Part shown: piece by piece, positions 1 through 64,000 of the stretch
Numbering within the stretch: position 1 is the first letter of the stretch
How the letters are laid out: the number at the start of each line of letters is the position of its first letter
Source of the DNA: Phylloscopus collybita
Taxonomy: Eukaryota; Chordata; Aves; Passeriformes; Phylloscopidae
Direction of reading: 5' to 3'
Length of the DNA stretch: 64,000 nucleotides
Assembly (NCBI GenBank): GCA_027886175.1
Contig: JAJNNQ010000006.1
Location: 61,230,001 to 61,294,000, forward strand
Notes under the pieces: model-generated
What the model was told of the DNA's origin: nothing
The model's database searches: none
What the model saw: the letters and a program-made list of their open reading frames with translations, nothing else
Program-made: the position numbers and the translations under genes

Positions 1-805
1 AATCCTGGTTCCCAGTCCACATCCCATCCCATTTTTCTCCTTTTAGCCCCTTTCCCAATCCTCAGGATCTACCAGAGAACTTTCATCCACCCAAGAGACC
101 CTTGAACCCCCTGGAATGTGGGCTTGGCCCCATCCCATGGCCATGGACTCCCCCAGACATCCCTCCTTCCCTCTTTGTGGAGCCAGCTGGGCTCCTGGGG
201 TTTCCAAACTTCAGACAGCTCCAAATCCATCTGGATCAAGCCTGGAGGGAAGAAGCAGTGGAGCTCTCTGGGAAAAAGGAGCTTTATGGTAATTCTGGAG
301 CAGGGAACCAGACTTTCAGATGGGAGCCGATTTTTTGGAGGCTTGGAAAGGGATGAGGGAGCCCCAAATCCATGGGGAAAAGCAAGTGGGAACAGAGCAG
401 GAGGAGGATGAGGCTTGTCCCAGTCTGCCTGGTCAGATTCCATCTCACACCTGATGGATGCTGTCCAGGAGAAGACATTCCAAAGGATTCTTCACCCTTG
501 GATGAGCAGGAGGGGGTGGACATGGCCAGAGTTGAAGCATGAGGGGGACCTGGGGTGGTGTGGGAAGGCTCTGGAATGTCCAGGGATGGATGGAGGGGTT
601 GGGAGCCTGAGGGAGGGAGAGCAGCATCCTCATCCCTGTCCTTGCAGTGCTTTTCCTCAGGGATGTGGTGGTTCCAACTCCACACAAGATCAGATCCACA
701 AGTTCTGACTTGTGCCCCTCAGAACCCCGCCAAGAACCCCAGGAGGGCATGGACACAGAAATGAAACCAAATAAAGCTGTTTGGTGAAACAGAAATATTT
801 GGTCT
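1..805. other. Intergenic, nothing recognised
   Basis: No gene, RNA or transposon family is recognised. Short open frames exist on both strands but show no domain or splice pattern. An isolated AATAAA lies at 770-775 without a convincing exon upstream. Confidence 0.5.
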
Positions 806-1086
806 GCACAACTCCCTGCCAGGAGGGGCAGGGAAAGGAGGAGAGGAAATGGCCTCAAATGGCACCAGGGCAGGCTCAGGTTGGGGATTGGGAAAGGAAA
901 TTTCCCTGGCAGAGTGGTCAGGCCTTGGGATGAGCTGTCCAGGGAGGTTTGGAGTCCCTGGAATTGTCCCAGAGGAGTCTGGAGGTGGCCCTTGGGGACA
1001 GGGTTTGGCTGCTGCTGGTGCTGCTGGGGTGGCACTGGGTGACCCTGAGGGGCTCTTCCAGCCTTGGTGATTCCATGATGCTGTGA
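806..1086 (+). mobile_element. CR1 LINE 3' fragment
   Basis: Typical avian CR1 tail in sense orientation: 'gaggaaatggcctcaaa', then 'ccctggcagagtggtcagg', 'gatgagctgtccagggagg', and a final 'ggtgattccatgatg'. It is 5'-truncated, as nearly all CR1 copies are, and has no intact reverse transcriptase. Open frames inside it are incidental. Confidence 0.9.
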
Positions 1087-1159
1087 AAGACCAGGGGAGA
1101 CTCCAATGCTCTGAACACCGACAAAGAGAAGTGACAAACATTGCTGTCTGTGCCCAAAG

Positions 1160-1402
1160 CAGAGCAAGCAGGGCTGGCTGGGATCTTGGGAATCAGGAAT
1201 TGTTCCCTGGCAGGGTGGGCAGGCCCTGGCACAGGGTGCCCAGAGCAGCTGTGGCTGCCCCTGGATCCCTGGCAGTGCCCAAGGCCAGGTTGGACACTGG
1301 GGCTGGGAGCAGCCTGGGACACTGGGAGGTGCTCCTGGAGGACTGGATGAGCTTTAAGTTTCCTTCCAACCCAAATCATTCCATGATTCTATGATTCCAT
1401 GA
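1160..1402 (+). mobile_element. CR1 LINE 3' fragment
   Basis: A second sense CR1 tail, of the subfamily with 'ccctggcagggtgggcagg' and 'gtggctgcccctggatcc'. It ends in the diagnostic repeated octamer-like tail 'ccatgattctatgattcc' at about 1380-1400. Confidence 0.9.
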
Positions 1403-1469
1403 AATCGGGCTGTCACTGGGGATGGGAGGGGACACCAGAAATCCATGACCATGGTGGCTCCTGTGAGGA

Positions 1470-3182
1470 AGGATGAAGCTGGGCTGGATGAGATGGATGA
1501 GGGATGGGATGATTGAGGATAAACTGGATGAGGATAGGCTGGATGAGGTTGAGATGGATGAGGATGGGACTGATGAGGCTGAGCTGGATGAGGAGAAAAT
1601 AGATGAGGATGAGCTGGGTGAGGCTGAACTGGAAGAGGATGGGCTGAATAACGGTGAGGCTGGATGAAGATAAATTGGATGAGGATTAAGGTTAGGATAA
1701 ACTGGATGAGGGTAAATTGAATGAGGACGGGATGGGTGAGGCTGAGCTGGATGAGTAGAAAACGGATGAGGATAAACTGTATGAGGCTGAACTGGAAGAG
1801 GATGGGCTGGATAAAGAAAGATGGGCTGGATGAAGATGAGGCTGGATGAAGATGAGGCTGGATGAAGGTGAGGATGATGAGGGTTAGGATAAACTGGAGA
1901 GGATAAATTGGATGAGGATGGGCTGGATGAAGATGAGGCTGGATGAAGGTGAGGCTGAATGAGGATGGGCTGGATGAGGCTGAGCTGGAAGAGGATGGGC
2001 TGGATAAAGATGGGCTGGATGAAGGTGAGGATGATGAGGGTTAGGATAAACTGGAGAGGATAAATTGGATGAAGATGAGGCTGGATGAAGATGAGGCTGG
2101 ATGAGGCTGAACTGGATGAGGCTGAGCTGGAAGAGGATGGGCTGGATAAAGAAAGATGGGCTGGATGAAGATGAGGCTGGATGAAGATGAGGCTGGATGA
2201 GGCTGAGCTGGATGAGGTTGAGCTGGAAGAGGATGGGCTGGATAAAGAAAGATAGGCTGGATGAAGGTGAGGCTGGATGAAGATAAACTGGATGAGGATG
2301 ATGAGGGTTAGGATAAACTGGAGAGGATAAATTGGATGAAGATGAGGTTGGATGAGGCTGAACTGGATGAGGCTGAACTGGAAGAGGATGGGCTGGATGA
2401 GGCTGGGCTGGATGAGGCTGGGCTGGATGAAGATGAAGCTGGATGAGGCTGGGCTGGATGAGGCTGAGCTGGATAAGGCTGGGCTGGATGAAGCTGGGCT
2501 GGATGAAGATGAAGCTGGATGAGGCTGGGCTGGATGAGGCTGGGCTGGATGAGGCTGAACTGGAAGAGGATGGGCTGGATGAAGCTGGGCTGGATGAAGA
2601 TGAGGCTGGATGAGGCTGAGCTGGATGAGGCTGAGCTGGATGAGGCTGGGCTGGATGAGGCTGGGCTGGATGAGGCTGAGCTGGATGAGGCTGAGCTGGA
2701 AGAGGCTGGGCTGGATGAGGCTGGGCTGGATGAGGCTGAGCTGGATGAGGCTGAGCTGGAAGAGGCTGGGCTGGATGAAGATGAGGCTGGATGAGGCTGA
2801 GCTGGATGAGGCTGAGCTGGATGAGGCTGGGCTGGATGAGGCTGGGCTGGATGAGGCTGAGCTGGAAGAGGCTGGGCTGGATGAAGATGAGGCTGGATGA
2901 GGCTGAGCTGGATGAGGCTGGGCTGGATGAAGATGAGGCTGGATGAGGCTGAGCTGGATGAGGCTGGGCTGGATGAAGATGAGGCTGGATGAGGCTGAGC
3001 TGGAAGAGGCTGAGCTGGATGAGGCTGGGCTGGATGAGGCTGGGCTGGATGAGGCTGGGCTGGATGAGGCTGAGCTGGATGAGGCTGGGCTGGATGAGGC
3101 TGAGCTGGATGAGGCTGGGCTGGATGAGGCTGAGCTGGATGAGGCTGAGCTGGATGAGGCTGGGCTGGATGAGGCTGAGCTG
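1470..3182. repeat. 15-bp minisatellite (GATGAGGCTGAGCTG)n, about 1.7 kb
   Basis: A tandem array with a 15-bp unit. It is degenerate at the left (about 1470-2400, with AGGATA and AAGATA variants) and nearly perfect at the right (2400-3182). The unit is five codons long and lacks stops in several frames, so it produces long open frames on both strands (437 and 294 codons on minus; DEAEL-type repeats on plus). These are repeat artefacts. The right-hand homogeneity suggests recent expansion from that side. Confidence 0.95.
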
Positions 3183-4714
3183 CCTCAGCCAAACCACCTC
3201 AGACCTCTGGGCTGGGTTTAGTGTTGGGTAAAACCCCAGGGCAGTTGGGAGGCTTAGTAAGGCTCCGTCTGGAGCTTTGAGATGCAGAGTGAAAGTCCTT
3301 TATGACTCTTTTATTGCTTTTGAGCCCAGATCAAAGGCCCAGCTCTAATCTGATGCCATCCCTTTTATGTTCTTACCACCCACTTGTATCCAAAGTCAAC
3401 CCCTGCTCAGCCTCTTGGGCTGTGCAGGCTGGGTTGGTTTTTTGGGAGAGGTTTTCCAGGGTAATCGTCTGCTGCTCCTCGGTGGGAGGTTGAACCTTGG
3501 AAAGGAGCGAGGGGCAGAGACAAAATTGCATCATTATTTAGCATCCATGTGTTCCCTCGTTACGTTAATGAGGTGGGCGTTGTCAGGCCGAAAAAGCACA
3601 GGGTTGTATTTAAATTAAATTTTAATTTATTGGTGGTCAAATTTAGGCCTTTTATTACTCTCAGGGGGTGTTTGTAAATACAGATTTATACAGAAGTCAC
3701 AGAAGGCAGAAAATAGGGAATTCATGGATTTTCCTTCCCCAGTTGGAAATGTCACAATGTGATTTAATCTTCTTTTTTTATTTTTTTTTTTTCCTGGAAG
3801 CGAAAGCCACTGCTGGGAATCTCAATTTATTAAATGAATCTTCTTGGGCACCAATTTTATAAAGTGCCTGAAAGTGTGAACTGGACACAAAGGGGCCAAG
3901 ATGTTGAAGGGTGACAGTAAAAGCTCTGCTGACAGGAGGCTGTGTGGTCCAATTATTATAAAAATAAATAAATAAAGATGAAACCTAGGGAAAAAAAAAA
4001 GTTTGCAACTTCATGCCCAAACCTGATTCAAAAAGATGGAAAAACAAGAGTTCTGTGGAACTCTGGCTCTTGGAAAAAAACCAAACCTCATGGCTGGGGT
4101 TTTTTTTATTATTATTTTAATATTTATTTTCATTTCTTTTCATTTGATTGTTTTGTTTTATATCACTCTAAACCTGCTCATTTGAGGGCAACAGCTCCCA
4201 CGAGCCACCTAAAATCTGCAGCAATTCCCACCTGCCTGGGGATGGAATGAGGGGCTGGGGTTTTGAAAAAAAAGTGGGAACAAAAAGGACTGAAAAGAAG
4301 AGATGGAGATGTCTCAGCTCCTGGCAAATCAAAGAGCAGAGGGTTTGAGTTTGGATCTCTCTCAAAAGATTCCCTGGAACCCGACTGAAATGTTTGGAAT
4401 GTTTCCTTTCAGGTTCCTTGCACTTTGTAGTAGGAAACAAAGGAAAACTCAACCGTTAAAACAACAACAAAAAGAGCTTTTTTCAATAACAAGAGACGAA
4501 GGAGTTTCACCTAAGAAGCGCTGAAATAAAATCTTTTAATGCTCTGAAAATGCCTCTCTTGGGTTTTTTTACCTCACCTTAAGAGTAATCACTCAATTCA
4601 TCTCAGATCTGGGAGGTTTCTGACCGGCCAGGCCTTTGGATTTGACTCATTTTTGTTTGGCAGAGCAAGAGTTTTGAGTCCTTTTTATAAACAGAGAACT
4701 CAAATTAGTCACAT
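3183..4714. other. Intergenic, nothing recognised
   Basis: AT-richer sequence with poly-T and poly-A runs (about 3775-3795, 3990-4000, 4100-4115). No splice-flanked open frame, RNA gene or transposon is recognised. Confidence 0.5.
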
Positions 4715-4902
4715 AACCAGGAGCAGGCTGCCCAGAGAGGTTGATGATGCCCCTGGATCCCTGGCAGTGCCCAAGGCCAGGCTGGATGGAGCTTGGAGCA
4801 GCCTGGGATGGTGGAAGGTGTCCCTGCCCATGGCAGGGGTGGAATGGGATGATCTTTAAGATCCTTCCTAACCCAAACCATTCCAAGGCTCTACTTCATG
4901 GA
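4715..4902 (+). mobile_element. CR1 LINE 3' fragment
   Basis: Short sense CR1 tail: 'ggctgcccagagaggttgatg', then 'cctggatccctggcagtgcc', then 'cctaacccaaaccattccaagg'. It is truncated on the left. Confidence 0.85.
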
Positions 4903-5084
4903 AAAAATTGAGATGTCCAGAAACCCAGGTGAAATTAAATGAGTTGGAGGAACAGAGAATGAAAATCCCCAAGCAACCCAAACCTCTTTTCCATTAGAAG
5001 AGTCAGGGGGTGGGATTTTTTTCTTTTAAATCAGTTGCAAAATTCAAATTTAAAGGTGAATTGTGATGACAGAGGCACTTCAAA

Positions 5085-5460
5085 AAGACCTAAAGCTCAT
5101 CCCATTGCAAGGCAAACCATGGGCAGGGACAGCTCCCACTGTCCCAGGCTGCTCCCAGCCCCAGTGTCCAGCCTGGCCTTGGGCACTGCCAGGGATCCAG
5201 GGGCAGCCACAGCTGCTCTGGGCACCCTGTGCCAGGGCCTGCCCACCCTGCCAGGGAACAATTCCTGATTCCCAAGATCCCAGCCAGCCCTGCCCTGGGC
5301 ACTGGGAAGCCATTCCCTGGCTCCTGTCCCTCTGTCCCTTGTCCCCAGTCCCTCTGCAGCTCTCCTGGAGCCCCTTCAGGCCCTGCCAGGGGCTCGGAGC
5401 TCTCCCTGGAGCTTCTCCTCTCCAGCTGAGCACCCCCAGCTCTCCCAGCCTGGCTCTATA
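5085..5460 (-). mobile_element. CR1 LINE 3' fragment (left arm of inverted duplication)
   Basis: Antisense CR1 tail, starting with the reverse complement of the CR1 end ('gggcagggacagctcccac') and running to 'ctggagcttctcctctccagc'. With its right-hand flank it is the mirror image of the copy at 6225-6640. Confidence 0.9.
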
Positions 5461-5989
5461 GAGAAAAGGCTTGGAATGACAGGAATTCTCAAAGAGGAAT
5501 GTGGGATGACATCACCTCTGGAGTGGGCGGCACTGCTGCTTTCTAGGTGAGAAATTCTCTTTTTCTGCTTTTCCATGGAGTAAGGAGAGTGATGGATTTG
5601 GTCAGCAGGCAAATTCCAGAGCCTGCCTATTCCATAGTGGGAACACAAGTTCATCAGTTCACCAGTAGTGCTTCATTTTTTTTTTATTTTAATTTTTTTT
5701 TTGTTCCCAAGGGAACCTTTTATAACGTGCTAAAAATGTCTCATCATGGTCAAACACAACCAAAGATCTTCCTTAAAATCCCACCCCCTCTCTTGGGGTG
5801 TTTGCCTCGCCCAGCTCTTTGGAGATCATGGAATGTGACTCATGTTTGCTCCATCAACATTTTTAATACTTTTTTTTATTATTATTTTAAATATCAATTC
5901 TTTTTCAGAGCCTGAGGAGATGAGAATTTTTGTGGAAAAGGGCAAGGTGAGAGCAGGGTCAAACAGAGCTCAGGCAAAGCTGAACCAGG

Positions 5990-6150
5990 TCAGGTTCAGA
6001 TTGGACATTTGGAAATATTTCTGCCTGGAAGAGTGGTCAGGCATTGGAATGAGTCGCCCAGGGAGGTGGTGGAGTCTCCATCGAGGTAGGAAGAGACCTT
6101 CAGGATCATCCAGTCCCAACTCATTCCATCACCACCACCATCCCTGAGGG
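5990..6150 (+). mobile_element. CR1 LINE fragment in the palindrome spacer
   Basis: Sense CR1 words: 'ctggaagagtggtcagg', 'cattggaatgagtcgccc' and 'agggaggtggtggagtctcc', then 'cttcaggatcatccagtcc'. It is closer to the general avian CR1 consensus than the neighbouring copies. Confidence 0.75.
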
Positions 6151-6224
6151 GAGGAGCTCTCCTGATGTCATCCCACATTCCTCTTTGAGAATTCCTGTCA
6201 TTCCAAGCATCTGCTCTGGAGCCG

Positions 6225-6640
6225 GGTTGGGAGAGCTGGGGGTGCTCAGCTGGAGAGGAGAAGCTCCAGGGAGAGCTCAGAGCCCCTGGCAGGGCCTGAA
6301 GGGGCTCCAGGAGAGCTGCAGAGGGACTGGGGACAAGGGACAGAGGGACAGGAGCCAGGGAATGGCTTCCCAGTGCCCAGGGCAGGGCTGGCTGGGAGCT
6401 TGGGAATCAGGAATTGCTCCCTGGCAGGGTGGGCAGGCCCTGGCACAGGGTGCCCAGAGCAGCTGTGGCTGCCCCTGGATCCCTGGCAGTGCCCAAGGCC
6501 AGGTTGGACACTGGGGCTGGGAGCAGCCTGGGACAGTGGGAGGTGTCCCTGCCAGGGCAGGGGTGACACTGGATGGGCTTTAAGGTCCCTTCCAACCCAA
6601 CCCATTCCATGATTCCAGGATTCCATGGTTCCACGTTCTC
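6225..6640 (+). mobile_element. CR1 LINE 3' fragment (right arm)
   Basis: Sense CR1 from 'gagagctgggggtgctcagc' through 'ggcagtgcccaaggccagg' to 'ccattccatgattccagg'. It is the right arm of the inverted duplication. Confidence 0.92.
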
Positions 6641-6699
6641 AGCACCCACTATCAGAGACGTTTTACAAGGGCTTGCAGTGACAGGACAAGGAACAATGG

Positions 6700-6930
6700 C
6701 TTTAAACTGAAAGAGGGAAGGTTTAGACTTGGTCTTAGGAAGGAATTCTTCCCTGGCACAGATTTCCCAGAGAAGCTTTGGCTGCCTCTGGATCCCTGGA
6801 AGTGTCCAGGTTGGACACTGGGGCTGGGAGCAGCCTGGGACAGGGGAGGTGTCCCTGCCATGGCTGGGGTGGCACTGGGTGGGCTTTGAAGTCCCTTCCA
6901 ACCCAAACCATTCCATGATTCCATGACCTT
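6700..6930 (+). mobile_element. CR1 LINE 3' fragment
   Basis: Sense CR1 tail, more diverged than its neighbour, ending 'aacccaaaccattccatgat'. It begins within 'actgaaagagggaaggttt', a standard CR1 word. Confidence 0.88.
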
Positions 6931-7677
6931 GGAGCACGACTTCAGTATCAGGCCTGATCCCATCAAGGGAAGGCTCCCAAGGCAGGCTCACTGGTTTTGT
7001 TGGAAGGGAATTTTCTGCTCAGTTTTCCTCCTTTTTCCAGGAAAACCCTCCCATCTGCCTTTCAAAGTCCCAGTTTTTAAGTGGAATTTCATCCCTGTTC
7101 CCTTCTCTTTGCCTTCCCTTTGGTCTTAACAACACTGGAACCACTTGGGCACACATTTGTCTTTGGGGTTAAAGAGAATATCCTGCATTTATTGTCAAGT
7201 CAAGGATAACCCATGAAATCCTTTTGCCATTGATTATTTTGATGCATTTTCTGCATTTCCCTCGGCCATCCGGAGCTCCAATTTCCTCCCAGGCTGAACT
7301 TTGGCCTCTTGCTGAGGAATCTCTGCAAATTTCCTTGGAAAAATTCCAAGCATCAATTTTTTTCCACGTCCATCACCCTGCCCACAATTTGGGAGCAATG
7401 ATTTTGGCCTGTTTTTGCTACTTAGGGGCTAAATTCCTTCAGTTTTTCCACACCTTCAATCCATGTCTTTCTTGGAGTAGGTTGGGAATTTTTTTAATAT
7501 AGATTTTTGGTGTAAATATGAAGGATTTTCTGTGCAGCATAAAAATTATCCCTGGCAATTTAAAGTGGTTTATTTTCATTTGTTTGTTTGTTTTGTGGTT
7601 TTTTTTGTTTTTTTGTTTTTTTTTTTTAATATGGAGGCAATAGAAAAATTCAGGGATTTCAAATATAATGGCCCTTA
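6931..7677. other. Intergenic, nothing recognised
   Basis: Moderately AT-rich DNA with a T-rich tract at about 7595-7628. No gene or transposon is recognised. Confidence 0.5.
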
Positions 7678-7678
7678 A

Positions 7679-7721
<43 letters not shown>

Positions 7722-7905
7722 GTAAAATATAAAATAATTTTAAATACAAAATACAAAATATAAAATATATAATATAAAATATAAAATATAAAATATAAAA
7801 TATAAAGTATAAAATATAAAATATAAAATATAAAATATAAAATATAAAATATAAAATATAAAATATAAAATATAAAATATAAAATATAAAATATAAAATA
7901 AAAGA
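7678..7905. repeat. (AAT)n followed by (TATAAAATAT)n microsatellites
   Basis: About 14 AAT units near 7678-7718, then a run of a 10-bp unit TATAAAATAT to about 7900. It is pure AT. Open frames across it are artefacts. Confidence 0.95.
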
Positions 7906-9145
7906 GAGAGATGTAAGAAATATTTCAAAACTACTATCACAGTTATTCCCTTTTTTTCCCCAACATGAGCCTGGGATGGGAACAGCACTTGGAGAGAGAG
8001 CAGGAGAACCACAATGAAACGTGGTTGAACTGAAGACTTTGGACCAGATTCCTGCTCTTTTTCCTCAAATCCCACAAAACTGAGCTGCTTTTGCCCCAAA
8101 CACCAGCAGGGCTGAGAATCAAGGCGGTGTCATCCAGTTTTAGCCCCATCCCCTTGGAAGTTGGGAATTTTCTGTAACCAGGATTTGAAGTATCCCCGAA
8201 TTTGGCCGCCCACTCAGGAAAGATCTGGGAGCAGGTGCTCAGTCCTGGCTGGCTCCACCAAGGATTTGTGGGATTCTGATTCAGTGCCCAGTCATGATCC
8301 TGAACAAAAGGCTTTCAGAGAAATTCCAAGTGAAGGAATCCAGGAGGATGAAGTGACGGGAATGACGGTCCCGAAATGTGTTAAAAGGGATGAGGAGTTG
8401 GGAAAAAGCCAAAAAAACCCCCCAAGGGTTTTGTTCCTCCTGCTTCCCAGATCATCTGGTGGAGGAATCAGGGAGCAGAATCCTGCCTTTTAGAGGATAT
8501 TCCAACCAAGGGTTTGCTTGAACATATTAAAAGAATTCCTACAGAATAATCACTCCTGGATTAAAGTCTTGGGAATGCTGCCAGGAATTACAGCAAATGC
8601 CGATTTAAGTTTATCTTTTACGTGTCATGTTTTGGAGCTCCAAAGGCTGGCAAAAAATAGGAGAAAATCCTACAAAAAGGGAGAATTGTGCTGCTTGTTT
8701 GAGTCCAGCCTGATCCAGTCGGAATTCAGCGATCCTGGTGGGTCCCTTCCAACTCAGGATATTTCATAATTCAGGTCACAAGATGAAGTTTTGTGTTTCA
8801 CTTCCAAGGTTTGCCCTCTCTTCTCTCCCCATGCCTCCTGCCATTTACTTTATGGCCTCCTATTTATTTGATGCCTAAATCCCTGCTTTTAATTTCTGCT
8901 GGGAAAAAAACCCAAGAGGGATAAACAGTCACATTTCCTAAAAGAGGAGTCAGCACCCTCCTTCCTGTGATTCTGTGATTTATTAATATTAAGAATGTAG
9001 GAATTCTAGTGCTGGTCTCTACTGGGGAATCATTTCTAAGTTGTGGAAGGGAAAAATAAAGACGGCTTTCCTTTCTGGAAAAAAGATTTCCAAAAATTTC
9101 TGAATATCCGTATTATGGGTCAGTTTTGTTTAGCTGGACATTATT
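7906..9145. other. Intergenic, nothing recognised
   Basis: Non-repetitive DNA with no recognised gene. A 110-codon open frame at 8161-8493 (+) has no recognisable domain and no clear splice sites. Confidence 0.45.
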
Positions 9146-9560
9146 ATGGAATCAGGGAGTCATTTGGGTTGGAAGGGAACTTAAAGATCATCACTGTCCA
9201 CTGTTCCATGGGCAGGGACACCTCCCACTGTCCCAGGCTGCTCCCAGCCCCAGTGTCCAGCCTGGCCTTGGGCACTGCCAGGGATCCAGGGGCAGCCACA
9301 GCTGCTCTGGGCACCCTGTGCCAGGGCCTGCCCACCCTGCCAGGGAACAATTCCTGATTCCCAAGATCCCAGCCAGCCCTGCCCTCTGGCACTGGGAAGC
9401 CATTCCCTGGCTCCTGTCCCTCTGTCCCTTGTCCCCAGTCCCTCTCCAGCTCTCCTGGAGCCCCTTCAGGCCCTGCCAGGGGCTCTGAGCTCTCCCTGGA
9501 GCTTCTCCTCTCCAGCTGAGCACCCCCAGTTCTCCCAGCCTGGCTCCAGAGCAGAGGGGC
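9146..9560 (-). mobile_element. CR1 LINE 3' fragment
   Basis: Antisense CR1 tail opening with 'tggaatcagggagtcatttg' and 'ggttggaagggaacttaaag' (CR1 terminus) and running leftward in CR1 terms to 'cttctcctctccagctgagc'. Confidence 0.92.
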
Positions 9561-9954
9561 TCCAGCCCTCAGAGCATCCTGGACTCATTCCAATAGGTCC
9601 ACATTTTTCTGAAATTGGGAGCCCCAGAGTAGAGATTGGGAATCACCTTCCCTCCCTTCGCTGTCCAGGAAGCCAAGGGAATGAGCTGGGCCTACAACTC
9701 TTGCTTTACAAAGCTGAAGTTGGGAGAAATTAAACCTTCCTTGCCTAAACCCTGAGCCTGAGGTGCTTTAAGTGCTTCCAGCACCGGGAGCCTTCAGCTT
9801 TCCCTACATCTTCGTTTCACTGGAATATCCAGATGGAAACCACATTCCAAGGATGGTTCACTCCACACCAGAGTCAGGGAGCAGCCCCGGCATTGGGAAT
9901 TGTTGGAATCCATGAGGTTCTTCTGGTTCTCAGGATGAGGACTTCCTGGAGAGG
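9561..9954. other. Intergenic, nothing recognised
   Basis: No repeat family or gene recognised between two CR1 pieces. Confidence 0.45.
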
Positions 9955-10235
9955 TTCTCCTCTCCCTGAGAGCTGGAGAGGGACTGGGGACAAGGGCTGG
10001 AGGGACAGGAGCCAGGGAATGGCTTCCCATTGCCAGAGGGCAGGGCTGGCTGGGATCTTGGGCAGGAATTTTTCCCTGGCAGGGTGGGCAGGCCCTGGCA
10101 CAGGGTGCCCAGAGTGGATTACTCCTCTCTGCCCTGCTCCAGAGTGGATTATTCCTGTCTTATTTAATGGAATGGCTTATTAGCAGATCCATCCTTGTAG
10201 CTGGGGAGGAGAGCAGGAAAAATTGAAGCATTTCT
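9955..10235 (+). repeat. CR1 fragment joined to a locally duplicated segment
   Basis: CR1 words run to 'ggcacagggtgcccagag' (about 10113) and then switch to 'tggattactcctctctg', the segment also found at about 10848 and 12463. It is a partial, diverged member of the duplication family described at 10778-11060 and 12238-12670. Confidence 0.75.
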
Positions 10236-10777
10236 GAGCTGGGATTGTCTCAGGCTCTGCTCTCCCTTTCCCCCATCAGTCCAACATCAGCTCATGGAGC
10301 TCCAAGGATCCCACTGTGGGGCTCATTCCCACCCTGGAGAACATCACAGGAGAATTTTGAGGCTTTTAAAAGTTCCCTTGTGACCCTGCAGCTAAAAAAG
10401 TGCCAACCCACCTATTTTAAACCAACTCCTGTGGCAGGAACATGGAATATTTCACTATTCACAGACTGGTGAAGGAGCCTGTGGGCACCTGCAGACACCC
10501 AGGAGCACAAAGCCTTGTTTTAATCATTAATCCAGCCAAACTCAAGATTAAGTTGTCGTGTCCCAGCCTAACGTGCTGAAAAGATCAAGGCATTTAATGA
10601 AGTGTAAAATCCATCCCCACCGACGAGGCAAGAAAACGTCGCTCTCTCCAGGGAAAACTCTGTGCAGAAAATGTGGCTTTTTAATGAAAGTTCTTTGTGT
10701 CTGGTTCATATTCTGGGCCATGAGAACAGATTGGGGTTGCTGCTGTTGTTTTGGCACATTCACAGCCTGAAGGGCTG

Positions 10778-11060
10778 CACCACTTGATTTTTTTTTTTTT
10801 TTTTTTTTGCTAACAACTTGAACTCCTTGGCAGCCAGCCCCGCTCCAGAGTGGATTACTCCTCTCTTATTTAATGGGATGGTTCATTAGCAGATCCAGTC
10901 TTGTAGTTGGGGAGGAGAGCAGGAAAATTTGAAGGATTTCTGAGCTGCTTCATGCTCAGTTCACAGCTCTGGGAACTCAGAGCCAGCCTTGAGACACTCA
11001 GTTAATTACTCTCTGTCTCGGAGTGATTATTCCTGACCTGGCTTCCTCCTCATGGAGGTT
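10778..11060 (+). repeat. Local direct duplication, copy A
   Basis: From 'accacttgatttttt' with an expanded T run (about 10788-10808), through 'ggattactcctctcttattt' and 'ggttcattagcagatcc', to 'gcttcctcctcatggagg'. It matches 12238-12670 apart from a CR1 block present only in copy B. Confidence 0.85.
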
Positions 11061-12180
11061 AAACCTGGCCTAATTGTGGAGGCAGAATTAAAAAATCCCA
11101 ACCCTGAGAGGGCAAAGATTGACTGTGGGAGACTTTTCAAGCTCCGTTTTAAGATGGAGTTGGCAAAGGGCACCTGAATTTTAGGTTACCAGGGGAAAGG
11201 GCTGGAAAACACATTCTGGGAGGGGATGTTTGGGGTTTAGTCTGAGGAAGAAGAGACTCAGGGGGTTCTGAAGGCCTCTTCCAACACTGACAATTCCACG
11301 ATTTTGGGAAATGAGAGGTGACAGAGCTTGCCCAAATAACGCAGCAGATTTACAGAGCAATTCTCTCAAACTCGAGTTGTTCCGTGTGAGGACGCTTTGG
11401 GGAAGATTCCTCCCTCGCTCTCATAAATCCCAGCTTTAGGAATGGTTTAGAACTTAAAAATCATCATCATCATCATCATCCTACTGCAGCATTCCTTCCT
11501 TTCCAGACAACCATGCTGGTGTTGTCCAAGCTTTCCACATCTGCTGCAGGGCTCCTGTAAAATCCAGGTTTTCCTGACAACAAGTTGCCATCACACCCTG
11601 GATGTACCAGTAAACCTCAGTTTGCTCAAGACTCCACGAGTGGGCCAGGAATGTTCAGTGCCTCGTTCCTGTAACATTTACCCAGGAATATGAACTTCCA
11701 AGAGCAGAACACCACGTGCCTCTGGTGAGTAATAAAATACAGGATTTCCTTGCTGCTGGAATTGAATAACCTCATTCTGTCACTCACTGGAGGATATCAC
11801 CGGTTGCAAATCTCGGCTTTAAGGGAAAAGCACCGGAGGAAAAGGGAACAGGTGATTTTTAGCTTTAGGCTGGAGCTGTGAAAACTGTTGAAGGCATCCA
11901 TCTATGTGCATTTCTTTGCTCCTTGGAAAGGCTTTCCAAATGTAACTCTCTGCAGACGGTTGGAGGGGAGGAATAAAGGTGTAGTTGTCTGTGAGTAAAA
12001 TTCTGTTTGGTGGGAGGCTTTGACTCCATCTAAAGATTCCAAGCTTCCTCTCAGTGTAAGGCAGAGCAATCCCTGTGGAGCAGCTGTTCCCAGAGCCCCT
12101 GGCAAGGTTTGTGATGTTCCTTGCTCAGTGATGGTCACAGGCAGCTGCCCCTCTTGGAAGGATTTCGGTTTTACAGAATT
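11061..12180. other. Intergenic, nothing recognised
   Basis: Unique DNA with a short (ATC)n run at about 11461-11481. No gene or transposon is recognised. Confidence 0.45.
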
Positions 12181-12237
12181 CCAGGATCATCAAGGTGGGA
12201 AGAGCCCTTCAGGATCATCCAGTGCCACCTGAGCACC

Positions 12238-12670
12238 ACCACTTGATTTTTTCCTAATTACTTCAATTCCTTGGTGGCCAGGGCCCCTTCCAGGACCTAA
12301 AGAGGCTCCAGAAGAGTTGGAGAGGGACTGGAGACAAGGGCTGGAGAGACAGGACCCAGGGAATGGCTTCCCAGTGCCAGAGGGCAGGGCTGGCTGGGAT
12401 CTTGGGAATCAGGAATTGTTCCCTGGCAGGGTGGGCAGGCCCTGGCACAGGGTGCCCAGAGTGGATTACTCCTCTCTTATTTAATGGGATGGTTCATTAG
12501 CAGACCCAGCCTTGTAGTTGGGGAAGAGATCAGGAAAAAATTGAAGGATTTCTGAGCTGCTTCATGCTCAGTTCACAGCTCTGGGAACTCAGAGCCAGCC
12601 TTGAGACACTCAGTTAATTACTCTCTGTCTCGGAGTGATTATTCCTGACCCAGCTTCCTCCTCGTGGAGG
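12238..12670 (+). repeat. Local direct duplication, copy B, containing a CR1 fragment
   Basis: Same flanks as copy A ('caccacttgattttttcc' on the left, 'gcttcctcctcgtggagg' on the right). A sense CR1 fragment at about 12296-12460 lies between them. The shared unique DNA shows a segmental duplication about 1.5 kb apart. Confidence 0.85.
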
Positions 12671-12935
12671 GAGGAATCACCAGCATCATCCCAAACCCTG
12701 TCCCCAAGGGCCACACCCAGACTCCTCTGGGACAATTCCAGGGACTCCAAACCTCCCTGGGCAGCTCATCCCAAGGCCTGACCACTCTGCCAGGGAAATT
12801 TCCTTTCCCAGTCTACAACCTGAGCCTGCCCTGGTGCAATTTGAGGCCATTTCCTCTCCTCCTTTCCCTGCCCCTCCTGGCAGGGAGCTGTGCAGAGCTA
12901 CAAGGGCCCCCCTGAGCCTCCTTTTCTCCAGGCTT
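12671..12935 (-). mobile_element. CR1 LINE 3' fragment
   Basis: Antisense copy of the subfamily seen at 806-1086 ('aaccctgtccccaagggcc', 'ggaaatttcctttcccag', 'gcagggagctgtgcagagc'). Confidence 0.9.
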
Positions 12936-13715
12936 TTCAGGGATCGAGCTTTCAGCTTGATGGACAACTCAGAGATCCGACTTCTCCATAAAATTTACAG
13001 ATCCAACAGCTGAAAAGTTGAAGATGAATCCTCCTCTTCCCTGCAGCACTTTCTGCCTTAATGCATTCTGAAGAAAACCTTCTCATATGTCTGAAAAAGC
13101 AAATTCCTGCTTTCAGTGATTCAGGGGGAAGTTAAAGATGTCCATGGCAACAAAATAAATAATGGACTAAAAAAAAATGGGTCATGCTTTGTTACAGCAT
13201 CTCATGATAGCACAAATCTCTTTTGTTTGAAGTATTAAACTGTGGCTTTTATTTAATGGAACTCCCCAGCCAAGGCTGGCATTCGTCAATCTGCAATTTA
13301 TTAGCCCTGATCCTCTTCCTGCAGTTGTTTGAAATAAAATTGGGGTTGGTTTTTATTTACTGTGACTCCTGGCCTTCACTGGCAGGTGGAAGTGAACAGC
13401 AGGAAAAGCTGCCAGGGAGTTTTCAGGCAGGGAATTGCACTGGGAATGTCCCAGGATGATGCTGAACACCTGGAGGGGCAGCGCTGCTGTTTGCTGGGGG
13501 TTCCACCTTTTCCCAACGTGGGCAGCAGGGAGTGAAACTTCCTGCCAGCAGTGAAATTCCCACTCCCCAAAGACCTGGAGAACCTTCCAGAGGACAACAG
13601 GGAGTTCAATGTTTATTTTCATGAGGCAGGTGCATGTGGGGGATCATGATGAAGGCAAAAATTCCTGCAGGATTTTCCAGAGCAGCTGAATTCTCCATCT
13701 GAGATGGAAAAGCTG
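12936..13715. other. Intergenic, nothing recognised
   Basis: Unique-looking DNA without a recognised gene or transposon. Confidence 0.45.
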
Positions 13716-14010
13716 CTGCCAGAAAAAAAAAACCAAAAAACCAACAACAACAACAAACAAACACCCACAAAAAAACCCACCACCAACAAGAAACCAAAAA
13801 AAAAAAAAAAACCAGCAACAAAAAAACAAATCAAACCAAACCAAATCAAAAAAAAAAAAAAACCCAACCCAAACCAAACCAAAAAAACCAAAAACCAAAA
13901 AACCAAAAAACAAAACAAAAAAAAACAACAAAAAAAAAACAAAAAAAAAAAAAAAAAACCAAACCAAAAAACAAAACAAAACAAAAAAAAAACCCCAACA
14001 ACAAAACAAA
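13716..14010. repeat. A/C-only low-complexity tract (CAAA/CCAAA)n
   Basis: About 290 bp almost free of G and T on this strand. Minus-strand open frames of Phe, Trp and Val runs, and plus-strand Lys/Asn/Pro runs, are composition artefacts. Confidence 0.95.
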
Positions 14011-17000
14011 CAGAACAGAGGCTTAGCCTTCCTGAATATACTTTTAATTAACACCTCAACTCCTGGGAACTCAATCCCTGGGATATACTTCACCTCAGGG
14101 TGAGGGCAGAGACAACTACTCAAGGGAACAACCTCACTATGAAAATCTTGGAAAAATACCCTCCTTGAAAATCATGAACTTTGAAAAAATCTTTATTTTT
14201 TCCAGCTTTTCTGAGGCCTGTGGAAGGGGAAAATCATTCCCAGTTTGGAGCTCATCTCTCCCCACACCGATCCCAGCCTGACAGGGATCCTCTTTGTAAT
14301 TTTTTAAACTTATAATTTTAAAATTCCCTGCTGGAATGTTGAGCCTGAGAAAGATTCAGGTACATCCTGTCCCTGGATTTTTATTTATTTATTTTTTTAA
14401 TCTGGAAGGTCTCAAATCTAATTTTCCTGGTTTAAAAATCTGCTTTGGGAATAAAGTCTGAGTGGGGGAAGGTGAAAGAGGTGGATTAAGATCCCAATCC
14501 AGCTGCTGGGAGAGTGGGGAAGCTGCAGAGTCCTCACACATCTTGTAACTCCTTCAGTGGAGGTGCAGGAGGGCTCTGAGCTGCTTTTCCAGTCCCTCCT
14601 CAGGTGAATGTCACCCAAACCAAGGTGACATCACTCTGCCACTCTCCCATTATCCTCATTTTTTTTTGCCTGGAAATGTGTTCAGCATCCCCCAGAAGTG
14701 GGAGATTTAACCCCTCCTCCAACAAGCTTTGAGGTCAATGGTGCAATCTGAACATCCAGCAAAGGACTCAGATGTCCAAGGAGGGCAGGTGGGGTTTTGG
14801 GTAAAGCCATGACAGGGATTTCCATAGATTTTTTTTTCCCCTCTTGGATTATGCCTTTTGAAGCCAGACACAGTTGTGCCCATGCTCTGAGCTCTGCTTA
14901 GAAACCATATGGGCAGGGATTAGTGAATCTCTGTGCCAAGCCAAAAAAACTGGAATCTGAGGCAGGATATATTAAAATATCTCCTAAAATATTTCCTAAA
15001 ATATCTCCCTGGCATTCCTGGTACAACATCCCAGCAAGGCACAGCTTCCTTCTCCATCAAAAAGCCACAGAGCTGCATCCTCAGGCATCTCCAGGAGCTG
15101 GGGATTGGCTCTGGGAGGAGCTGGAGGAAGAACATGAGGTTGATGTCCCTCAGGATGAAATTGAGAAAAGGAGAAAACTCCATGGATTGTGGTTAGTCTG
15201 AAAGGAATGAGAGGGAGTTAGAAGGAAGGCACAGCAGGAGCAGCCACAGAACAGAGAAGTAAGGATTTCATTTGTCCAGCTGGGGCACATTTTATGGTGG
15301 GATGGGTCCAAAGTCCTCCTGAACATGTCCAGACCACAAGAATCCATCACTGCCTCAGCCAGTTGGGAATGTTCTGAGCTATGGTGCCTCTCCCATCATC
15401 ATCCTCATTGGTTATTGTTACACAAAAGCCCTTTTTAAAAATTATTATTACACCAAAACCAATTCTCAGGATGTTTTATCCTCTGTTTTCTGTGGTCCCA
15501 CCCAGACTGGCCCCCTTTGATCACATCCCTCTGCTCTGGTTCTGTGGTCAGAGGTTCCCCTGAGTTCTCAGCACCAGCCAAATCCAGCTGAGGAAGAGGA
15601 ATGGGAGCCTGCACAGGGAATTCTCCCCTCAATTCCCTCCAGCCACGGAGGTTTGCCAGATCTGGTGTGAAAAAACTGCCAAATGAAAAGTCAGCCTTGT
15701 CATGTCAGATAACTCTGGAAGTGTAGGAAAAGGAAATATGTCCAGACCACAAACCCGGTGGAAATGGAAGCCACAAAGATTCTGGCCTTCCCTTCCATTC
15801 CCTCTCTCATCCTCACAGTTTTATCCCATCTTGTACGGCTGCTTCCCATTTTTTCCCCCCTCCTGGTTCTCCTGAGGACCTGTCCATGACTGTGGTGTGT
15901 TTTATGGAGGTCTGGGTAGTTTCCAGGTCTGGATAGTTTCCAGGTCTGGATGCTTCTGGAGCACCTCCACTCTCAGGTTCAGCATCCAGTCTGTGACCCC
16001 TGGAGATCCAAGGAACAGTGCACGGGATTGCAGAGGTTGAGTATTCCCCATGGATGGCTGGAAAGACCTGCTTGATTTTCCTGCTACCATCAGACCACCC
16101 TCAAGCTTCTTCAGGACAAGAAATCCTCATTTTAGGAATCAGGGAATCTGGATCAAGCCGTGGGTGAGGGGAAATTCACGTTTCGGCCTCCTGTAGACAG
16201 AGGGGTCCCCTGAAATTTTGGAGCTGGATGGGAGGGGGAGAGGGAGGAGAAGGCAAAGGGCTTTACAGGGCTTCTCTGGGAGATGGAAGAGATTCCTGCA
16301 CAGCCAGTGAGTGGGATGGAGAGCAGATTAAATCAGATCCTTGTCACTGTAGCTGAGCAGGAGCTTCCCTCTGCTCAAGATGTTGCTCAGATGTGAGTCA
16401 GGCTGGCCTTCAGCTCCCCTAAAGTGATTCAGGGAAGCACCTGCCCCATCAGCAGGTTCAGCCTCCAAATACTCACATCACTTTTGAAAGGATTAATGAA
16501 TTATTAAATACAATTCTATTTATCCTCTTTCTTCCTTTTCTTTCCTTATTTTCCCCATTGGCTACGGCATGGATTTGGATCTATACTGGAAATTTGGAAT
16601 TTCCTGAAGCAAAAGGTTCGGGGTCATTTGCACGGTGACCATGCAAACACCTGGGCAAACATCCTGCTTTTGAACAAGGCAAAATTTTTTCCTCTGGTGC
16701 AGTTTGCTTGTGAAATTCTGACCTTTGTTGGATTTGTGGTTGCAAGTGAACTCCTTGGGCAAAGAAAGAGGCTGGAAAAATCCTTTTCATACACAAAGCA
16801 CAGCAGCAGGAGCAGCAACAACAAAGGGCAGGGTAAGAACACATCCCATGGGAAGCTTTTCCAAAGGTGATGGAGCCAAGGGATGGATGGAGTCAAAGCT
16901 TTAGGTAGGGACAGGAAGCCAAGCAGGATGGCTACAGCCACTGCAAGAAGTCCTGCCAGGCTTCCCAGGCAGCCTTGGGAAAGCAAATTCCTCTCTTTTG

Positions 17001-17234
17001 GCCTCCATTCCCTCTCAAAAATGTGGCTGGGGGCTTCCTTCATTCTAATCCTATCATTTATTCCTCATCCTGGAGATGCTGGGATGGCACCTGGTGGCAC
17101 CTGGGGGTTCTGGCTCCTGCTGTTGTCCAAGCAAAGGAGATTGAAGAAAAGCTGGAGCAGGATATGAACCCTGAAAATGAACCTGGGAAAAGTCAGGACA
17201 AATTAATTTGTGCTGTAAATTGCTCCAGTTCTTT
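14011..17234. other. Intergenic, 3.2 kb, nothing recognised
   Basis: The longest CR1-free stretch left of the array. Open frames of 60-139 codons lack domains. A weak exon-like region at 14923-15201 has no clear acceptor. It may hold conserved non-coding DNA, but nothing can be named from sequence alone. Confidence 0.45.
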
Positions 17235-17440
17235 CCATGGAATCATGGAATGGTTTGGCTTGGGAGTAACTTAACAATAACCCAATTCCAGCCCCTCCAT
17301 GGTCAGGGACACCTTCCACTATCCCAGGCTGCTCCAAGCTCCATCCAGCCTGGCCTTGGGCACTGCCAGGGATGAAGCAGCCACAACCCTGGGGATCTTC
17401 AGATGATCTTTGAGGTCCTTTTCAACCCAAACACAATTCT
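17235..17440 (-). mobile_element. CR1 LINE 3' fragment
   Basis: Antisense CR1 tail starting 'ccatggaatcatggaatgg' and including 'gtcagggacaccttccac' and 'ggcctt gggcactgcc'-type words. Confidence 0.88.
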
Positions 17441-18375
17441 CTGTACAAAAGGTCTGATCCCAGAGATTTGCATCAATTCACATGGATCAACTGGCACAAC
17501 ACAACACCATCTTCTCCTTCTCATTCACTTTTAATCATTTTTGGAGAAGCTGGGCAGGGAGCAGGACAGGATATCCATACTGGAATGTGTATTTATTCAC
17601 ACACATGAATATTCCTGGTTGGAGCTTTTTGATGCACAGAACAGACCACTTCTGGGCATTTCTCCACATTTATAAATACATCCTGGCAATCCCAGGGAAC
17701 AATACCCAGACACTTCCACTTTGGCCCGACAGCCTCCTTTCTTCCCTGATTTTGGATGGCTCCCTGTAACAATGTGCTAAGCTGAGCCTGGGGCTTGCCA
17801 AAGCCAAGCTCCTCACCAGGGTGCCCTCCAGCCCCACAGAAGGCTGGCTGTGCTGAACTCTTGGAGGAAGCAAATTCCAGAGGCAGGAGTTCACCCTTGG
17901 AGCAGGCACAGAGATGGGAATACTCCTCTGCTGCAGGGATTTCAGATTTGTGGTGTCTGGCCGCTGTTTAGAAGTGATAAAATTGTGTTTGGTATAAGAT
18001 AAGCTTCATTTTTAAATGTAAATATCTTTCTGGTTTGGAAGACAGAACTTCCAAAGGCAAAAGATGGAATGAGGAGCTTGCCTGGAGTTTGTGGATAATG
18101 GGAACCAAAGCCTCACAAAAGGAACGAGTTGCCCATCCTGTAATCCCTCTGCAGAGACTTTATGTTTGAGGAAACACCCTCACTCAGAGGGTTGTATTTG
18201 AGGGAATCACAAAAAGTGAGGAATCCAAAAGTGAGACAGAGAGCAGGAGGGAAGAAGAAATGCAAACAGGGTCAAAAAAGCTAAGAAAATAAAGATTATT
18301 TTAATACAAATGATACTGAAAGAAAATATACTCCTTTTTTCCCTGAACTGTGGCAGAGGCATCTGTCTCTCATCA
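17441..18375. other. Intergenic, nothing recognised
   Basis: No recognised gene, RNA or transposon. Confidence 0.45.
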
Positions 18376-18545
18376 CTTTGTGACACATGGGCAGGGACAC
18401 CTTCTACTGTCACAGGTGTCTCCAAGCCCCAATGTCCAAGCTGGCTGGGAACACTTCCAGGGATCCAGGGGCATTCAAAACTTCTCAGGGCAGCCTGTGC
18501 CAGGGCCTGCCCACCCTCCCAGGGAAAAATTCCTTCCGAAAACCC
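18376..18545 (-). mobile_element. CR1 LINE 3' fragment bordering the tandem array
   Basis: Antisense CR1 tail ('gggcagggacaccttctac', 'ccaagctggctgggaacac'). It ends about 30 bp before the left breakpoint of the tandem array. Confidence 0.85.
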
Positions 18546-18657
18546 CTCAGAGTTCATTCCCTGCAGCCGAGTTGGCTGCGCTCCTCAGCAGCGCTGCCGG
18601 CCCTCGGCAGCCTTGGGCAAGGCGGGAGGGCTTCCCCCGCTGCAGCCCCAGCTGAGG

Positions 18658-18681
18658 CAGCAGCAGCAGCAGCAGCAGCAG
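18658..18681 (+). repeat. (CAG)8 microsatellite, unit 1
   Basis: Eight CAG units inside the CpG-rich block opening the unit. Unit 2 has about eight (23497-23520) and unit 3 about ten (30485-30514). Glutamine, alanine or serine runs read from it are not supported as protein. Confidence 0.9.
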
Positions 18682-18794
18682 CTCTGTGCTGTTCCTGCCG
18701 GATCCCTGTGGCAGCAGCTGCACGGGGCTGTGCAGCCAAAGCCCCCAGAGCAGCGCACACGCAGCACCGGAGCAGCACGGCAGCCCTGGGGCTG

Positions 18795-18796
<2 letters not shown>

Positions 18797-18880
<84 letters not shown>
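18797..18880 (+). repeat. (CTG)28 microsatellite, unit 1
   Basis: An uninterrupted run of 28 CTG. The orthologous runs are 11 units in unit 2 (24354-24386) and 10 in unit 3 (30634-30663), so unit 1 has expanded. Long poly-Leu, poly-Cys, poly-Ala, poly-Gln and poly-Ser open frames through it exist in every frame and are artefacts. Confidence 0.95.
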
Positions 18881-18881
<1 letters not shown>

Positions 18882-19019
18882 GCAGCCCCGCAGGGCTCAG
18901 TGCTGAGCAGCCCTGGCTGGATGGAGCCGCTGTGGGCACCTCCAGCCCTGGGGCTGCTGCTCTGCTGCTCCAGGGCAGGGCCTTTCTGCGGGATTATGTT
19001 TCCTTTCTTCTGGGATAAC

Positions 19020-19330
19020 TTGCACAGAAGCCCTGAATCCCTGAGGCTGGAAAAGCCCTCCCAGCCCAGGGAGTCCCAGCTGTGCCCCATGCCCACCCTG
19101 TCACCCTGCCCAGATCATTGAGTGCCACATCCAGGTGTCCCATGGACACCTCCAGGGATGGGCACTCCAAACCTCCCTGGGCAGCTCTTCCCAAGGCCTG
19201 ACCAGCCTTTCCATGAGGAAATTGCTCCTGGTGTCCAACCCGAGCCTTCCCCTGGCACAGCTTGAGGCCGTTTCCCCTTGTCCTGTCTCTGTTCCCTGGG
19301 AGCAGAGCCCAACACACCCTCAGCAGAGGA
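19020..19330 (-). mobile_element. CR1 LINE 3' fragment, unit 1
   Basis: Antisense CR1 tail ('gaggctggaaaagccctccc', 'gggcagctcttcccaagg', 'gagcagagcccaacac'). It recurs at the same place in units 2 and 3, so it was inserted before the array formed. Confidence 0.88.
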
Positions 19331-19629
19331 AACAAATTCAAAATTGTAGAAGACAAAAATAAACCGTGATAGAACTCTGTAAACTTTTTTTGCATGGTTT
19401 TTCTTTTATTAAAACTTTTGTCAGCAGAGATGTTGCTAACTATCTGTTTAGAACTTTTGACCCACATGGACTTCTAATTATACCATTTTACTATTTATTA
19501 TGCCTTTCAAGACCAGTGTACAACAGAGTAGTGCAATCAAAAGTAGTTTTCTATGCCAAGGAGGGTAAAAAATATTGGGTTTTTTCTCCCATCTAGACTA
19601 AACCCTGTGGGTTTAGTGTCACATCTCAC
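19331..19629. other. AT-rich spacer between the CR1 tail and the CpG block, unit 1
   Basis: About 300 bp of AT-rich unit-specific DNA, recurring at about 25520-25818 and 33405-33740. No gene is recognised. It contains 'ggtttagtgtcacatctcac' just before the CpG-rich block. Confidence 0.5.
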
Positions 19630-20474
19630 ACAACGGGGCCCTGGGGCGCTGCTGCCGCAGCCGAGCCCAGCCCTTCGGGCCGCTGTCCCAATGCATTCGG
19701 AGGGGCACGGACACGATGTTCACGCCGTGTGTCTTTGTGCTCCGTGTTTGTGCTGCGTGTGCGGGCGGAGCGGGGCCGGCGGGAGCCGCGCTCCCCTCAG
19801 AGCCGCTGAGGGCGGCAGCAATGGCGGCGCCGCTCCCTCAGCGCCCGGGCCCGGCCCCGGCGGGCGGGGAGCCCTCGGCAGCGCCCTGGGGGCAGCAGGG
19901 AGCGAGCCCCGGGCCCGGCCTCTGTGCCCGTGGCGCCGCTGAGGCGAGGGCAGAGCTGCAAGGCTCGGTGCCTCGGGCACTGCCCCGAGCCAGGGGCAGC
20001 AGCCGGCCCCGGCCTTGTGGAAGCGCACGGGGCTCTCGTGGTGCCGCTTGTGCAGCTTGTGCGGGTGCCTGTGGATGGCCCCGGCCTGGCGTGGGGCCCT
20101 GCCCCGCTCAGCTGCCCGGCCCCGGCAAAGGCGCCGAGGCTGCGCTCGGTGCCCTGCGTGTCATTGCCCAAGGCAGTGAGCAGCCCCGGGGCCCGGGCAC
20201 AGCCCTGAGGGACAGCCCCGGTCCCCGGGCTCCCGCGGCTCGTGGAGCCGCTGCCCACAAGTCCCTGGCACGTCCGTGCGGCCAATTCCTGGTGCCCTGC
20301 CCGGCGCAGCCTGCAAAGCCAGGGCTCTGCCCTGTGGGGCTGGGGCTGCCGTGTGGGAGCGCGGCCAAAGCCCCTCAGGGCTCTGGGCACAGCAGGGGCC
20401 ACAAGGCCACAAGTCCGGGGGCTGCTCCGTGCCACTCCCTGCCTGCTCCACTGTAGCTGGGGGGCCAGGGCTGG
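19630..20474 (+). promoter_or_regulatory. CpG-rich block upstream of gene copy 1
   Basis: GC-rich, CpG-dense sequence of the CpG-island type. It contains a 212-codon open frame from an ATG at 19821 in good Kozak context ('gcagcaATGGCGG') to 20456. The same 212-codon length is kept in unit 3 (33941-34576), but an LTR breaks it in unit 2. The opposite strand is also open (251 codons), so openness here says little. It could be an upstream exon, an independent GC-rich transcript start, or simply island DNA. Confidence 0.5.
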
Positions 20475-20590
20475 CCCTTTGTGACACGGGCGCTTGGTGT
20501 CGGGGCCCTTTGTGATGTGGGACATGGTGGTGGCCAGAGACCCTTGTGACATCAGGGAGCCCCGCCCTGGCTCTGAGGGTATCTAAGGGG
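20475..20590 (+). promoter_or_regulatory. Predicted core promoter of gene copy 1
   Basis: Three related boxes, ccctttgtgaca (20475), ccctttgtgatg (20506) and cccttgtgacat (20541), are followed by a CRE-like TGACATCA (20547-20554), a GC box ccccgccc (about 20560) and a TATA-like TATCTAAGG (20580-20588). The order and spacing are those of a compact RNA polymerase II promoter, placing transcription start near 20610, about 250 bp before the ATG. The motifs are retained in the other two units. No factor binding is shown; this is motif evidence only. Confidence 0.6.
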
Positions 20591-20858
20591 CGCAGAGCCC
20601 TGGGGTGCCCATTGCCAGGAGAGCCGCTCTCTGAGGAGGAAGCAGCTCCCTGCATCTGTCTGCGCTAGAGGCCGATAGCGATAGACGCCGATAGCGACAG
20701 ACAGTGATAGCGACGAGGACAAAGCCAACTCCAACTCCCAGTCCTCCAGCCCCTTGCCCAGCACGCTGGAAGCCCCCAGCGGGCAGTGGTCAGGGGCAGT
20801 GGGCAGGTGAGTCCTGCCACTGAGAGAGACTGAGGAGGAGGAAAGGCCATTTGTCAAC

Positions 20859-22331
20859 ATGGACAGAGAGTTTTTTAAGTGGGAAAGTGATAGTGATGAG
20901 GAGCTTTCCCAGAGGGAAGACGCGACACGGAGAGTGACAAGCCAATGGCAAAGTGTACGGACAATCCAAGAAATTTCCCGTTTAGGACCCAAGGGGAGCC
21001 GAGAGCTGTACCAGCTCCAGGTACGTGTGCGTGTCCGAGAGGTTTCCCGGTACAGCAATGAAACACACGAAGAGATCCATGAACGGGAAGTAACCATCAC
21101 AGTCCGGGAGCTGTACCGGTGGGAAGAGGATGGTGAGCTGAACGAAGAGGTGCGCGAATGGGAGAAGTGTGCCACAGACCAGGAGGCGTCCCAGTGGAAA
21201 ACAGATGGGAAAGGGCAGCAGGAGTTCGACTGGGAAGAGGACGAGAGATCCCATGAGGTGTCCCTGCAGACAGATGGGAGTGCCTCAGAGGATTCCCAAT
21301 GGGACAACGTCCAAGATCTTTTCCAGAGGGAAGAGGAGAGGTCCCAAGACCTCTCACCATGCAAAGAAGATGTGCACTCCCACAACTCCGAATGGGAAGA
21401 CAGTGAGCCGGAGTCCTCTGAGTTCACAGACAGCAGTGACATGGAGCTGTCCCATTGGGAAGATGTGAGTGACCAAAAGCTGTCCCAAGGGGAAGAACAC
21501 GTGAGCAGCCAGGAGCTGTCCCAATGGGGCTGTGACATCAGCCCCAAGGTCTGGGACAGACCCTTGTGCCCAGTGAGCCACAAGGAGCCCAAGGCTTGTC
21601 CCGCAGGGGCTCCCAGCTCTGCCAGCCCCCTGGGCACAGAGGTGGCAGCAGAGGCAGTGCCTGCCCTAACCAGCACCTCTCCTTCCCTACAGAGTCCCAT
21701 GGAAGCTGAGCCAGCAGCTCCTCCCCCATCCAGAGCTGCTGAGGAGGAGGATCTGCCTGAGCGTCTTGCCCTGGAGGCAGAAAAGGCAGCAGAGTCTCCT
21801 GTCCCCAGTGAGGAGGTGCCATCAGCAGGGACACAGAGCCCAGTTCCTGCCCTGCCCAGCGCCTCTCCTGCCCCGGCTGGAGCTGCTGAGGAGGCAGCAG
21901 TGTGTGGAGGGGATGGCAGCCGATCCTCAGGACACTCCAGCTGGGAAAACGACAGCGACAAGGAGATCGTGCAGAGAAACTGGGATGATGAGACTGAGCA
22001 CGGCATCGGGACCAAACCCTTGCGCCCAGATGATGATGAGTGGGACGAGGTGAGTGTCCTGGAGCTGCCCCCAGAAGAGGATAAAGACCAGAAATGGAGA
22101 GTTTTTGCAGAGGACGGGCTCCCAGTGCCTGTTCCTCGCGAGGCCTGGGCTGAGCACCCGGCCCTGGAGCCGTGCAGCCCCCCCAGCCCCTGGCCTGCCC
22201 AGCTGGGAGCCCAGGCCCTGCGCGGGCAGCCGGCTGCCCCCAGGGAACGTCCCTCCCGCTTCAGGCGGGCGCTGCGGGCGCTGCGGGGGCTGTTCCGGTT
22301 CCGCTGCATGAGGCCACAGCCGGAGGAGTAA
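20859..22331 (+). CDS. Acidic Trp/Glu-repeat protein, array copy 1 (490 aa, unrecognised family)
   Basis: I recognise no known family. Residues 1-235 are acidic with Trp about every 10-25 residues (W8, W30, W88, W101, W113, W125, W148, W179, W200, W223, W232), in a loose repeat of the type S-Q-W-x-x-D...E-L-S. Residues 236-355 are Pro/Ala/Ser/Glu-rich and probably disordered. Residues 358-430 form a second acidic Trp block (W362, W375, W395, W413, W430). Residues 461-490 are Arg-rich with a basic amphipathic look (RFRRALRALRGLFRFR). No signal peptide or membrane span is seen. The ATG has a strong context (caacATGg). A donor CAG|GTGAGT at 20807 and an acceptor at 21691-21692 with CTAAC branch point could splice out residues 1-278, leaving a start at the ATG in codon 281. 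Compared with copies 2 and 3 it lacks an 11-codon segment after residue 195. The acidic and basic halves suggest a nuclear or nucleic-acid/chromatin-associated role, but that is a guess. Confidence 0.62.
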   Translation: MDREFFKWESDSDEELSQREDATRRVTSQWQSVRTIQEISRLGPKGSRELYQLQVRVRVREVSRYSNETHEEIHEREVTITVRELYRWEEDGELNEEVREWEKCATDQEASQWKTDGKGQQEFDWEEDERSHEVSLQTDGSASEDSQWDNVQDLFQREEERSQDLSPCKEDVHSHNSEWEDSEPESSEFTDSSDMELSHWEDVSDQKLSQGEEHVSSQELSQWGCDISPKVWDRPLCPVSHKEPKACPAGAPSSASPLGTEVAAEAVPALTSTSPSLQSPMEAEPAAPPPSRAAEEEDLPERLALEAEKAAESPVPSEEVPSAGTQSPVPALPSASPAPAGAAEEAAVCGGDGSRSSGHSSWENDSDKEIVQRNWDDETEHGIGTKPLRPDDDEWDEVSVLELPPEEDKDQKWRVFAEDGLPVPVPREAWAEHPALEPCSPPSPWPAQLGAQALRGQPAAPRERPSRFRRALRALRGLFRFRCMRPQPEE

Positions 22332-23100
22332 AAGAGACGAGGGAGAGGAGACGCCTGGGCAGTGAGGCTTGGAAAATGCCCCCCAAAGAGCTCAAAGCTG
22401 CCCTTCCCCAGCCCCGCACACACCCGGCCCTGGGCCTGGAAGGTGCAGCCACCATTTCTTGGGCATAAAGCAGAGGCTCCTGGAGCAGACTCTCGGCATC
22501 AACCCCTCCAAGACAACGGAAAAGAAGGTAAAGCAACGACAAGGACAATGGACAAGGACAAGGACAAGGACAGGACGAAGACTAGGATGAAGATGAAGAA
22601 GAAGATGAAGACGAAGATGAAGATGAAGACGATGGAGATGACGAAATTGATGAAGACGACGCAGAGAAAAAACTAAGAAGACAAAGAGAGTGAAGAAGAC
22701 GAAGATGAAGATGAAGATGAAGAAGACAATGAAGAACAAGAAGAAGATGATGACAAAGACAGAGACTAAGAAGACAAAGAAGATGGAAAAGACATTTTTA
22801 AGAATACATAGAGAAAGGATAGGAATAAGAATTAAAAATACTTAGAAGAAGTAGAGTAATAGGAATAGGAGTAGGAATTTATATAAGAAAAAGAGTAGTA
22901 AGAATAGGAATTAAAAATAGGTAGAAGAAGAAGAAGTGTAGTAGGAATAGGAATAAGAATTTAAAAATACGTAGAAGAAGTTAAGAAGATGAGTAGTATG
23001 AAAAAGAAGAGTAGGGAGAAGAAGAATAGGAATTTAAGAATATCTAAGTGAAGAGAAAAATTCTTGAATAAAACTAGTGTATATTTTCTAATAAATTTTG
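22332..23100 (+). other. 3' region and poly(A) signals of gene copy 1
   Basis: After the TAA come about 170 bp of ordinary sequence and a purine-rich GAN-type tract (about 22540-22770). An A/G-rich stretch with repeated 'aataggaataagaatt' follows, and then two AATAAA signals (23067-23072, 23090-23095) before CpG-rich DNA resumes. All three units keep this layout, supporting a real transcript end near 23110. Confidence 0.6.
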
Positions 23101-23119
23101 TAAGGCACAAGGAAAGGGT

Positions 23120-23587
23120 GTCCAGATTTCATTTCCTGTCCCGCAGAGGTGCTGCAGTATTTTCACCCTCGGTGCCAGGCAGTGAGTGCCCTGTGAGCAG
23201 TGAGTGCTCAGCCCCCGGCGGCAGCGGGAGAGTTCCCGGCCGGGCCGGCAGGGCAGGGCTGTCGCTGCTCTCTGGAGGCAAAGGAAAGGCGCCCGCTGAG
23301 GGCGGCTGAGAGAGAACTGTGCTGGGCAGCCTTTGCAGCAGGGCTGTGCAGCCGGGACAGCGAAGGCACCGCAGCCCCGCTCTGGCGCTGCCCATGGCCA
23401 GGGAGCCGGGCTGGCCGCGCTCCTCAGCAGCGCTGCCGGCCCTCGGCAGCCTTGGGCAAGGCGGGAGGGCTTCCCCCGCTGCAGCCCCAGCTCAGGCAGC
23501 AGCAGCAGCAGCAGCAGCAGCTCTGTGCTGTTCCTGCCAGATCCCTGTGGCAGCAGCTGCACGGGGCTGTGAAGCCACAGCCCCCAG
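23120..23587 (+). other. CpG-rich linker and start of unit 2
   Basis: GC-rich DNA spanning the unit 1/2 junction (23411/23412) and the (CAG)8 tract of unit 2. It is interrupted at 23588 by an LTR. No gene is recognised. Confidence 0.6.
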
Positions 23588-24299
23588 TGTGGCACTGCAA
23601 GAAATAATATGTGCAGGCCTTGGCTGTGAATACAGCATGAAGGGTTTTATTGTTAAGTTTAGTATAGCTTGCACAATGCAAGAATGCCCTTTTGTCTTAA
23701 GATGTATTGCTTGTTTTAATATGTAACTTTCTTGTAGTTTCGATAAGGGTTTCTAGGACAACTTTAGCCCCCTCTTAGAATCCTTTTTATTGGTTCCCCC
23801 TGCCTCACCACCTCTGTCATGCATAATTACCTTCGTGTCCATCATATAATTCTTATCTTTGAAGTACAGTAATGTTAGCCAGTGACCTCGCAAGACTGCC
23901 CTCAGCCCATCCCAGAACTTGTGCTGAATTTGTTGGAACCTAAATGACTTAATTTATCATGATGTATTTAGATTGTTTCATTGGTATCTGTAACTTAGAA
24001 CCCACCCCAGAATTGTAGTATTAAACCACCCACCACCCCAGGCTCGGGGTCTCTCTCCAGAGGCACCAGCCTGGGGTGGCTGGGGGGATCACTCTGACCC
24101 CCTTTCCCCCCACCCCCGAATAAAGCCTCTGTTTCCTGGAAAATTCAGAGAGAGTCCCCTTTTTCTTGGAACCAGCCTTTACAGTGTTACCCAGATGTGA
24201 GAGCCGAACCCCACAAAGTGACTTGTTGCGGCATGCTGGGAGCAGCCGGGGAGCCCTGGCTGGACACGGGCCTGGCCGGGCTGAGCACGCACGGCAACA
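23588..24299 (+). mobile_element. Solo LTR of an endogenous retrovirus, with 6-bp target duplication
   Basis: A 712-bp insertion absent from units 1 and 3, with TG...CA ends (tgtggcac...gcaaca). It is flanked by the 6-bp direct repeat ccccag (23582-23587 and 24300-24305). An AATAAA near 24118 fits the R region in plus orientation. A 6-bp duplication is typical of alpha/betaretrovirus-like ERVs. There is no internal region, so this is the product of LTR-LTR recombination. Confidence 0.9.
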
Positions 24300-24351
24300 C
24301 CCCAGAGCAGCGCACACGCAGCACCGGAGCAGCACGGCAGCCCTGGGGCTG

Positions 24352-24353
<2 letters not shown>

Positions 24354-24386
<33 letters not shown>
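24354..24386 (+). repeat. (CTG)11 microsatellite, unit 2
   Basis: Orthologous to the 28-unit run in unit 1. Confidence 0.93.
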
Positions 24387-24387
<1 letters not shown>

Positions 24388-24458
24388 GCAGCCCCGCAGG
24401 GCTCAGCGCTGAGCAGCCCTGGCTGGATGGAGCCCGCTCTGGGCACCTCCAGCCTCAG

Positions 24459-25149
24459 TGTTATAGATACAAAAACGAAGTTGAAACTTTTTAATAGTTG
24501 TGTTAGTATACTAGCTGTATGTTTCAATTTTTGTTTCTAACTGTGGGTTTTTTTCCAACTCGTTATGAGTTGTTACAAATGTCTGTTGTTGGAATGTTGT
24601 TCCAGTGGTTGTTAGATATTGTTGCAGTGTTTAGTTGTGAATGTTTGTAAGAGGTTTATGGGGCTACTTTGCTGAATCTAGTTAAAGGGCAACACCAAAG
24701 AAAAGGGGGATCTTCCACCCTTCCCCAAACAACTCAAGAAACTGAGACCATCCCCTGGTACTTTCATTGGAAGACACGACCCAATCAAAACACGGTGGGA
24801 AGAAATGATTGGTGTGGAAAGCACCCCGCTGAGAGCCAGGAAGAGCCCGAAGAATACACAATCATAGAAAGGACCCAAAACAGACCAATCCCTGAGGGGA
24901 CTGAGACTTTAAAAGGGGCTGAGCACTCTCAGTGAAGAAGCTTCTCTCTCTCAGGAACAGGACTGTCCTGAGGGGTGGCCCGTGCACACGTTTTTGGTTT
25001 CTCTGGCTTGCTGTGAGGGGCTAGGACTAGCCCAGCCTCCTGTTCCTCTAGCCGATTTTATAACAATAAATGATTGGCCTTCCCTTTTTAACATCTTTGG
25101 ATTTCCGGCCTCCTCAATAAACTTGCAAGATTGTCCCATTGGGGCTACA
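24459..25149 (+). mobile_element. LTR-like insertion, unit 2
   Basis: About 691 bp absent from units 1 and 3. It starts TGTTATAG, ends GGGGCTACA, and carries 'tttaaaagg' as a TATA-like element (about 24910) and several AATAAA (about 25065 and 25115). This fits a solo LTR in plus orientation. The flanks (cctcag / gttctg) do not show a target duplication, so flank loss or recombination between different LTRs is possible. Confidence 0.75.
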
Positions 25150-25209
25150 GTTCTGCTGCTCCAGGGCAGGGCCTTTCTGCGGGATTATGTTTCCTTTCTT
25201 CTGGGATAA

Positions 25210-25520
25210 CTTGCACAGAAGCCCTGAATCCCTGAGGCTGGAAAAGCCCTCCCAGCCCAGGGAGTCCCAGCTGTGCCCCGTGCCCACCCTGTCACCCTGC
25301 CCAGATCATTGAGTGCCACATCCAGGTGTCCCATGGGCACCTCCAGGGATGGGCACTCCAAACCTCCCTGGGCAGCTCTTCCCAAGGCCTGACCAGCCTT
25401 TCCATGAGGAAATTGCTCCTGGTGCCCAACCCGAGCCTTCCCCTGGCACAGCTTGAGGCCGTTTCCCCTTGTCCTGTCTCTGTTCCCTGGGAGCAGAGCC
25501 TGACACCCCCTCAGCAGAGG
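25210..25520 (-). mobile_element. CR1 LINE 3' fragment, unit 2
   Basis: Unit-2 counterpart of the CR1 tail at 19020-19330. Confidence 0.88.
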
Positions 25521-25819
25521 AAACAAATTCAAAGCTTGTAGAAGATAAGAATAAACGGTGATAGAACTCTGTAAACTTTTTTTTGCATGGTTTTTCTTTT
25601 ATTAAAACCTTTGTCAGCAGAGATGTTGCTAACTATCTGTTTACAAGTTTTGACCCACATGGACTTCTAATTATACCATTTTATTATTTATTATGCCTTT
25701 CAAGACCAGTGTACAACAGAGTAGTGCAATCAAAAGTGGGTTTCTATCCCAAGGAGGCTAAAAAATATTGGGTTTTTTTATCCCATCTAGACTAAACCGT
25801 GTGGGTTTAGTGTCACATC

Positions 25820-26276
25820 TCACACAACGAGGCCCTGGGGCGCTGCTGCCGCAGCCGGGCCCAGCCCTTCGGGCCGCTGTCCCAATGCATTCGGAGGGGC
25901 ACGGACACGATGTTGAGCGCCGTGTGTCTTTGTGCTCCGTGTTTGTGCTGCGTGTGCGGGCGGAGCGGGGCCGGCGGGAGCCGCGCTCCCCTCAGAGCCG
26001 CTGAGGGCGGCAGCAATGGCGGCGCCGCTCCCTCAGCGCCCGGGCCCGGCCCCGGCGGGCGGGGAGCCCTCGGCAGCGCCCTGGGGGCAGCAGGGAGCGA
26101 GCCCCGGGCCCGGCCTCTGTGCCCGTGGCGCCGCTGAGGCGAGGGCAGAGCTGCAAGGGTCGGTGCCTCGGGCACTGCCCCGAGCCAGGGGCAGCAGCCG
26201 GGCCCGGCCTTGTGGAAGCGCACGGGGCTCTCGTGGTGCCGCTTGTGCAGCTTGTGCGGGTGCCTGTGGATGGCCC
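25820..26276 (+). promoter_or_regulatory. CpG-rich block of unit 2, left part
   Basis: Counterpart of 19630-20090. The 212-codon frame seen in units 1 and 3 starts here but is cut by the LTR at 26277. Confidence 0.5.
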
Positions 26277-26971
26277 TGCTATAAATAAACCGAGCAGGAG
26301 ATGATTATTAACTCCTTAAATGCCTTTATTAAAAGGAGAAAGCTCAAGGGATTGCCAACACCTCTGCTGCTGCCCCCTCAATCAAGGCCGAGGAGGAGGC
26401 CCAAGTCGATTCTGCTGCTCACACTACAAAGCCCAGAGCACGTGCTCATGGAAGTTCCCAGGAACTCGCTGACCTGTCTTTAGTCCAGGGCTGTCTTTCT
26501 TTTCGAGTGCTTTGGAGGTTATGGTGACCAGGTGAAGAGGGTGTAGCGATGGCTGACAGCTTCATGTCTTCCCAGCCGGGTGGCATTCTTTATGGGTCTG
26601 AATTATGCGCTGACTCCTTGCTGGGGGTTTTCGGTGTTAATTACAGTAAACATGAAGCAAGGCTTCATGGGGGTCTCTGCGATTTCCATAATGGGCCTCA
26701 GTTTCATCTTGACAGGCAGCCAGTGGGTCGGCAGGAAGCAGGAAGAGAGACGGAGAGAGGGCAGGCAGGGAACAGCAAAACTTTGGCAACATGAAAGAGC
26801 TTACAAAACTGGGACTTCGGTTACAAACTGGCTACAAACTATTCAAGATAAAAATACGCATAACATCAATAGAACATCCATTGTAATATTAAGAGTCTTT
26901 AACACTTTTAAAGTAACCATCTACATAACATTGAACATACAACTAGGAGTTATGGAGTTCTACCCATATCA
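26277..26971 (-). mobile_element. Solo LTR in minus orientation, with 4-bp target duplication
   Basis: A 695-bp insertion with TG...CA ends on both readings (tgctataa...atatca), flanked by gccc (26273-26276 and 26972-26975). Units 1 and 3 read uninterrupted through this site. The reverse complement carries an AATAAA near 26330, placing the LTR on minus. A 4-bp duplication fits gammaretrovirus-like (ERV1) integration, so it belongs to a different ERV class from the LTR at 23588. Confidence 0.88.
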
Positions 26972-27369
26972 GCCCCGGCCTTGCGTGGGGCCCTGCCCCG
27001 CTCAGCTGCCCGTCCCCGGCAAAGGCGCCGAGGCTGCGCTCGGTGCCCTGCGTGTCATTGCCCAAGGCAGTGAGCAGCCCCGGGGCCCGGGCACAGCCCT
27101 GAGGGACAGCCCCGGTCCCCGGGCTCCCGCGGCTCGTGGAGCCGCTGCCCACAAGTCCCTGGCACGTCCGTGCGGCCAATTCCTGGTGCCCTGCCCGGCG
27201 CAGCCTGCAAAGCCAAGGCTCTGCCCTGTGGGGCTGGGGCTGCCGTGTGGGAGCGCGGCCAAAGCCCCTCAGGGCTCTGGGCACAGCAGGGGCCACAAGG
27301 CCACAAGTCCGGGGGCTGCTCCGTGCCACTCCCTGCCTGCTCCACTGTAGCTGGGGGGCCGGGGCTGGT
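26972..27369 (+). promoter_or_regulatory. CpG-rich block of unit 2, right part
   Basis: Counterpart of about 20090-20474, separated from the left part by the minus-strand LTR. The LTR now lies about 400 bp upstream of the predicted core promoter and could alter it. Confidence 0.5.
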
Positions 27370-27484
27370 CCTTTGTGACACGGGCGCTTGGTGTCGGGGC
27401 CCTTTGTGATGTGGGACATGGTGGTGGCCAGAGACCCTTGTGACATCAGGGAGCCCCGCCCTGGCTCTGAGGGTATCTAAGGGG
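27370..27484 (+). promoter_or_regulatory. Predicted core promoter of gene copy 2
   Basis: Same boxes as copy 1: three tTGTGA-type motifs, TGACATCA (27441-27448), a GC box and TATCTAAGG (27474-27482). Expected start of transcription is near 27505. Confidence 0.58.
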
Positions 27485-27752
27485 CGAAGAGCCCTGGGGT
27501 GCCCATTCCCAGGAGAGCCGCTCTCTGAGGAGGAAGCAGCTCCCTGGATCTGTCTGCGCTAGAGGCCAATAACGATAGACGCCGATAGCGACAGACAGCG
27601 ATAGTGACGAGGACAAAGCCAACTCCAACTCCCAGTCCTCCAGCCCCTTGCCCAGCTGGCTGGAAGCCCCCAGCGGGCAGTGGTCAGGCGCAGTGGGCAG
27701 GTGAGTCCTGCCACTGACAGAGACTGAGGAGGAGGAGAGGCCATTTGTCAAC

Positions 27753-29258
27753 ATGGAGAGAGAGCATTCCCACTGGGAAAGTGAGAGTGAGGAGGAGCTT
27801 TCCCAGAGGGAAAACACGACACGGCGAGTGAAAAACCAATGGCAAAGTGTAAGGACAATCGAAGAAACTTCCCGTTTGGGACCCAGGGGGAGCCGAGAGC
27901 TGTACCAGCTCCAGGTACGTGTGTGTGTCCGAGAGGTTTCCCGGTACAGTGATGAAACACGGGAAGAGATCTACGATCGGGAAGTAACCATCACAGTCCG
28001 GGAGCTGTACCGGTGGGAAGAGGACGGTGAGCTGCATGAAGAGGTGCGGGAATGGGAAAAATGTGCCACAGACCAGGAGGCGTCCTCGTGGAAAACAGAT
28101 GAGAGAGGGCAGCAGGAATTCTACTGGGAAGAGGACAAGAGATCCCATGAGGTGTCCCTGCAGACAGATGGGAGTGCCTCAGAGGATTCCCAATGGGACG
28201 ACGTCCAGGAGGTTTTCCAGAGGGATGATGAGAGGTCCCAAGACCTCTCACCATGGGAAGAAGATGTGCACTCCCACAACTCCGAATGGGAAGACAGTGA
28301 GCCGGACTCCTCCCAGGTCACAGACAGCAGTGACACGGAGCTGTCCCAAGGATCAGCAGCTGGAGCCCAGGAGCTGCCCCAATGGGAAGATGTGAGTGAC
28401 CAAAAGCTGTCCCAAGGGGAAGAACACGTGAGCAGCCAGGAGCTGTCCCAATGGGGCTGTGACATCAGCCCCAAGGTCTGGGACAGACCCTGGTGCCCAG
28501 TGAGCCACAAGGAGCCCAAGGCTTGTCCCGCAGGGGCTCCCAGCTCTGCCAGCCCCCTGGGCACAGAGGTGGCAGCAGAGGCAGTGCCTGCCCTAACCAG
28601 CACCTCTCCTTCCCTACAGAGTCCCATGGAAGCTGAGCCAGCAGCTCCTCCCCCATCCAGAGCTGCTGAGGAGGACGATCTGCCTGAGTGTCTTGCCCTG
28701 GAGGCAGAAAAGGCAGCAGAGTCTCCTGTCCCCAGTGAGGAGGTGCCATCAGCAGGGACACAGAGCCCAGTGCCTGCCCTGCCCAGCGCCTCTCCTGCCC
28801 CGGCTGGAGCTGCTGAGGAGGCTGCAGTGTGTGGAGGGGATGGCAGCAGATCCTCAGGACACTCCAATTGGGAAAATGACAGCGACAAGGAGATCGTGCA
28901 GAGGAATTGGCAAGATGCGACCGAGCACGGGTTCGGGACCAAGCCCATGCGTCCAGAGGATGATGAATGGGACGAGGTGAGTGTCCTGGAGCTGCCGGCA
29001 GAGGAGGATAAGGACCAAAAATGGAGAGTTTTTGCAGAGGACGGGCTCCCAGTGCCTGTTCCTCGTGAGGCCTGGGCTGAGCACCCGGCCCTGGAGCCGC
29101 GCAGCCCCCCCAGCCCCTGGCCTGCCCAGCTGGGAGCCCAGGCCCTGCGCAGGCAGCCGGCTGCCCCCAGGGAACGTCCCTCCCGCTTCAGGCGGGCGCT
29201 GCGGGCGCTGCGGGGGCTGTTCCGGTTCCGCTGCATGAGGCCACAGCCGGAGGAGTAA
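27753..29258 (+). CDS. Acidic Trp/Glu-repeat protein, array copy 2 (501 aa)
   Basis: Same architecture as copy 1 with the 11-codon segment (SQGSAAGAQEL-type, 33 bp) between the W179-type and W200-type motifs. The N-terminal half differs from copy 1 at many residues: a hand count over codons 1-131 gives about 25 replacement and 8 silent codon differences. In the second Trp block (codons about 369-440) the count is about 8 replacement to 11 silent. The region around the splice acceptor is almost identical to copy 1. Donor CAG|GTGAGT (about 27701), branch point and acceptor are retained. It is the longest copy and has no frameshift. Confidence 0.62.
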   Translation: MEREHSHWESESEEELSQRENTTRRVKNQWQSVRTIEETSRLGPRGSRELYQLQVRVCVREVSRYSDETREEIYDREVTITVRELYRWEEDGELHEEVREWEKCATDQEASSWKTDERGQQEFYWEEDKRSHEVSLQTDGSASEDSQWDDVQEVFQRDDERSQDLSPWEEDVHSHNSEWEDSEPDSSQVTDSSDTELSQGSAAGAQELPQWEDVSDQKLSQGEEHVSSQELSQWGCDISPKVWDRPWCPVSHKEPKACPAGAPSSASPLGTEVAAEAVPALTSTSPSLQSPMEAEPAAPPPSRAAEEDDLPECLALEAEKAAESPVPSEEVPSAGTQSPVPALPSASPAPAGAAEEAAVCGGDGSRSSGHSNWENDSDKEIVQRNWQDATEHGFGTKPMRPEDDEWDEVSVLELPAEEDKDQKWRVFAEDGLPVPVPREAWAEHPALEPRSPPSPWPAQLGAQALRRQPAAPRERPSRFRRALRALRGLFRFRCMRPQPEE

Positions 29259-30090
29259 AAGAGACGAGGGAGAGAAGACGCCTGGGCAGTGAGGCTGGGA
29301 AAATGCCCCCCAAAGAGCCCAAAGCTGCCCCTTCCCCAGCCCCGCACACACCCGGCCCCGGGCCTGGAAGGTGCAGCCACCATTTCTTGGGCATAAAGCA
29401 GAGGCTCCTGGAGCAGACTCTCGGCATCAACCCCTGCAACACAACGAAAAAGAAGACAAAGCACGGACAGGGACAACGGACAAGCACAAGGACCACAGAC
29501 AAGGACAAGGGCAAGGGCAAGGACAAGGACAAAGACAAGGACAAAGACTAGGATGAAGATGAAGAAGATGACGAAGAACAAGACGAAGACGAAAATGAAG
29601 ATGAAGACGAAAATGAAGATAAAGATGAAGACGACGATGACGAAGACGACGAAGACGATGAAGACAAAAAACGAAGAAGACAAAGAGAGTGAAGAAGACA
29701 AAGACGAAGATGAAGTAGACAATGAAGAACAGGAAGAAGACGAAGACAAAGACTAAGACTAAGAAGACATAGAAGATGGAAAAGACTTTTTTAAGAATAC
29801 ATTAAAAAGGATAGCAATAAGAATTAAAAATACTTAGAAGTAGTAGAATAATAGGAATAGGAGTAAGAATTTACATAAGAAAAAGAGTAGTAAGATTAGG
29901 AATTAAAAATAGGTAGAAGAAGAAGTGTAGTAGGAATAAGAATAAGAATTTAAAAATACATAGAAGAAGTAAAGAAGACGAGTAGTATGAAAAAGAAGAG
30001 TAGGGAGAAGAAGAATAGGAATTTAAGAATACCTAAGTGAAGAGAAAAATTCTTGAATAAAACTAGTGTATATTTTCTAATAAATTTTGT
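29259..30090 (+). other. 3' region and poly(A) signals of gene copy 2
   Basis: The GAN-type purine tract is at about 29550-29755; two AATAAA signals lie at 30056-30061 and about 30079-30084. Same layout as copy 1. Confidence 0.6.
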
Positions 30091-30483
30091 AAGGCACAAG
30101 GAAAGGGTGTCCAGATTTCATTTCCTGTCCCGCAGAGGTGCTGCAGTATTTTCACCCTCAGTGCCAGGCAGTGAGTGCCCTGTGAGCAGTGAGTGCTCAG
30201 CCCCCGGCGGCAGCGGGAGAGTTCCCGGCCGGGCCGGCAGGGCAGGGCTGTCGCTGCTCTCTGGAGGCAAAGGAAAGGCGCCCGCTGAGGGCGGCTGAGA
30301 GAGAACTGTGCTGGGCAGCCTTTGCAGCAGGGCTGTGCAGCCGGGACAGCGAAGGCACCGCAGCCCCGCTCTGGCGCTGCCCATGGCCAGGGAGCCGGGC
30401 TGGCCGCGCTCCTCAGCAGCGCTGCCGGCCCTCGGCAGCCTTGGGCAAGGCGGGAGGGCTTCCCCCGCTGCAGCCCCAGCTGA

Positions 30484-30519
<36 letters not shown>

Positions 30520-30631
30520 TCTGTGCTGTTCCTGCCGGATCCCTGTGGCAGCAGCTGCACGGGGCTGTGCAGCCAAAGCCCCCAGAGCAGCGCACACGCA
30601 GCACCGGAGCAGCACGGCAGCCCTGGGGCTG

Positions 30632-30633
<2 letters not shown>

Positions 30634-30663
<30 letters not shown>
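30634..30663 (+). repeat. (CTG)10 microsatellite, unit 3
   Basis: Orthologous to the 28-unit run in unit 1. The upstream CAG run here is about 10 units. Confidence 0.93.
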
Positions 30664-30664
<1 letters not shown>

Positions 30665-30794
30665 GCAGCCCCGCAGGGCTCAGCGCTGAGCAGCCCTGGC
30701 TGGATGGAGCCCGCTGTGGGCACCTGCAGCCTCAGGGCTGCTCCTCTGCTGCTCCAGGGCAGGGCCTTTCTGCGGGATTATGTTTCCTTTCTTC

Positions 30795-31059
30795 TGGGAT
30801 AACTTGCACAGAAGCCCTGAATCCCTGAGGCTGGAAAAGCCCTCCCAGCCCAGGGAGTCCCAGCTGTGCCCCATGTCCACCTTGTCACCCTGCCCAGATC
30901 ATTGAGTGCCACATCCAGGTGTCCCATGGACACCTCCAGGGATGGGCACTCCAAACTTCCCTGGGCAGCTCTTCCCAAGGCCTGACCAGCCTTTCCATGA
31001 GGAAATTGCTCCTCGTGTCCAACCCGAGCTTTCCCCTGGCACAGCTTGAGGCCCTTTCC
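30795..31059 (-). mobile_element. CR1 LINE 3' fragment, unit 3, split by a provirus
   Basis: Unit-3 counterpart of 19020-19330. The CR1 sequence resumes at about 33352 ('ccccttgtcctgtctatg') after the proviral insertion. Confidence 0.88.
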
Positions 31060-31639
31060 TGTTGCAGTTTGCATGCGGCAGTCGACACCGACACTGCACT
31101 TGCACTCGAGGTGCTTTATTAGAATCATCAGAAGGCTTCAAGTATCAGCATCTTGATATTCCAAAAGTCTCACACACCTTTGCTCTGTATTTCCTAAGAG
31201 CTCCAGCTCCACACAGCTCTGGCTCTCTCCCTAGTTCTTCACAGGGCAGACTCCAACTGACTCTAACGAACTCCAACTGACTCTGTCTCCCTACCACTTT
31301 ACTCACTCCTTATCAGGCCCATAGCTGTGATGGCAAGGCTGTTGCTACTCTAGGATAATTAGCACAGCTGTAATATATCAGAGGGAAGACTGCCTTCAAG
31401 AGCATCTCTTTTTGTCTCCTCACAATTCCCCATTCGTTTTTTAATTAAACATTTCAAGAAACACATGCTTAGGTATATTGACCTTATAACATTCAAATAC
31501 TGTAGATAAATTGACATTGTAACACTCAAATACTACATACAAATACTGTCTCTAGTTTCTTCTGTAAGTGGATGCATTAGGCACAGATAACAATCTGATA
31601 AATACCAGTTTCTTTTTCTCTAATTGTGTTTTTTCTATA

Positions 31640-31800
31640 TATTTCTATTTTTATTTTTTCAAATTTTTCACTTTTTTTTTTCTCTTTTCTTTTTTTTTTT
31701 CATTTTTTTCTATGCTTTTTAAGATTTCCTTTTCTCTCTTTTTTTAACTTTTTTTCTATTTTTTAGTTTATTTTTTCTGGGGCTTTTGTCCATTTCTTTC
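31640..31800. repeat. T-rich tract inside the provirus
   Basis: Nearly all T with scattered C and A (A-rich on the element's own strand), between the 3' LTR and the tandem repeats. Confidence 0.85.
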
Positions 31801-31974
31801 CTCTCTCTGCTTCTCCATTGTAGCTATAACATAGATGAGCTCTGTTTGATCTTTTGAGGAAACAGTCTGATTCTACAATAGCCCCTCAAACTACATTGAT
31901 TGATCCATTTACAATCCTGGCCATTTTCTTCCATGCTGGCATAAAAACCTGACACGAATGTCACTGTTGAGGCA

Positions 31975-32105
31975 GCCACAACACAACCTCCTTAGAGAAA
32001 CTATGTAGTCACAACACAACCTCCCTAGAGAAGTTATGTGCCATTAACACAACCTCCCTAGAGAAGTTATGTGCCATTAACACAACCTCCCTAGAGAAGT
32101 TATGT
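31975..32105 (-). repeat. ~33-bp tandem repeat (about four copies) inside the provirus
   Basis: Unit like 'acacaacctccctagagaag' plus 'ttatgtgccatta', in the internal region downstream of the primer site. Reading it as protein gives an 11-residue repeat, which I take as incidental. Confidence 0.85.
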
Positions 32106-32341
32106 CCCATTGTCGCTAGCTGGTGGCTCACCTCTTTCCAGGTGTCTTTGCAAGAGAAAATCAGGTCCGGACCACCTGTGGCTTCCACTGCCACTCTCAG
32201 CTTCACCAACGCTGCCTCCCCCACTCCATTCCCAAGCGGGTCTACATTGCCAGTCATGGGACCCCACACGGGTCCAGGCCAAGTCTGTAGTTCGGGTTGT
32301 TGTATCACAGGGCTCGTCAGGTCGGTCATCAGTTGTCGCTC

Positions 32342-32359
32342 ATCACATCGGGGTCACCA
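32342..32359 (-). promoter_or_regulatory. Retroviral primer-binding site (tRNA-Trp type)
   Basis: On minus, TGGTGACCCCGATGTGAT starts 2 bp after the 5' LTR end. The tRNA-Trp primer-binding site of the avian alpharetrovirus group differs at one position (ACG in place of ATG). This fixes the orientation of the provirus. Confidence 0.85.
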
Positions 32360-32385
32360 GATGTCGCAGTCGACATGCGGCAGTC

Positions 32386-32932
32386 TGTGGGGGTGGGCAA
32401 TGCCCCGGTGGCCCTGCCCTGGAGGGAGGCCTGGGAAGAATTGCACAATCTCCCTGCAGAACCCCAAGATAAGGAAACAAGCTTTCAGTCACGGCGACCA
32501 CCAAAGAACCCACAATCCTCCAAGAGATTTTATGTAGATCTGTTGTAAACGATTGGCTTTGGACCCTTTCCCCTCCCACCCTAGTTTCCCATAAAAACCC
32601 CCTGAGTCCCACTAGTCCCCAGGGTATCCATCCCTGGCCCCCTTCGCTGGTACTTTGCAATAAAGTTCCTTCATGCGGAATCACCAAACGGGAGCCTCTC
32701 TCTCTTTCCCGGGCCGGCTACGAGAGAAGCAGATCTCACAGGGCAAGAGCTGAGAAATCACTGAGCTGAAATTACACGAGCTGAAAAAATTGCTGCTCTG
32801 CCCCCTGCTGAAATGCTCTCTACCAGCTGAGGAAGCGCTGACCCCCCAAGAAGTTGCCTCTAAAGAGATATCTTTTTGGGGTGGCTCTGAGATTCTGGGT
32901 CCGGACCACGGACCCCAGAACCAGCTACAATA
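32386..32932 (+). mobile_element. Nested LTR-like insertion inside the 5' LTR
   Basis: It splits the minus-strand 5' LTR between gcagtc (32380-32385) and gcagtt (32933-32938), a 6-bp duplication with one change. It has 'ccataaaaacccc' as a TATA-like box (about 32588) and an AATAAA near 32658, so it is in plus orientation, opposite to its host. The start is TGTGG; the end (ctacaata) is not a clean CA, so the right edge may be a few bases off. Confidence 0.72.
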
Positions 32933-33739
32933 GCAGTTGACATGGACAGTGCAATTGCACTCGAGGTGCTTCATTAGAATCATCAGAAGGCTTCAAGTAT
33001 CAGCATCTTGATATTCAACAAGTCTCCCATACCTTTGCTCTGTACTTCCTAAGAGCTCCAGCTCCACGCAGCTCTGGATCTCTTCTTCAGCTCTGGTTCT
33101 GTTTCTCTTCTTCAAATCTGGCTCACTTCTTCAGCTCCGGCTCTCTCCCTAGGTCTTCACAGCATGGCGGGCAGACTCCAACTGACTCTAACGAACTCCA
33201 ACGGACTCTAACGGACTCCCTAGCAGTTAACTCCCTCTTTATCAGGCCCATAGCTGTGAGGGCAAGGCTGTTTCTACTCTAGGATAATCAGCACAGCTGT
33301 GACATATCAGAGAGGAGACTGCCTTCAAGAGCATCTCTTTTTGTCTCCCCAGATTCCCCTTGTCCTGTCTATGTTCCCTAGGAGCAGAGCCCAACATCCC
33401 CTCAGCAGAGAAAGCAAATTCAAAAGTTGTAGAAGACAAGAGCAACCCGTGATCAAACTGTGTAAACTTCTTCTGCATAGTTATTCTTTTATTAAATCTT
33501 TTGTCAGCAGAGATGTTGCTAACTATCTGTTTACAACTTACTGTGGTAAACAACTATCTGTTTACCACATGGACTACTAATTATACCATTTTAGTACTTA
33601 TTATGCCTTTCAAGACCAGTGTACAACAGAGTAGTGCAATCAAAAGTGGGTTTCTATCCCAAGGAGGCTAAAAACTATTCGGTTTAAAAAATACGGGTTT
33701 TTTAATCCAAACTAGACTACACCCAGTGGGTTTAGTGTC

Positions 33740-34594
33740 ACATCTCACACAACGGGGCCCTGGGGCGCTGCTGCCGCAGCCGAGCCCAGCCCTTCGGGCC
33801 GCTCTCCCAATGCATTCGGAGGGGCACGGACACGATGTTCAGCGCCGTGTGTCTTTGTGCTCCGTGTTTGTGCTGCGTGTGCGGGCGGAGCGGGGCCGGC
33901 GGGAGCCGCGCTCCCCTCAGAGCCGCTGAGGGCGGCAGCAATGGCGGCGCCGCTCCCTCAGCGCCCGGGCCCGGCCCCGGCGGGCGGGGAGCCCTCGGCA
34001 GCGCCCTGGGGGCAGCAGGGAGCGAGCCCCGGGCCCGGCCTCTGTGCCCGTGGCGCCGCTGAGGCGAGGGCAGAGCTGCAAGGGTCGGTGCCTCGGGCAC
34101 TGCCCCGAGCCAGGGGCAGCAGCCGGCCCCGGCCTTGTGGAAGCGCACGGGGCTCTCGTGGTGCCGCTTGTGCAGCTTGTGCGGGTGCCTGTGGATGGCC
34201 CCGGCCTGGCGTGGGGCCCTGCCCCGCTCAGCTGCCCGTCCCCGGCAAAGGCGCCGAGGCTGCGCTCGGTGCCCTGCGTGTCATTGCCCAAGGCAGTGAG
34301 CAGCCCCGGGGCCCGGGCACAGCCCTGAGGGACAGCCCCGGTGCCCGGGCTCCCGCGGCTCGTGGAGCCGCTGCCCACAAGTCCCTGGCACGTCCGTGCG
34401 GCCAATTCCTGGTGCCCTGCCCGGCGCAGCCTGCAAAGCCAGGGCTCTGCCCTGTGGGGCTGGGGCTGCCGTGTGGGAGCGCGGCCAAAGCCCCTCAGGG
34501 CTCTGGGCACAGCAGGGGCCACAAGGCCACAAGTCCGGGGGCTGCTCCGTGCCAGTCCCTGCCTGCTCCACTGTAGCTGGGGGGCCGGGGCTGG
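33740..34594 (+). promoter_or_regulatory. CpG-rich block upstream of gene copy 3
   Basis: Uninterrupted counterpart of 19630-20474, with the 212-codon frame from ATG 33941 to 34576 intact. Confidence 0.5.
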
Positions 34595-34710
34595 CCCTTT
34601 GTGACACGGGCGCTTGGTGTCGGGGCCCTTTGTGATGTGGGACATGGTGGTGGCCAGAGACCCTTGTGACATCAGGGAGCCCCGCCCTGGCTCTGAGGGT
34701 ATCTAAGGGG
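34595..34710 (+). promoter_or_regulatory. Predicted core promoter of gene copy 3
   Basis: Boxes as in copy 1: TGACATCA (34667-34674), GC box, TATCTAAGG (34700-34708). Confidence 0.58.
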
Positions 34711-34977
34711 CGCAGAGCCCTGGGGTGCCCATTCCCAGGAGAGCCACTCTCTGAGGAGGAAGCAGCTCCCTGCATCTGTCTGCGCTAGAGGCCGATAGCG
34801 ATAGACGCCGATAGCGACAGACAGCGATAGTGACGAGGACAAAGCCAACTCCAACTCCCAGTCCTCCAGCCCCTTGCCCAGCTGGCTGGAAGCCCCCAGC
34901 GGGCAGTGGTCAGGGGCAGTGGGCAGGTGAGTCCTGCCAGTGACAGAGACTGAGGAGGAGGAGAGGCCTTTGTCAAC

Positions 34978-36399
34978 ATGGAGAGAGAGTATTCCCACTG
35001 GGAAATTGATAGTGATGAGGAGCTTTCCCAGAGGGAAGACATGACACGGCGAGTGACAAGCCAATGGGAAAGTGTAAGGACAATCGAAGAATCTTCCCGT
35101 TTGGGACCCAGGGGGAGCCGAGAGCTGTACCTGCTCCAGGTACGAGTGCGTGTCCGAGAGGTTTCCCGGTACAGCGATGAAACACAGGAAGAGATCCATG
35201 AACGGGAAGTAACCATCACAGTCCGGGAGCTGTACCGGTGGGAAGAGGATGGTGAGCTGCAAGAAGAGGTGCGGGAATGGGAAAAATGTGCCACAGACCA
35301 GGGGGCGTCCCAGTGGAAAACAGATGAGAGAGGGCAGCAGGAATTCTACTGGGAAGAGGACAAGAGATCCCATGAGGTGTCCCTGCAGACCGATGGGAGT
35401 GTCTCAGAGGATTCCCAATGGGACGACGTCCAGGAGGTTTTCCAGAGGGATGATGAGAGGTCCCAAGACGTCTCACCAAGCGAAGAAGATGTGCACTCCC
35501 ACAGCTCCCAATGGGAAGACAGTGAGCCGGAGTCCTCTGAGTTCACAGACAGCAGTGACACAGAGCTGTCCGAAGGATCAGCAGCTGGAGCCGAGGAGCT
35601 GCCCCATTGGGAAGATGTGAGTGACCAAAAGCTGTCCCAAGGGGAAGAACACGTGAGCAGCCAGGAGCTGTCCCAATGGGGCCGTGACATCAGCCCCAAG
35701 GTCTGGGACAGACCCTTGTGCCCAGTGAGCCACAAGCAGCCCAAGGCTTGTCCCTCAGGGGCTCCCAGCTCTGCCAGCCCCCTGGGCACAGAGGTGGCAG
35801 CAGAGGCAGTGCCTGCCCTAACCAGCACCTCTCCTTCCCTACAGAGTCCCATGGAAGCTGAGCCAGCAGCTCCTCCCCCATCCAGAGCTGCTGAGGAGGA
35901 GGATCTGCCTGAGCGTCTTGCCCTGGAGGCAGAAAAGGCAGCAGAGTCTCCTGTCCCCAGCGAGGAGGTGCCATCAGCAGGGACACAGAGCCCAGTGCCT
36001 GCCCTGCCCAGCGCCTCTCCTGCCCCGGCTGGAGCTGCTGAGGAGGCAGCAGTGTGTGGAGGGGATGGCAGCCAATCCTCAGGACACTCCAGCTGGGAAA
36101 AGGACAGCGACAAGGAGATCGTGCTGGGGAACTGGGATGACAAGACCGAGCACGGCATCGGGACCAAGCCCTTGCACCCAGACGATGATGAGTGGGACGA
36201 GGTGAGTGTCCTGGAGCTGCCCCCAGAAGAGGACAAACAGAAAAAATGGAGAGTTTTTGCAGAGGACGGGCTCCCAGTGCCTGTTCCTCGCGAGGCCTGG
36301 GCTGCCCCCAGGGAACGTCCCTCCCGCTTCAGGCAGGCGCTGCGGGCGCTGCGGGGGCTGTTCCGGTTCCGCTGCATGAGGCCACAGCCGGAGGAGTAA
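34978..36399 (+). CDS. Acidic Trp/Glu-repeat protein, array copy 3 (473 aa)
   Basis: Same protein as copy 2 but with an in-frame 84-bp (28-codon) deletion between the second Trp block and the Arg-rich tail (EAW joins directly to APRERP). A 1-bp deletion lies only about 8 bp upstream of the ATG ('ggcctttgtcaacATG' against 'ggccatttgtcaacATG'), while no frameshift occurs inside the open frame. That supports this ATG as the start, or at least constraint beginning near it. The splice donor (about 34927), branch point and acceptor are retained. The loss lies next to the Arg-rich tail but leaves it whole, so the tail seems important. Confidence 0.62.
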   Translation: MEREYSHWEIDSDEELSQREDMTRRVTSQWESVRTIEESSRLGPRGSRELYLLQVRVRVREVSRYSDETQEEIHEREVTITVRELYRWEEDGELQEEVREWEKCATDQGASQWKTDERGQQEFYWEEDKRSHEVSLQTDGSVSEDSQWDDVQEVFQRDDERSQDVSPSEEDVHSHSSQWEDSEPESSEFTDSSDTELSEGSAAGAEELPHWEDVSDQKLSQGEEHVSSQELSQWGRDISPKVWDRPLCPVSHKQPKACPSGAPSSASPLGTEVAAEAVPALTSTSPSLQSPMEAEPAAPPPSRAAEEEDLPERLALEAEKAAESPVPSEEVPSAGTQSPVPALPSASPAPAGAAEEAAVCGGDGSQSSGHSSWEKDSDKEIVLGNWDDKTEHGIGTKPLHPDDDEWDEVSVLELPPEEDKQKKWRVFAEDGLPVPVPREAWAAPRERPSRFRQALRALRGLFRFRCMRPQPEE

Positions 36400-37155
36400 A
36401 AGAGACGAGGGAGAGGAGACGCCTGGGCAGTGAGGCTTGGAAAATGCCCCCAAAGAGCCCAAAGCTGCCCCTTCCCCAGCCCCGCACACACCCGGCCCCG
36501 GGCCTGGAAGGTGCAGCCACCATTTCTTGGGCATAAAGCAGAGGCTCCTGGAGCAGACTCTCGGCATCAACCCCTGCAACACAACGGAAAAGAAGGTAAA
36601 GCAAGAACAAGGATGAGGACAAGGACGAAGATGATGACGATGACAATGATGATGACGAAGATGAAGACGAAGACGAAGATGAAGACGAAGACGACGAGGA
36701 CGATGAGGACAACAACGATGACAAAGATGAAGATGAAGACGAAGAAAACTAAGACGATGAAGACAGTGAAGAAGACCAAGACAAAGATGAAGAAGACAAT
36801 GAAGAACAAGAAGAAGACGAAGACAAAGACAGAGACTAAGAAGAAGAAGATGGAGAAGACTTATTTAAGAACACATAGAAAATGAATAGGAATAAGAATT
36901 AAAAATACTTAGAAGTAGTAGAGTAATAGGAGTAGGAATAAGAATTTATATAAGAAGAAGAGTAGTATGAATAAGAATTAAGAATATGTAGAAGTAGTGT
37001 AGTAGGAATAGGGATAAGAATTTAAAAATACATAGAAGAAGCAAAGAAGATGAGTAGTATTAAAAAGAAGAGTAGTGAGAAGAAGAATAAGTATTTAAGA
37101 ATCCATAAGTGAAAAGTTTATGAATAAAACTAGTGTATATTTTCTAATAAAGTTT
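36400..37155 (+). other. 3' region and poly(A) signals of gene copy 3
   Basis: The GAN-type tract (about 36610-36840) is the longest of the three. AATAAA lies at 37123-37128 and 37146-37151. Confidence 0.6.
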
Positions 37156-37470
37156 CTAAGTCACAAGGCAAGAGTGCCCAGATTTCATTTCCTGTCCCGC
37201 AGAGGTGCTGCAGTATTTTCACCCTCGGTGCCAGGCAGTGAGTGCCCTGTGAGCAGTGAGTGCTCAGCCCCCGGCGGCAGCGGGAGAGTTCCCGGCCGGG
37301 CCGGCAGGGCAGGGCTGTCGCTGCTCTCTGGAGGCAAAGGAAAGGCGCCCGCTGAGGGCGGCTGAGAGAGAACTGTGCTGGGCAGCCTTTGCAGCAGGGC
37401 TGTGCAGCCGGGACAGCGAAGGCACCGCAGCCCCGCTCTGGCGCTGCCCATGGCCAGGGAGCCGGGCTGG

Positions 37471-38219
37471 CTCAGAAAGGCAGCGCCAGGTTGGCTGGGC
37501 CAGGAGCAAAGGCTGCTCCTTCCCAGCCTTGCTGTGGCTGTCAAGGGGCAGCAAAGGCTCTTCTCACCATTTTCACTTCTATTCTGCACACAACACATCC
37601 ACCAAAAGGAACTTGCAGCTGACACTGTGGCCAAACCGTGCACCCTCTACTCCCCTGTCCTTGCCCAGGGCCTGCTCAGCAGAAAGCAGCTCTGGAGTGG
37701 CTTCTGGAGTCCGTACAACTTCTACCCCGACAGAATGGTTGGGGTTGGCAGGGACCTTCCCAGCTGATTACCTCCTGCTCACCCTTACTCTGACAGGTGT
37801 TTCCTCTTTCTTTCTCTCTCCCTACCTCACACATCTTGAGCAATCAAATCCGTGTTGTTGAATAAAATCCCTCTGTTGCCGTCCTATGATCTCATTTGCC
37901 CTTTAATTGGGGCAGAGGACTCTCTCCCTCATGGCATGGTGACACCTGGGCAGGGACACCTTCCACTATCGCAGGTGTCTCCAAGCCCCATCCATGTTTT
38001 TGGTATTTTAGGGTAACTTTCACAGAACCCCAGGATCACACCTCCAGGGACAGAAGCTCCTCAGCTCCTGCAGCAGCTCCGTGTGTGACAGGGGGGCCGG
38101 GTCCTTCCAGCCCCGTGAGGCGCTGGGGACGTCCCGGTGAGGCTGCGCTGGGAGCGGCCCCGCGGCTCTGCCGGGTCCTGCTCTGCTCTTCGGCTCCGGG
38201 GCCGTGTCCCTGCATCCCT
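37471..38219. other. DNA right of the array, with small CR1 scraps
   Basis: Homology to the array stops at 37470. CR1-like words occur at about 37730-37765 and 37930-37995. An AATAAA near 37861 is isolated. No gene is recognised. Confidence 0.5.
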
Positions 38220-39545
38220 GCAGGGCCCTGAGCATCCCTGAACATCCCTGCAGGGCCCTGAGCATCCCTGAGCATCCCCGAACATCCCTGCAGGGCCCTG
38301 AGCATCCCTGAGCATCCCTGCAGGGCCCTGAGCATCCCTGAGCATCCCTGAACATCCCTGCAGTGCCCTGAGCATCCCTGAACATCCCTGCAGGGCCCTG
38401 AGCATCCCTGAACATCCCTGAACATCCCTGCAGTGCCCTGAGCATCCCTGAACATCCCTGCAGTGCCCTGAGCATCCCTGAGCCTCCCTGCAGGGTCCTG
38501 AGCATCCCTGAACATCCCTGCAGGGCCCTGAGCATCCCTGAGCATCCCTGAACATCCCTGCAGGGCCCTGAGCATCCCTGAGCATCCCTGCAGGGCCCTG
38601 AGCATCCCTGAACATCCCCGCATCCCTGCAGGGCCCTGAGCATCCCTGAACATCCCTGCAGGGCCCTGAGCATCCTTGAACATCCCCGCATCCCTGCAGG
38701 GCCCTGAGCATCCCTGAACATCCCTGCAGGGCCCTGAGCACCCCTGAACATCCCTGCAGGGCCCTGAGCACCCCTGAACATCCCTGCATCCCTGCAGGGC
38801 CCTGAGCATCCCTGAACATCCCTGCAGGGCCCTGAGCATCCCTGAACATCCTTGAACATCCCTGCAGGGCCCTGAGCATCCCTGAACATCCCTGCAGGGC
38901 CCTGAGCATCCCTGAGCATCCCTGAACATCCCTGCAGGGCCCTGAGCATCCCTGAGCATCCCTGAACATCCCTGCAGGGCCCTGAGCACCCCTGAGCATC
39001 CCTGCAGGGCCCTGAGCATCCTTGAACATCCCTGAACATCCCTGCAGGGCCCTGAGCATCCCTGAACATCCCTGCAGGGCCCTGAGCATCCCTGAACATC
39101 CTTGAACATCCCTGCAGGGCCCTGAGCATCCCTGAACATCCCTTCAGGGCCCTGAGCATCCCTGAACATCCCTGAACATCCCTGCAGGGCCCTGAGCATC
39201 CCTGAGCATCCCTGCAGGGCCCTGAGCATCCCTGAGCATCCCTGCAGGGCCCTGTGCGTCTCTGAGCATCCCTGCAGGGCCCTGAGCATCCCTGAACATC
39301 CCTGAACATCCCTGCAGGGCCCTGAGCATCCCTGAACATCCCTGAACATCCCTGCAGGGCCCTGAGCATCCCTGAGCATCCCTGCAGGGCCCTGTGCGTC
39401 TCTGAGCATCCCTGCAGGGCCCTGAGCACCCCTGAACATCCCTGCAGGGCTCTGAGCATCCCTGAACATCCCTGAACATCCCTGAACATCCCTGCAGGGC
39501 CCTGAGCATCCCTGAACATCCCTGCATCCCTGCAGGGCCCTGAGC
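38220..39545. repeat. Decamer minisatellite, about 1.3 kb
   Basis: Built from three related 10-bp modules, cagggccctg, agcatccctg and aacatccctg, in variable order, with occasional 8-bp modules (catccctg). Ten is not a multiple of three and no module creates a stop on minus, so all three minus frames stay open for 200-583 codons. These are not genes. Confidence 0.95.
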
Positions 39546-39984
39546 TCTGGACACACGTGGCTGGTGGCCACTGGTGGCCGTGGTTGTGGCCGTGTCCCCG
39601 CTCCTGGTTGGAGCCACCGCAGGTGCTGCCAGCAGCTTGGGGACACCTGGCCTTGGTGGCCCTCCTGTGCCTCCCTGAGGGGGACAATGCCACCCTCGCA
39701 GATCCATCCCAGGAAGGAGAGCTGGTCTTGGAAACCAAGGCCTCATGTTGGCATAAGATATTTGTTGGCATTTTTATTTTTTGTTATTTGTTGTGATTTT
39801 CATTGTTCGGGGAAACAGCAGGGCCAGATAATCTGCTCTTTACTTGGATACACTGAGTAACAGAGGCTGTAACTAAAGGCTGGCGGTTTGGGCTTTTACA
39901 CAGCCAGAGGAAATCCCTCAGACTGGGAGATGTCTGGAGAGGGACTTTGGACAAGGACAGTGACAGGATAAGGGGGAATGCCCT
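39546..39984. other. Intergenic, nothing recognised
   Basis: Short unique DNA between the decamer array and a CR1 fragment. Confidence 0.45.
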
Positions 39985-40240
39985 TAAGTTGGAGGAGGAC
40001 GGGGTTAGATGGGATATTGGGAAGGAATTCCTCCCTGGGAGGGTGAGGAGGGGCTGGGATGGAATTCCCAGAGCAGCTGTGGCTGCCCCTGGATCCCTGG
40101 CAGTGCCCAAGGCCAGGCTGGACACTGGGGCTGGGAGCAGCCTGGGACAGTGGGAGGTGTCCCTGCCCATCCAGGGGTGGCACTGGATGATCCTTAAAAT
40201 CCCTCCCAACCCAAACCACTCTGGGATTCATGTCCCTAAA
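39985..40240 (+). mobile_element. CR1 LINE 3' fragment
   Basis: Sense CR1 tail: 'gaggaggacggggttagatg', 'ggatattgggaaggaattc', ending 'caacccaaaccactctggg'. Confidence 0.9.
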
Positions 40241-41794
40241 ACTAACAGAATATATTCAAGTTGCAGTTTTAATTAGATGCTTATAAATGTCCATTTTAAT
40301 TAACTACTTACACTCTCCAGGCTAATCTCTGGGCTTCCAAGCTGCAGCTAACTCTGCCCCCACAGCATAAAACATCCCATAGATAACCTTTCAAAGGAAT
40401 TATTTGACAAGTAGCACTTTCCAGGTGAATTTAAATGGATTTCCTGTCCAAGGCAGGAGCATTTCGCTGTAGAGGAACCAAGGCAGGGTAGTAAAAAGAC
40501 TTTCAAGTCAGCACAGCCAGCACCGTCTTCTGTCTGTGTGGTAAAAAATGCAGATAAGACACAACTCCCCAGATTTAAACCATTTTGTTGTGGCCAGAAA
40601 TCCTTTTGGATCTCTGCAAAATTTGAGTCTCCCCAAAATTTGGGTCTCCCCAGGGGATGGCAGCTGGTGGAGAGGTGGCCTCTGAGGAAGTGCAGAGCAG
40701 ATCAAGCAGCAGAACCACAGAGTGCGAGGTTCTGTGATGTTGAAAACAAGTCTCAGGCAGAGTTTGTGGTGGGGTTTCTGCCCCCAATCTGCTCCTGGAG
40801 TCTTCAGAACCCTGTGATCATTTTTTTTTTCAGCTTTTTCTCCGCTGTGCACACAGAAATAAATGCATTTACCTCGACAGAACTCAAACTCCCAGCAGAT
40901 GAGGCAATTTTTGAGCAGCGCAAAGCTTTGGAGCAGGTATTGGAGGAGCTGGGCTCTACCTGGCCTAAAAAATTCCTCCAGCTGAGCACAGGGAGCATGG
41001 AGCAGGTGTCCCTGTGCTTGAACATGTCCCAGGGAACCTGAAGTCCTGCAGGTTTGAATGCCTGACCCTCCAGGAGCCATTTTTCCGCTGTCCTAATTTT
41101 TACTGCTCTGGTATTTTTTCAACCCCTCTATATTCAAGTAAGAAAAAGGATGAAGACGAATGTAAATACACTGAATTTATGTGTGTAAACATCTGAAAGA
41201 ACTTGGCAATCTACTGTCAAGTGGCCTGGAAAAGGTGTTGAATGATCCTACAGGTTTAGGAGTTAGCCTAGTTTCCCACTCTTTTTTTTTTTCCCCTTTA
41301 TCACACAAAAAAACTTCATTCACACTTTAAAACACAATTAACCAATCAAGTTAAAGCTTTTTTTTTTTTGATTCTGGGCACCTTAACAGAGATTATTTAT
41401 CCAGAGTTGCCAGTTTTTGTTTTCTGCAAACAGCTCAGCCTTGGAGGCTGACAGGATTAAGTGGAGTCATTGCTCTGTGACCCACAGCTTGGTCACCCTC
41501 AGGAGTTTTGGAAAGCTGTGGGGACAGAGTTTGGAGTCCCCAAAATCCAGGTCTGCCAAGAGGAGTCCATCAAAAGGAAAAATATTCCAGTCCGGAACCT
41601 CTGGAGTGCATATTGTGCCTAACTTGTCCTTGGAGAGGATATAAAGTCAATTTTCTGCAAATGGCCATCAATCCTAGAGCCAATAGTGCTGGAAAAGTCC
41701 TTCCATAGAAATCATCCTGGATTATCCATCCGGGTTAGGCTGGGGTGTAAAACAACAGGAGGTTTGCCAGCTGCTTCAACAGCCTCCCTGAGCA
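40241..41794. other. Intergenic with one weak exon candidate
   Basis: No transposon is recognised. The only notable element is the splice-flanked segment at 40834-40936, listed separately. Confidence 0.45.
40834..40936 (+). other. Candidate internal exon (103 nt)
   Basis: The acceptor is a T11 tract followed by cag, and the donor is GAGCAG|GTATTG. One frame is open across it (FFSAVHTEINAFTSTELK..., 34 residues). No protein family is recognised. Chance splice-like flanks are common in this much DNA, so this is weak. Confidence 0.2.
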
Positions 41795-42020
41795 GCTCCC
41801 ACAGAGCCCCAGAATGTTTTGGTTGGAAGGGATCTTGAAGCTCATCCCATTCCATGGGCAGGGACACCTTCCTGCTGTCCCAGGTTCTCCAGCCTGGCCT
41901 TGGGCACTGCCAGGGATCCAGGGGCAGCCACAGCTGCTCTGGGCACCCTGTGCCAGGGCCTGCCCACCCTGCCAGGGAACAATTCCTGCCCAATATCCCA
42001 TCCAGCCCTGCCCTCCTTCC
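41795..42020 (-). mobile_element. CR1 LINE 3' fragment
   Basis: Antisense CR1 tail starting 'cagaatgttttggttggaag' and running to 'cctgcccaatatcccatcc'. Confidence 0.9.
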
Positions 42021-42450
42021 ATTTCAAACCACTGCCCTCAATGGTTTGAATTTTTTGACCTCAGTGGTTGAGTTCTGGTTTGGTTTTTAATTTAGGAGAA
42101 CCCTGAACTTCCAGCTCTTCCCAGCTGATCCCGAGCGGGTTCAAGGGCTGCAGTACTTGGACTGTGCCTTTTCCTGGAGGAAGTGGGGAATGCCCTGGGA
42201 AGCTCCCGTGGAAAAGCAGGAAGCTCTACATTTGCAGCCCCCCTGGGAAAACTGAGGGAAGTAGGAGGGAAAACGCAAACAAAACCAGCAGCCTTGAAAT
42301 CCATCCAGCTTTGAGGAGGTGAACGTAAATAAAATGTTGGGGTTTCAAGTGAAAAGCAGAGAAACTTGGAGGATTCCTCGTTGTTTATGAGGGGTGTTTT
42401 TTTCCTAAACTCCCTCGTCCAACCTCATCCCCCTTCCCCTGCCTCTGCAG

Positions 42451-42770
42451 AGCCGCTGAAGGCTTCGAATGGAAATATTTTCCTAGTGGAAAACACCCGC
42501 TCCAACCGGATGCTGGAGATCAGGAGGCCTGACCCGGAATCTGCACCGGGGCAGAACATGAAAGCAGCAAAATCTCATCCTCCGAGGTTTTCTGGGAGCA
42601 GCTCCCTCCTGCCTCCGCGGAGTCACGCACACGCCGGCTCCGACGCTCCCACAGCAATCCCAGAGCTTTCCAAGCTCCAGCCCGGATGGACAGAGGCCAT
42701 GAGGACTGGGAATAATTACCAGCTGGAGGAGATGTTCGTCTGCAAAGGGAGATATTTTGCCAGCTCCTAG
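42451..42770 (+). other. Candidate 3'-terminal exon (107 codons)
   Basis: A strong acceptor (cccttcccctgcctctgcag) at 42431-42450 opens a frame that stays open to TAG at 42768-42770, with AATAAA at 42867-42872. The stop and poly(A) spacing fit a terminal exon. The peptide (PLKASNGNIFLVENTRSNRM...) matches no family I know, and no phase-compatible upstream exon is found: the 40834 candidate ends in phase 0, while this one needs one extra base. It could be a non-coding RNA exon or chance. Confidence 0.25.
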
Positions 42771-42958
42771 GAGGAGAGGCACAATCAATCCCACGCCTCC
42801 TTGTTTGCCTTGTTTTCCTTCCCTTCATCGCCGTGGTTCCGACTGATTTTGATTACTCTGGCGCCAAATAAATGAAAACATTTCGTGGCCATTTAATCAC
42901 TGGGAAGAAAGGGGAAAATGCCTGGCTGCTGGATGTTTATGAATGTGCTGCTTGGAAA

Positions 42959-44020
42959 AAGGGGGATGGCTCTTCCCTGCCCGGAGCTGCAGTTGGAAAA
43001 GCCAACTTCCAGCAGGAAGAACCTGACTCAGCTCCCTCCTGCTGCTTCAGGGGGTTTCAGCATCAGAAAAAAGGGAATAGCAGTGCTGTCCTCATCCCAA
43101 CTTCCAGCTTGTCCCAGTGTTCTTCCAGAGGTTTTCCTGGGCTCTTCCCTGCCCAGAGCTGCAGTAGGAAAAGCCAACTTCCAGCAGGAAGAACCTGACT
43201 CAGCTCCCTCCTGCTGCTTCAGGGGGTTTCAGCATCAGGAAAAAGGGAATAGCAGTGCTGTCCTCATCCCAACTTCCAGCTTGTCCCAAGTGCTCACCCA
43301 GAGGTTTTCCTGGGCTCTTCCCTGCCCAGAGCTGCAGTTGGAAAAGCCAACTTCCAGCAGGAAAAACCTGATTCAGCTCTGTCCTGCTGCTTCAGGGGGT
43401 TTCAGCATCAGAAAAAAGGGAATAGCAGTGCTGTCCTCATCCCAACTTCCAGCTTGTCCCAGTGCTCTTCCAGAGGTTTTCCTGGGCTCTTCCCTGCCTG
43501 GAGCTGCAGTTGGAAAAGCCAACTTCCAGCAGGAAGAACCTGACTCAGCTCCCTGCTGCTGCTTCAGGAGGTTTCATCTCCTGAAAAAGGGAAAAAGGGA
43601 ATAGCAGTGCTGTCCTCATCCCAACTTCCAGCTTGTCCCAGGTGTTCTTCCAGAGGTTTTCCTGGGCTCTTCCCTGCCCGGAGCTGCAGTTGGAAAAGAC
43701 AACTTCCAGCAGGAAGAACCTGACTCAGCTCCCTGCTGCTGCTTCAGGAGGTTTCACCTCCTGAAAAAGGGAAAAAGGGAATAGCAGTGCTGTCCTTATC
43801 CCAACTTCCAGCTTATCCCAGGTGCTCTTCCAGAGGTTTTCCTGGGATCTTCCCTGCCCGGAGCTGCAGTTGGAAAAGCCAACTTCCAGCAGGGAGAACC
43901 TGACTCATCTCTGTCCTGCTGCTTCAGGGGGTTTCAGCATCAGGAAAAAGGGAATAGCAGTGCTGTCCTCATCCCAACTTCCAGCTTGTCCCAGGTGCTC
44001 TTCCAGAGGTTTTCCTGCTC
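42959..44020 (+). repeat. ~176-bp tandem repeat, six copies
   Basis: Each copy runs from 'ctcttccctgcccggagctg' through 'aaaagccaacttccagcagg' and 'gggaatagcagtgctgtcc' to 'cagaggttttcctggg'. Starts are near 42970, 43141, 43314, 43490, 43667 and 43846. Open frames shift between copies, so it does not look coding. Confidence 0.93.
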
Positions 44021-44924
44021 CTTGGGCAATGGAATCATGGAGTGATTTGGGTCGGGACCAATCATTTCTTAAAGGGTTCAGAAAGCACCCAAATAAATCC
44101 CCTGCACTGTCATGGAAGTGAGCACAGACCTGGAGAAACCACACCTGAATTCCCAGGAAAGCTGTTCCCAGCCATGCCCGATACCCAGCAGGATGGAAAC
44201 TGAGCAGATAAATCTGATTAAAAATACATAAATCAATACTGATTTTTTTATTTTTTTTTTGAAGAATACTGGGGTTTCTCACATATTCCTCAGCTTAGAC
44301 AATTGCAGGGCTGTTGTCCAGGCCCTGCTATCAAGACATAACTGGATAACTCCCACCCTCTGGAATTGGCTGTTTGAGGTTTTTCCTAAGCTATGATGTC
44401 ACTGTCCGTGGGATGATATTTCAATCCCACAGAATTTGTGTGCATTATGCATTATTACCCAACGGCACAGAAATGCACCGGGTTTTAAGTAACACAGAAG
44501 GAAATCTGGTGTTGATCACTTCTGTTCGGCTTTGATGGAGATCATTTGAATATTTGATTTAATTAGCCTTTAATGTGCCTCCCGTAGCACAGCTGGATTT
44601 CTGCTGAAGGCCACAGAAATGTCTGGACAAAAGGAAAACGGAGCTAAAGGGATGGAATATCTTTTATTTTGCATGTCTGGATCAGCTGCAGTTGTGTTTT
44701 GTGAGGGATTTTTTTTCAAAAAAATGTTCAACCTCACAGCAAATCTGTTCTCTGGCTCGAAAGGGAATAAGAGAATTACCTACTTTGTACAAAGAAATAA
44801 AAGCAAATTAATAGACACAATTCCAGCATTTTGCAGCAATTCCTTCCTACTTTGTCCCCCACATTTTGGGAGAAGCCCTGTAGTTGTTTTTCTCTCTGCT
44901 GGCTGGGACACCAAGGTAGATTTT
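44021..44924. other. Unique DNA, possible conserved non-coding element
   Basis: 44440-44610 is free of repeats and AT-rich, with homeodomain-type words (gatttaattagc) and 'gcattatgcattatta'. This is the look of conserved regulatory DNA, but conservation cannot be tested here. Confidence 0.3.
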
Positions 44925-45030
44925 CATGGAATCCCAGAATGGGTTGGGTTGGAAGAGACCTTAAAGCTCACCCAGTTCCACCTCCTGCCACGGGCAGGGA
45001 CACCTTCCACTATCCCAGGTTTTCCAGAGG
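44925..45030 (-). mobile_element. CR1 LINE terminal fragment
   Basis: Antisense CR1 end 'catggaatcccagaatggg', 'ttgggttggaagagacctt', 'gggcagggacaccttccac'. Confidence 0.85.
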
Positions 45031-45254
45031 GAAGCTTCACAACAATCCCACCGATCCAGAGACTTCCCTCTCCTCCTCCTGCCTGGGCAAGAGGAAGGTT
45101 TCCAATACTCCAGTGAGGTTTTTCAGAGTTAGTTCATCAGTGGGGTTTCATTAACTGCCCTAAAGCGGCACAGGAGGGAAGAGTGGAGAAGAGCTGATGA
45201 GCTCCTGATTATCTGCACCTTATCCCTCGTCAGACCCTCGGCTTCAAATTGCCA

Positions 45255-45715
45255 AGAAGTCTTGGATTAGATGGGATTTGGGGAAGGAATTCTCCCCTGG
45301 GAGGGCGGGGAGACCCTGGAATAGAATTTTGTCACACGTTGGGCTCAGGCTGCTCCAAGGTCATAAAATCCAGATCCTCTCAAATCCAAATAAATTCCTT
45401 TGGAATCGAAAGGGGGATTGAGTTTGGGATGGGTTTTTCCCTCATTGCCCTGACATGGGGGTTGTAGCAGGTGGAATCATGGATGGGATATTGGGAAGGA
45501 ATTCTTCCCTGGGAGGGTGAGGAGGGGCTGGGATGGAATTCCCAGAGCAGCTGTGGCTGCACCTGGATCCCTGGCAGTGTCCAAGGTCAAGTTGGTTGGG
45601 ATTTGGAGCAGCCTGGGACAGTGGAAAGTGTCCCTGCCCGTGACAGGGGGTGGAATGAGATGATCCTTAAAATCCCTTCCAACCCAAATCATTCCATGAT
45701 TCCATGATTCCAGTT
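45255..45715 (+). mobile_element. CR1 LINE 3' fragments (two pieces)
   Basis: A short sense piece at about 45255-45375 ('gattagatgggatttgggg') and a fuller one at 45475-45715 ending 'atcattccatgattccatg'. Between them is about 100 bp of non-CR1 DNA. Confidence 0.85.
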
Positions 45716-46442
45716 TTTTGAACTAAATTACCTGCATAACTCCTCTTTCTCAGGTAAAGAGTGAAAGATTTAACTAAAAGTCTTGCTAAAAATATATTTC
45801 AATTCTCATTTTCCACATTACCAGGGAAAGAATGAATTCCTTTCCAAAACATCCCAAAATATCCCCTAAAAAATAAGCAGTGAGGCAAGAGCTCATTATA
45901 ATATCAGGAGAATCACACCAAGGTGCCTAAATCCAGGGAAAACAAGAGGGAAAATCCTTCTCAGTTTCATCCCACTTGTGAGCAATCCCAGTGATCCCAG
46001 TGCAGACACTGAGGCAGTGAAAAGTTGCCAGTGGAAAAGCTGGAGTGGAACTTTGGAATTTGCCAAGTATTGGGAGAGAAAAAAAAAAAGGGCAAAAAGG
46101 TCACTGAGGTGGGGAGTTTTTGGTTTTTATCAGCAGGAATCATCTCTGATTGTGTCTGGTTCCAGGGAATAACCCATCCTGGCAGCCACTGACATTAAAT
46201 TTAAAATATTCCAAAGTTCTCAAATATTCAGAAGTTTTATGAGGGCTACTACATGCAATCATACTTAGGTGTTTGTCTGGATTTTTGAGACCTTTCTTTT
46301 CCTTTCCCCACAAGTTTCTTGTTATTCCTTTTTCCGCCCCCCACCACCATTTTTCTGCCTTTTCCTCTGCTGACCCGAAACATTTGACTCATTTCAAAAC
46401 ACCTGCATAAAAATGAGGAAACCCCCTGCAAATTCTATTACT
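45716..46442. other. Intergenic, nothing recognised
   Basis: Unique DNA without a recognised gene. Confidence 0.45.
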
Positions 46443-46853
46443 GAAAATATAAATTAAAAAAAAAAGTGGAAATAAATAAATAAATAAATATTATAATAAA
46501 TTATAATAAAGAAATAGAATATAAACAAATAAATAAAGTGGAAATAAAGGAATAAAAATGGAAACAAAGAAAGAAAAAAAGGAAATAAATGAAATGGGGA
46601 TAAAGAAATTGAATGGAAATAAATACAATGTAAATAAATAAATAAATGGAAATAAAGGCATGAAATGGAAATAAATAGCTAAACTAAATGGGAATAAACA
46701 AATAAAATGGAAATAAACAGATAAACTAAATGGGAATAAACAAATAAATAAAATGGAAATAAATAGCTAAACTGAATGGGAATAAACAAATAAAATGGAA
46801 ATAAACAGATAAACTAAACGGGAATAAACAAATAAATAAAATGGAAATAAATA
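46443..46853. repeat. A-rich (AAATAAAYGGAAATAAA)n tract
   Basis: Irregular repeats of AAATAA, ATGGAAATAA and ATGGGAATAAAC over about 410 bp. Confidence 0.93.
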
Positions 46854-47437
46854 AAAGAGCTCTTGTATCCAGGGAGAAAAAGGCCCAAATGTGCAGAATT
46901 TTTAGGCTGGAGGCAAACCAGGAAGACCAGAAGGAGAAGTTCGTTTAGGTCAGGCCTTTTTTTAGCTGAGTTATTTAATCTGGGTCAATTTTTGAAATGA
47001 AAAGTCAAAACATTTTATTTGAAAACCGCCAGAGTGAAACTTTGGGATGTTGTTTTAAAACATTTCCTGCTCTTCTGTGCTGTGTTGAGTGACAGCCTCA
47101 ATTCCCAGGCAGATCCAGTTCCTCTGGAATGCCATCTCTGGCTGAATTGGCTCCTCCTCATTTATTTTAATTACTATTTTCATAACCCTTCCACCTCATG
47201 CATGGGGTTCAGAGAAGCCACCATGCTCTGACACTGCAGGGTGGAGGGAGACTCATGCAGGTGATGAAAGCCTGAAGCTTTCCCCTTCGGCTTCCAGAAG
47301 TGCAGGAGGCAAAGGGATGGAAATTGTAAATCCTGTCTGGAGCAGGACACTCAGCTCTGACTCCTCTCAGCTTTCTCTGCCAAAACCCTCAGCACACAAA
47401 GCTGGGACAGGGAGAACCTGGGTGGTGTTGCTTTTGA
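46854..47437. other. Intergenic, nothing recognised
   Basis: No recognised gene or transposon. Confidence 0.45.
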
Positions 47438-47945
47438 GAATCCCCAAAAATCCCTGGGGCTGGCAAAGCCCTCCCAGGCCAGGCAGTCCCAGCTGTGCCC
47501 CGTGCCCACCTTGTCACCCTGAGTGCCACCTCCAGGTGACACCTCCAGGGCTGGGCACTGCAAAGCTCCCTGGGCAGCCCCTGCCAAGGCCTGAGCTCCC
47601 TTTCCATGGGGAAATTCCTGCTGCTGGCCCAGCTGAGCCTCCCCTGGCCCAGCCTGAGGCTGTTCCCTCTCCTCCTGTCCCTGTGCCCTGGGAGCAGAGC
47701 CCGACCCCCCCGGCTGTCCCCTCCTGGCAGGGAGCTGTGCAGAGCCACCAGGGCCCCCCTGAGCCTCCTTTGCTCCAGGCTCAGCCCCTTCCCCAGCTCC
47801 CTCAGCCCCTCCTGGGGCTCCAGCCCCTTCCCCAGCTCCCTGCCCTGCCCTGGACACGCTGCAGCCCCTCCAGGGCTCTCCTGCAGGAGCCACAACTGGA
47901 CACACTCCTGGAGGGACCTCTCAGTGCCCAGCACAGAGGACCAAA
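47438..47945 (-). mobile_element. CR1 LINE 3' fragment, longer copy
   Basis: Antisense CR1 extending further 5' than most here ('gagcctcctttgctccaggc' at about 47760 and onward). The GC-rich 5' part is internally repetitive (ccccttccccagctccctgc). Overlapping open frames of 184-213 codons on both strands are artefacts. Confidence 0.85.
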
Positions 47946-48679
47946 TCTCCCTCATTAAAAACCAAACACTGCCCAAATCCCAGTGAGATGACTTTTCTAA
48001 GGACCTGTTTTGACAGTAATTAGAGGACAGCTTTAAAAAAAAAAAAAATCAGATTGGCATTAACAGTGGCACAGCAACCCTTGGATGCCCTCCCCGGGGC
48101 CGGAATTGAGAACAATTCCATTTATCCCTCTCCTCCGAGCTATGCCAGCCACGCCGAGGGCACATTTTGACACAGATTTATTGGGAGGCTGCAGGAACAG
48201 CTGAGGTGCACCCAGCACAACACAGTCCTGTGGTAGATGGAGCATTTCCAACAACCCTTCCCCACTTTTTTTTTTTTGGGGGGATTCATGGCTTTGCTGG
48301 TGGATATAGAAGTGGCCTGGGAGAAGAGTTCATCCTGTTGCTGGAGAGACTCACATGCCTCAGTCCTTGCCTGAAAAATTTAGGGTGGTCAGACCTTAAT
48401 GAAGCATTCCTTGGGAATTCAAGGTGCTCAGACCTCAACAAATCCCATTCCATGTGCTATTTCCAGCTGCCTGTTGGCAAATCCGAGTCTGGGGTGCCAG
48501 GAGCCACTCGAGCTTTTCCCTTGCATCATCTGCAGGCAGGAGGTGACAGAAGCAGCCCAACTGTCCCTTGTCCCTCAGCTGTGCCCTAGCCCTGGCTGTC
48601 CATCCCAGCCCATCCCATGCCTGCCCCAACCTGCTGAGTGCCAGGAAAAGGGAAATCAATGCAACACGGAGCAGAGAAT
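47946..48679. other. Intergenic, nothing recognised
   Basis: No recognised gene or transposon; contains a poly-A run near 48035. Confidence 0.45.
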
Positions 48680-48790
48680 GGGGGGAATTGTAGAATCGTG
48701 GGATGGTTTGGGTTGGGAGGGACCCTGGACATCATCTCATTCCATGGGCAGGGATGGATCAGCTTGCTCAGAGCCCCAAAAGAGAGATTT
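48680..48790 (-). mobile_element. CR1 LINE terminal scrap
   Basis: 'tagaatcgtgggatggtttg' then 'ggttgggagggaccctgg' is the antisense CR1 end. Confidence 0.75.
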
Positions 48791-48829
48791 CAGCCTCTGA
48801 TGGATTTTGTCTTCTGAGCATCCAGGGAT

Positions 48830-49190
48830 CAGAGATTGTTGTTTTGGGGTGTTTGGTTTTTTTTTGTTCTCCTCTGGTTTTTTTTCCTAAGGTTTTTTTA
48901 AAGTTTTTTAGCTTTCTGTATTTACCTTTTGTAATGGAGCTTTTTGTGATTTTTACATAAACAACTTCTTGTTGTCACTGTTCTTTCATGTTTATGTTTT
49001 TCTCATAAAGAAGAGACTGCTGATGAACTGTTAAGTTGACCAACGTAGCTGAAGAGGAAGATTTTCTTCCTCCAATCCATCGTCACTGTTAGAATTCTAT
49101 AAATGTCAAAGTCTGTAAATAAACTTCCCCTTTTTTTGCCTTAAACATCTCAGTGTGTGAGTGTCACTTCTTTTGTGTCCTACTGCCACA
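48830..49190 (+). mobile_element. Possible LTR remnant
   Basis: T-rich DNA followed by 'ttctataaatgtcaaag' and 'ctgtaaataaacttccc', a TATA-like box and AATAAA 25-30 bp apart as in compact LTRs. Ends and target duplication are not found. Confidence 0.3.
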
Positions 49191-49724
49191 AGAGATCCTT
49201 CAGGAAGAGTCTCTATCCCTGATGCCAGGACGGACTGTAAGAAATTCAGGAATCTGGTCTCCTGCCACAGAACACATCCCTGCAGCAGCCTGGTTCCCTG
49301 GATACCCTGAAACGCATCCCTGTTGGCCTGCTGCCATTTGAAATGTTCAGAATAAATCCTTCATTCCTGAGGGGCAGCTCTGATCTCTGCCCCCTGCGAC
49401 AGGGACAGGAGCCAGGGAGCAGCTGGAGCTGTGTCAGGATATTCCATGATTCCATAATCCTTTGTCCTGCCTGTCGGGACAGAGCGGGTTATTTCCTCAC
49501 TCAGCACTTTGCACCTCTCCTCTCTATCCCGGTTTAAAAATCCTTTCCCGTGGTGACCAACCTGAACTTCGGGCGTTTGTCTTCTCCCTAGGTGAATGTG
49601 CCACCAGATCCTGGAATTTTGCTCCCTGAATTCAACTTTGGGGGCGGGGACCCTGCGAAAGTGAAGCCAAAATTCGGTGCCGCCGGCCCGAGCTCCCTCT
49701 GCCGGTGCCGGTCCCGCAGCGCCC
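49191..49724. other. Intergenic, nothing recognised
   Basis: No recognised gene. 'gcaaaagtgaagcc'-like phrases just before the minisatellite resemble retroviral leader DNA but are too short to call. Confidence 0.4.
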
Positions 49725-50275
49725 GCCCGGATCTCTCCCGAATCCCTCCCGGATCCCGCCAGCATCCCTCCCGGATCCCTCCCGGATCCACCTGGATCCC
49801 TCCCGGATCCCGCCAGCATCCTGCCCGGATCCCTCCCGGATCCTTCTGGATCCCTCCCGGGTCCGTCCCGGATCCCGCCCGAATCCAGGGAGCTCGCCAG
49901 CATCCCGCCCGCATCCTGCCTGGATCCCGCCCCGATCCCTCCCGGATTTCTCCCGGATCCTTCCTGGATCCCTCCCGCATCCCGCCTGGATCTCTCCCGG
50001 ATCCCTCCCGCATCCTGCTTGGATCCCGCCCCGATCCTTCCCGCATCCTCCCCGGATCCTGCCCGGATCTCTCCCGGATCCTCCTGGATCCCTCCTGCAT
50101 CCCATCCGGATCTTGCCCAGATCTTCCTGGATCCTTCCTGCATCTCTCCGGGATCCGTCCTGGATCCCTCCCGGATCCCGCCTGATTCCTGCCCCGATCC
50201 CTCCCAGATCCCGCCCCGATCCCTCCCAGATCCCGCCTGAATCCTTCCCAGATCCCTCCCGGATTGCTCCCGGAG
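49725..50275. repeat. GC-rich ~11-bp minisatellite rich in GGATCC
   Basis: Repeats of ggatccctccc and ggatcccgcc with variants agcatcc and agatcc. Dozens of BamHI sites lie in 550 bp. Plus and minus frames are open for 170-320 codons (Pro/Ser/Asp on plus; Gly/Arg/Asp on minus); these are artefacts. It lies about 2 kb upstream of the RUNX P1 exon. Confidence 0.95.
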
Positions 50276-50679
50276 CTGAGCCGGTGCCGGGATGCGCTTC
50301 CCGGAGCGATCTCGCCGCTCCATCCCGGCTCCCGGCTGGCTGGCAGGTGAACCCTTGATGGGTTGTTTCTGCCGGAGTGGAAGGCATCCAGCTCCGGAGC
50401 GGGAAGAGGTTTATCCCGATCCAGGCAGAAAGTTGGCGGCAGGATCCAGAAGAGCCGGGAAACAAAAAAAAAAAAAAAAAAAACCTCTTTAATTCAGGAT
50501 TGAGCCAAGCTCAGCGCCTGGGAGTGGTGTCCTCAGTTCCCTGTTCTTGCTGTTCAGAACTGCTCTGGGGTTTTTTTTCTCAGGAAGTTCATTTGGGAAA
50601 AGATCCCAATTTCCTGGGTAACGTGTGTTGCTGGAATTGCCAAATCTTTTTGCATCACGAGAGGCTTTTTGGGCCTGTT

Positions 50680-51030
50680 CAGGCTGGAGAGGAGAAGCTC
50701 CAGGGAGAGCTCAGAGCTCCTTCCAGGGCCCAAAGGGGCTCCAGGAGAGCTGCAGAGGGACTGGGGACAAGGGACAGAGGGACAGCACCCAGGGAATGGC
50801 TTCCCAGTGCCAGAGGGCAGGGCTGGCTGGGATCTTGGGAATCAGGAATTGTTCCCTGGCAGGGTGGGCAGGCCCTGGCACAGGGTGCCCAGAGCAGCTG
50901 TGGCTGCCCCTGGATCCCTGGCAGTGCCCAAGGCCAGGTTGGACACTGGGGCTGGGAGCAGCCTGGGACAGTGGGAGGTGTCCCTGCCCATGGCAGAAGA
51001 ACTGGATGATCCCTAAAATCCCTTGATAAC
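50680..51030 (+). mobile_element. CR1 LINE 3' fragment
   Basis: Sense CR1 from 'ttcaggctggagaggagaag' to 'gatccctaaaatcccttg'. Confidence 0.92.
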
Positions 51031-51119
51031 CAAACTCTGGTTATTTGGGTATCAATAAAGCAGAAAGTTTCTTTGAAAGTTGTGGGTTTTTGAAGGAGAT
51101 TTTACTCCTGGAAGGTGTA

Positions 51120-51210
51120 AAGGAAGTGGGAGGTGTCCCTGCCATGGCAGGGGTGACACTGGATGATCTCCAAGGTCCTTCCCAACCCAAACCATTCCAG
51201 GATTCTTTAA
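51120..51210 (+). mobile_element. CR1 LINE terminal scrap
   Basis: 'ggaggtgtccctgccatgg' to 'caaaccattccaggattc'; sense CR1 end. Confidence 0.85.
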
Positions 51211-52319
51211 TCCTCCTGTTCAACAAACTGACATTTAAAAAAAGGGAAATCAAAGGCACACACCCCCAGGGCACCCACTAACTCCAGAAGGAAGTCAGGA
51301 TGCCCTGGAAGTGTTTCCACAAGAAATTCAGGCAGTGACAGGACTCTACTTCCATAGCTGCAATAAGAAGAAAAAATCCAAGTAATTTAAGCACCTATTT
51401 TTTTTTCCAGGAATTCCCACTTCATGGAGTAGTAATTGAATTTTCTCCTCTCTTCTTCATTGTCACAGCCAGAGACAAAATTTCCAGTTGATTATTGGTT
51501 TAGGCTTTTTATTTTAAATTTTTTTTCATTTTCTTTTGGGAAGGGAGAAGACAAAGGAAGAACAGGACTTGTGCTGAGGAAAGATTGTAGGACTGGACCC
51601 TATGGAAAACCAAGATTTCCTGTGATTTTCCAGCACTCCTTAGAGGGTGCCATCGTAGAGATTCCAAATAAAGTTGGGACATTTTAATCTCCCCTTTTTT
51701 TATTTTTACCCATTTTCTAAAAAAAAAAAAAGTTCAGACTTTTTAATTTCCCTTTTTTTCCCCCCCATTTTCTTAAAAAAATAGGGGAAAAACTTTTTAA
51801 TCTTCTTATCTTCTTTTTTTTTTCCTCCCCATTCTCTTGAAAAAAAAATAAATCTCATTCCAATGCTCTTTCCCCAGACAGGGGTCTTCCCTCCAGCTGA
51901 TTCCCCATGTTTTCCAGAATGAGTTCCACATCCTGCTGCCTTCACAGCGGCCTCAAACCCAGGTTTGAATTCCTATGGAATAAAAGCAGCAGTGAAGTCG
52001 CTATCAAAATAAGCAGGAGCTCCTAAAAAAAAAAAAAAAAAAAAAAAAAAACCCAACCCAAAAAACCCTCAAACAACCAAACAAGAGGAGCTGAACTAAC
52101 TCATCAAAGACCTTTTGGAGCATCAGGGGCTGGTGAATCACCAGTTTTTTTCCCTCCCTCAGCAACTCCATCCTTGCCTGGAGCCCCGGGGAGGGCAGGT
52201 GGAGTGGGAAGGGCATGACTTCAGCAAGTTAAAAAAAAAAAACACAAAAACCACCCTTCCAAAAAAAAAAAAAAAAAGGAGGCAGAAAGTCGACATCACC
52301 CCAGTCATGTGATGCAAAA
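51211..52319. other. Upstream region of RUNX P1
   Basis: Unique DNA with several poly-A/poly-T runs (51718-51732, 51770-51850, 52025-52050, 52230-52280). No transposon is recognised; proximal regulatory elements of P1 would lie here. Confidence 0.5.
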
Positions 52320-52404
52320 GGACCAATGGAGGCAGGTCCTGGAAAGGGGAACAGTTAAATTTGTAATTTGGGTTGTGTGAAACACTTCTTTGGGCCTCAT
52401 AAAC
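52320..52404 (+). promoter_or_regulatory. RUNX3: RUNX distal (P1) promoter, proximal part
   Basis: The sequence just upstream of the tandem RUNX sites includes 'cctttgggcctcataaac'-type DNA ('tttgggcctcataaacaacc' at about 52389-52408), which belongs to the conserved start region of vertebrate RUNX P1 transcripts. No canonical TATA is seen. Known RUNX P1 transcripts begin at or near the paired RUNX sites, so transcription probably starts within a few tens of bases of 52400. Confidence 0.7.
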
Positions 52405-52801
52405 AACCACAGAACCACAAGTTGGGTACGGAGGCAGTCACCCAAGAGCGGGTCCGGGATATTGGTCAGCAGGGAGGGCACAAATCGTTGTGCCTGCAAA
52501 CCACAGGGTTTCGGAGGGTGGTAAGCATCATCAACCACAACCAAGCCGCTATATATATTTTTTTTTTCCTCCCCCCTCCTTTTTTTTGTTTTTTTTTTTT
52601 TTTCTTCTTTTTTTTTTAAAGAAAGAATTTCTTTGAGCAAAAGTAGCTGAGGATCCGCTCCCGAGGCGCCGGGATGGAGCCGAGAGGGATGGCTGGGAGG
52701 AGGGTGGTGGCAATGACCAATCTTCATTTTTCACTCCCCAAGGTGGAAGAAGCCCTGAATTCCCTCCCAGCGAAGAGAGAGTGAGTTTTAAAGAGGAAAC
52801 A
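52405..52801 (+). promoter_or_regulatory. RUNX3: RUNX P1 5' leader with four RUNX-binding sites
   Basis: AACCACAGAACCACAAG at 52405-52421 is two RUNX motifs one base apart. Further AACCACA copies lie at 52499-52505 and 52533-52539. Paired RUNX sites at the start of P1 leaders are an established feature of RUNX genes and mediate auto- and cross-regulation between family members. Downstream the leader contains a 65-bp T-rich tract (about 52555-52618). It must be transcribed if the leader is unspliced, and may mark a lineage-specific expansion or a spliced-out segment ('ggtggtaagcatc' at about 52518 is a possible donor). Confidence 0.75.
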
Positions 52802-52856
52802 ATGGCTTCAAACAGCATTTTTGAGTCACTTCCTTCTTACCAGCACTTCTTGAGAG
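52802..52856 (+). CDS. RUNX3: RUNX transcription factor, distal N-terminus (exon 1, partial)
   Basis: The ATG at 52802 opens MASNSIFESLPSYQHFLR and ends with the first base of a split codon before GTAAGTG, the position where RUNX P1 exon 1 is always spliced. In RUNX proteins the P1 exon supplies this ~19-residue peptide (MASDSIFESF... in RUNX1, MASNSIFDSF... in RUNX3, MASNSLF... in RUNX2); the Runt DNA-binding domain is encoded by later exons outside this window. Asn at residue 4 favours RUNX3, and the repeat-rich, microchromosome-like setting agrees (RUNX3 is on chromosome 23 in chicken, RUNX1 on chromosome 1). Glu8, Ser12 and Gln14 are closer to human RUNX1, so RUNX1 is not excluded. The peptide is one residue shorter than the mammalian forms. 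Family assignment is firm; the paralogue is probable. Confidence 0.8.
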
Positions 52857-54714
52857 GTAAGTGCCATTCAGATCTTCTAAGGAGATGTTTTGCTTTCCTA
52901 TGTTTCACAAAATGCATGTTTGGAGAGGAGCTGGGCACTTCCTTGTGTAGTACATGGGGTTGGGTTGTTGGTTTTTTTTTTTTTTTCCACTTCAGTTTCC
53001 TCTGAGTTGGTATCTGAGCTGGCAGAAATATCTTCTCATTGCTTATCAGTTAAAGAGATTGCAACCAGGACTCGTTTAGGCTGCTCAAAAAAAAAAAAAA
53101 AAAACCACACACACAACAAAAAAACCCAAAAAACCCATTGCATGCTTGTGGATTTGCTCCTCCTAAATCCCAGTGGTATCTCCTGGCAGTTACTGCAGGT
53201 ACAAGAGTGGCAGCACTTTTTTTGGGGCGGGGGGGGGGAACTTTTTGAGCAGCTGCCGTGACAAATGACAGTGCAAGGAGGGAGCAGCAAGCCCGGCCAG
53301 CAGAGCAGGGTTTAAGCTGGGTTTAAGGCTCGGGAAAAACAAAACAAAACAAAACAACAACAAAAAAAGCTTAGGAACCTGCTGAAAGTTTGCTTCAACT
53401 CACATGGCTTGGGGAAAAGAGTGGTGGGGATGGAGTGGAGGATGCTCTGATGGGCTGAAGGAGCAGCTGCAGCCCTGGAGGGGCTCCGGGGTTGGGGAGA
53501 AGAACTGAAGGGCTTCTTCACCCGGCAATCTGCGTTCTGTCAGCAGTGACCAAGAGCTTCTCGTCATGTTCTCAGCACCCCCTGTGGAGCTGATGCTTTA
53601 GTCACGGCTTATTCATCCAGCTCAGCCAGGCACCGGCACGGGGAAACTTCTCAGCTTCCCGGGAATTGCTTTTCCTAAATAACTCCTGGAGCTGAACTTT
53701 TCCCCTCCGCCACGTGGGTGACAAGGACAGGGAGCCTGTCCCAGCCCAGGCTTGGCTGGAGAGCAGCACTTTGAGAGCTTCTCACAGCCCCAGCCTGTCC
53801 GGCCCCGCTGCTGTGAGTCAGGAGTTTATTCCCATTAACGCTGGGGAATGTGGAACGCTGCTCCCAGCTGCTGTGTCACCACCGGCAGCAGCTCCTGAGG
53901 GTCCAGGGCAACCTGCCCAAAGCCAGCTCTGCTGTTCAAATATTTTTTTAATTTTTTTTTTTTTCCTTCTCCCCCCCCCCCCCCCCCCGCCCTTCTCCTC
54001 ATATATCCGAAGTTTTTCTCCCTCTTTTTTTTTTTTGCTGGCACCGCAGCCTGTGAGTCACCAGCACCTTCTTGCCTGGGTGGGGGGAAGATGCTGGAGG
54101 GTGAGCAAGAGGTGCCCGAGTGCTGACATTGCTCAGCACCCCAAGCAGGGAAAGGAAGCTCAAATAACAAGCAGGATCTTCCTGCAACTCGTCAGCTTTT
54201 TATTATTATTATTATTTTTATTTTATTTATTTATTTTCATTTAATTGGGTTTGGTGTTGTTTTTTTTTTAGCTCAGCAACTGCTGGGTGTTTAATCTGTA
54301 GCACGGGAAGGGTTCCTGAGGAAATTTTGGGCGTCTGATAAAGAGCAGAGGGAACCTCGTGGGGCTGTGCCTTCGTGCAGTGCCAAGAGCACGGCCAGGC
54401 CACGGCACGGGATGGAGAGCAGGGCTCGTGTGCTTGGCAGGAACCCCAAAAAAAAAGCAGAGGTCCCTCTCGTTTGAGAGCAGCTGGTTGAAACCCAAGG
54501 GCTGACTGGTCCAGAAAAGGAGGAGTTTGATTAAAGCTGCTTGAATCCAGCAGGAGATCCAGCTCAGCACCCCAGAAGGGGGTTTATTTTCGTCCTTGTT
54601 GCTCATTTTTGGTGCTGATGTTGCTCCAGCGCCGGCGTTTTGTTTTCTTTGGGGGATGGGCTCCTAGCAGTGCTCGGCTGAAAGTTATCTGGGTGTTTTA
54701 GGAAAAGTGTTTTA

Positions 54715-54850
54715 GGAACACCTGGAATGTTCTGGGCCAGGCTGGACGGGGCTTGGAGTAACCTGGGATAGTGGGAGGTGTCCCTGCTCATGGCAGGGGG
54801 TGGAACGAGGTGATCCCTGAGGTCCCTTCCACCTCAAATCATTCCTTGTT
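54715..54850 (+). mobile_element. CR1 LINE terminal fragment
   Basis: Sense CR1 end: 'gggcttggagtaacctgg' to 'ccacctcaaatcattcc'. Confidence 0.85.
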
Positions 54851-54903
54851 TTTATATTTCTGTAAAATTTTCTGCTCAGTGCTGGCAGCCCAGGCGCAGA
54901 TCC

Positions 54904-55538
54904 TGTCACGAGATCCCTGCAGAACCTTGGGCAAAAGAGGTTTTTTCCCTGCAGGAAACCTCAAGCTTCAACCCTCTGGAGCACGTGCTTTATTGGTTGT
55001 GGGAAGGCAGCCTAACTGGGGAAGGGTCCAGGGATCCACTGCAAAGAGTCCAAGAGGGTCCAAGGGAAGGCAGCCTGACTGGGGAAGGGTCCAGGGATCC
55101 AGTGCAAAGTCCAAGAGGGTCCAAGGGAAGGCGCGCAAAGAGGCCGAGTTCCCTGTTACATTCCATTTTAACCCTTTCTATCGTGAATATTCTAATGAGC
55201 ATTAACCAATCACCTCAAGATACAAAACCTACAGAATCTACATACAGCCTATGGGAACTACAGCATTACAATACTACTCTACATACCAAAACCTGTGAAA
55301 CCCACCTTATCCCTGATACCTGAGAAGGTCCAACCTTTTATTCATCCTTTTGTCCTGGCAGGGGTGTCACTGACCCACCCAGCCAAGCCCTTTTCAGCTG
55401 TCTAATCACCTTCTTCCTGTCCATGCTTACAGTTCAAACTTTGCTTTTAATTCTATTCCTCTTGTGGGTTTCATAGCTTTAGAATCTTTTACTATTAAAT
55501 TATCTCTGCAAGGCCTAGCTACTTCATCCTCCCCAACA
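54904..55538 (-). mobile_element. Probable solo LTR, minus orientation
   Basis: On minus it would run TGTTGGGG...TCGTGACA with an AATAAAGCACGTGC poly(A) region near 54980-54995, about 85 bp before the end. It holds a direct repeat of about 62 bp ('gaaggcagcctaactgggg' at about 55004 and 'gaaggcagcctgactgggg' at about 55067), of the sort seen in LTR enhancers. No clean target duplication was found (agatcc / cataat), so the edges are approximate. Confidence 0.55.
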
Positions 55539-56589
55539 CATAATTACAGAAATGCCAGGTAGGAAAAGGCGCCGTGTAAGAAAGAACCAAGTGCCAACGT
55601 CGCCTCATCCAGTTTCCTGTGTCTAAACTGAGCCTAGCAGCTTTCACCCCTGTCACCGAGTGCCTCATTTTCCTGTGTCTGCATTTCTGATGCCTTCATT
55701 TAAGAGCTGCCCTGATTCTTGAGCAGAAACGTGTAGAGTCTCCTCACTTAAACCGTGAGAAGCCCAGGACCTGTTCTATTTGGCGGATCCAGGTTTAAAC
55801 TCCCAGCTCCGGCGCAAACAGGCAGATTTTGTGCTTTTAACCTTATGAAAGAAACCTGTTTGAGGTTTTTTTTTTCTGCTTCACCTGCAGGAGAAAAAAC
55901 CTCAAACAGCTTCGGTTGGGCTGTGAAACAAACGTTGCAAGAAGGACATTGTGTGGGGGTGTGTGCGTGCGAGCGCAGAACGGTTTTCCCAGCAGTTCCC
56001 TTTTTTTTTTCCCTTCCTTTCTCCACTCAAACCAAACTCAGTTTCAAAATTCCTGGGCACAGCAAAAAGGAAACAAGGGGAGCAAGAAAAATAATCCTCC
56101 CTAGGGGTGGGTGGTTCTCAACCCTGTTTCTCAACAGGGCTTTGCAAAGGAACGTCCCCCCCCCCCCCCCCAAGAGCGCCGCGTTTCGGCTTTTCCCGCC
56201 AAAATTTATTGCCAGCGAAACGGGAAAAAAAAAAAAAATAAAATATTGGATTTCTCCTTTATCAGGCCACGCAGCTCTGTGAGGAGGAAATCCATCATTC
56301 TTTGGGAGTGTGATAGTGGGTGAGAATTGGGAAGAAAAGAAGGGAGTGGGGAGGCAGCAGCAGGGACAGGCAGAGAAGGCCCCGGGACGTTAATGGAGCG
56401 TGGTGCAAACCACAAAGGATGTGGCCCTGGTCCTCCTCGCTGAAGGAATCAGGCTGGAACCTCTGAAATTCCACGTTCCAAGGAGACTTTTCGGGATGGG
56501 GCGTCAAAAATGAGGAATTTTTTTGTCATTTTTATTTTAATTTTTTAAAGTTTTTTAAAAATTATAATCATAAATTTCCATTGTAAGCA

Positions 56590-57140
56590 TCAATTAAATT
56601 TTATCATGGATTTTTATCATTTCTCACGTAATAATTTCTCATTTAATGATTTCTCATTTAATAATTTTTCATTTAATGATTTCTCATTTAATGATTTCTC
56701 AATAATTTCTCATTTTATAATTTCTAACCTTATGATTTCTCATTTTATAATTTCTCATTTAATAATTTCTCATTTTAGAATTTTTCATTTAATAATTTCT
56801 CATTTTATGATTTCTCAATAATTTCTCATTTTCTGATTTCTCAGTTTAGAATTTCTTATTTAATAATTTCTCATTTTAGAATTTTTAATTTTATGATTTC
56901 TCATTTTATAATTTCTCATTTAATAATTTCTCATTTAATGATTTCTCATTTTAGAATTTCTCATTTAATGATTTCTCATTTTATAATTTCTCATTTCATA
57001 ATGTCTCATTTAATGATTTCTCAATAATTTTTCATTTAATAATTTCTCATTTAATAATTTTTCATTTAATGATTTCTCATTTAATAATTTCTCATTTAAT
57101 AATTTCTCATTTTAGAATTTCTCATTTTACGGTTTCTTAA
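56590..57140. repeat. AT-rich ~14-bp minisatellite (ATTTCTCATTTAAT)n
   Basis: About 550 bp of units ending in aat, atg, ata or aga ('aatttctcattt' core) within RUNX intron 1. A short plus-strand Phe/Ser/Ile open frame is an artefact. Confidence 0.95.
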
Positions 57141-57589
57141 GCTCGTGACCTTGTAAAAATTTAAAATTTAAAATTTTGCCTGCGAAAGAAAAACAGAACT
57201 AATCTTTTGATGCAGCTCAGAACAGCACCAAGCGTAACATTTTCCACTTTTCCCTCCTTTTTTTTTTTTTTTTTTGCTGCAAGGTCTGATTCTTTAGACC
57301 TGCAAAGAAGTTTACTCCTGGTTTTACCTTTGTGATTTTTCTTTCTTAATTAATCATGGCTGTGGTCCAACATTTTGATGGTTTGTCCTCAGTTGAGAAT
57401 GAACACCAGCACAGCAATTTTATAATGTGGAAAACCAGAAAAACACACCGTGGGTCATTTCTTGTGAGTCCTGCAGTGCCAAGGAGCACCCAGGCATTGA
57501 GGGATTCTTGCAAAATAAAAGTGTGGTGAGTCCAAGGAAGGGCAGTGAAGCTGGGAAGGGTTTGGAAAACCCAACCTGGGAGGAGCAGA

Positions 57590-58175
57590 TGAATTTGGGG
57601 AGCTGAGCCTGGAGCAAAGGAGGCTGAGGGGGGCCCTGGTGGCTCTGCACAGCTCCCTGCCAGGAGGGGCAGGGAAAGGAGGAGAGGAAATGGCCTCAAA
57701 TTGCACCAGGGCAGGCTCAGCTTGGAGATTGGGAAAGGAAATTTCCCTGGCAGAGTGGTCAGGCCTTGGGATGAGCTGCCCAGGGAGGTTTGGAGTCCCT
57801 GGAATTGTCCCAGAGCAGTCTGGATGTGGCCCTTGGGGACAGGGTTTGGCTGCTGCTGGTGCTGCTGGGGTGGCACTGGGTGACCCTGAGGGGCTCTTCC
57901 CACCTCGGTGATCCCATGGAATAAAAGCCAAAGGCTCCTGCACACCCACCAAACATTCAGGGGCCACAACTCACAATTCATCTGCTCCCAGGCTGGACAC
58001 CTTGAGGGCTGTGAGGAGTCTCCAGGATGGTCCCTCCCATCCAAAGGTCAGGTTCCTGCAAAGCCAAAGGGATGAGCTGGAGTTGAGGTGAGCTTTAGAG
58101 TGACAGTCTGGGTGTGGCCCTTGGGGACAGGGTTTGGCTGATGCTGCTGCTGCTGGGGTGGCACTGGGTGATCCT
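57590..58175 (+). repeat. Segmental duplication, copy A (CR1 tail plus unique flank)
   Basis: A sense CR1 tail (57590-57915) is followed by about 260 bp of non-CR1 DNA ('aataaaagccaaaggctcc', 'ttgagggctgtgaggagtc') and a second CR1 scrap. The whole block recurs at 62790-63375 with few changes, so it is a duplication of one locus about 5.2 kb apart within the intron. Confidence 0.88.
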
Positions 58176-58389
58176 GGAGGTCTTGAGATGATTTTGCTGC
58201 TGGCACCTGCTCTGAAGGTGCTCCTTGCCTGGATTCAGGGACACCTGCTCCTGAGCACTCTGCTTCTCACTGAAAATTGGCAGCTCTGACTTTCCTTGTG
58301 CTGGGATTCCCGTTGGAAAAGTCCTGGAGTCCGTGGTGCTGGGTGGGAGTGGAGGCTGAGGTGATCAGGAGCTCCAGAATTGTGGATTC

Positions 58390-58515
58390 CTCATCCCTGG
58401 CAGTGCCCCAGGCCAGGCTGGACACTGGGGCTTGGAACAGCCTGGGACAGTGGGAGGTGTCCCTGTTGATGGCTGGGATGATTTTTCAGGTCCCTCCAGC
58501 CCAAACCAGTCTGGG
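58390..58515 (+). mobile_element. CR1 LINE terminal fragment
   Basis: 'cctggcagtgccccaggcc' to 'ccctccagcccaaaccag'; sense CR1 end. Confidence 0.85.
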
Positions 58516-59695
58516 TTTCTCTTTATCCAGCAGCATCAATTCCCTTGTCACAGCGCAGAGAGAATTTTTCTCAAGCCTTTCTCAGGCTCAAAGAGTTAAT
58601 TTGTGTCAGCATTACAAACCACTGGCTGCGGCCTGCAAATAGGAAATTGAACTAAAGCTCATAAAAACCTTGGCTTACAAGGAGAAAAAAAAAAAAACAA
58701 CCTTGCACAACGTCTGACTTACACAGCCTCAGCTCTTTTTTTTTTTTTTTTCTTTCATTTCACTTGAGTAAACGTTGCGAGGCCTGAGAGCAGGAAGTAA
58801 AAAAAAAAAGTCTGACAAGAGCTGAACACGCTGCTCTGGTGAGATCAAGAGATTTTTATCCTGCGCCAAAAAATATTTCACTGAGCCTTTGGGCAGCCAG
58901 GCTCAGCCCAGGGATGTGTTGTGCTGAGTCTGAAAAGGATTTAGGTTCTGTCTGGCCTGCACATCCCTCAGATTGTTTTGCCTTTGCCCCTTTCCTCACT
59001 TGGCCATGAATTAATTAGAGGTTTTGGGGTGTTTTTTTACCCATGAGGGACAAACTGCAGCTCTGAGGTGGCTCTCTGGTGGAAAATGAAAGTATCTCCC
59101 CCACGCTGCCAGGGGATGCAGTAAAAATAGAAAATACACTGCCTTTTTTCTTTTTTTTTTTTTTTTTTTCTTTTGTGACCAGAAGTTAATCAAGATTTAG
59201 TTTGGCTGCTGAGGCGTGATCCCAAAATAACAGGGATTATCTAATGCACAGCAAGTTGGTGGAAGTAATTTTGGAAATTTGACTTCAGAATAAAGAATGG
59301 GTTCCTCGGTCATGCCATTGTTTGAGAGGGGAAAGTCTCAAACCAAGAGTGGCAAGGAAATTTCTGCTTGTTGGGTTTAGGAACACTGGGTTTGAAAAGC
59401 TAGGGAGGAACAGCCCTGAGGAAAAAGCAGATTTCTCTGTCAGTTATCCCAAAACCAGGAGGAATATCTGACTTGGACATCCTGCCACGTGCAAATGGCA
59501 CCTGCTGGGTTCCAGAGGTTTCTGCTGCACATCCAAAGGGATTCCCAAGAGAGCCAGGCAGGAATGGGAATGGAGAGCAAGGCTGAAAGGCAGAGTGGGC
59601 ATTAAACTGCACCCAGTGGCATTAAACTGCCATAAAACACTGAATCCAAGGCTTCAGCAGAACCCTAAAAACTCCTGGATTTGTCCATCCATCCA
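58516..59695. other. Unique intronic DNA
   Basis: No transposon recognised; poly-A and poly-T runs at about 58685-58697, 58739-58752 and 59150-59170. An 'gcaggaagtaaaaa' ETS-type word lies near 58790. A faint antisense CR1 end is at 59695-59750. Confidence 0.4.
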
Positions 59696-59779
59696 GAGTA
59701 TCATGGAAGTGGTTAGGTTGGGAAAGCCCTTTAAGTATCATCGATTCTTAAACTAGTTTCTTAGTAAGTACCAGCCAAG

Positions 59780-59980
59780 TTGAGGGGAAAAAAACCAATA
59801 AAAAAACCAACAAAAACCAAACAAAAACCCCAAAACTAACAAACAGAACAACAAAATAAACCCACCAACCCCCCCCCCAAACAAACAAACAGAACAACAA
59901 AATAAACCCACAAAAAAAAAAACCCCAAACACACACACACAAAAAAAACCCAAAAAACCAACAACAAAAAACCCCAACTT
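59780..59980. repeat. A/C-only low-complexity tract
   Basis: Runs of AAACAAAACC type. Minus-strand Phe/Gly/Val/Cys open frames across it are artefacts. Confidence 0.93.
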
Positions 59981-60402
59981 TGTAAAGGTTAAGTTCTCCC
60001 TTTGCCTCTCCCTGCCCTGTTTCAGAGCCCAAACCAAACCCTGCTAAAGCTGGGGAGGAAAGATCCCCTGGAAGCAGCTCTGTCATCTGCCAGGTGATTT
60101 GTGGCTTCCTCCAGGACATCTGGGATTGGCCATGGAGAGAGTCAGGCCAGGGGCTGGGTGACTCACTGGGCATCCAGAGGAGGAGAAAACATCGCCCTCC
60201 CTCATTTCTTCTGCTCTGGAGAGGCTGGGTGATGTTTGCATAAACTCCTGTTTTATTTGAAAATTCACCTTTTGCTGGTGACCAGAGCTGGTTTTATCTA
60301 CCAGCTTCTGCTCTGGAGGTCTGGGCAATACTGGATTCCCTCTGTCATTCGTGGTTGGTGACATGCAGATGGCATTCCTCTACAGACTCCTCTTCCCCAT
60401 CC

Positions 60403-60655
60403 AGCTCTGGGGGTCTGTATGAGTCAGATGGAATAGAATTCATATCTGGAAGATGCACTCAAGTTCAGGTTTCATTAACAAAATCTTAAACTAAAAGAGA
60501 GAGGTTTAGGTTAAATATCAGGGGGAAATCCTTAGGATGAAATTCCTGGAGAAGCTGTGGCTGCCCCTTGAAGCAGCCTTAGGAAGGCTGACCTGAAACA
60601 GAGACTGGACAGAGCTAGGGAATAAAGTAGATATTTATTAAAAGGCTTCCTCTTC
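60403..60655 (+). repeat. Duplicated block, copy A (CR1-like plus LTR-like edge)
   Basis: 'ctctgggggtctgtatgag' through 'aaaagagagaggtttaggtt' and 'tggagaagctgtggctgcc', then 'aacagagactggacagagc' and 'gggaataaagtagatattt'. It recurs at 63577-63805. The last part, with TTTAATAAATATC on minus, may be the start of a minus-strand LTR. Confidence 0.85.
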
Positions 60656-61060
60656 CCATGTTCCATGCTTTTCTGAGACCTGGAGGAGTGGGATTTTTAT
60701 CTAGAGTCACGTTGTGTGGTGCTGCTTGGCCTTCTGAACCTTGCCAGAACCACCTCCAACTAAGAGCTTACAGCTCAAATGAAAGCAAAACCTTTCTCCC
60801 ATACCTTCAGTCCAGCTCTGAACCTGCAGAGCTGGGGCTGACCTGTCCCAAAACTCTCTGGATTTGAAAGACAGCTGGGAAAGAAATAGAGTAGGAAGCC
60901 CAAGTGGTGCGGTGGCAGCTGCTCTCTGAAAGGCAGCAGTGAGCTGGGTGGGGTGGTGGCACCAGTGGAGGTGACAGCAGAGGTGGGGCTTGAGGCATCA
61001 GAGCATCCTGGCAATGGAAGGAGGCAGATTATGCAGAATCCCAATGTCATTCCCAAAATA
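60656..61060. other. Unique intronic DNA
   Basis: No gene or repeat family recognised. Confidence 0.4.
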
Positions 61061-61064
61061 AATG

Positions 61065-61315
61065 GGGTTTTGGGTTTTTTTGTGGTTTTTTTTTTGGTGG
61101 TTTTTTTTTTTTTTTTGGGTTTTTTTTGTGTGTTTTGTTTTTGTTTTTTTGTTTGTTTTTTTGTTTTTTGTTTTTTGATTTGGTTTTTTGTTTGGTTTGG
61201 TTTTTTGTGGGTTTTTTTTTGTTGTTTGTTTGTTTGTTGGTTGGTTTGGTTTTGGTTTTTTGGTTGGTTGGTTGGTTGGTTGGTTGGTTTTTTGGGTTTG
61301 CGGTTTTTTTTTTTC
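61065..61315. repeat. G/T-only low-complexity tract
   Basis: GTTT, GGTTTTTT and (GGTT)n runs over about 250 bp, including about six GGTT units near 61262-61290. Phe/Val/Trp/Gly open frames are artefacts. Confidence 0.93.
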
Positions 61316-62255
61316 ACTGAGGTCCCAGCCAAAGCCTGGCTTTACAATCAATTTAAGTTTAATAATAAAACTGTTCTAGTCCGGTAAACCTAATTTGAGC
61401 CCACACCATCAAATTTTCTGTAAAGATTTATTCAAAATATTGAAATAGGAGAAAGAAAAGGGCTTAGAAGGGACTGAGTGTGAAGCAGGGAAGGAGGGAG
61501 TGAGGGCAGCTCTACCTGGGAGAGTTTCCAGTTCATCCTTGATGCTGTCTGGAGGATTCCCCATTTCTGCCACGAGTGAGACTCTGTCAAACTGAGCAGT
61601 TTCACTTCGTGAAGATCAGCGAGAACACTTTCTCTGGCTTTGATCAATCTGGGAATTCCTGTTTCCAACCTGTGGCTTTTGTTTCGAGTTTCTGATTTCA
61701 GTGAACCCCAAAGCAGTCCGAGATGGGCTTGGGGGTTTTTAGTTTTGCCTCAGGAAGGTTTTGTCTCGCAGGATGTTTTCTGTCATCTGCTTCCCATGCT
61801 GAAGCCGTGATTTTGAAAGCCCAGGAGCTGCCTTTGGGTTGGGTTTTGCCTGCAGGTTGAAAGGTTTATGTCTTACAAATCTTTCTGAGGAAGCTCTGGA
61901 AGGAGAGCTGGAAGCCGTGGGGTTTTATGAGCTCTGCTATAAACATTTCAAGCTGCTGCACTTCGGGCAGGCCCTGCCACCCTCATCAAATCAGCAGCTC
62001 AGAAGCTGTCAGCCTGCCCCTTCCCAAAAGTGGCTTTTTGTGGTGTTTAAAAGGGAAAGGAGGGTTTGGGGAAATCCCTGGCAGGTTCAGGGTGAAGCAC
62101 AGCCTGGGTGTCCTTTGTGACAAATGTCTGGGACCTTCAAAGCCCCAGCAGCACCCACAGCTCTCAGAAGTTCATTTTTATTTTTTTTTTTTTTCACGTG
62201 GTTTTATGGGGTTCACCTCTGCTGGGACAGCCAGAGTTGGGCTCAGAGATCCACA
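61316..62255. other. Unique intronic DNA
   Basis: No transposon recognised. A poly-T run is at about 62170-62185. Confidence 0.4.
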
Positions 62256-62460
62256 GGATCCTGGGATTACCAAGGTGGGAAGAGATCTTCAGGATCATCC
62301 ACTCCCACCATCAACAGCACCAGCACCAGCCCAAACCACGGCCCCAAGGGCCACATCCAGACTCCTCCTGAGCACTCCCAGAGAATTCCCAGCCTCTGTC
62401 AGGGGGTTGTGCAGAGCTGGGAGGTCACCCTTGAGCCTCCTCTTCTCCACACTGACCAGC
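62256..62460 (-). mobile_element. CR1 LINE 3' fragment
   Basis: Antisense CR1: 'gggattaccaaggtgggaag', 'gatcttcaggatcatccac', and 'cacatccagactcctcctg'. Confidence 0.85.
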
Positions 62461-62789
62461 TGATGGCCACTTTGTCCCTGTCTGGGGAGATCCAGGATTT
62501 TATCCTAAGAATTGGCTCTAGGAAAAATTTTCTTTGCCCATAGGAAGGGGAAGTGTGGCTGCAGGAATGTGTTTAAAGCAGTGCTGCCTTAAATCTGCCC
62601 TGGCTGTGTAAAGTCAGTAGTGAAAGCCCTGGGGTTCATCCCCTGCCCTCACTCAGCACCACAGCTCCTCCTGACATCTGCCAGGGGGGGCTGGATGGGG
62701 CTCCCCTCACCTTCAAAAGGACATTGAGGGGCTGGAGAGTGACCTGAGATGGGGAAAAGGGGCTGGAAAACACATCCTGGGAGGAGCTG

Positions 62790-63375
62790 GGAAGGGGCTG
62801 AGCCTGGAGAAAAGGAGGCTCAGGGGGGACCTCACTGCTCTGCACAACTCCCTGCCAGGAGGGGCAGGGAAAGGAGGAGAGGAAATGGCCTCAAATGGCA
62901 CCAGGGCAGGCTCAGCTTGGAGATTGGGAAAGGAAATTTCCCTGGCAGAGTGGTCAGGCCTTGGGATGAGCTGCCCAGGGAGGTTTAGAGTCCCTGGAAT
63001 TGTCCCAGAGGAGTCTGGAGGTGGCCCTTGGGGACAGGGTTTGGCTGCTGCTGGTGCTGCTGGGGTGGCACTGGGTGACCCTGAGGGGCTCTTCCCACCT
63101 CGGTGATCCCATGGAATAAAAGCCAAAGGCTCCTGCACACCCACCAAACATTCAGGGGCCACAACTCACAATTCATCTGCTCCCAGGCTGGACACCTTGA
63201 GGGCTGTGAGGAGTCTCCAGGATGGTCCCTCCCATCCAAAGGTCAGGTTCCTGCAAAGCCAAAGGGATGAGCTGGAGTTGAGGTGAGCTTTAGAGTGACA
63301 GTCTGGGTGTGGCCCTTGGGGACAGGGTTTGGCTGATGCTGCTGCTGCTGGGGTGGCACTGGGTGATCCTGAGGG
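62790..63375 (+). repeat. Segmental duplication, copy B
   Basis: Near-identical counterpart of 57590-58175. A third CR1 terminal piece continues to about 63415 ('gataattccaggattctg'). Confidence 0.88.
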
Positions 63376-63576
63376 GCTCTTCCCACCCTTGATAATTCCA
63401 GGATTCTGTGACAGACCAGGGAAGCCTCCAGTGCACATCAGCCAGAGGGGCCCCAGATCTGGGAGCAGGGCTCCACCCACTTCGTGGGAAGGGCTTTGCA
63501 TTTCAGATTTCAGTTACCAGATGATATCAGAGTTCTATAAAACACTTCTGGTTTTCAGGACCTCCATGTAAATGAG

Positions 63577-64000
63577 CTCTGGGGGTCTGTATGAGTCAGA
63601 TGGAATAGAATTCATATCTGGAAGATGCACTCAAGTTCAGGTTTCATTAACAAAATTTTAAACTAAAAGAGAGAGGTTTAGGTTAAATATCAGGGGGAAA
63701 TTCTTAGGATGAAATTCCTGGAGAAGCTGTGGCTGCCCCTTGATGCCTGAAACAGAGACTGTACAGAACTAGGGAATAAAGTAGATATTTTTTAAAAGGC
63801 TTCCAGGACCCACCCTGGAGTCTGACCAAGGAGACTTCCAGGACCCACCTGGAGTCTTACAGGAGCCTGACCAAGGCTGCACCCAGGGTGAGTTAGGAAT
63901 GGCCACACAAAATGGCTCCTTGATCACAAGACTTTACATTTTTATCAGTTTTGGTCCGTTGGCACATTGGGGTTTAATTGTCCAGTTCCAGCTGCAGGTT
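63577..64000 (-). mobile_element. Duplicated block, copy B, running into a probable LTR
   Basis: 63577-63805 repeats 60403-60655. Beyond 63750 the sequence ('gggaataaagtagatattt', 'ccaggacccacctggagtc', 'atggccacacaaaatggctc') looks like a minus-strand LTR that continues past the window edge. No boundary is visible. Confidence 0.5.

Follow-up and report, generated by a model that had tools for sequence, protein, structure and literature searches.

An apparently undescribed family of Trp/Glu-repeat proteins in perching birds, in which a putative variable head is joined to a constant basic tail

Introduction

The human VCX/VCY genes are ampliconic, lineage-specific gene families. The genes described here resemble VCX in their many near-identical copies, so far seen in one lineage, and in their short acidic repeats, and differ in an 11/22-residue, Trp-centred repeat, a conserved basic tail and matches on 15 contigs. 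Highly similar tandem copies with open frames, a feature of ampliconic families, were found here too. Another likeness is with the W-acidic kinesin adaptors, such as SKIP and calsyntenin, whose motifs often have Leu or Met at W-2 according to PMC5450233: acidic residues flank Trp in both, whereas in the present family Leu stands at W-3 and a protein may hold as many as 38 Trp. Acidic activation domains, such as those of CITED2 and VP16, are captured in the relevant part of PMC10550315 by a rule for 39-residue stretches (charge of -9 or lower, W+F+Y+L of at least 7 and a diagonal term). Acidic residues cluster with aromatic ones or Leu in this way in 75 of 90 family proteins, but none of the three copies analyzed here satisfies the full rule, and their proteins have a head that is predicted to fold and a tail that is basic. 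The songbird-unique genes (PMC4377847, Wirthlin et al. 2014) are, in the part of that study considered, likewise confined to songbirds and in some cases multi-copy; the novel genes named there, such as TMRA, YTHDC2L1, HYDINL and RIOK2L, are other genes, and the present family also occurs in suboscines.

Results

Three Open Frames and Their Flanks

The window is the whole stretch of Phylloscopus collybita DNA that was analyzed, 64,000 nucleotides in length, and it contains three open frames:

20859..22331, + strand, copy 1 open frame, 490 aa
27753..29258, + strand, copy 2 open frame, 501 aa
34978..36399, + strand, copy 3 open frame, 473 aa

A sequence-only reading had proposed these frames together with their initiation contexts, and both were borne out, with lengths of 490, 501 and 473 aa, each from TTTGTCAACATGG. 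As it also held, 33 bp and 84 bp, both multiples of three, account for all length differences inside the frame, and there is no frameshift. The first of these, 33 bp, corresponds to a single unit of an 11-residue repeat; the 84 bp are absent before the tail in copy 3, as in 18 of the 20 near-full copies described below. The 1-bp indel reported before the ATG of copy 3 does exist, as a deletion at position -10 rather than -8. Random substitutions were computed to create a stop in 4.3-4.6% of cases in the three frames, and therefore about five stops would be expected from the at least 118 substitutions among them; none was seen.

The promoter-like boxes and paired poly(A) signals of the same reading were also recovered. 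TATCTAA was found 278-279 bp 5' of the ATG in all three copies, and two AATAAA signals follow each frame (23067/23090, 30056/30079 and 37123/37146). The regions used in the comparison were:

23067..23095, + strand, two AATAAA signals of copy 1
27333..27592, + strand, upstream region of copy 2 compared between copies (footprint)

In the upstream region of copy 2, TATCTAA is accompanied by a GC-rich box and by CCTTTGTGAC-like boxes; the matching region of copy 1 is about 20439-20698, and that of copy 3 about 34559-34818. This upstream region can be aligned with those of paralogues elsewhere on the same contig (C6) and on six other contigs.

Copies in the Genome

The family had been taken to comprise three copies, which proved too few: the window holds three of 20 near-full copies on C6, which span 0.93 Mb near the end of this 62.5 Mb contig. 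Their proteins show 83-90% identity, and the copies have kilobases of flanking DNA as well as an upstream region in common, with a unit spacing of 4.8-5.6 kb in the two distal arrays. The frame is open in 19 of the 20, and the remaining one (L012) carries an internal TGA. A genome search, in which 86 of 2055 candidates were scored, gave at least 111 matches that merge into 82 places on 15 contigs when rows less than 2.5 kb apart are joined, a count in which a broken gene may appear twice. Stops, marking damaged copies, are present in 12 of the 111 match rows. On contigs C115, C65 and C109 lies a second set, in which 18 of 19 copies have the same open 307-codon frame.

Protein Architecture and Predicted Structure

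The W/E blocks are built on an 11/22-residue repeat. The parts of the copy 2 protein are as follows:

27825..28148, + strand, residues 25-132, block of W/E/V repeats, predicted to form a five-strand sheet, highly diverged between copies
28503..28826, + strand, residues 251-358, Pro/Ala/Glu/Ser linker, near-identical between copies
28827..29087, + strand, residues 359-445, second W module, second divergence peak
29160..29255, + strand, residues 470-501, basic Arg/Leu/Cys tail

The second W module reads SNWENDSDKE...PEDDEWDEVSVLEL...GLPVPVPREAW. The basic tail is conserved across subfamilies, and it alone contains columns at 90% identity or more in an alignment from which 37 of the 90 family proteins were left out (fragments, near-duplicates and giant models among them). 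After removal of near-duplicates, which reduced the 90 proteins to 75, there were 1097 Trp sites; an acidic residue directly follows Trp at 55% of them, Leu is preferred at W-3, and a single protein holds up to 38 Trp.

AlphaFold2 predicted for copy 2 a five-strand sheet at residues 25-132, mostly disorder afterwards and a short helix in the tail. Ten-residue blocks of the sheet reached a pLDDT of 55-93, with a mean of only 52.6 for the model, which rests on 53 sequences. For a suboscine relative the sheet was predicted less surely (pLDDT 44-81, mean of the model only 45.7, 40 sequences). Fold comparison gave no significant match.

Relatives in Perching Birds

The view of these genes as an unrecognised tandem family of Trp/Glu-repeat proteins is supported by long open frames in relatives from 26 perching-bird species. 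Protein searches gave at least 87 relatives, and the 80 with a species name all come from perching birds, both oscine and suboscine, a status that was checked for four named species and is presumed for the rest of the 26; distant holders may be missed, since the search requires shared 5-residue words and seven of the 87 relatives carry no species name. Broken orthologues in related species would have spoken against this view, and the relatives keep long frames. In a midpoint-rooted tree of the C-terminal part, drawn without support values, subfamilies cross oscine species, each with long frames.

The statement that the protein matches no known family also held: none of the three window proteins had a Pfam or NCBIfam match above the cut-off, and the Pfam scan returned a single match with an E value of 5.2, far below the cut-off in strength, while the NCBIfam scan gave none. 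Among 53 members, the Pfam scan gave three isolated weak matches, none to mobile elements. Databases hold the relatives under inconsistent labels (trichohyalin-like, SETD1B-like, FSCB-like, MAP7D1-like and others), and the record of the Sylvia protein P0048 is named variable charge X-linked protein 3B. A literature search did not find the family. The gene family is apparently undescribed so far, seemingly because gene predictors labelled its members as unrelated things.

Stops, Gaps and Divergence among Copies

The 19 open C6 copies differ by 252 distinct single-base changes, only one of which is stop-making by itself, vs 11.4 expected. The codon concerned has a second change, and no open C6 copy bears a stop there. 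L012 was left out of the 19-copy column comparison and of the substitution analysis; when its TGA, though not its other changes, is added to the stop count, there are two stops vs about 11.4 expected (p = 7e-4). In the second set, from which one copy (L054) was dropped as its expected end was not found, none of 92 distinct changes creates a stop vs 4.2 expected (p = 0.014). Of the gaps among the 20 copies, two lie inside the frame, both multiples of three, whereas none of the three in 700 bp upstream or the two in about 200 bp downstream is a multiple of three.

The frame has diverged by 5.0-5.7%, chiefly within the two W blocks, vs 1.5-2.2% for the 5' flank (p from 7e-5 to 6e-6). Copies are near-uniform over the linker, the tail and most of the upstream region, while the two W/E blocks are several-fold more diverged. 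Amino-acid constraint among the copies is weak, with dN/dS-like values of 0.78 (p = 0.07) for the C6 array and 0.93 (p = 0.73) for the second set. Only the second W module, out of six blocks, was significantly below neutral (0.48, p = 0.012). Diversifying selection is without support in the W blocks, because dS is raised there together with dN. Trp is no better kept within the array than other residues, with six of 20 Trp columns variable compared with 124 of 501 columns overall. In a recombination test among the copies, one of 500 permutations was as low as the observed value.

Discussion

Tentatively, we read these genes as a large passerine family of acidic proteins that may act as intracellular adaptors, each pairing a variable head with a constant basic tail. 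In this reading the Trp/Glu repeats of the head, predicted to form a beta-sheet, would contact partners, the Arg/Leu/Cys tail would anchor the protein, and the two ends would bind separate partners. Units would multiply via unequal crossing-over, and gene conversion would swap tracts, which would keep promoter and tail uniform and yet let variants of the head survive. The genes are probably expressed, with the germ line as the first candidate by analogy with other ampliconic families.

The frames could instead be a by-product of segmental duplication, open since the copies are young or converted and encoding proteins that are idle now. Non-synonymous changes near neutral proportions within both copy sets, the high protein identity of the near-full copies and the existence of damaged ones agree with such an origin, but stops are depleted in two separate sets, the frame stays intact while the flanks acquire gaps that are not multiples of three, and subfamilies in the C-terminal tree cross oscine species with long frames kept; we regard this explanation as unlikely. 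A transposon or virus could also supply a dispersed, multi-copy, single uninterrupted frame. No transposon or viral frame was found, however: Pfam gave no domain above the cut-off for the three proteins and no mobile-element match among the 53 members, viral contigs searched for close relatives yielded none that was confirmed, and the copies have kilobases of flank and the upstream region in common, as in segmental duplication. This origin is barely credible.

Other functions can be weighed against the adaptor reading. The W/E repeats might be acidic activation domains that recruit coactivators to chromatin, in the manner of CITED2 or VP16, which themselves lack a DNA-binding domain. The 39-residue composition rule, as given in the part of PMC10550315 used, finds a qualifying stretch in 75 of 90 family proteins vs 37 expected from whole-protein shuffles, an excess that does not amount to 90 independent observations because the proteins are related. 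Against it, the window proteins meet the relaxed rule only (one to four stretches each), the N-terminal block is predicted as sheet rather than disorder, and the rule covers composition only, which leaves this role improbable. Service as a kinesin-1 cargo adaptor, with W-acidic motifs binding the light-chain TPR domain, would fit the acidic residue that so often follows Trp, but Leu or Met at W-2 combined with an acidic W+1 occurs in just 15 of the 1097 Trp sites and Leu favours W-3; the kinesin-1 pattern of Leu or Met at W-2 with acidic flanks is thus not that of these sites, and the role is very unlikely. As for a long-stranded membrane pore of the gasdermin or MACPF kind, an amphipathic pattern (p < 0.05) was found in one of the five predicted strands; we give such a pore next to no credence.

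The putative adaptor family with variable heads and constant tails, if its two ends have the roles proposed, would amount to a novel avian adaptor system. More speculatively, and we think it a long shot, perching birds may possess a repertoire, so far unrecognised, of intracellular proteins with variable heads and constant tails. Its dozens of tandem genes would have a single promoter type and a single anchoring tail in common, gene conversion would reassort their diversified Trp/Glu sheet heads, and every species would thereby own a distinct set of binding specificities for use, e.g., in germ-line conflict or versus intracellular parasites. Perching birds make up more than half of all bird species; although the family occupies about 80 places in the present genome and 26 species hold relatives, it is seemingly nameless. 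It looks order-specific and seems to have stayed in frame for long, which makes it well suited to studying the birth of a protein family and how arrays balance homogenisation and diversification. At the minimum, the annotations should be united under a single family, without the misleading names.

Remnants and Tracts Flanking the Frames

Each copy has, upstream of its ATG, the remnant of an older N-terminal extension:

20685..20810, + strand, copy 1 remnant of N-terminal extension, no ATG, closed by TGA at 20808-20810
27579..27704, + strand, copy 2 remnant of N-terminal extension, TGA at 27702-27704
34805..34930, + strand, copy 3 remnant of N-terminal extension, TGA at 34928-34930, followed by the 1-bp deletion before the ATG

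An ATG is present at the place matching the remnant in the relatives P0040 and P0047 and in the paralogue L031. The 3' regions contain purine-rich (GACGAA)n tracts:

22534..22785, + strand, (GACGAA)n tract of copy 1

Those in the other two 3' regions lie at about 29455-29776 and 36624-36860.

Tandem Copies in the Window and in the Genome

The sequence-only reading had proposed three open frames of 473-501 codons, and these were borne out at the following positions:

20859-22331, + strand: copy 1 open frame, 490 codons from TTTGTCAACATGG
27753-29258, + strand: copy 2 open frame, 501 codons from TTTGTCAACATGG
34978-36399, + strand: copy 3 open frame, 473 codons from TTTGTCAACATGG

When the three copies were aligned, the length differences of 33 bp and 84 bp, already recognized as multiples of three, corresponded to one gap each, both in frame, and the 33-bp gap of copy 1 was as long as a single repeat unit. 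The proposed paired poly(A) signals were also recovered, with two AATAAA after every copy. The encoded proteins are strongly acidic (net charge -56 to -59) and contain 3.4-3.8% Trp and about 15% Glu.

The window lies at C6:61230001-61294000, on a 62.5 Mb contig (C6) of a genome of 517 contigs and 1.247 Gb. One genome search with copy 2 as the query gave at least 111 matched stretches, which merged into at least 82 places on 15 contigs. The tandem arrangement thus stood, but not the limit to three copies, as 20 near-full copies were found at C6 61.25-62.18 Mb. The frame was open in 19 of them, the exception being L012, which has a TGA, and the start context was slightly altered in L009 and L023. 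Consecutive units lay 5.4-5.5 kb apart in the distal + array, 4.8-5.6 kb apart in the - array and a larger 6.9 and 7.2 kb apart inside the window, an excess due at least partly to LTR-like insertions visible as homology breaks:

23588-24299: homology break between units, LTR-like by eye
24459-25139: homology break between units, LTR-like by eye
26277-26971: homology break between units, LTR-like by eye, lying about 0.8 kb upstream of the copy 2 ATG

Between the second and third units, an LTR-like pair (31078-31431 and 32933-33359, 87-91% alike; whole 31078-33359) surrounds about 1.5 kb. GCT runs of different lengths (18791-18880, 24348-24386 and 30628-30663; 94-97% matches) occupy an apparently equivalent place in successive units, and the array is flanked by long minisatellites at 1524-3182 (15 bp, 108 copies) and 38213-39526 (70 bp, 19 copies).

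Protein Anatomy and Probable Start Site

The alignment of relatives showed two W/E blocks, one N-terminal (the head) and the second variable in length, separated by a Pro/Ala/Glu linker and followed by a conserved module ending in GLPVPVPREAW and by a basic tail of the type RKRPSRFRRALRALRGLFRCPCLxPQPEE. In 75 less redundant proteins, the profile of 1097 Trp sites was E-L-S-Q/D-W-E-E, the most frequent Trp spacings were 22, 11 and 13, and the most frequent steps from one LS-type motif to another were 11, 22, 44 and 33. An older start probably lay upstream of the present ATG, since a sequence of the type MEEDK...SPLPGWL... opens the protein in several relatives and paralogues. Copies 1-3 retain this extension stretch, but its ATG is gone and it contains a TGA. 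That TGA is absent from some array copies, but 2 bp are missing directly before the inner ATG in 16 of 20 copies, and 1 bp in copy 3 and L012. Translation would therefore start at the inner ATG.

Relatives in Other Birds

Three protein searches returned 54, 61 and 21 relatives, 87 of them distinct among the matches listed; a species name was attached to 80 and lacking in 7. Among these matches, all 26 named species are perching birds (4 looked up; the others we take to be so), including the suboscines Pithys, Willisornis, Empidonax, Myiozetetes, Manacus, Pipra, Corapipo, Neopelma, Lepidothrix and Pseudopipra. Two of the searches scored just the candidates sharing most words, so there are at least 87 relatives, and some outside perching birds may have been missed. 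Database labels disagreed (trichohyalin-like, SETD1B-like, MAP7D1-like, VCX3B, etc.). In a midpoint-rooted tree of the C-terminal parts, printed with no support values, several groups spanned oscine species, and array copies of the window's genome and of Hirundo grouped by species, a pattern that old subfamilies plus within-species concerted evolution would give.

Multi-copy gene families limited to one lineage are already known. The searches of Pfam, NCBIfam and the literature gave no family that combines this Trp/Glu 11/22-residue repeat with a constant tail, in agreement with the earlier view that the protein fits no recognized family, so the family would be new and the kind of system known.

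Divergence, Upstream Region and Constraint

Copies 1-3 diverged by 5.0-5.7% in the frame versus 1.5-2.2% in the 5' flank (p = 7e-5 to 6e-6). Among 20 copies, pi was 0.7-1.6% upstream as far as about -190, rose to 4-13% between that point and about +700, fell to 0.1-1% in the linker (next 300 columns), and was 6% for the second module but 0.7-2% around the tail. Recombination among copies was supported (1/500 permutations). Because synonymous divergence was raised alongside that of the frame in copies 1-3, the mosaic is best read as gene conversion, which would either have homogenized the upstream region, linker and tail while sparing the blocks, or have brought in block variants.

The copy 2 upstream region, a candidate promoter, aligned with those of paralogues L027, L028 and L039 on C6, and L029, L030, L031, L034, L041 and L042 on contigs C131, C34, C115, C132, C109 and C65 (11 rows, L034 contributing two). 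All 11 contained CCTTTGTGAC and much of GGAAGCAGCTCCC; TATCTAA was near-intact in some rows only. Whole genes, upstream regions included, have therefore spread.

Stops were depleted in the C6 set (2 versus about 11.4 expected, L012 counted) and in the C115/C65/C109 type (0 versus 4.2 expected, p = 0.014; 18 of 19 copies). The 20 copies carried two gaps in the frame, both multiples of three, and outside it three in 700 bp upstream and two in about 200 bp downstream, none a multiple of three. Amino-acid constraint was weak: pairwise dN/dS of copies 1-3 was 0.46 (0.30-0.76), 0.67 (0.40-1.23) and 0.77 (0.47-1.31), similar ratios from distinct changes were 0.78 (p = 0.07) for the C6 set and 0.93 (p = 0.73) for the C115/C65/C109 set, and just one of six blocks, the second W module, was significantly constrained (0.48, p = 0.012).

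Predicted Structure and Proposed Function

AlphaFold2 predicted for copy 2 (53 sequences) five long strands at residues 25-132, with ten-residue-block pLDDT of 55-93, and a helix at 478-489; the remainder was mostly below 50. For the suboscine relative P0061 (40 sequences), the strands fell at 78-165 and scored lower (44-81), and helices were predicted for a middle part. Fold comparison of the predicted models gave no significant matches. The tail was basic in all nine members tested, with helical amphipathicity at p < 0.05 in five.

The fast-changing head, the constant tail and upstream region, and the fact that visual inspection revealed no signal or transmembrane segment suggest an intracellular adaptor, whose variable head would bind partners while the constant tail would anchor it. 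Acidic activators were kept as an unlikely alternative for the family because 75 of 90 members satisfied the activator composition rule, although none of the three window copies did, and we give the same low weight to the frames being inert duplicates. We consider it quite improbable that the proteins act as a kinesin adaptor, and slighter still, to an equal degree, are the chances that the frames belong to a mobile element or that the proteins form a pore.

Additional Observations

A 180-bp tandem repeat (42968-44017, six copies, 92% matches) overlaps a 235-codon open frame. Contig C115 (2.23 Mb) holds at least 25 more family places on both strands, irregularly spaced and with a few frame lengths. 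L027 (C6:59.12 Mb) has a related frame with linker-type repeats, which runs uninterrupted for 2349 codons in the stretch retrieved, 2812 being reported for the frame. The related genes L036 (C103) and L037 (C6:61.986 Mb) have repeats mostly without Trp, of the type ELSPVEEDIEVISGDSRSDQ, and the first 87 bp of L037 match the upstream region of copy 2 at 97% identity. CHD1-type C-terminal matches were found at C59:2.48 Mb and C88:2.66 Mb in addition to C10, as we would presume for a female genome, which carries a Z and a W copy.
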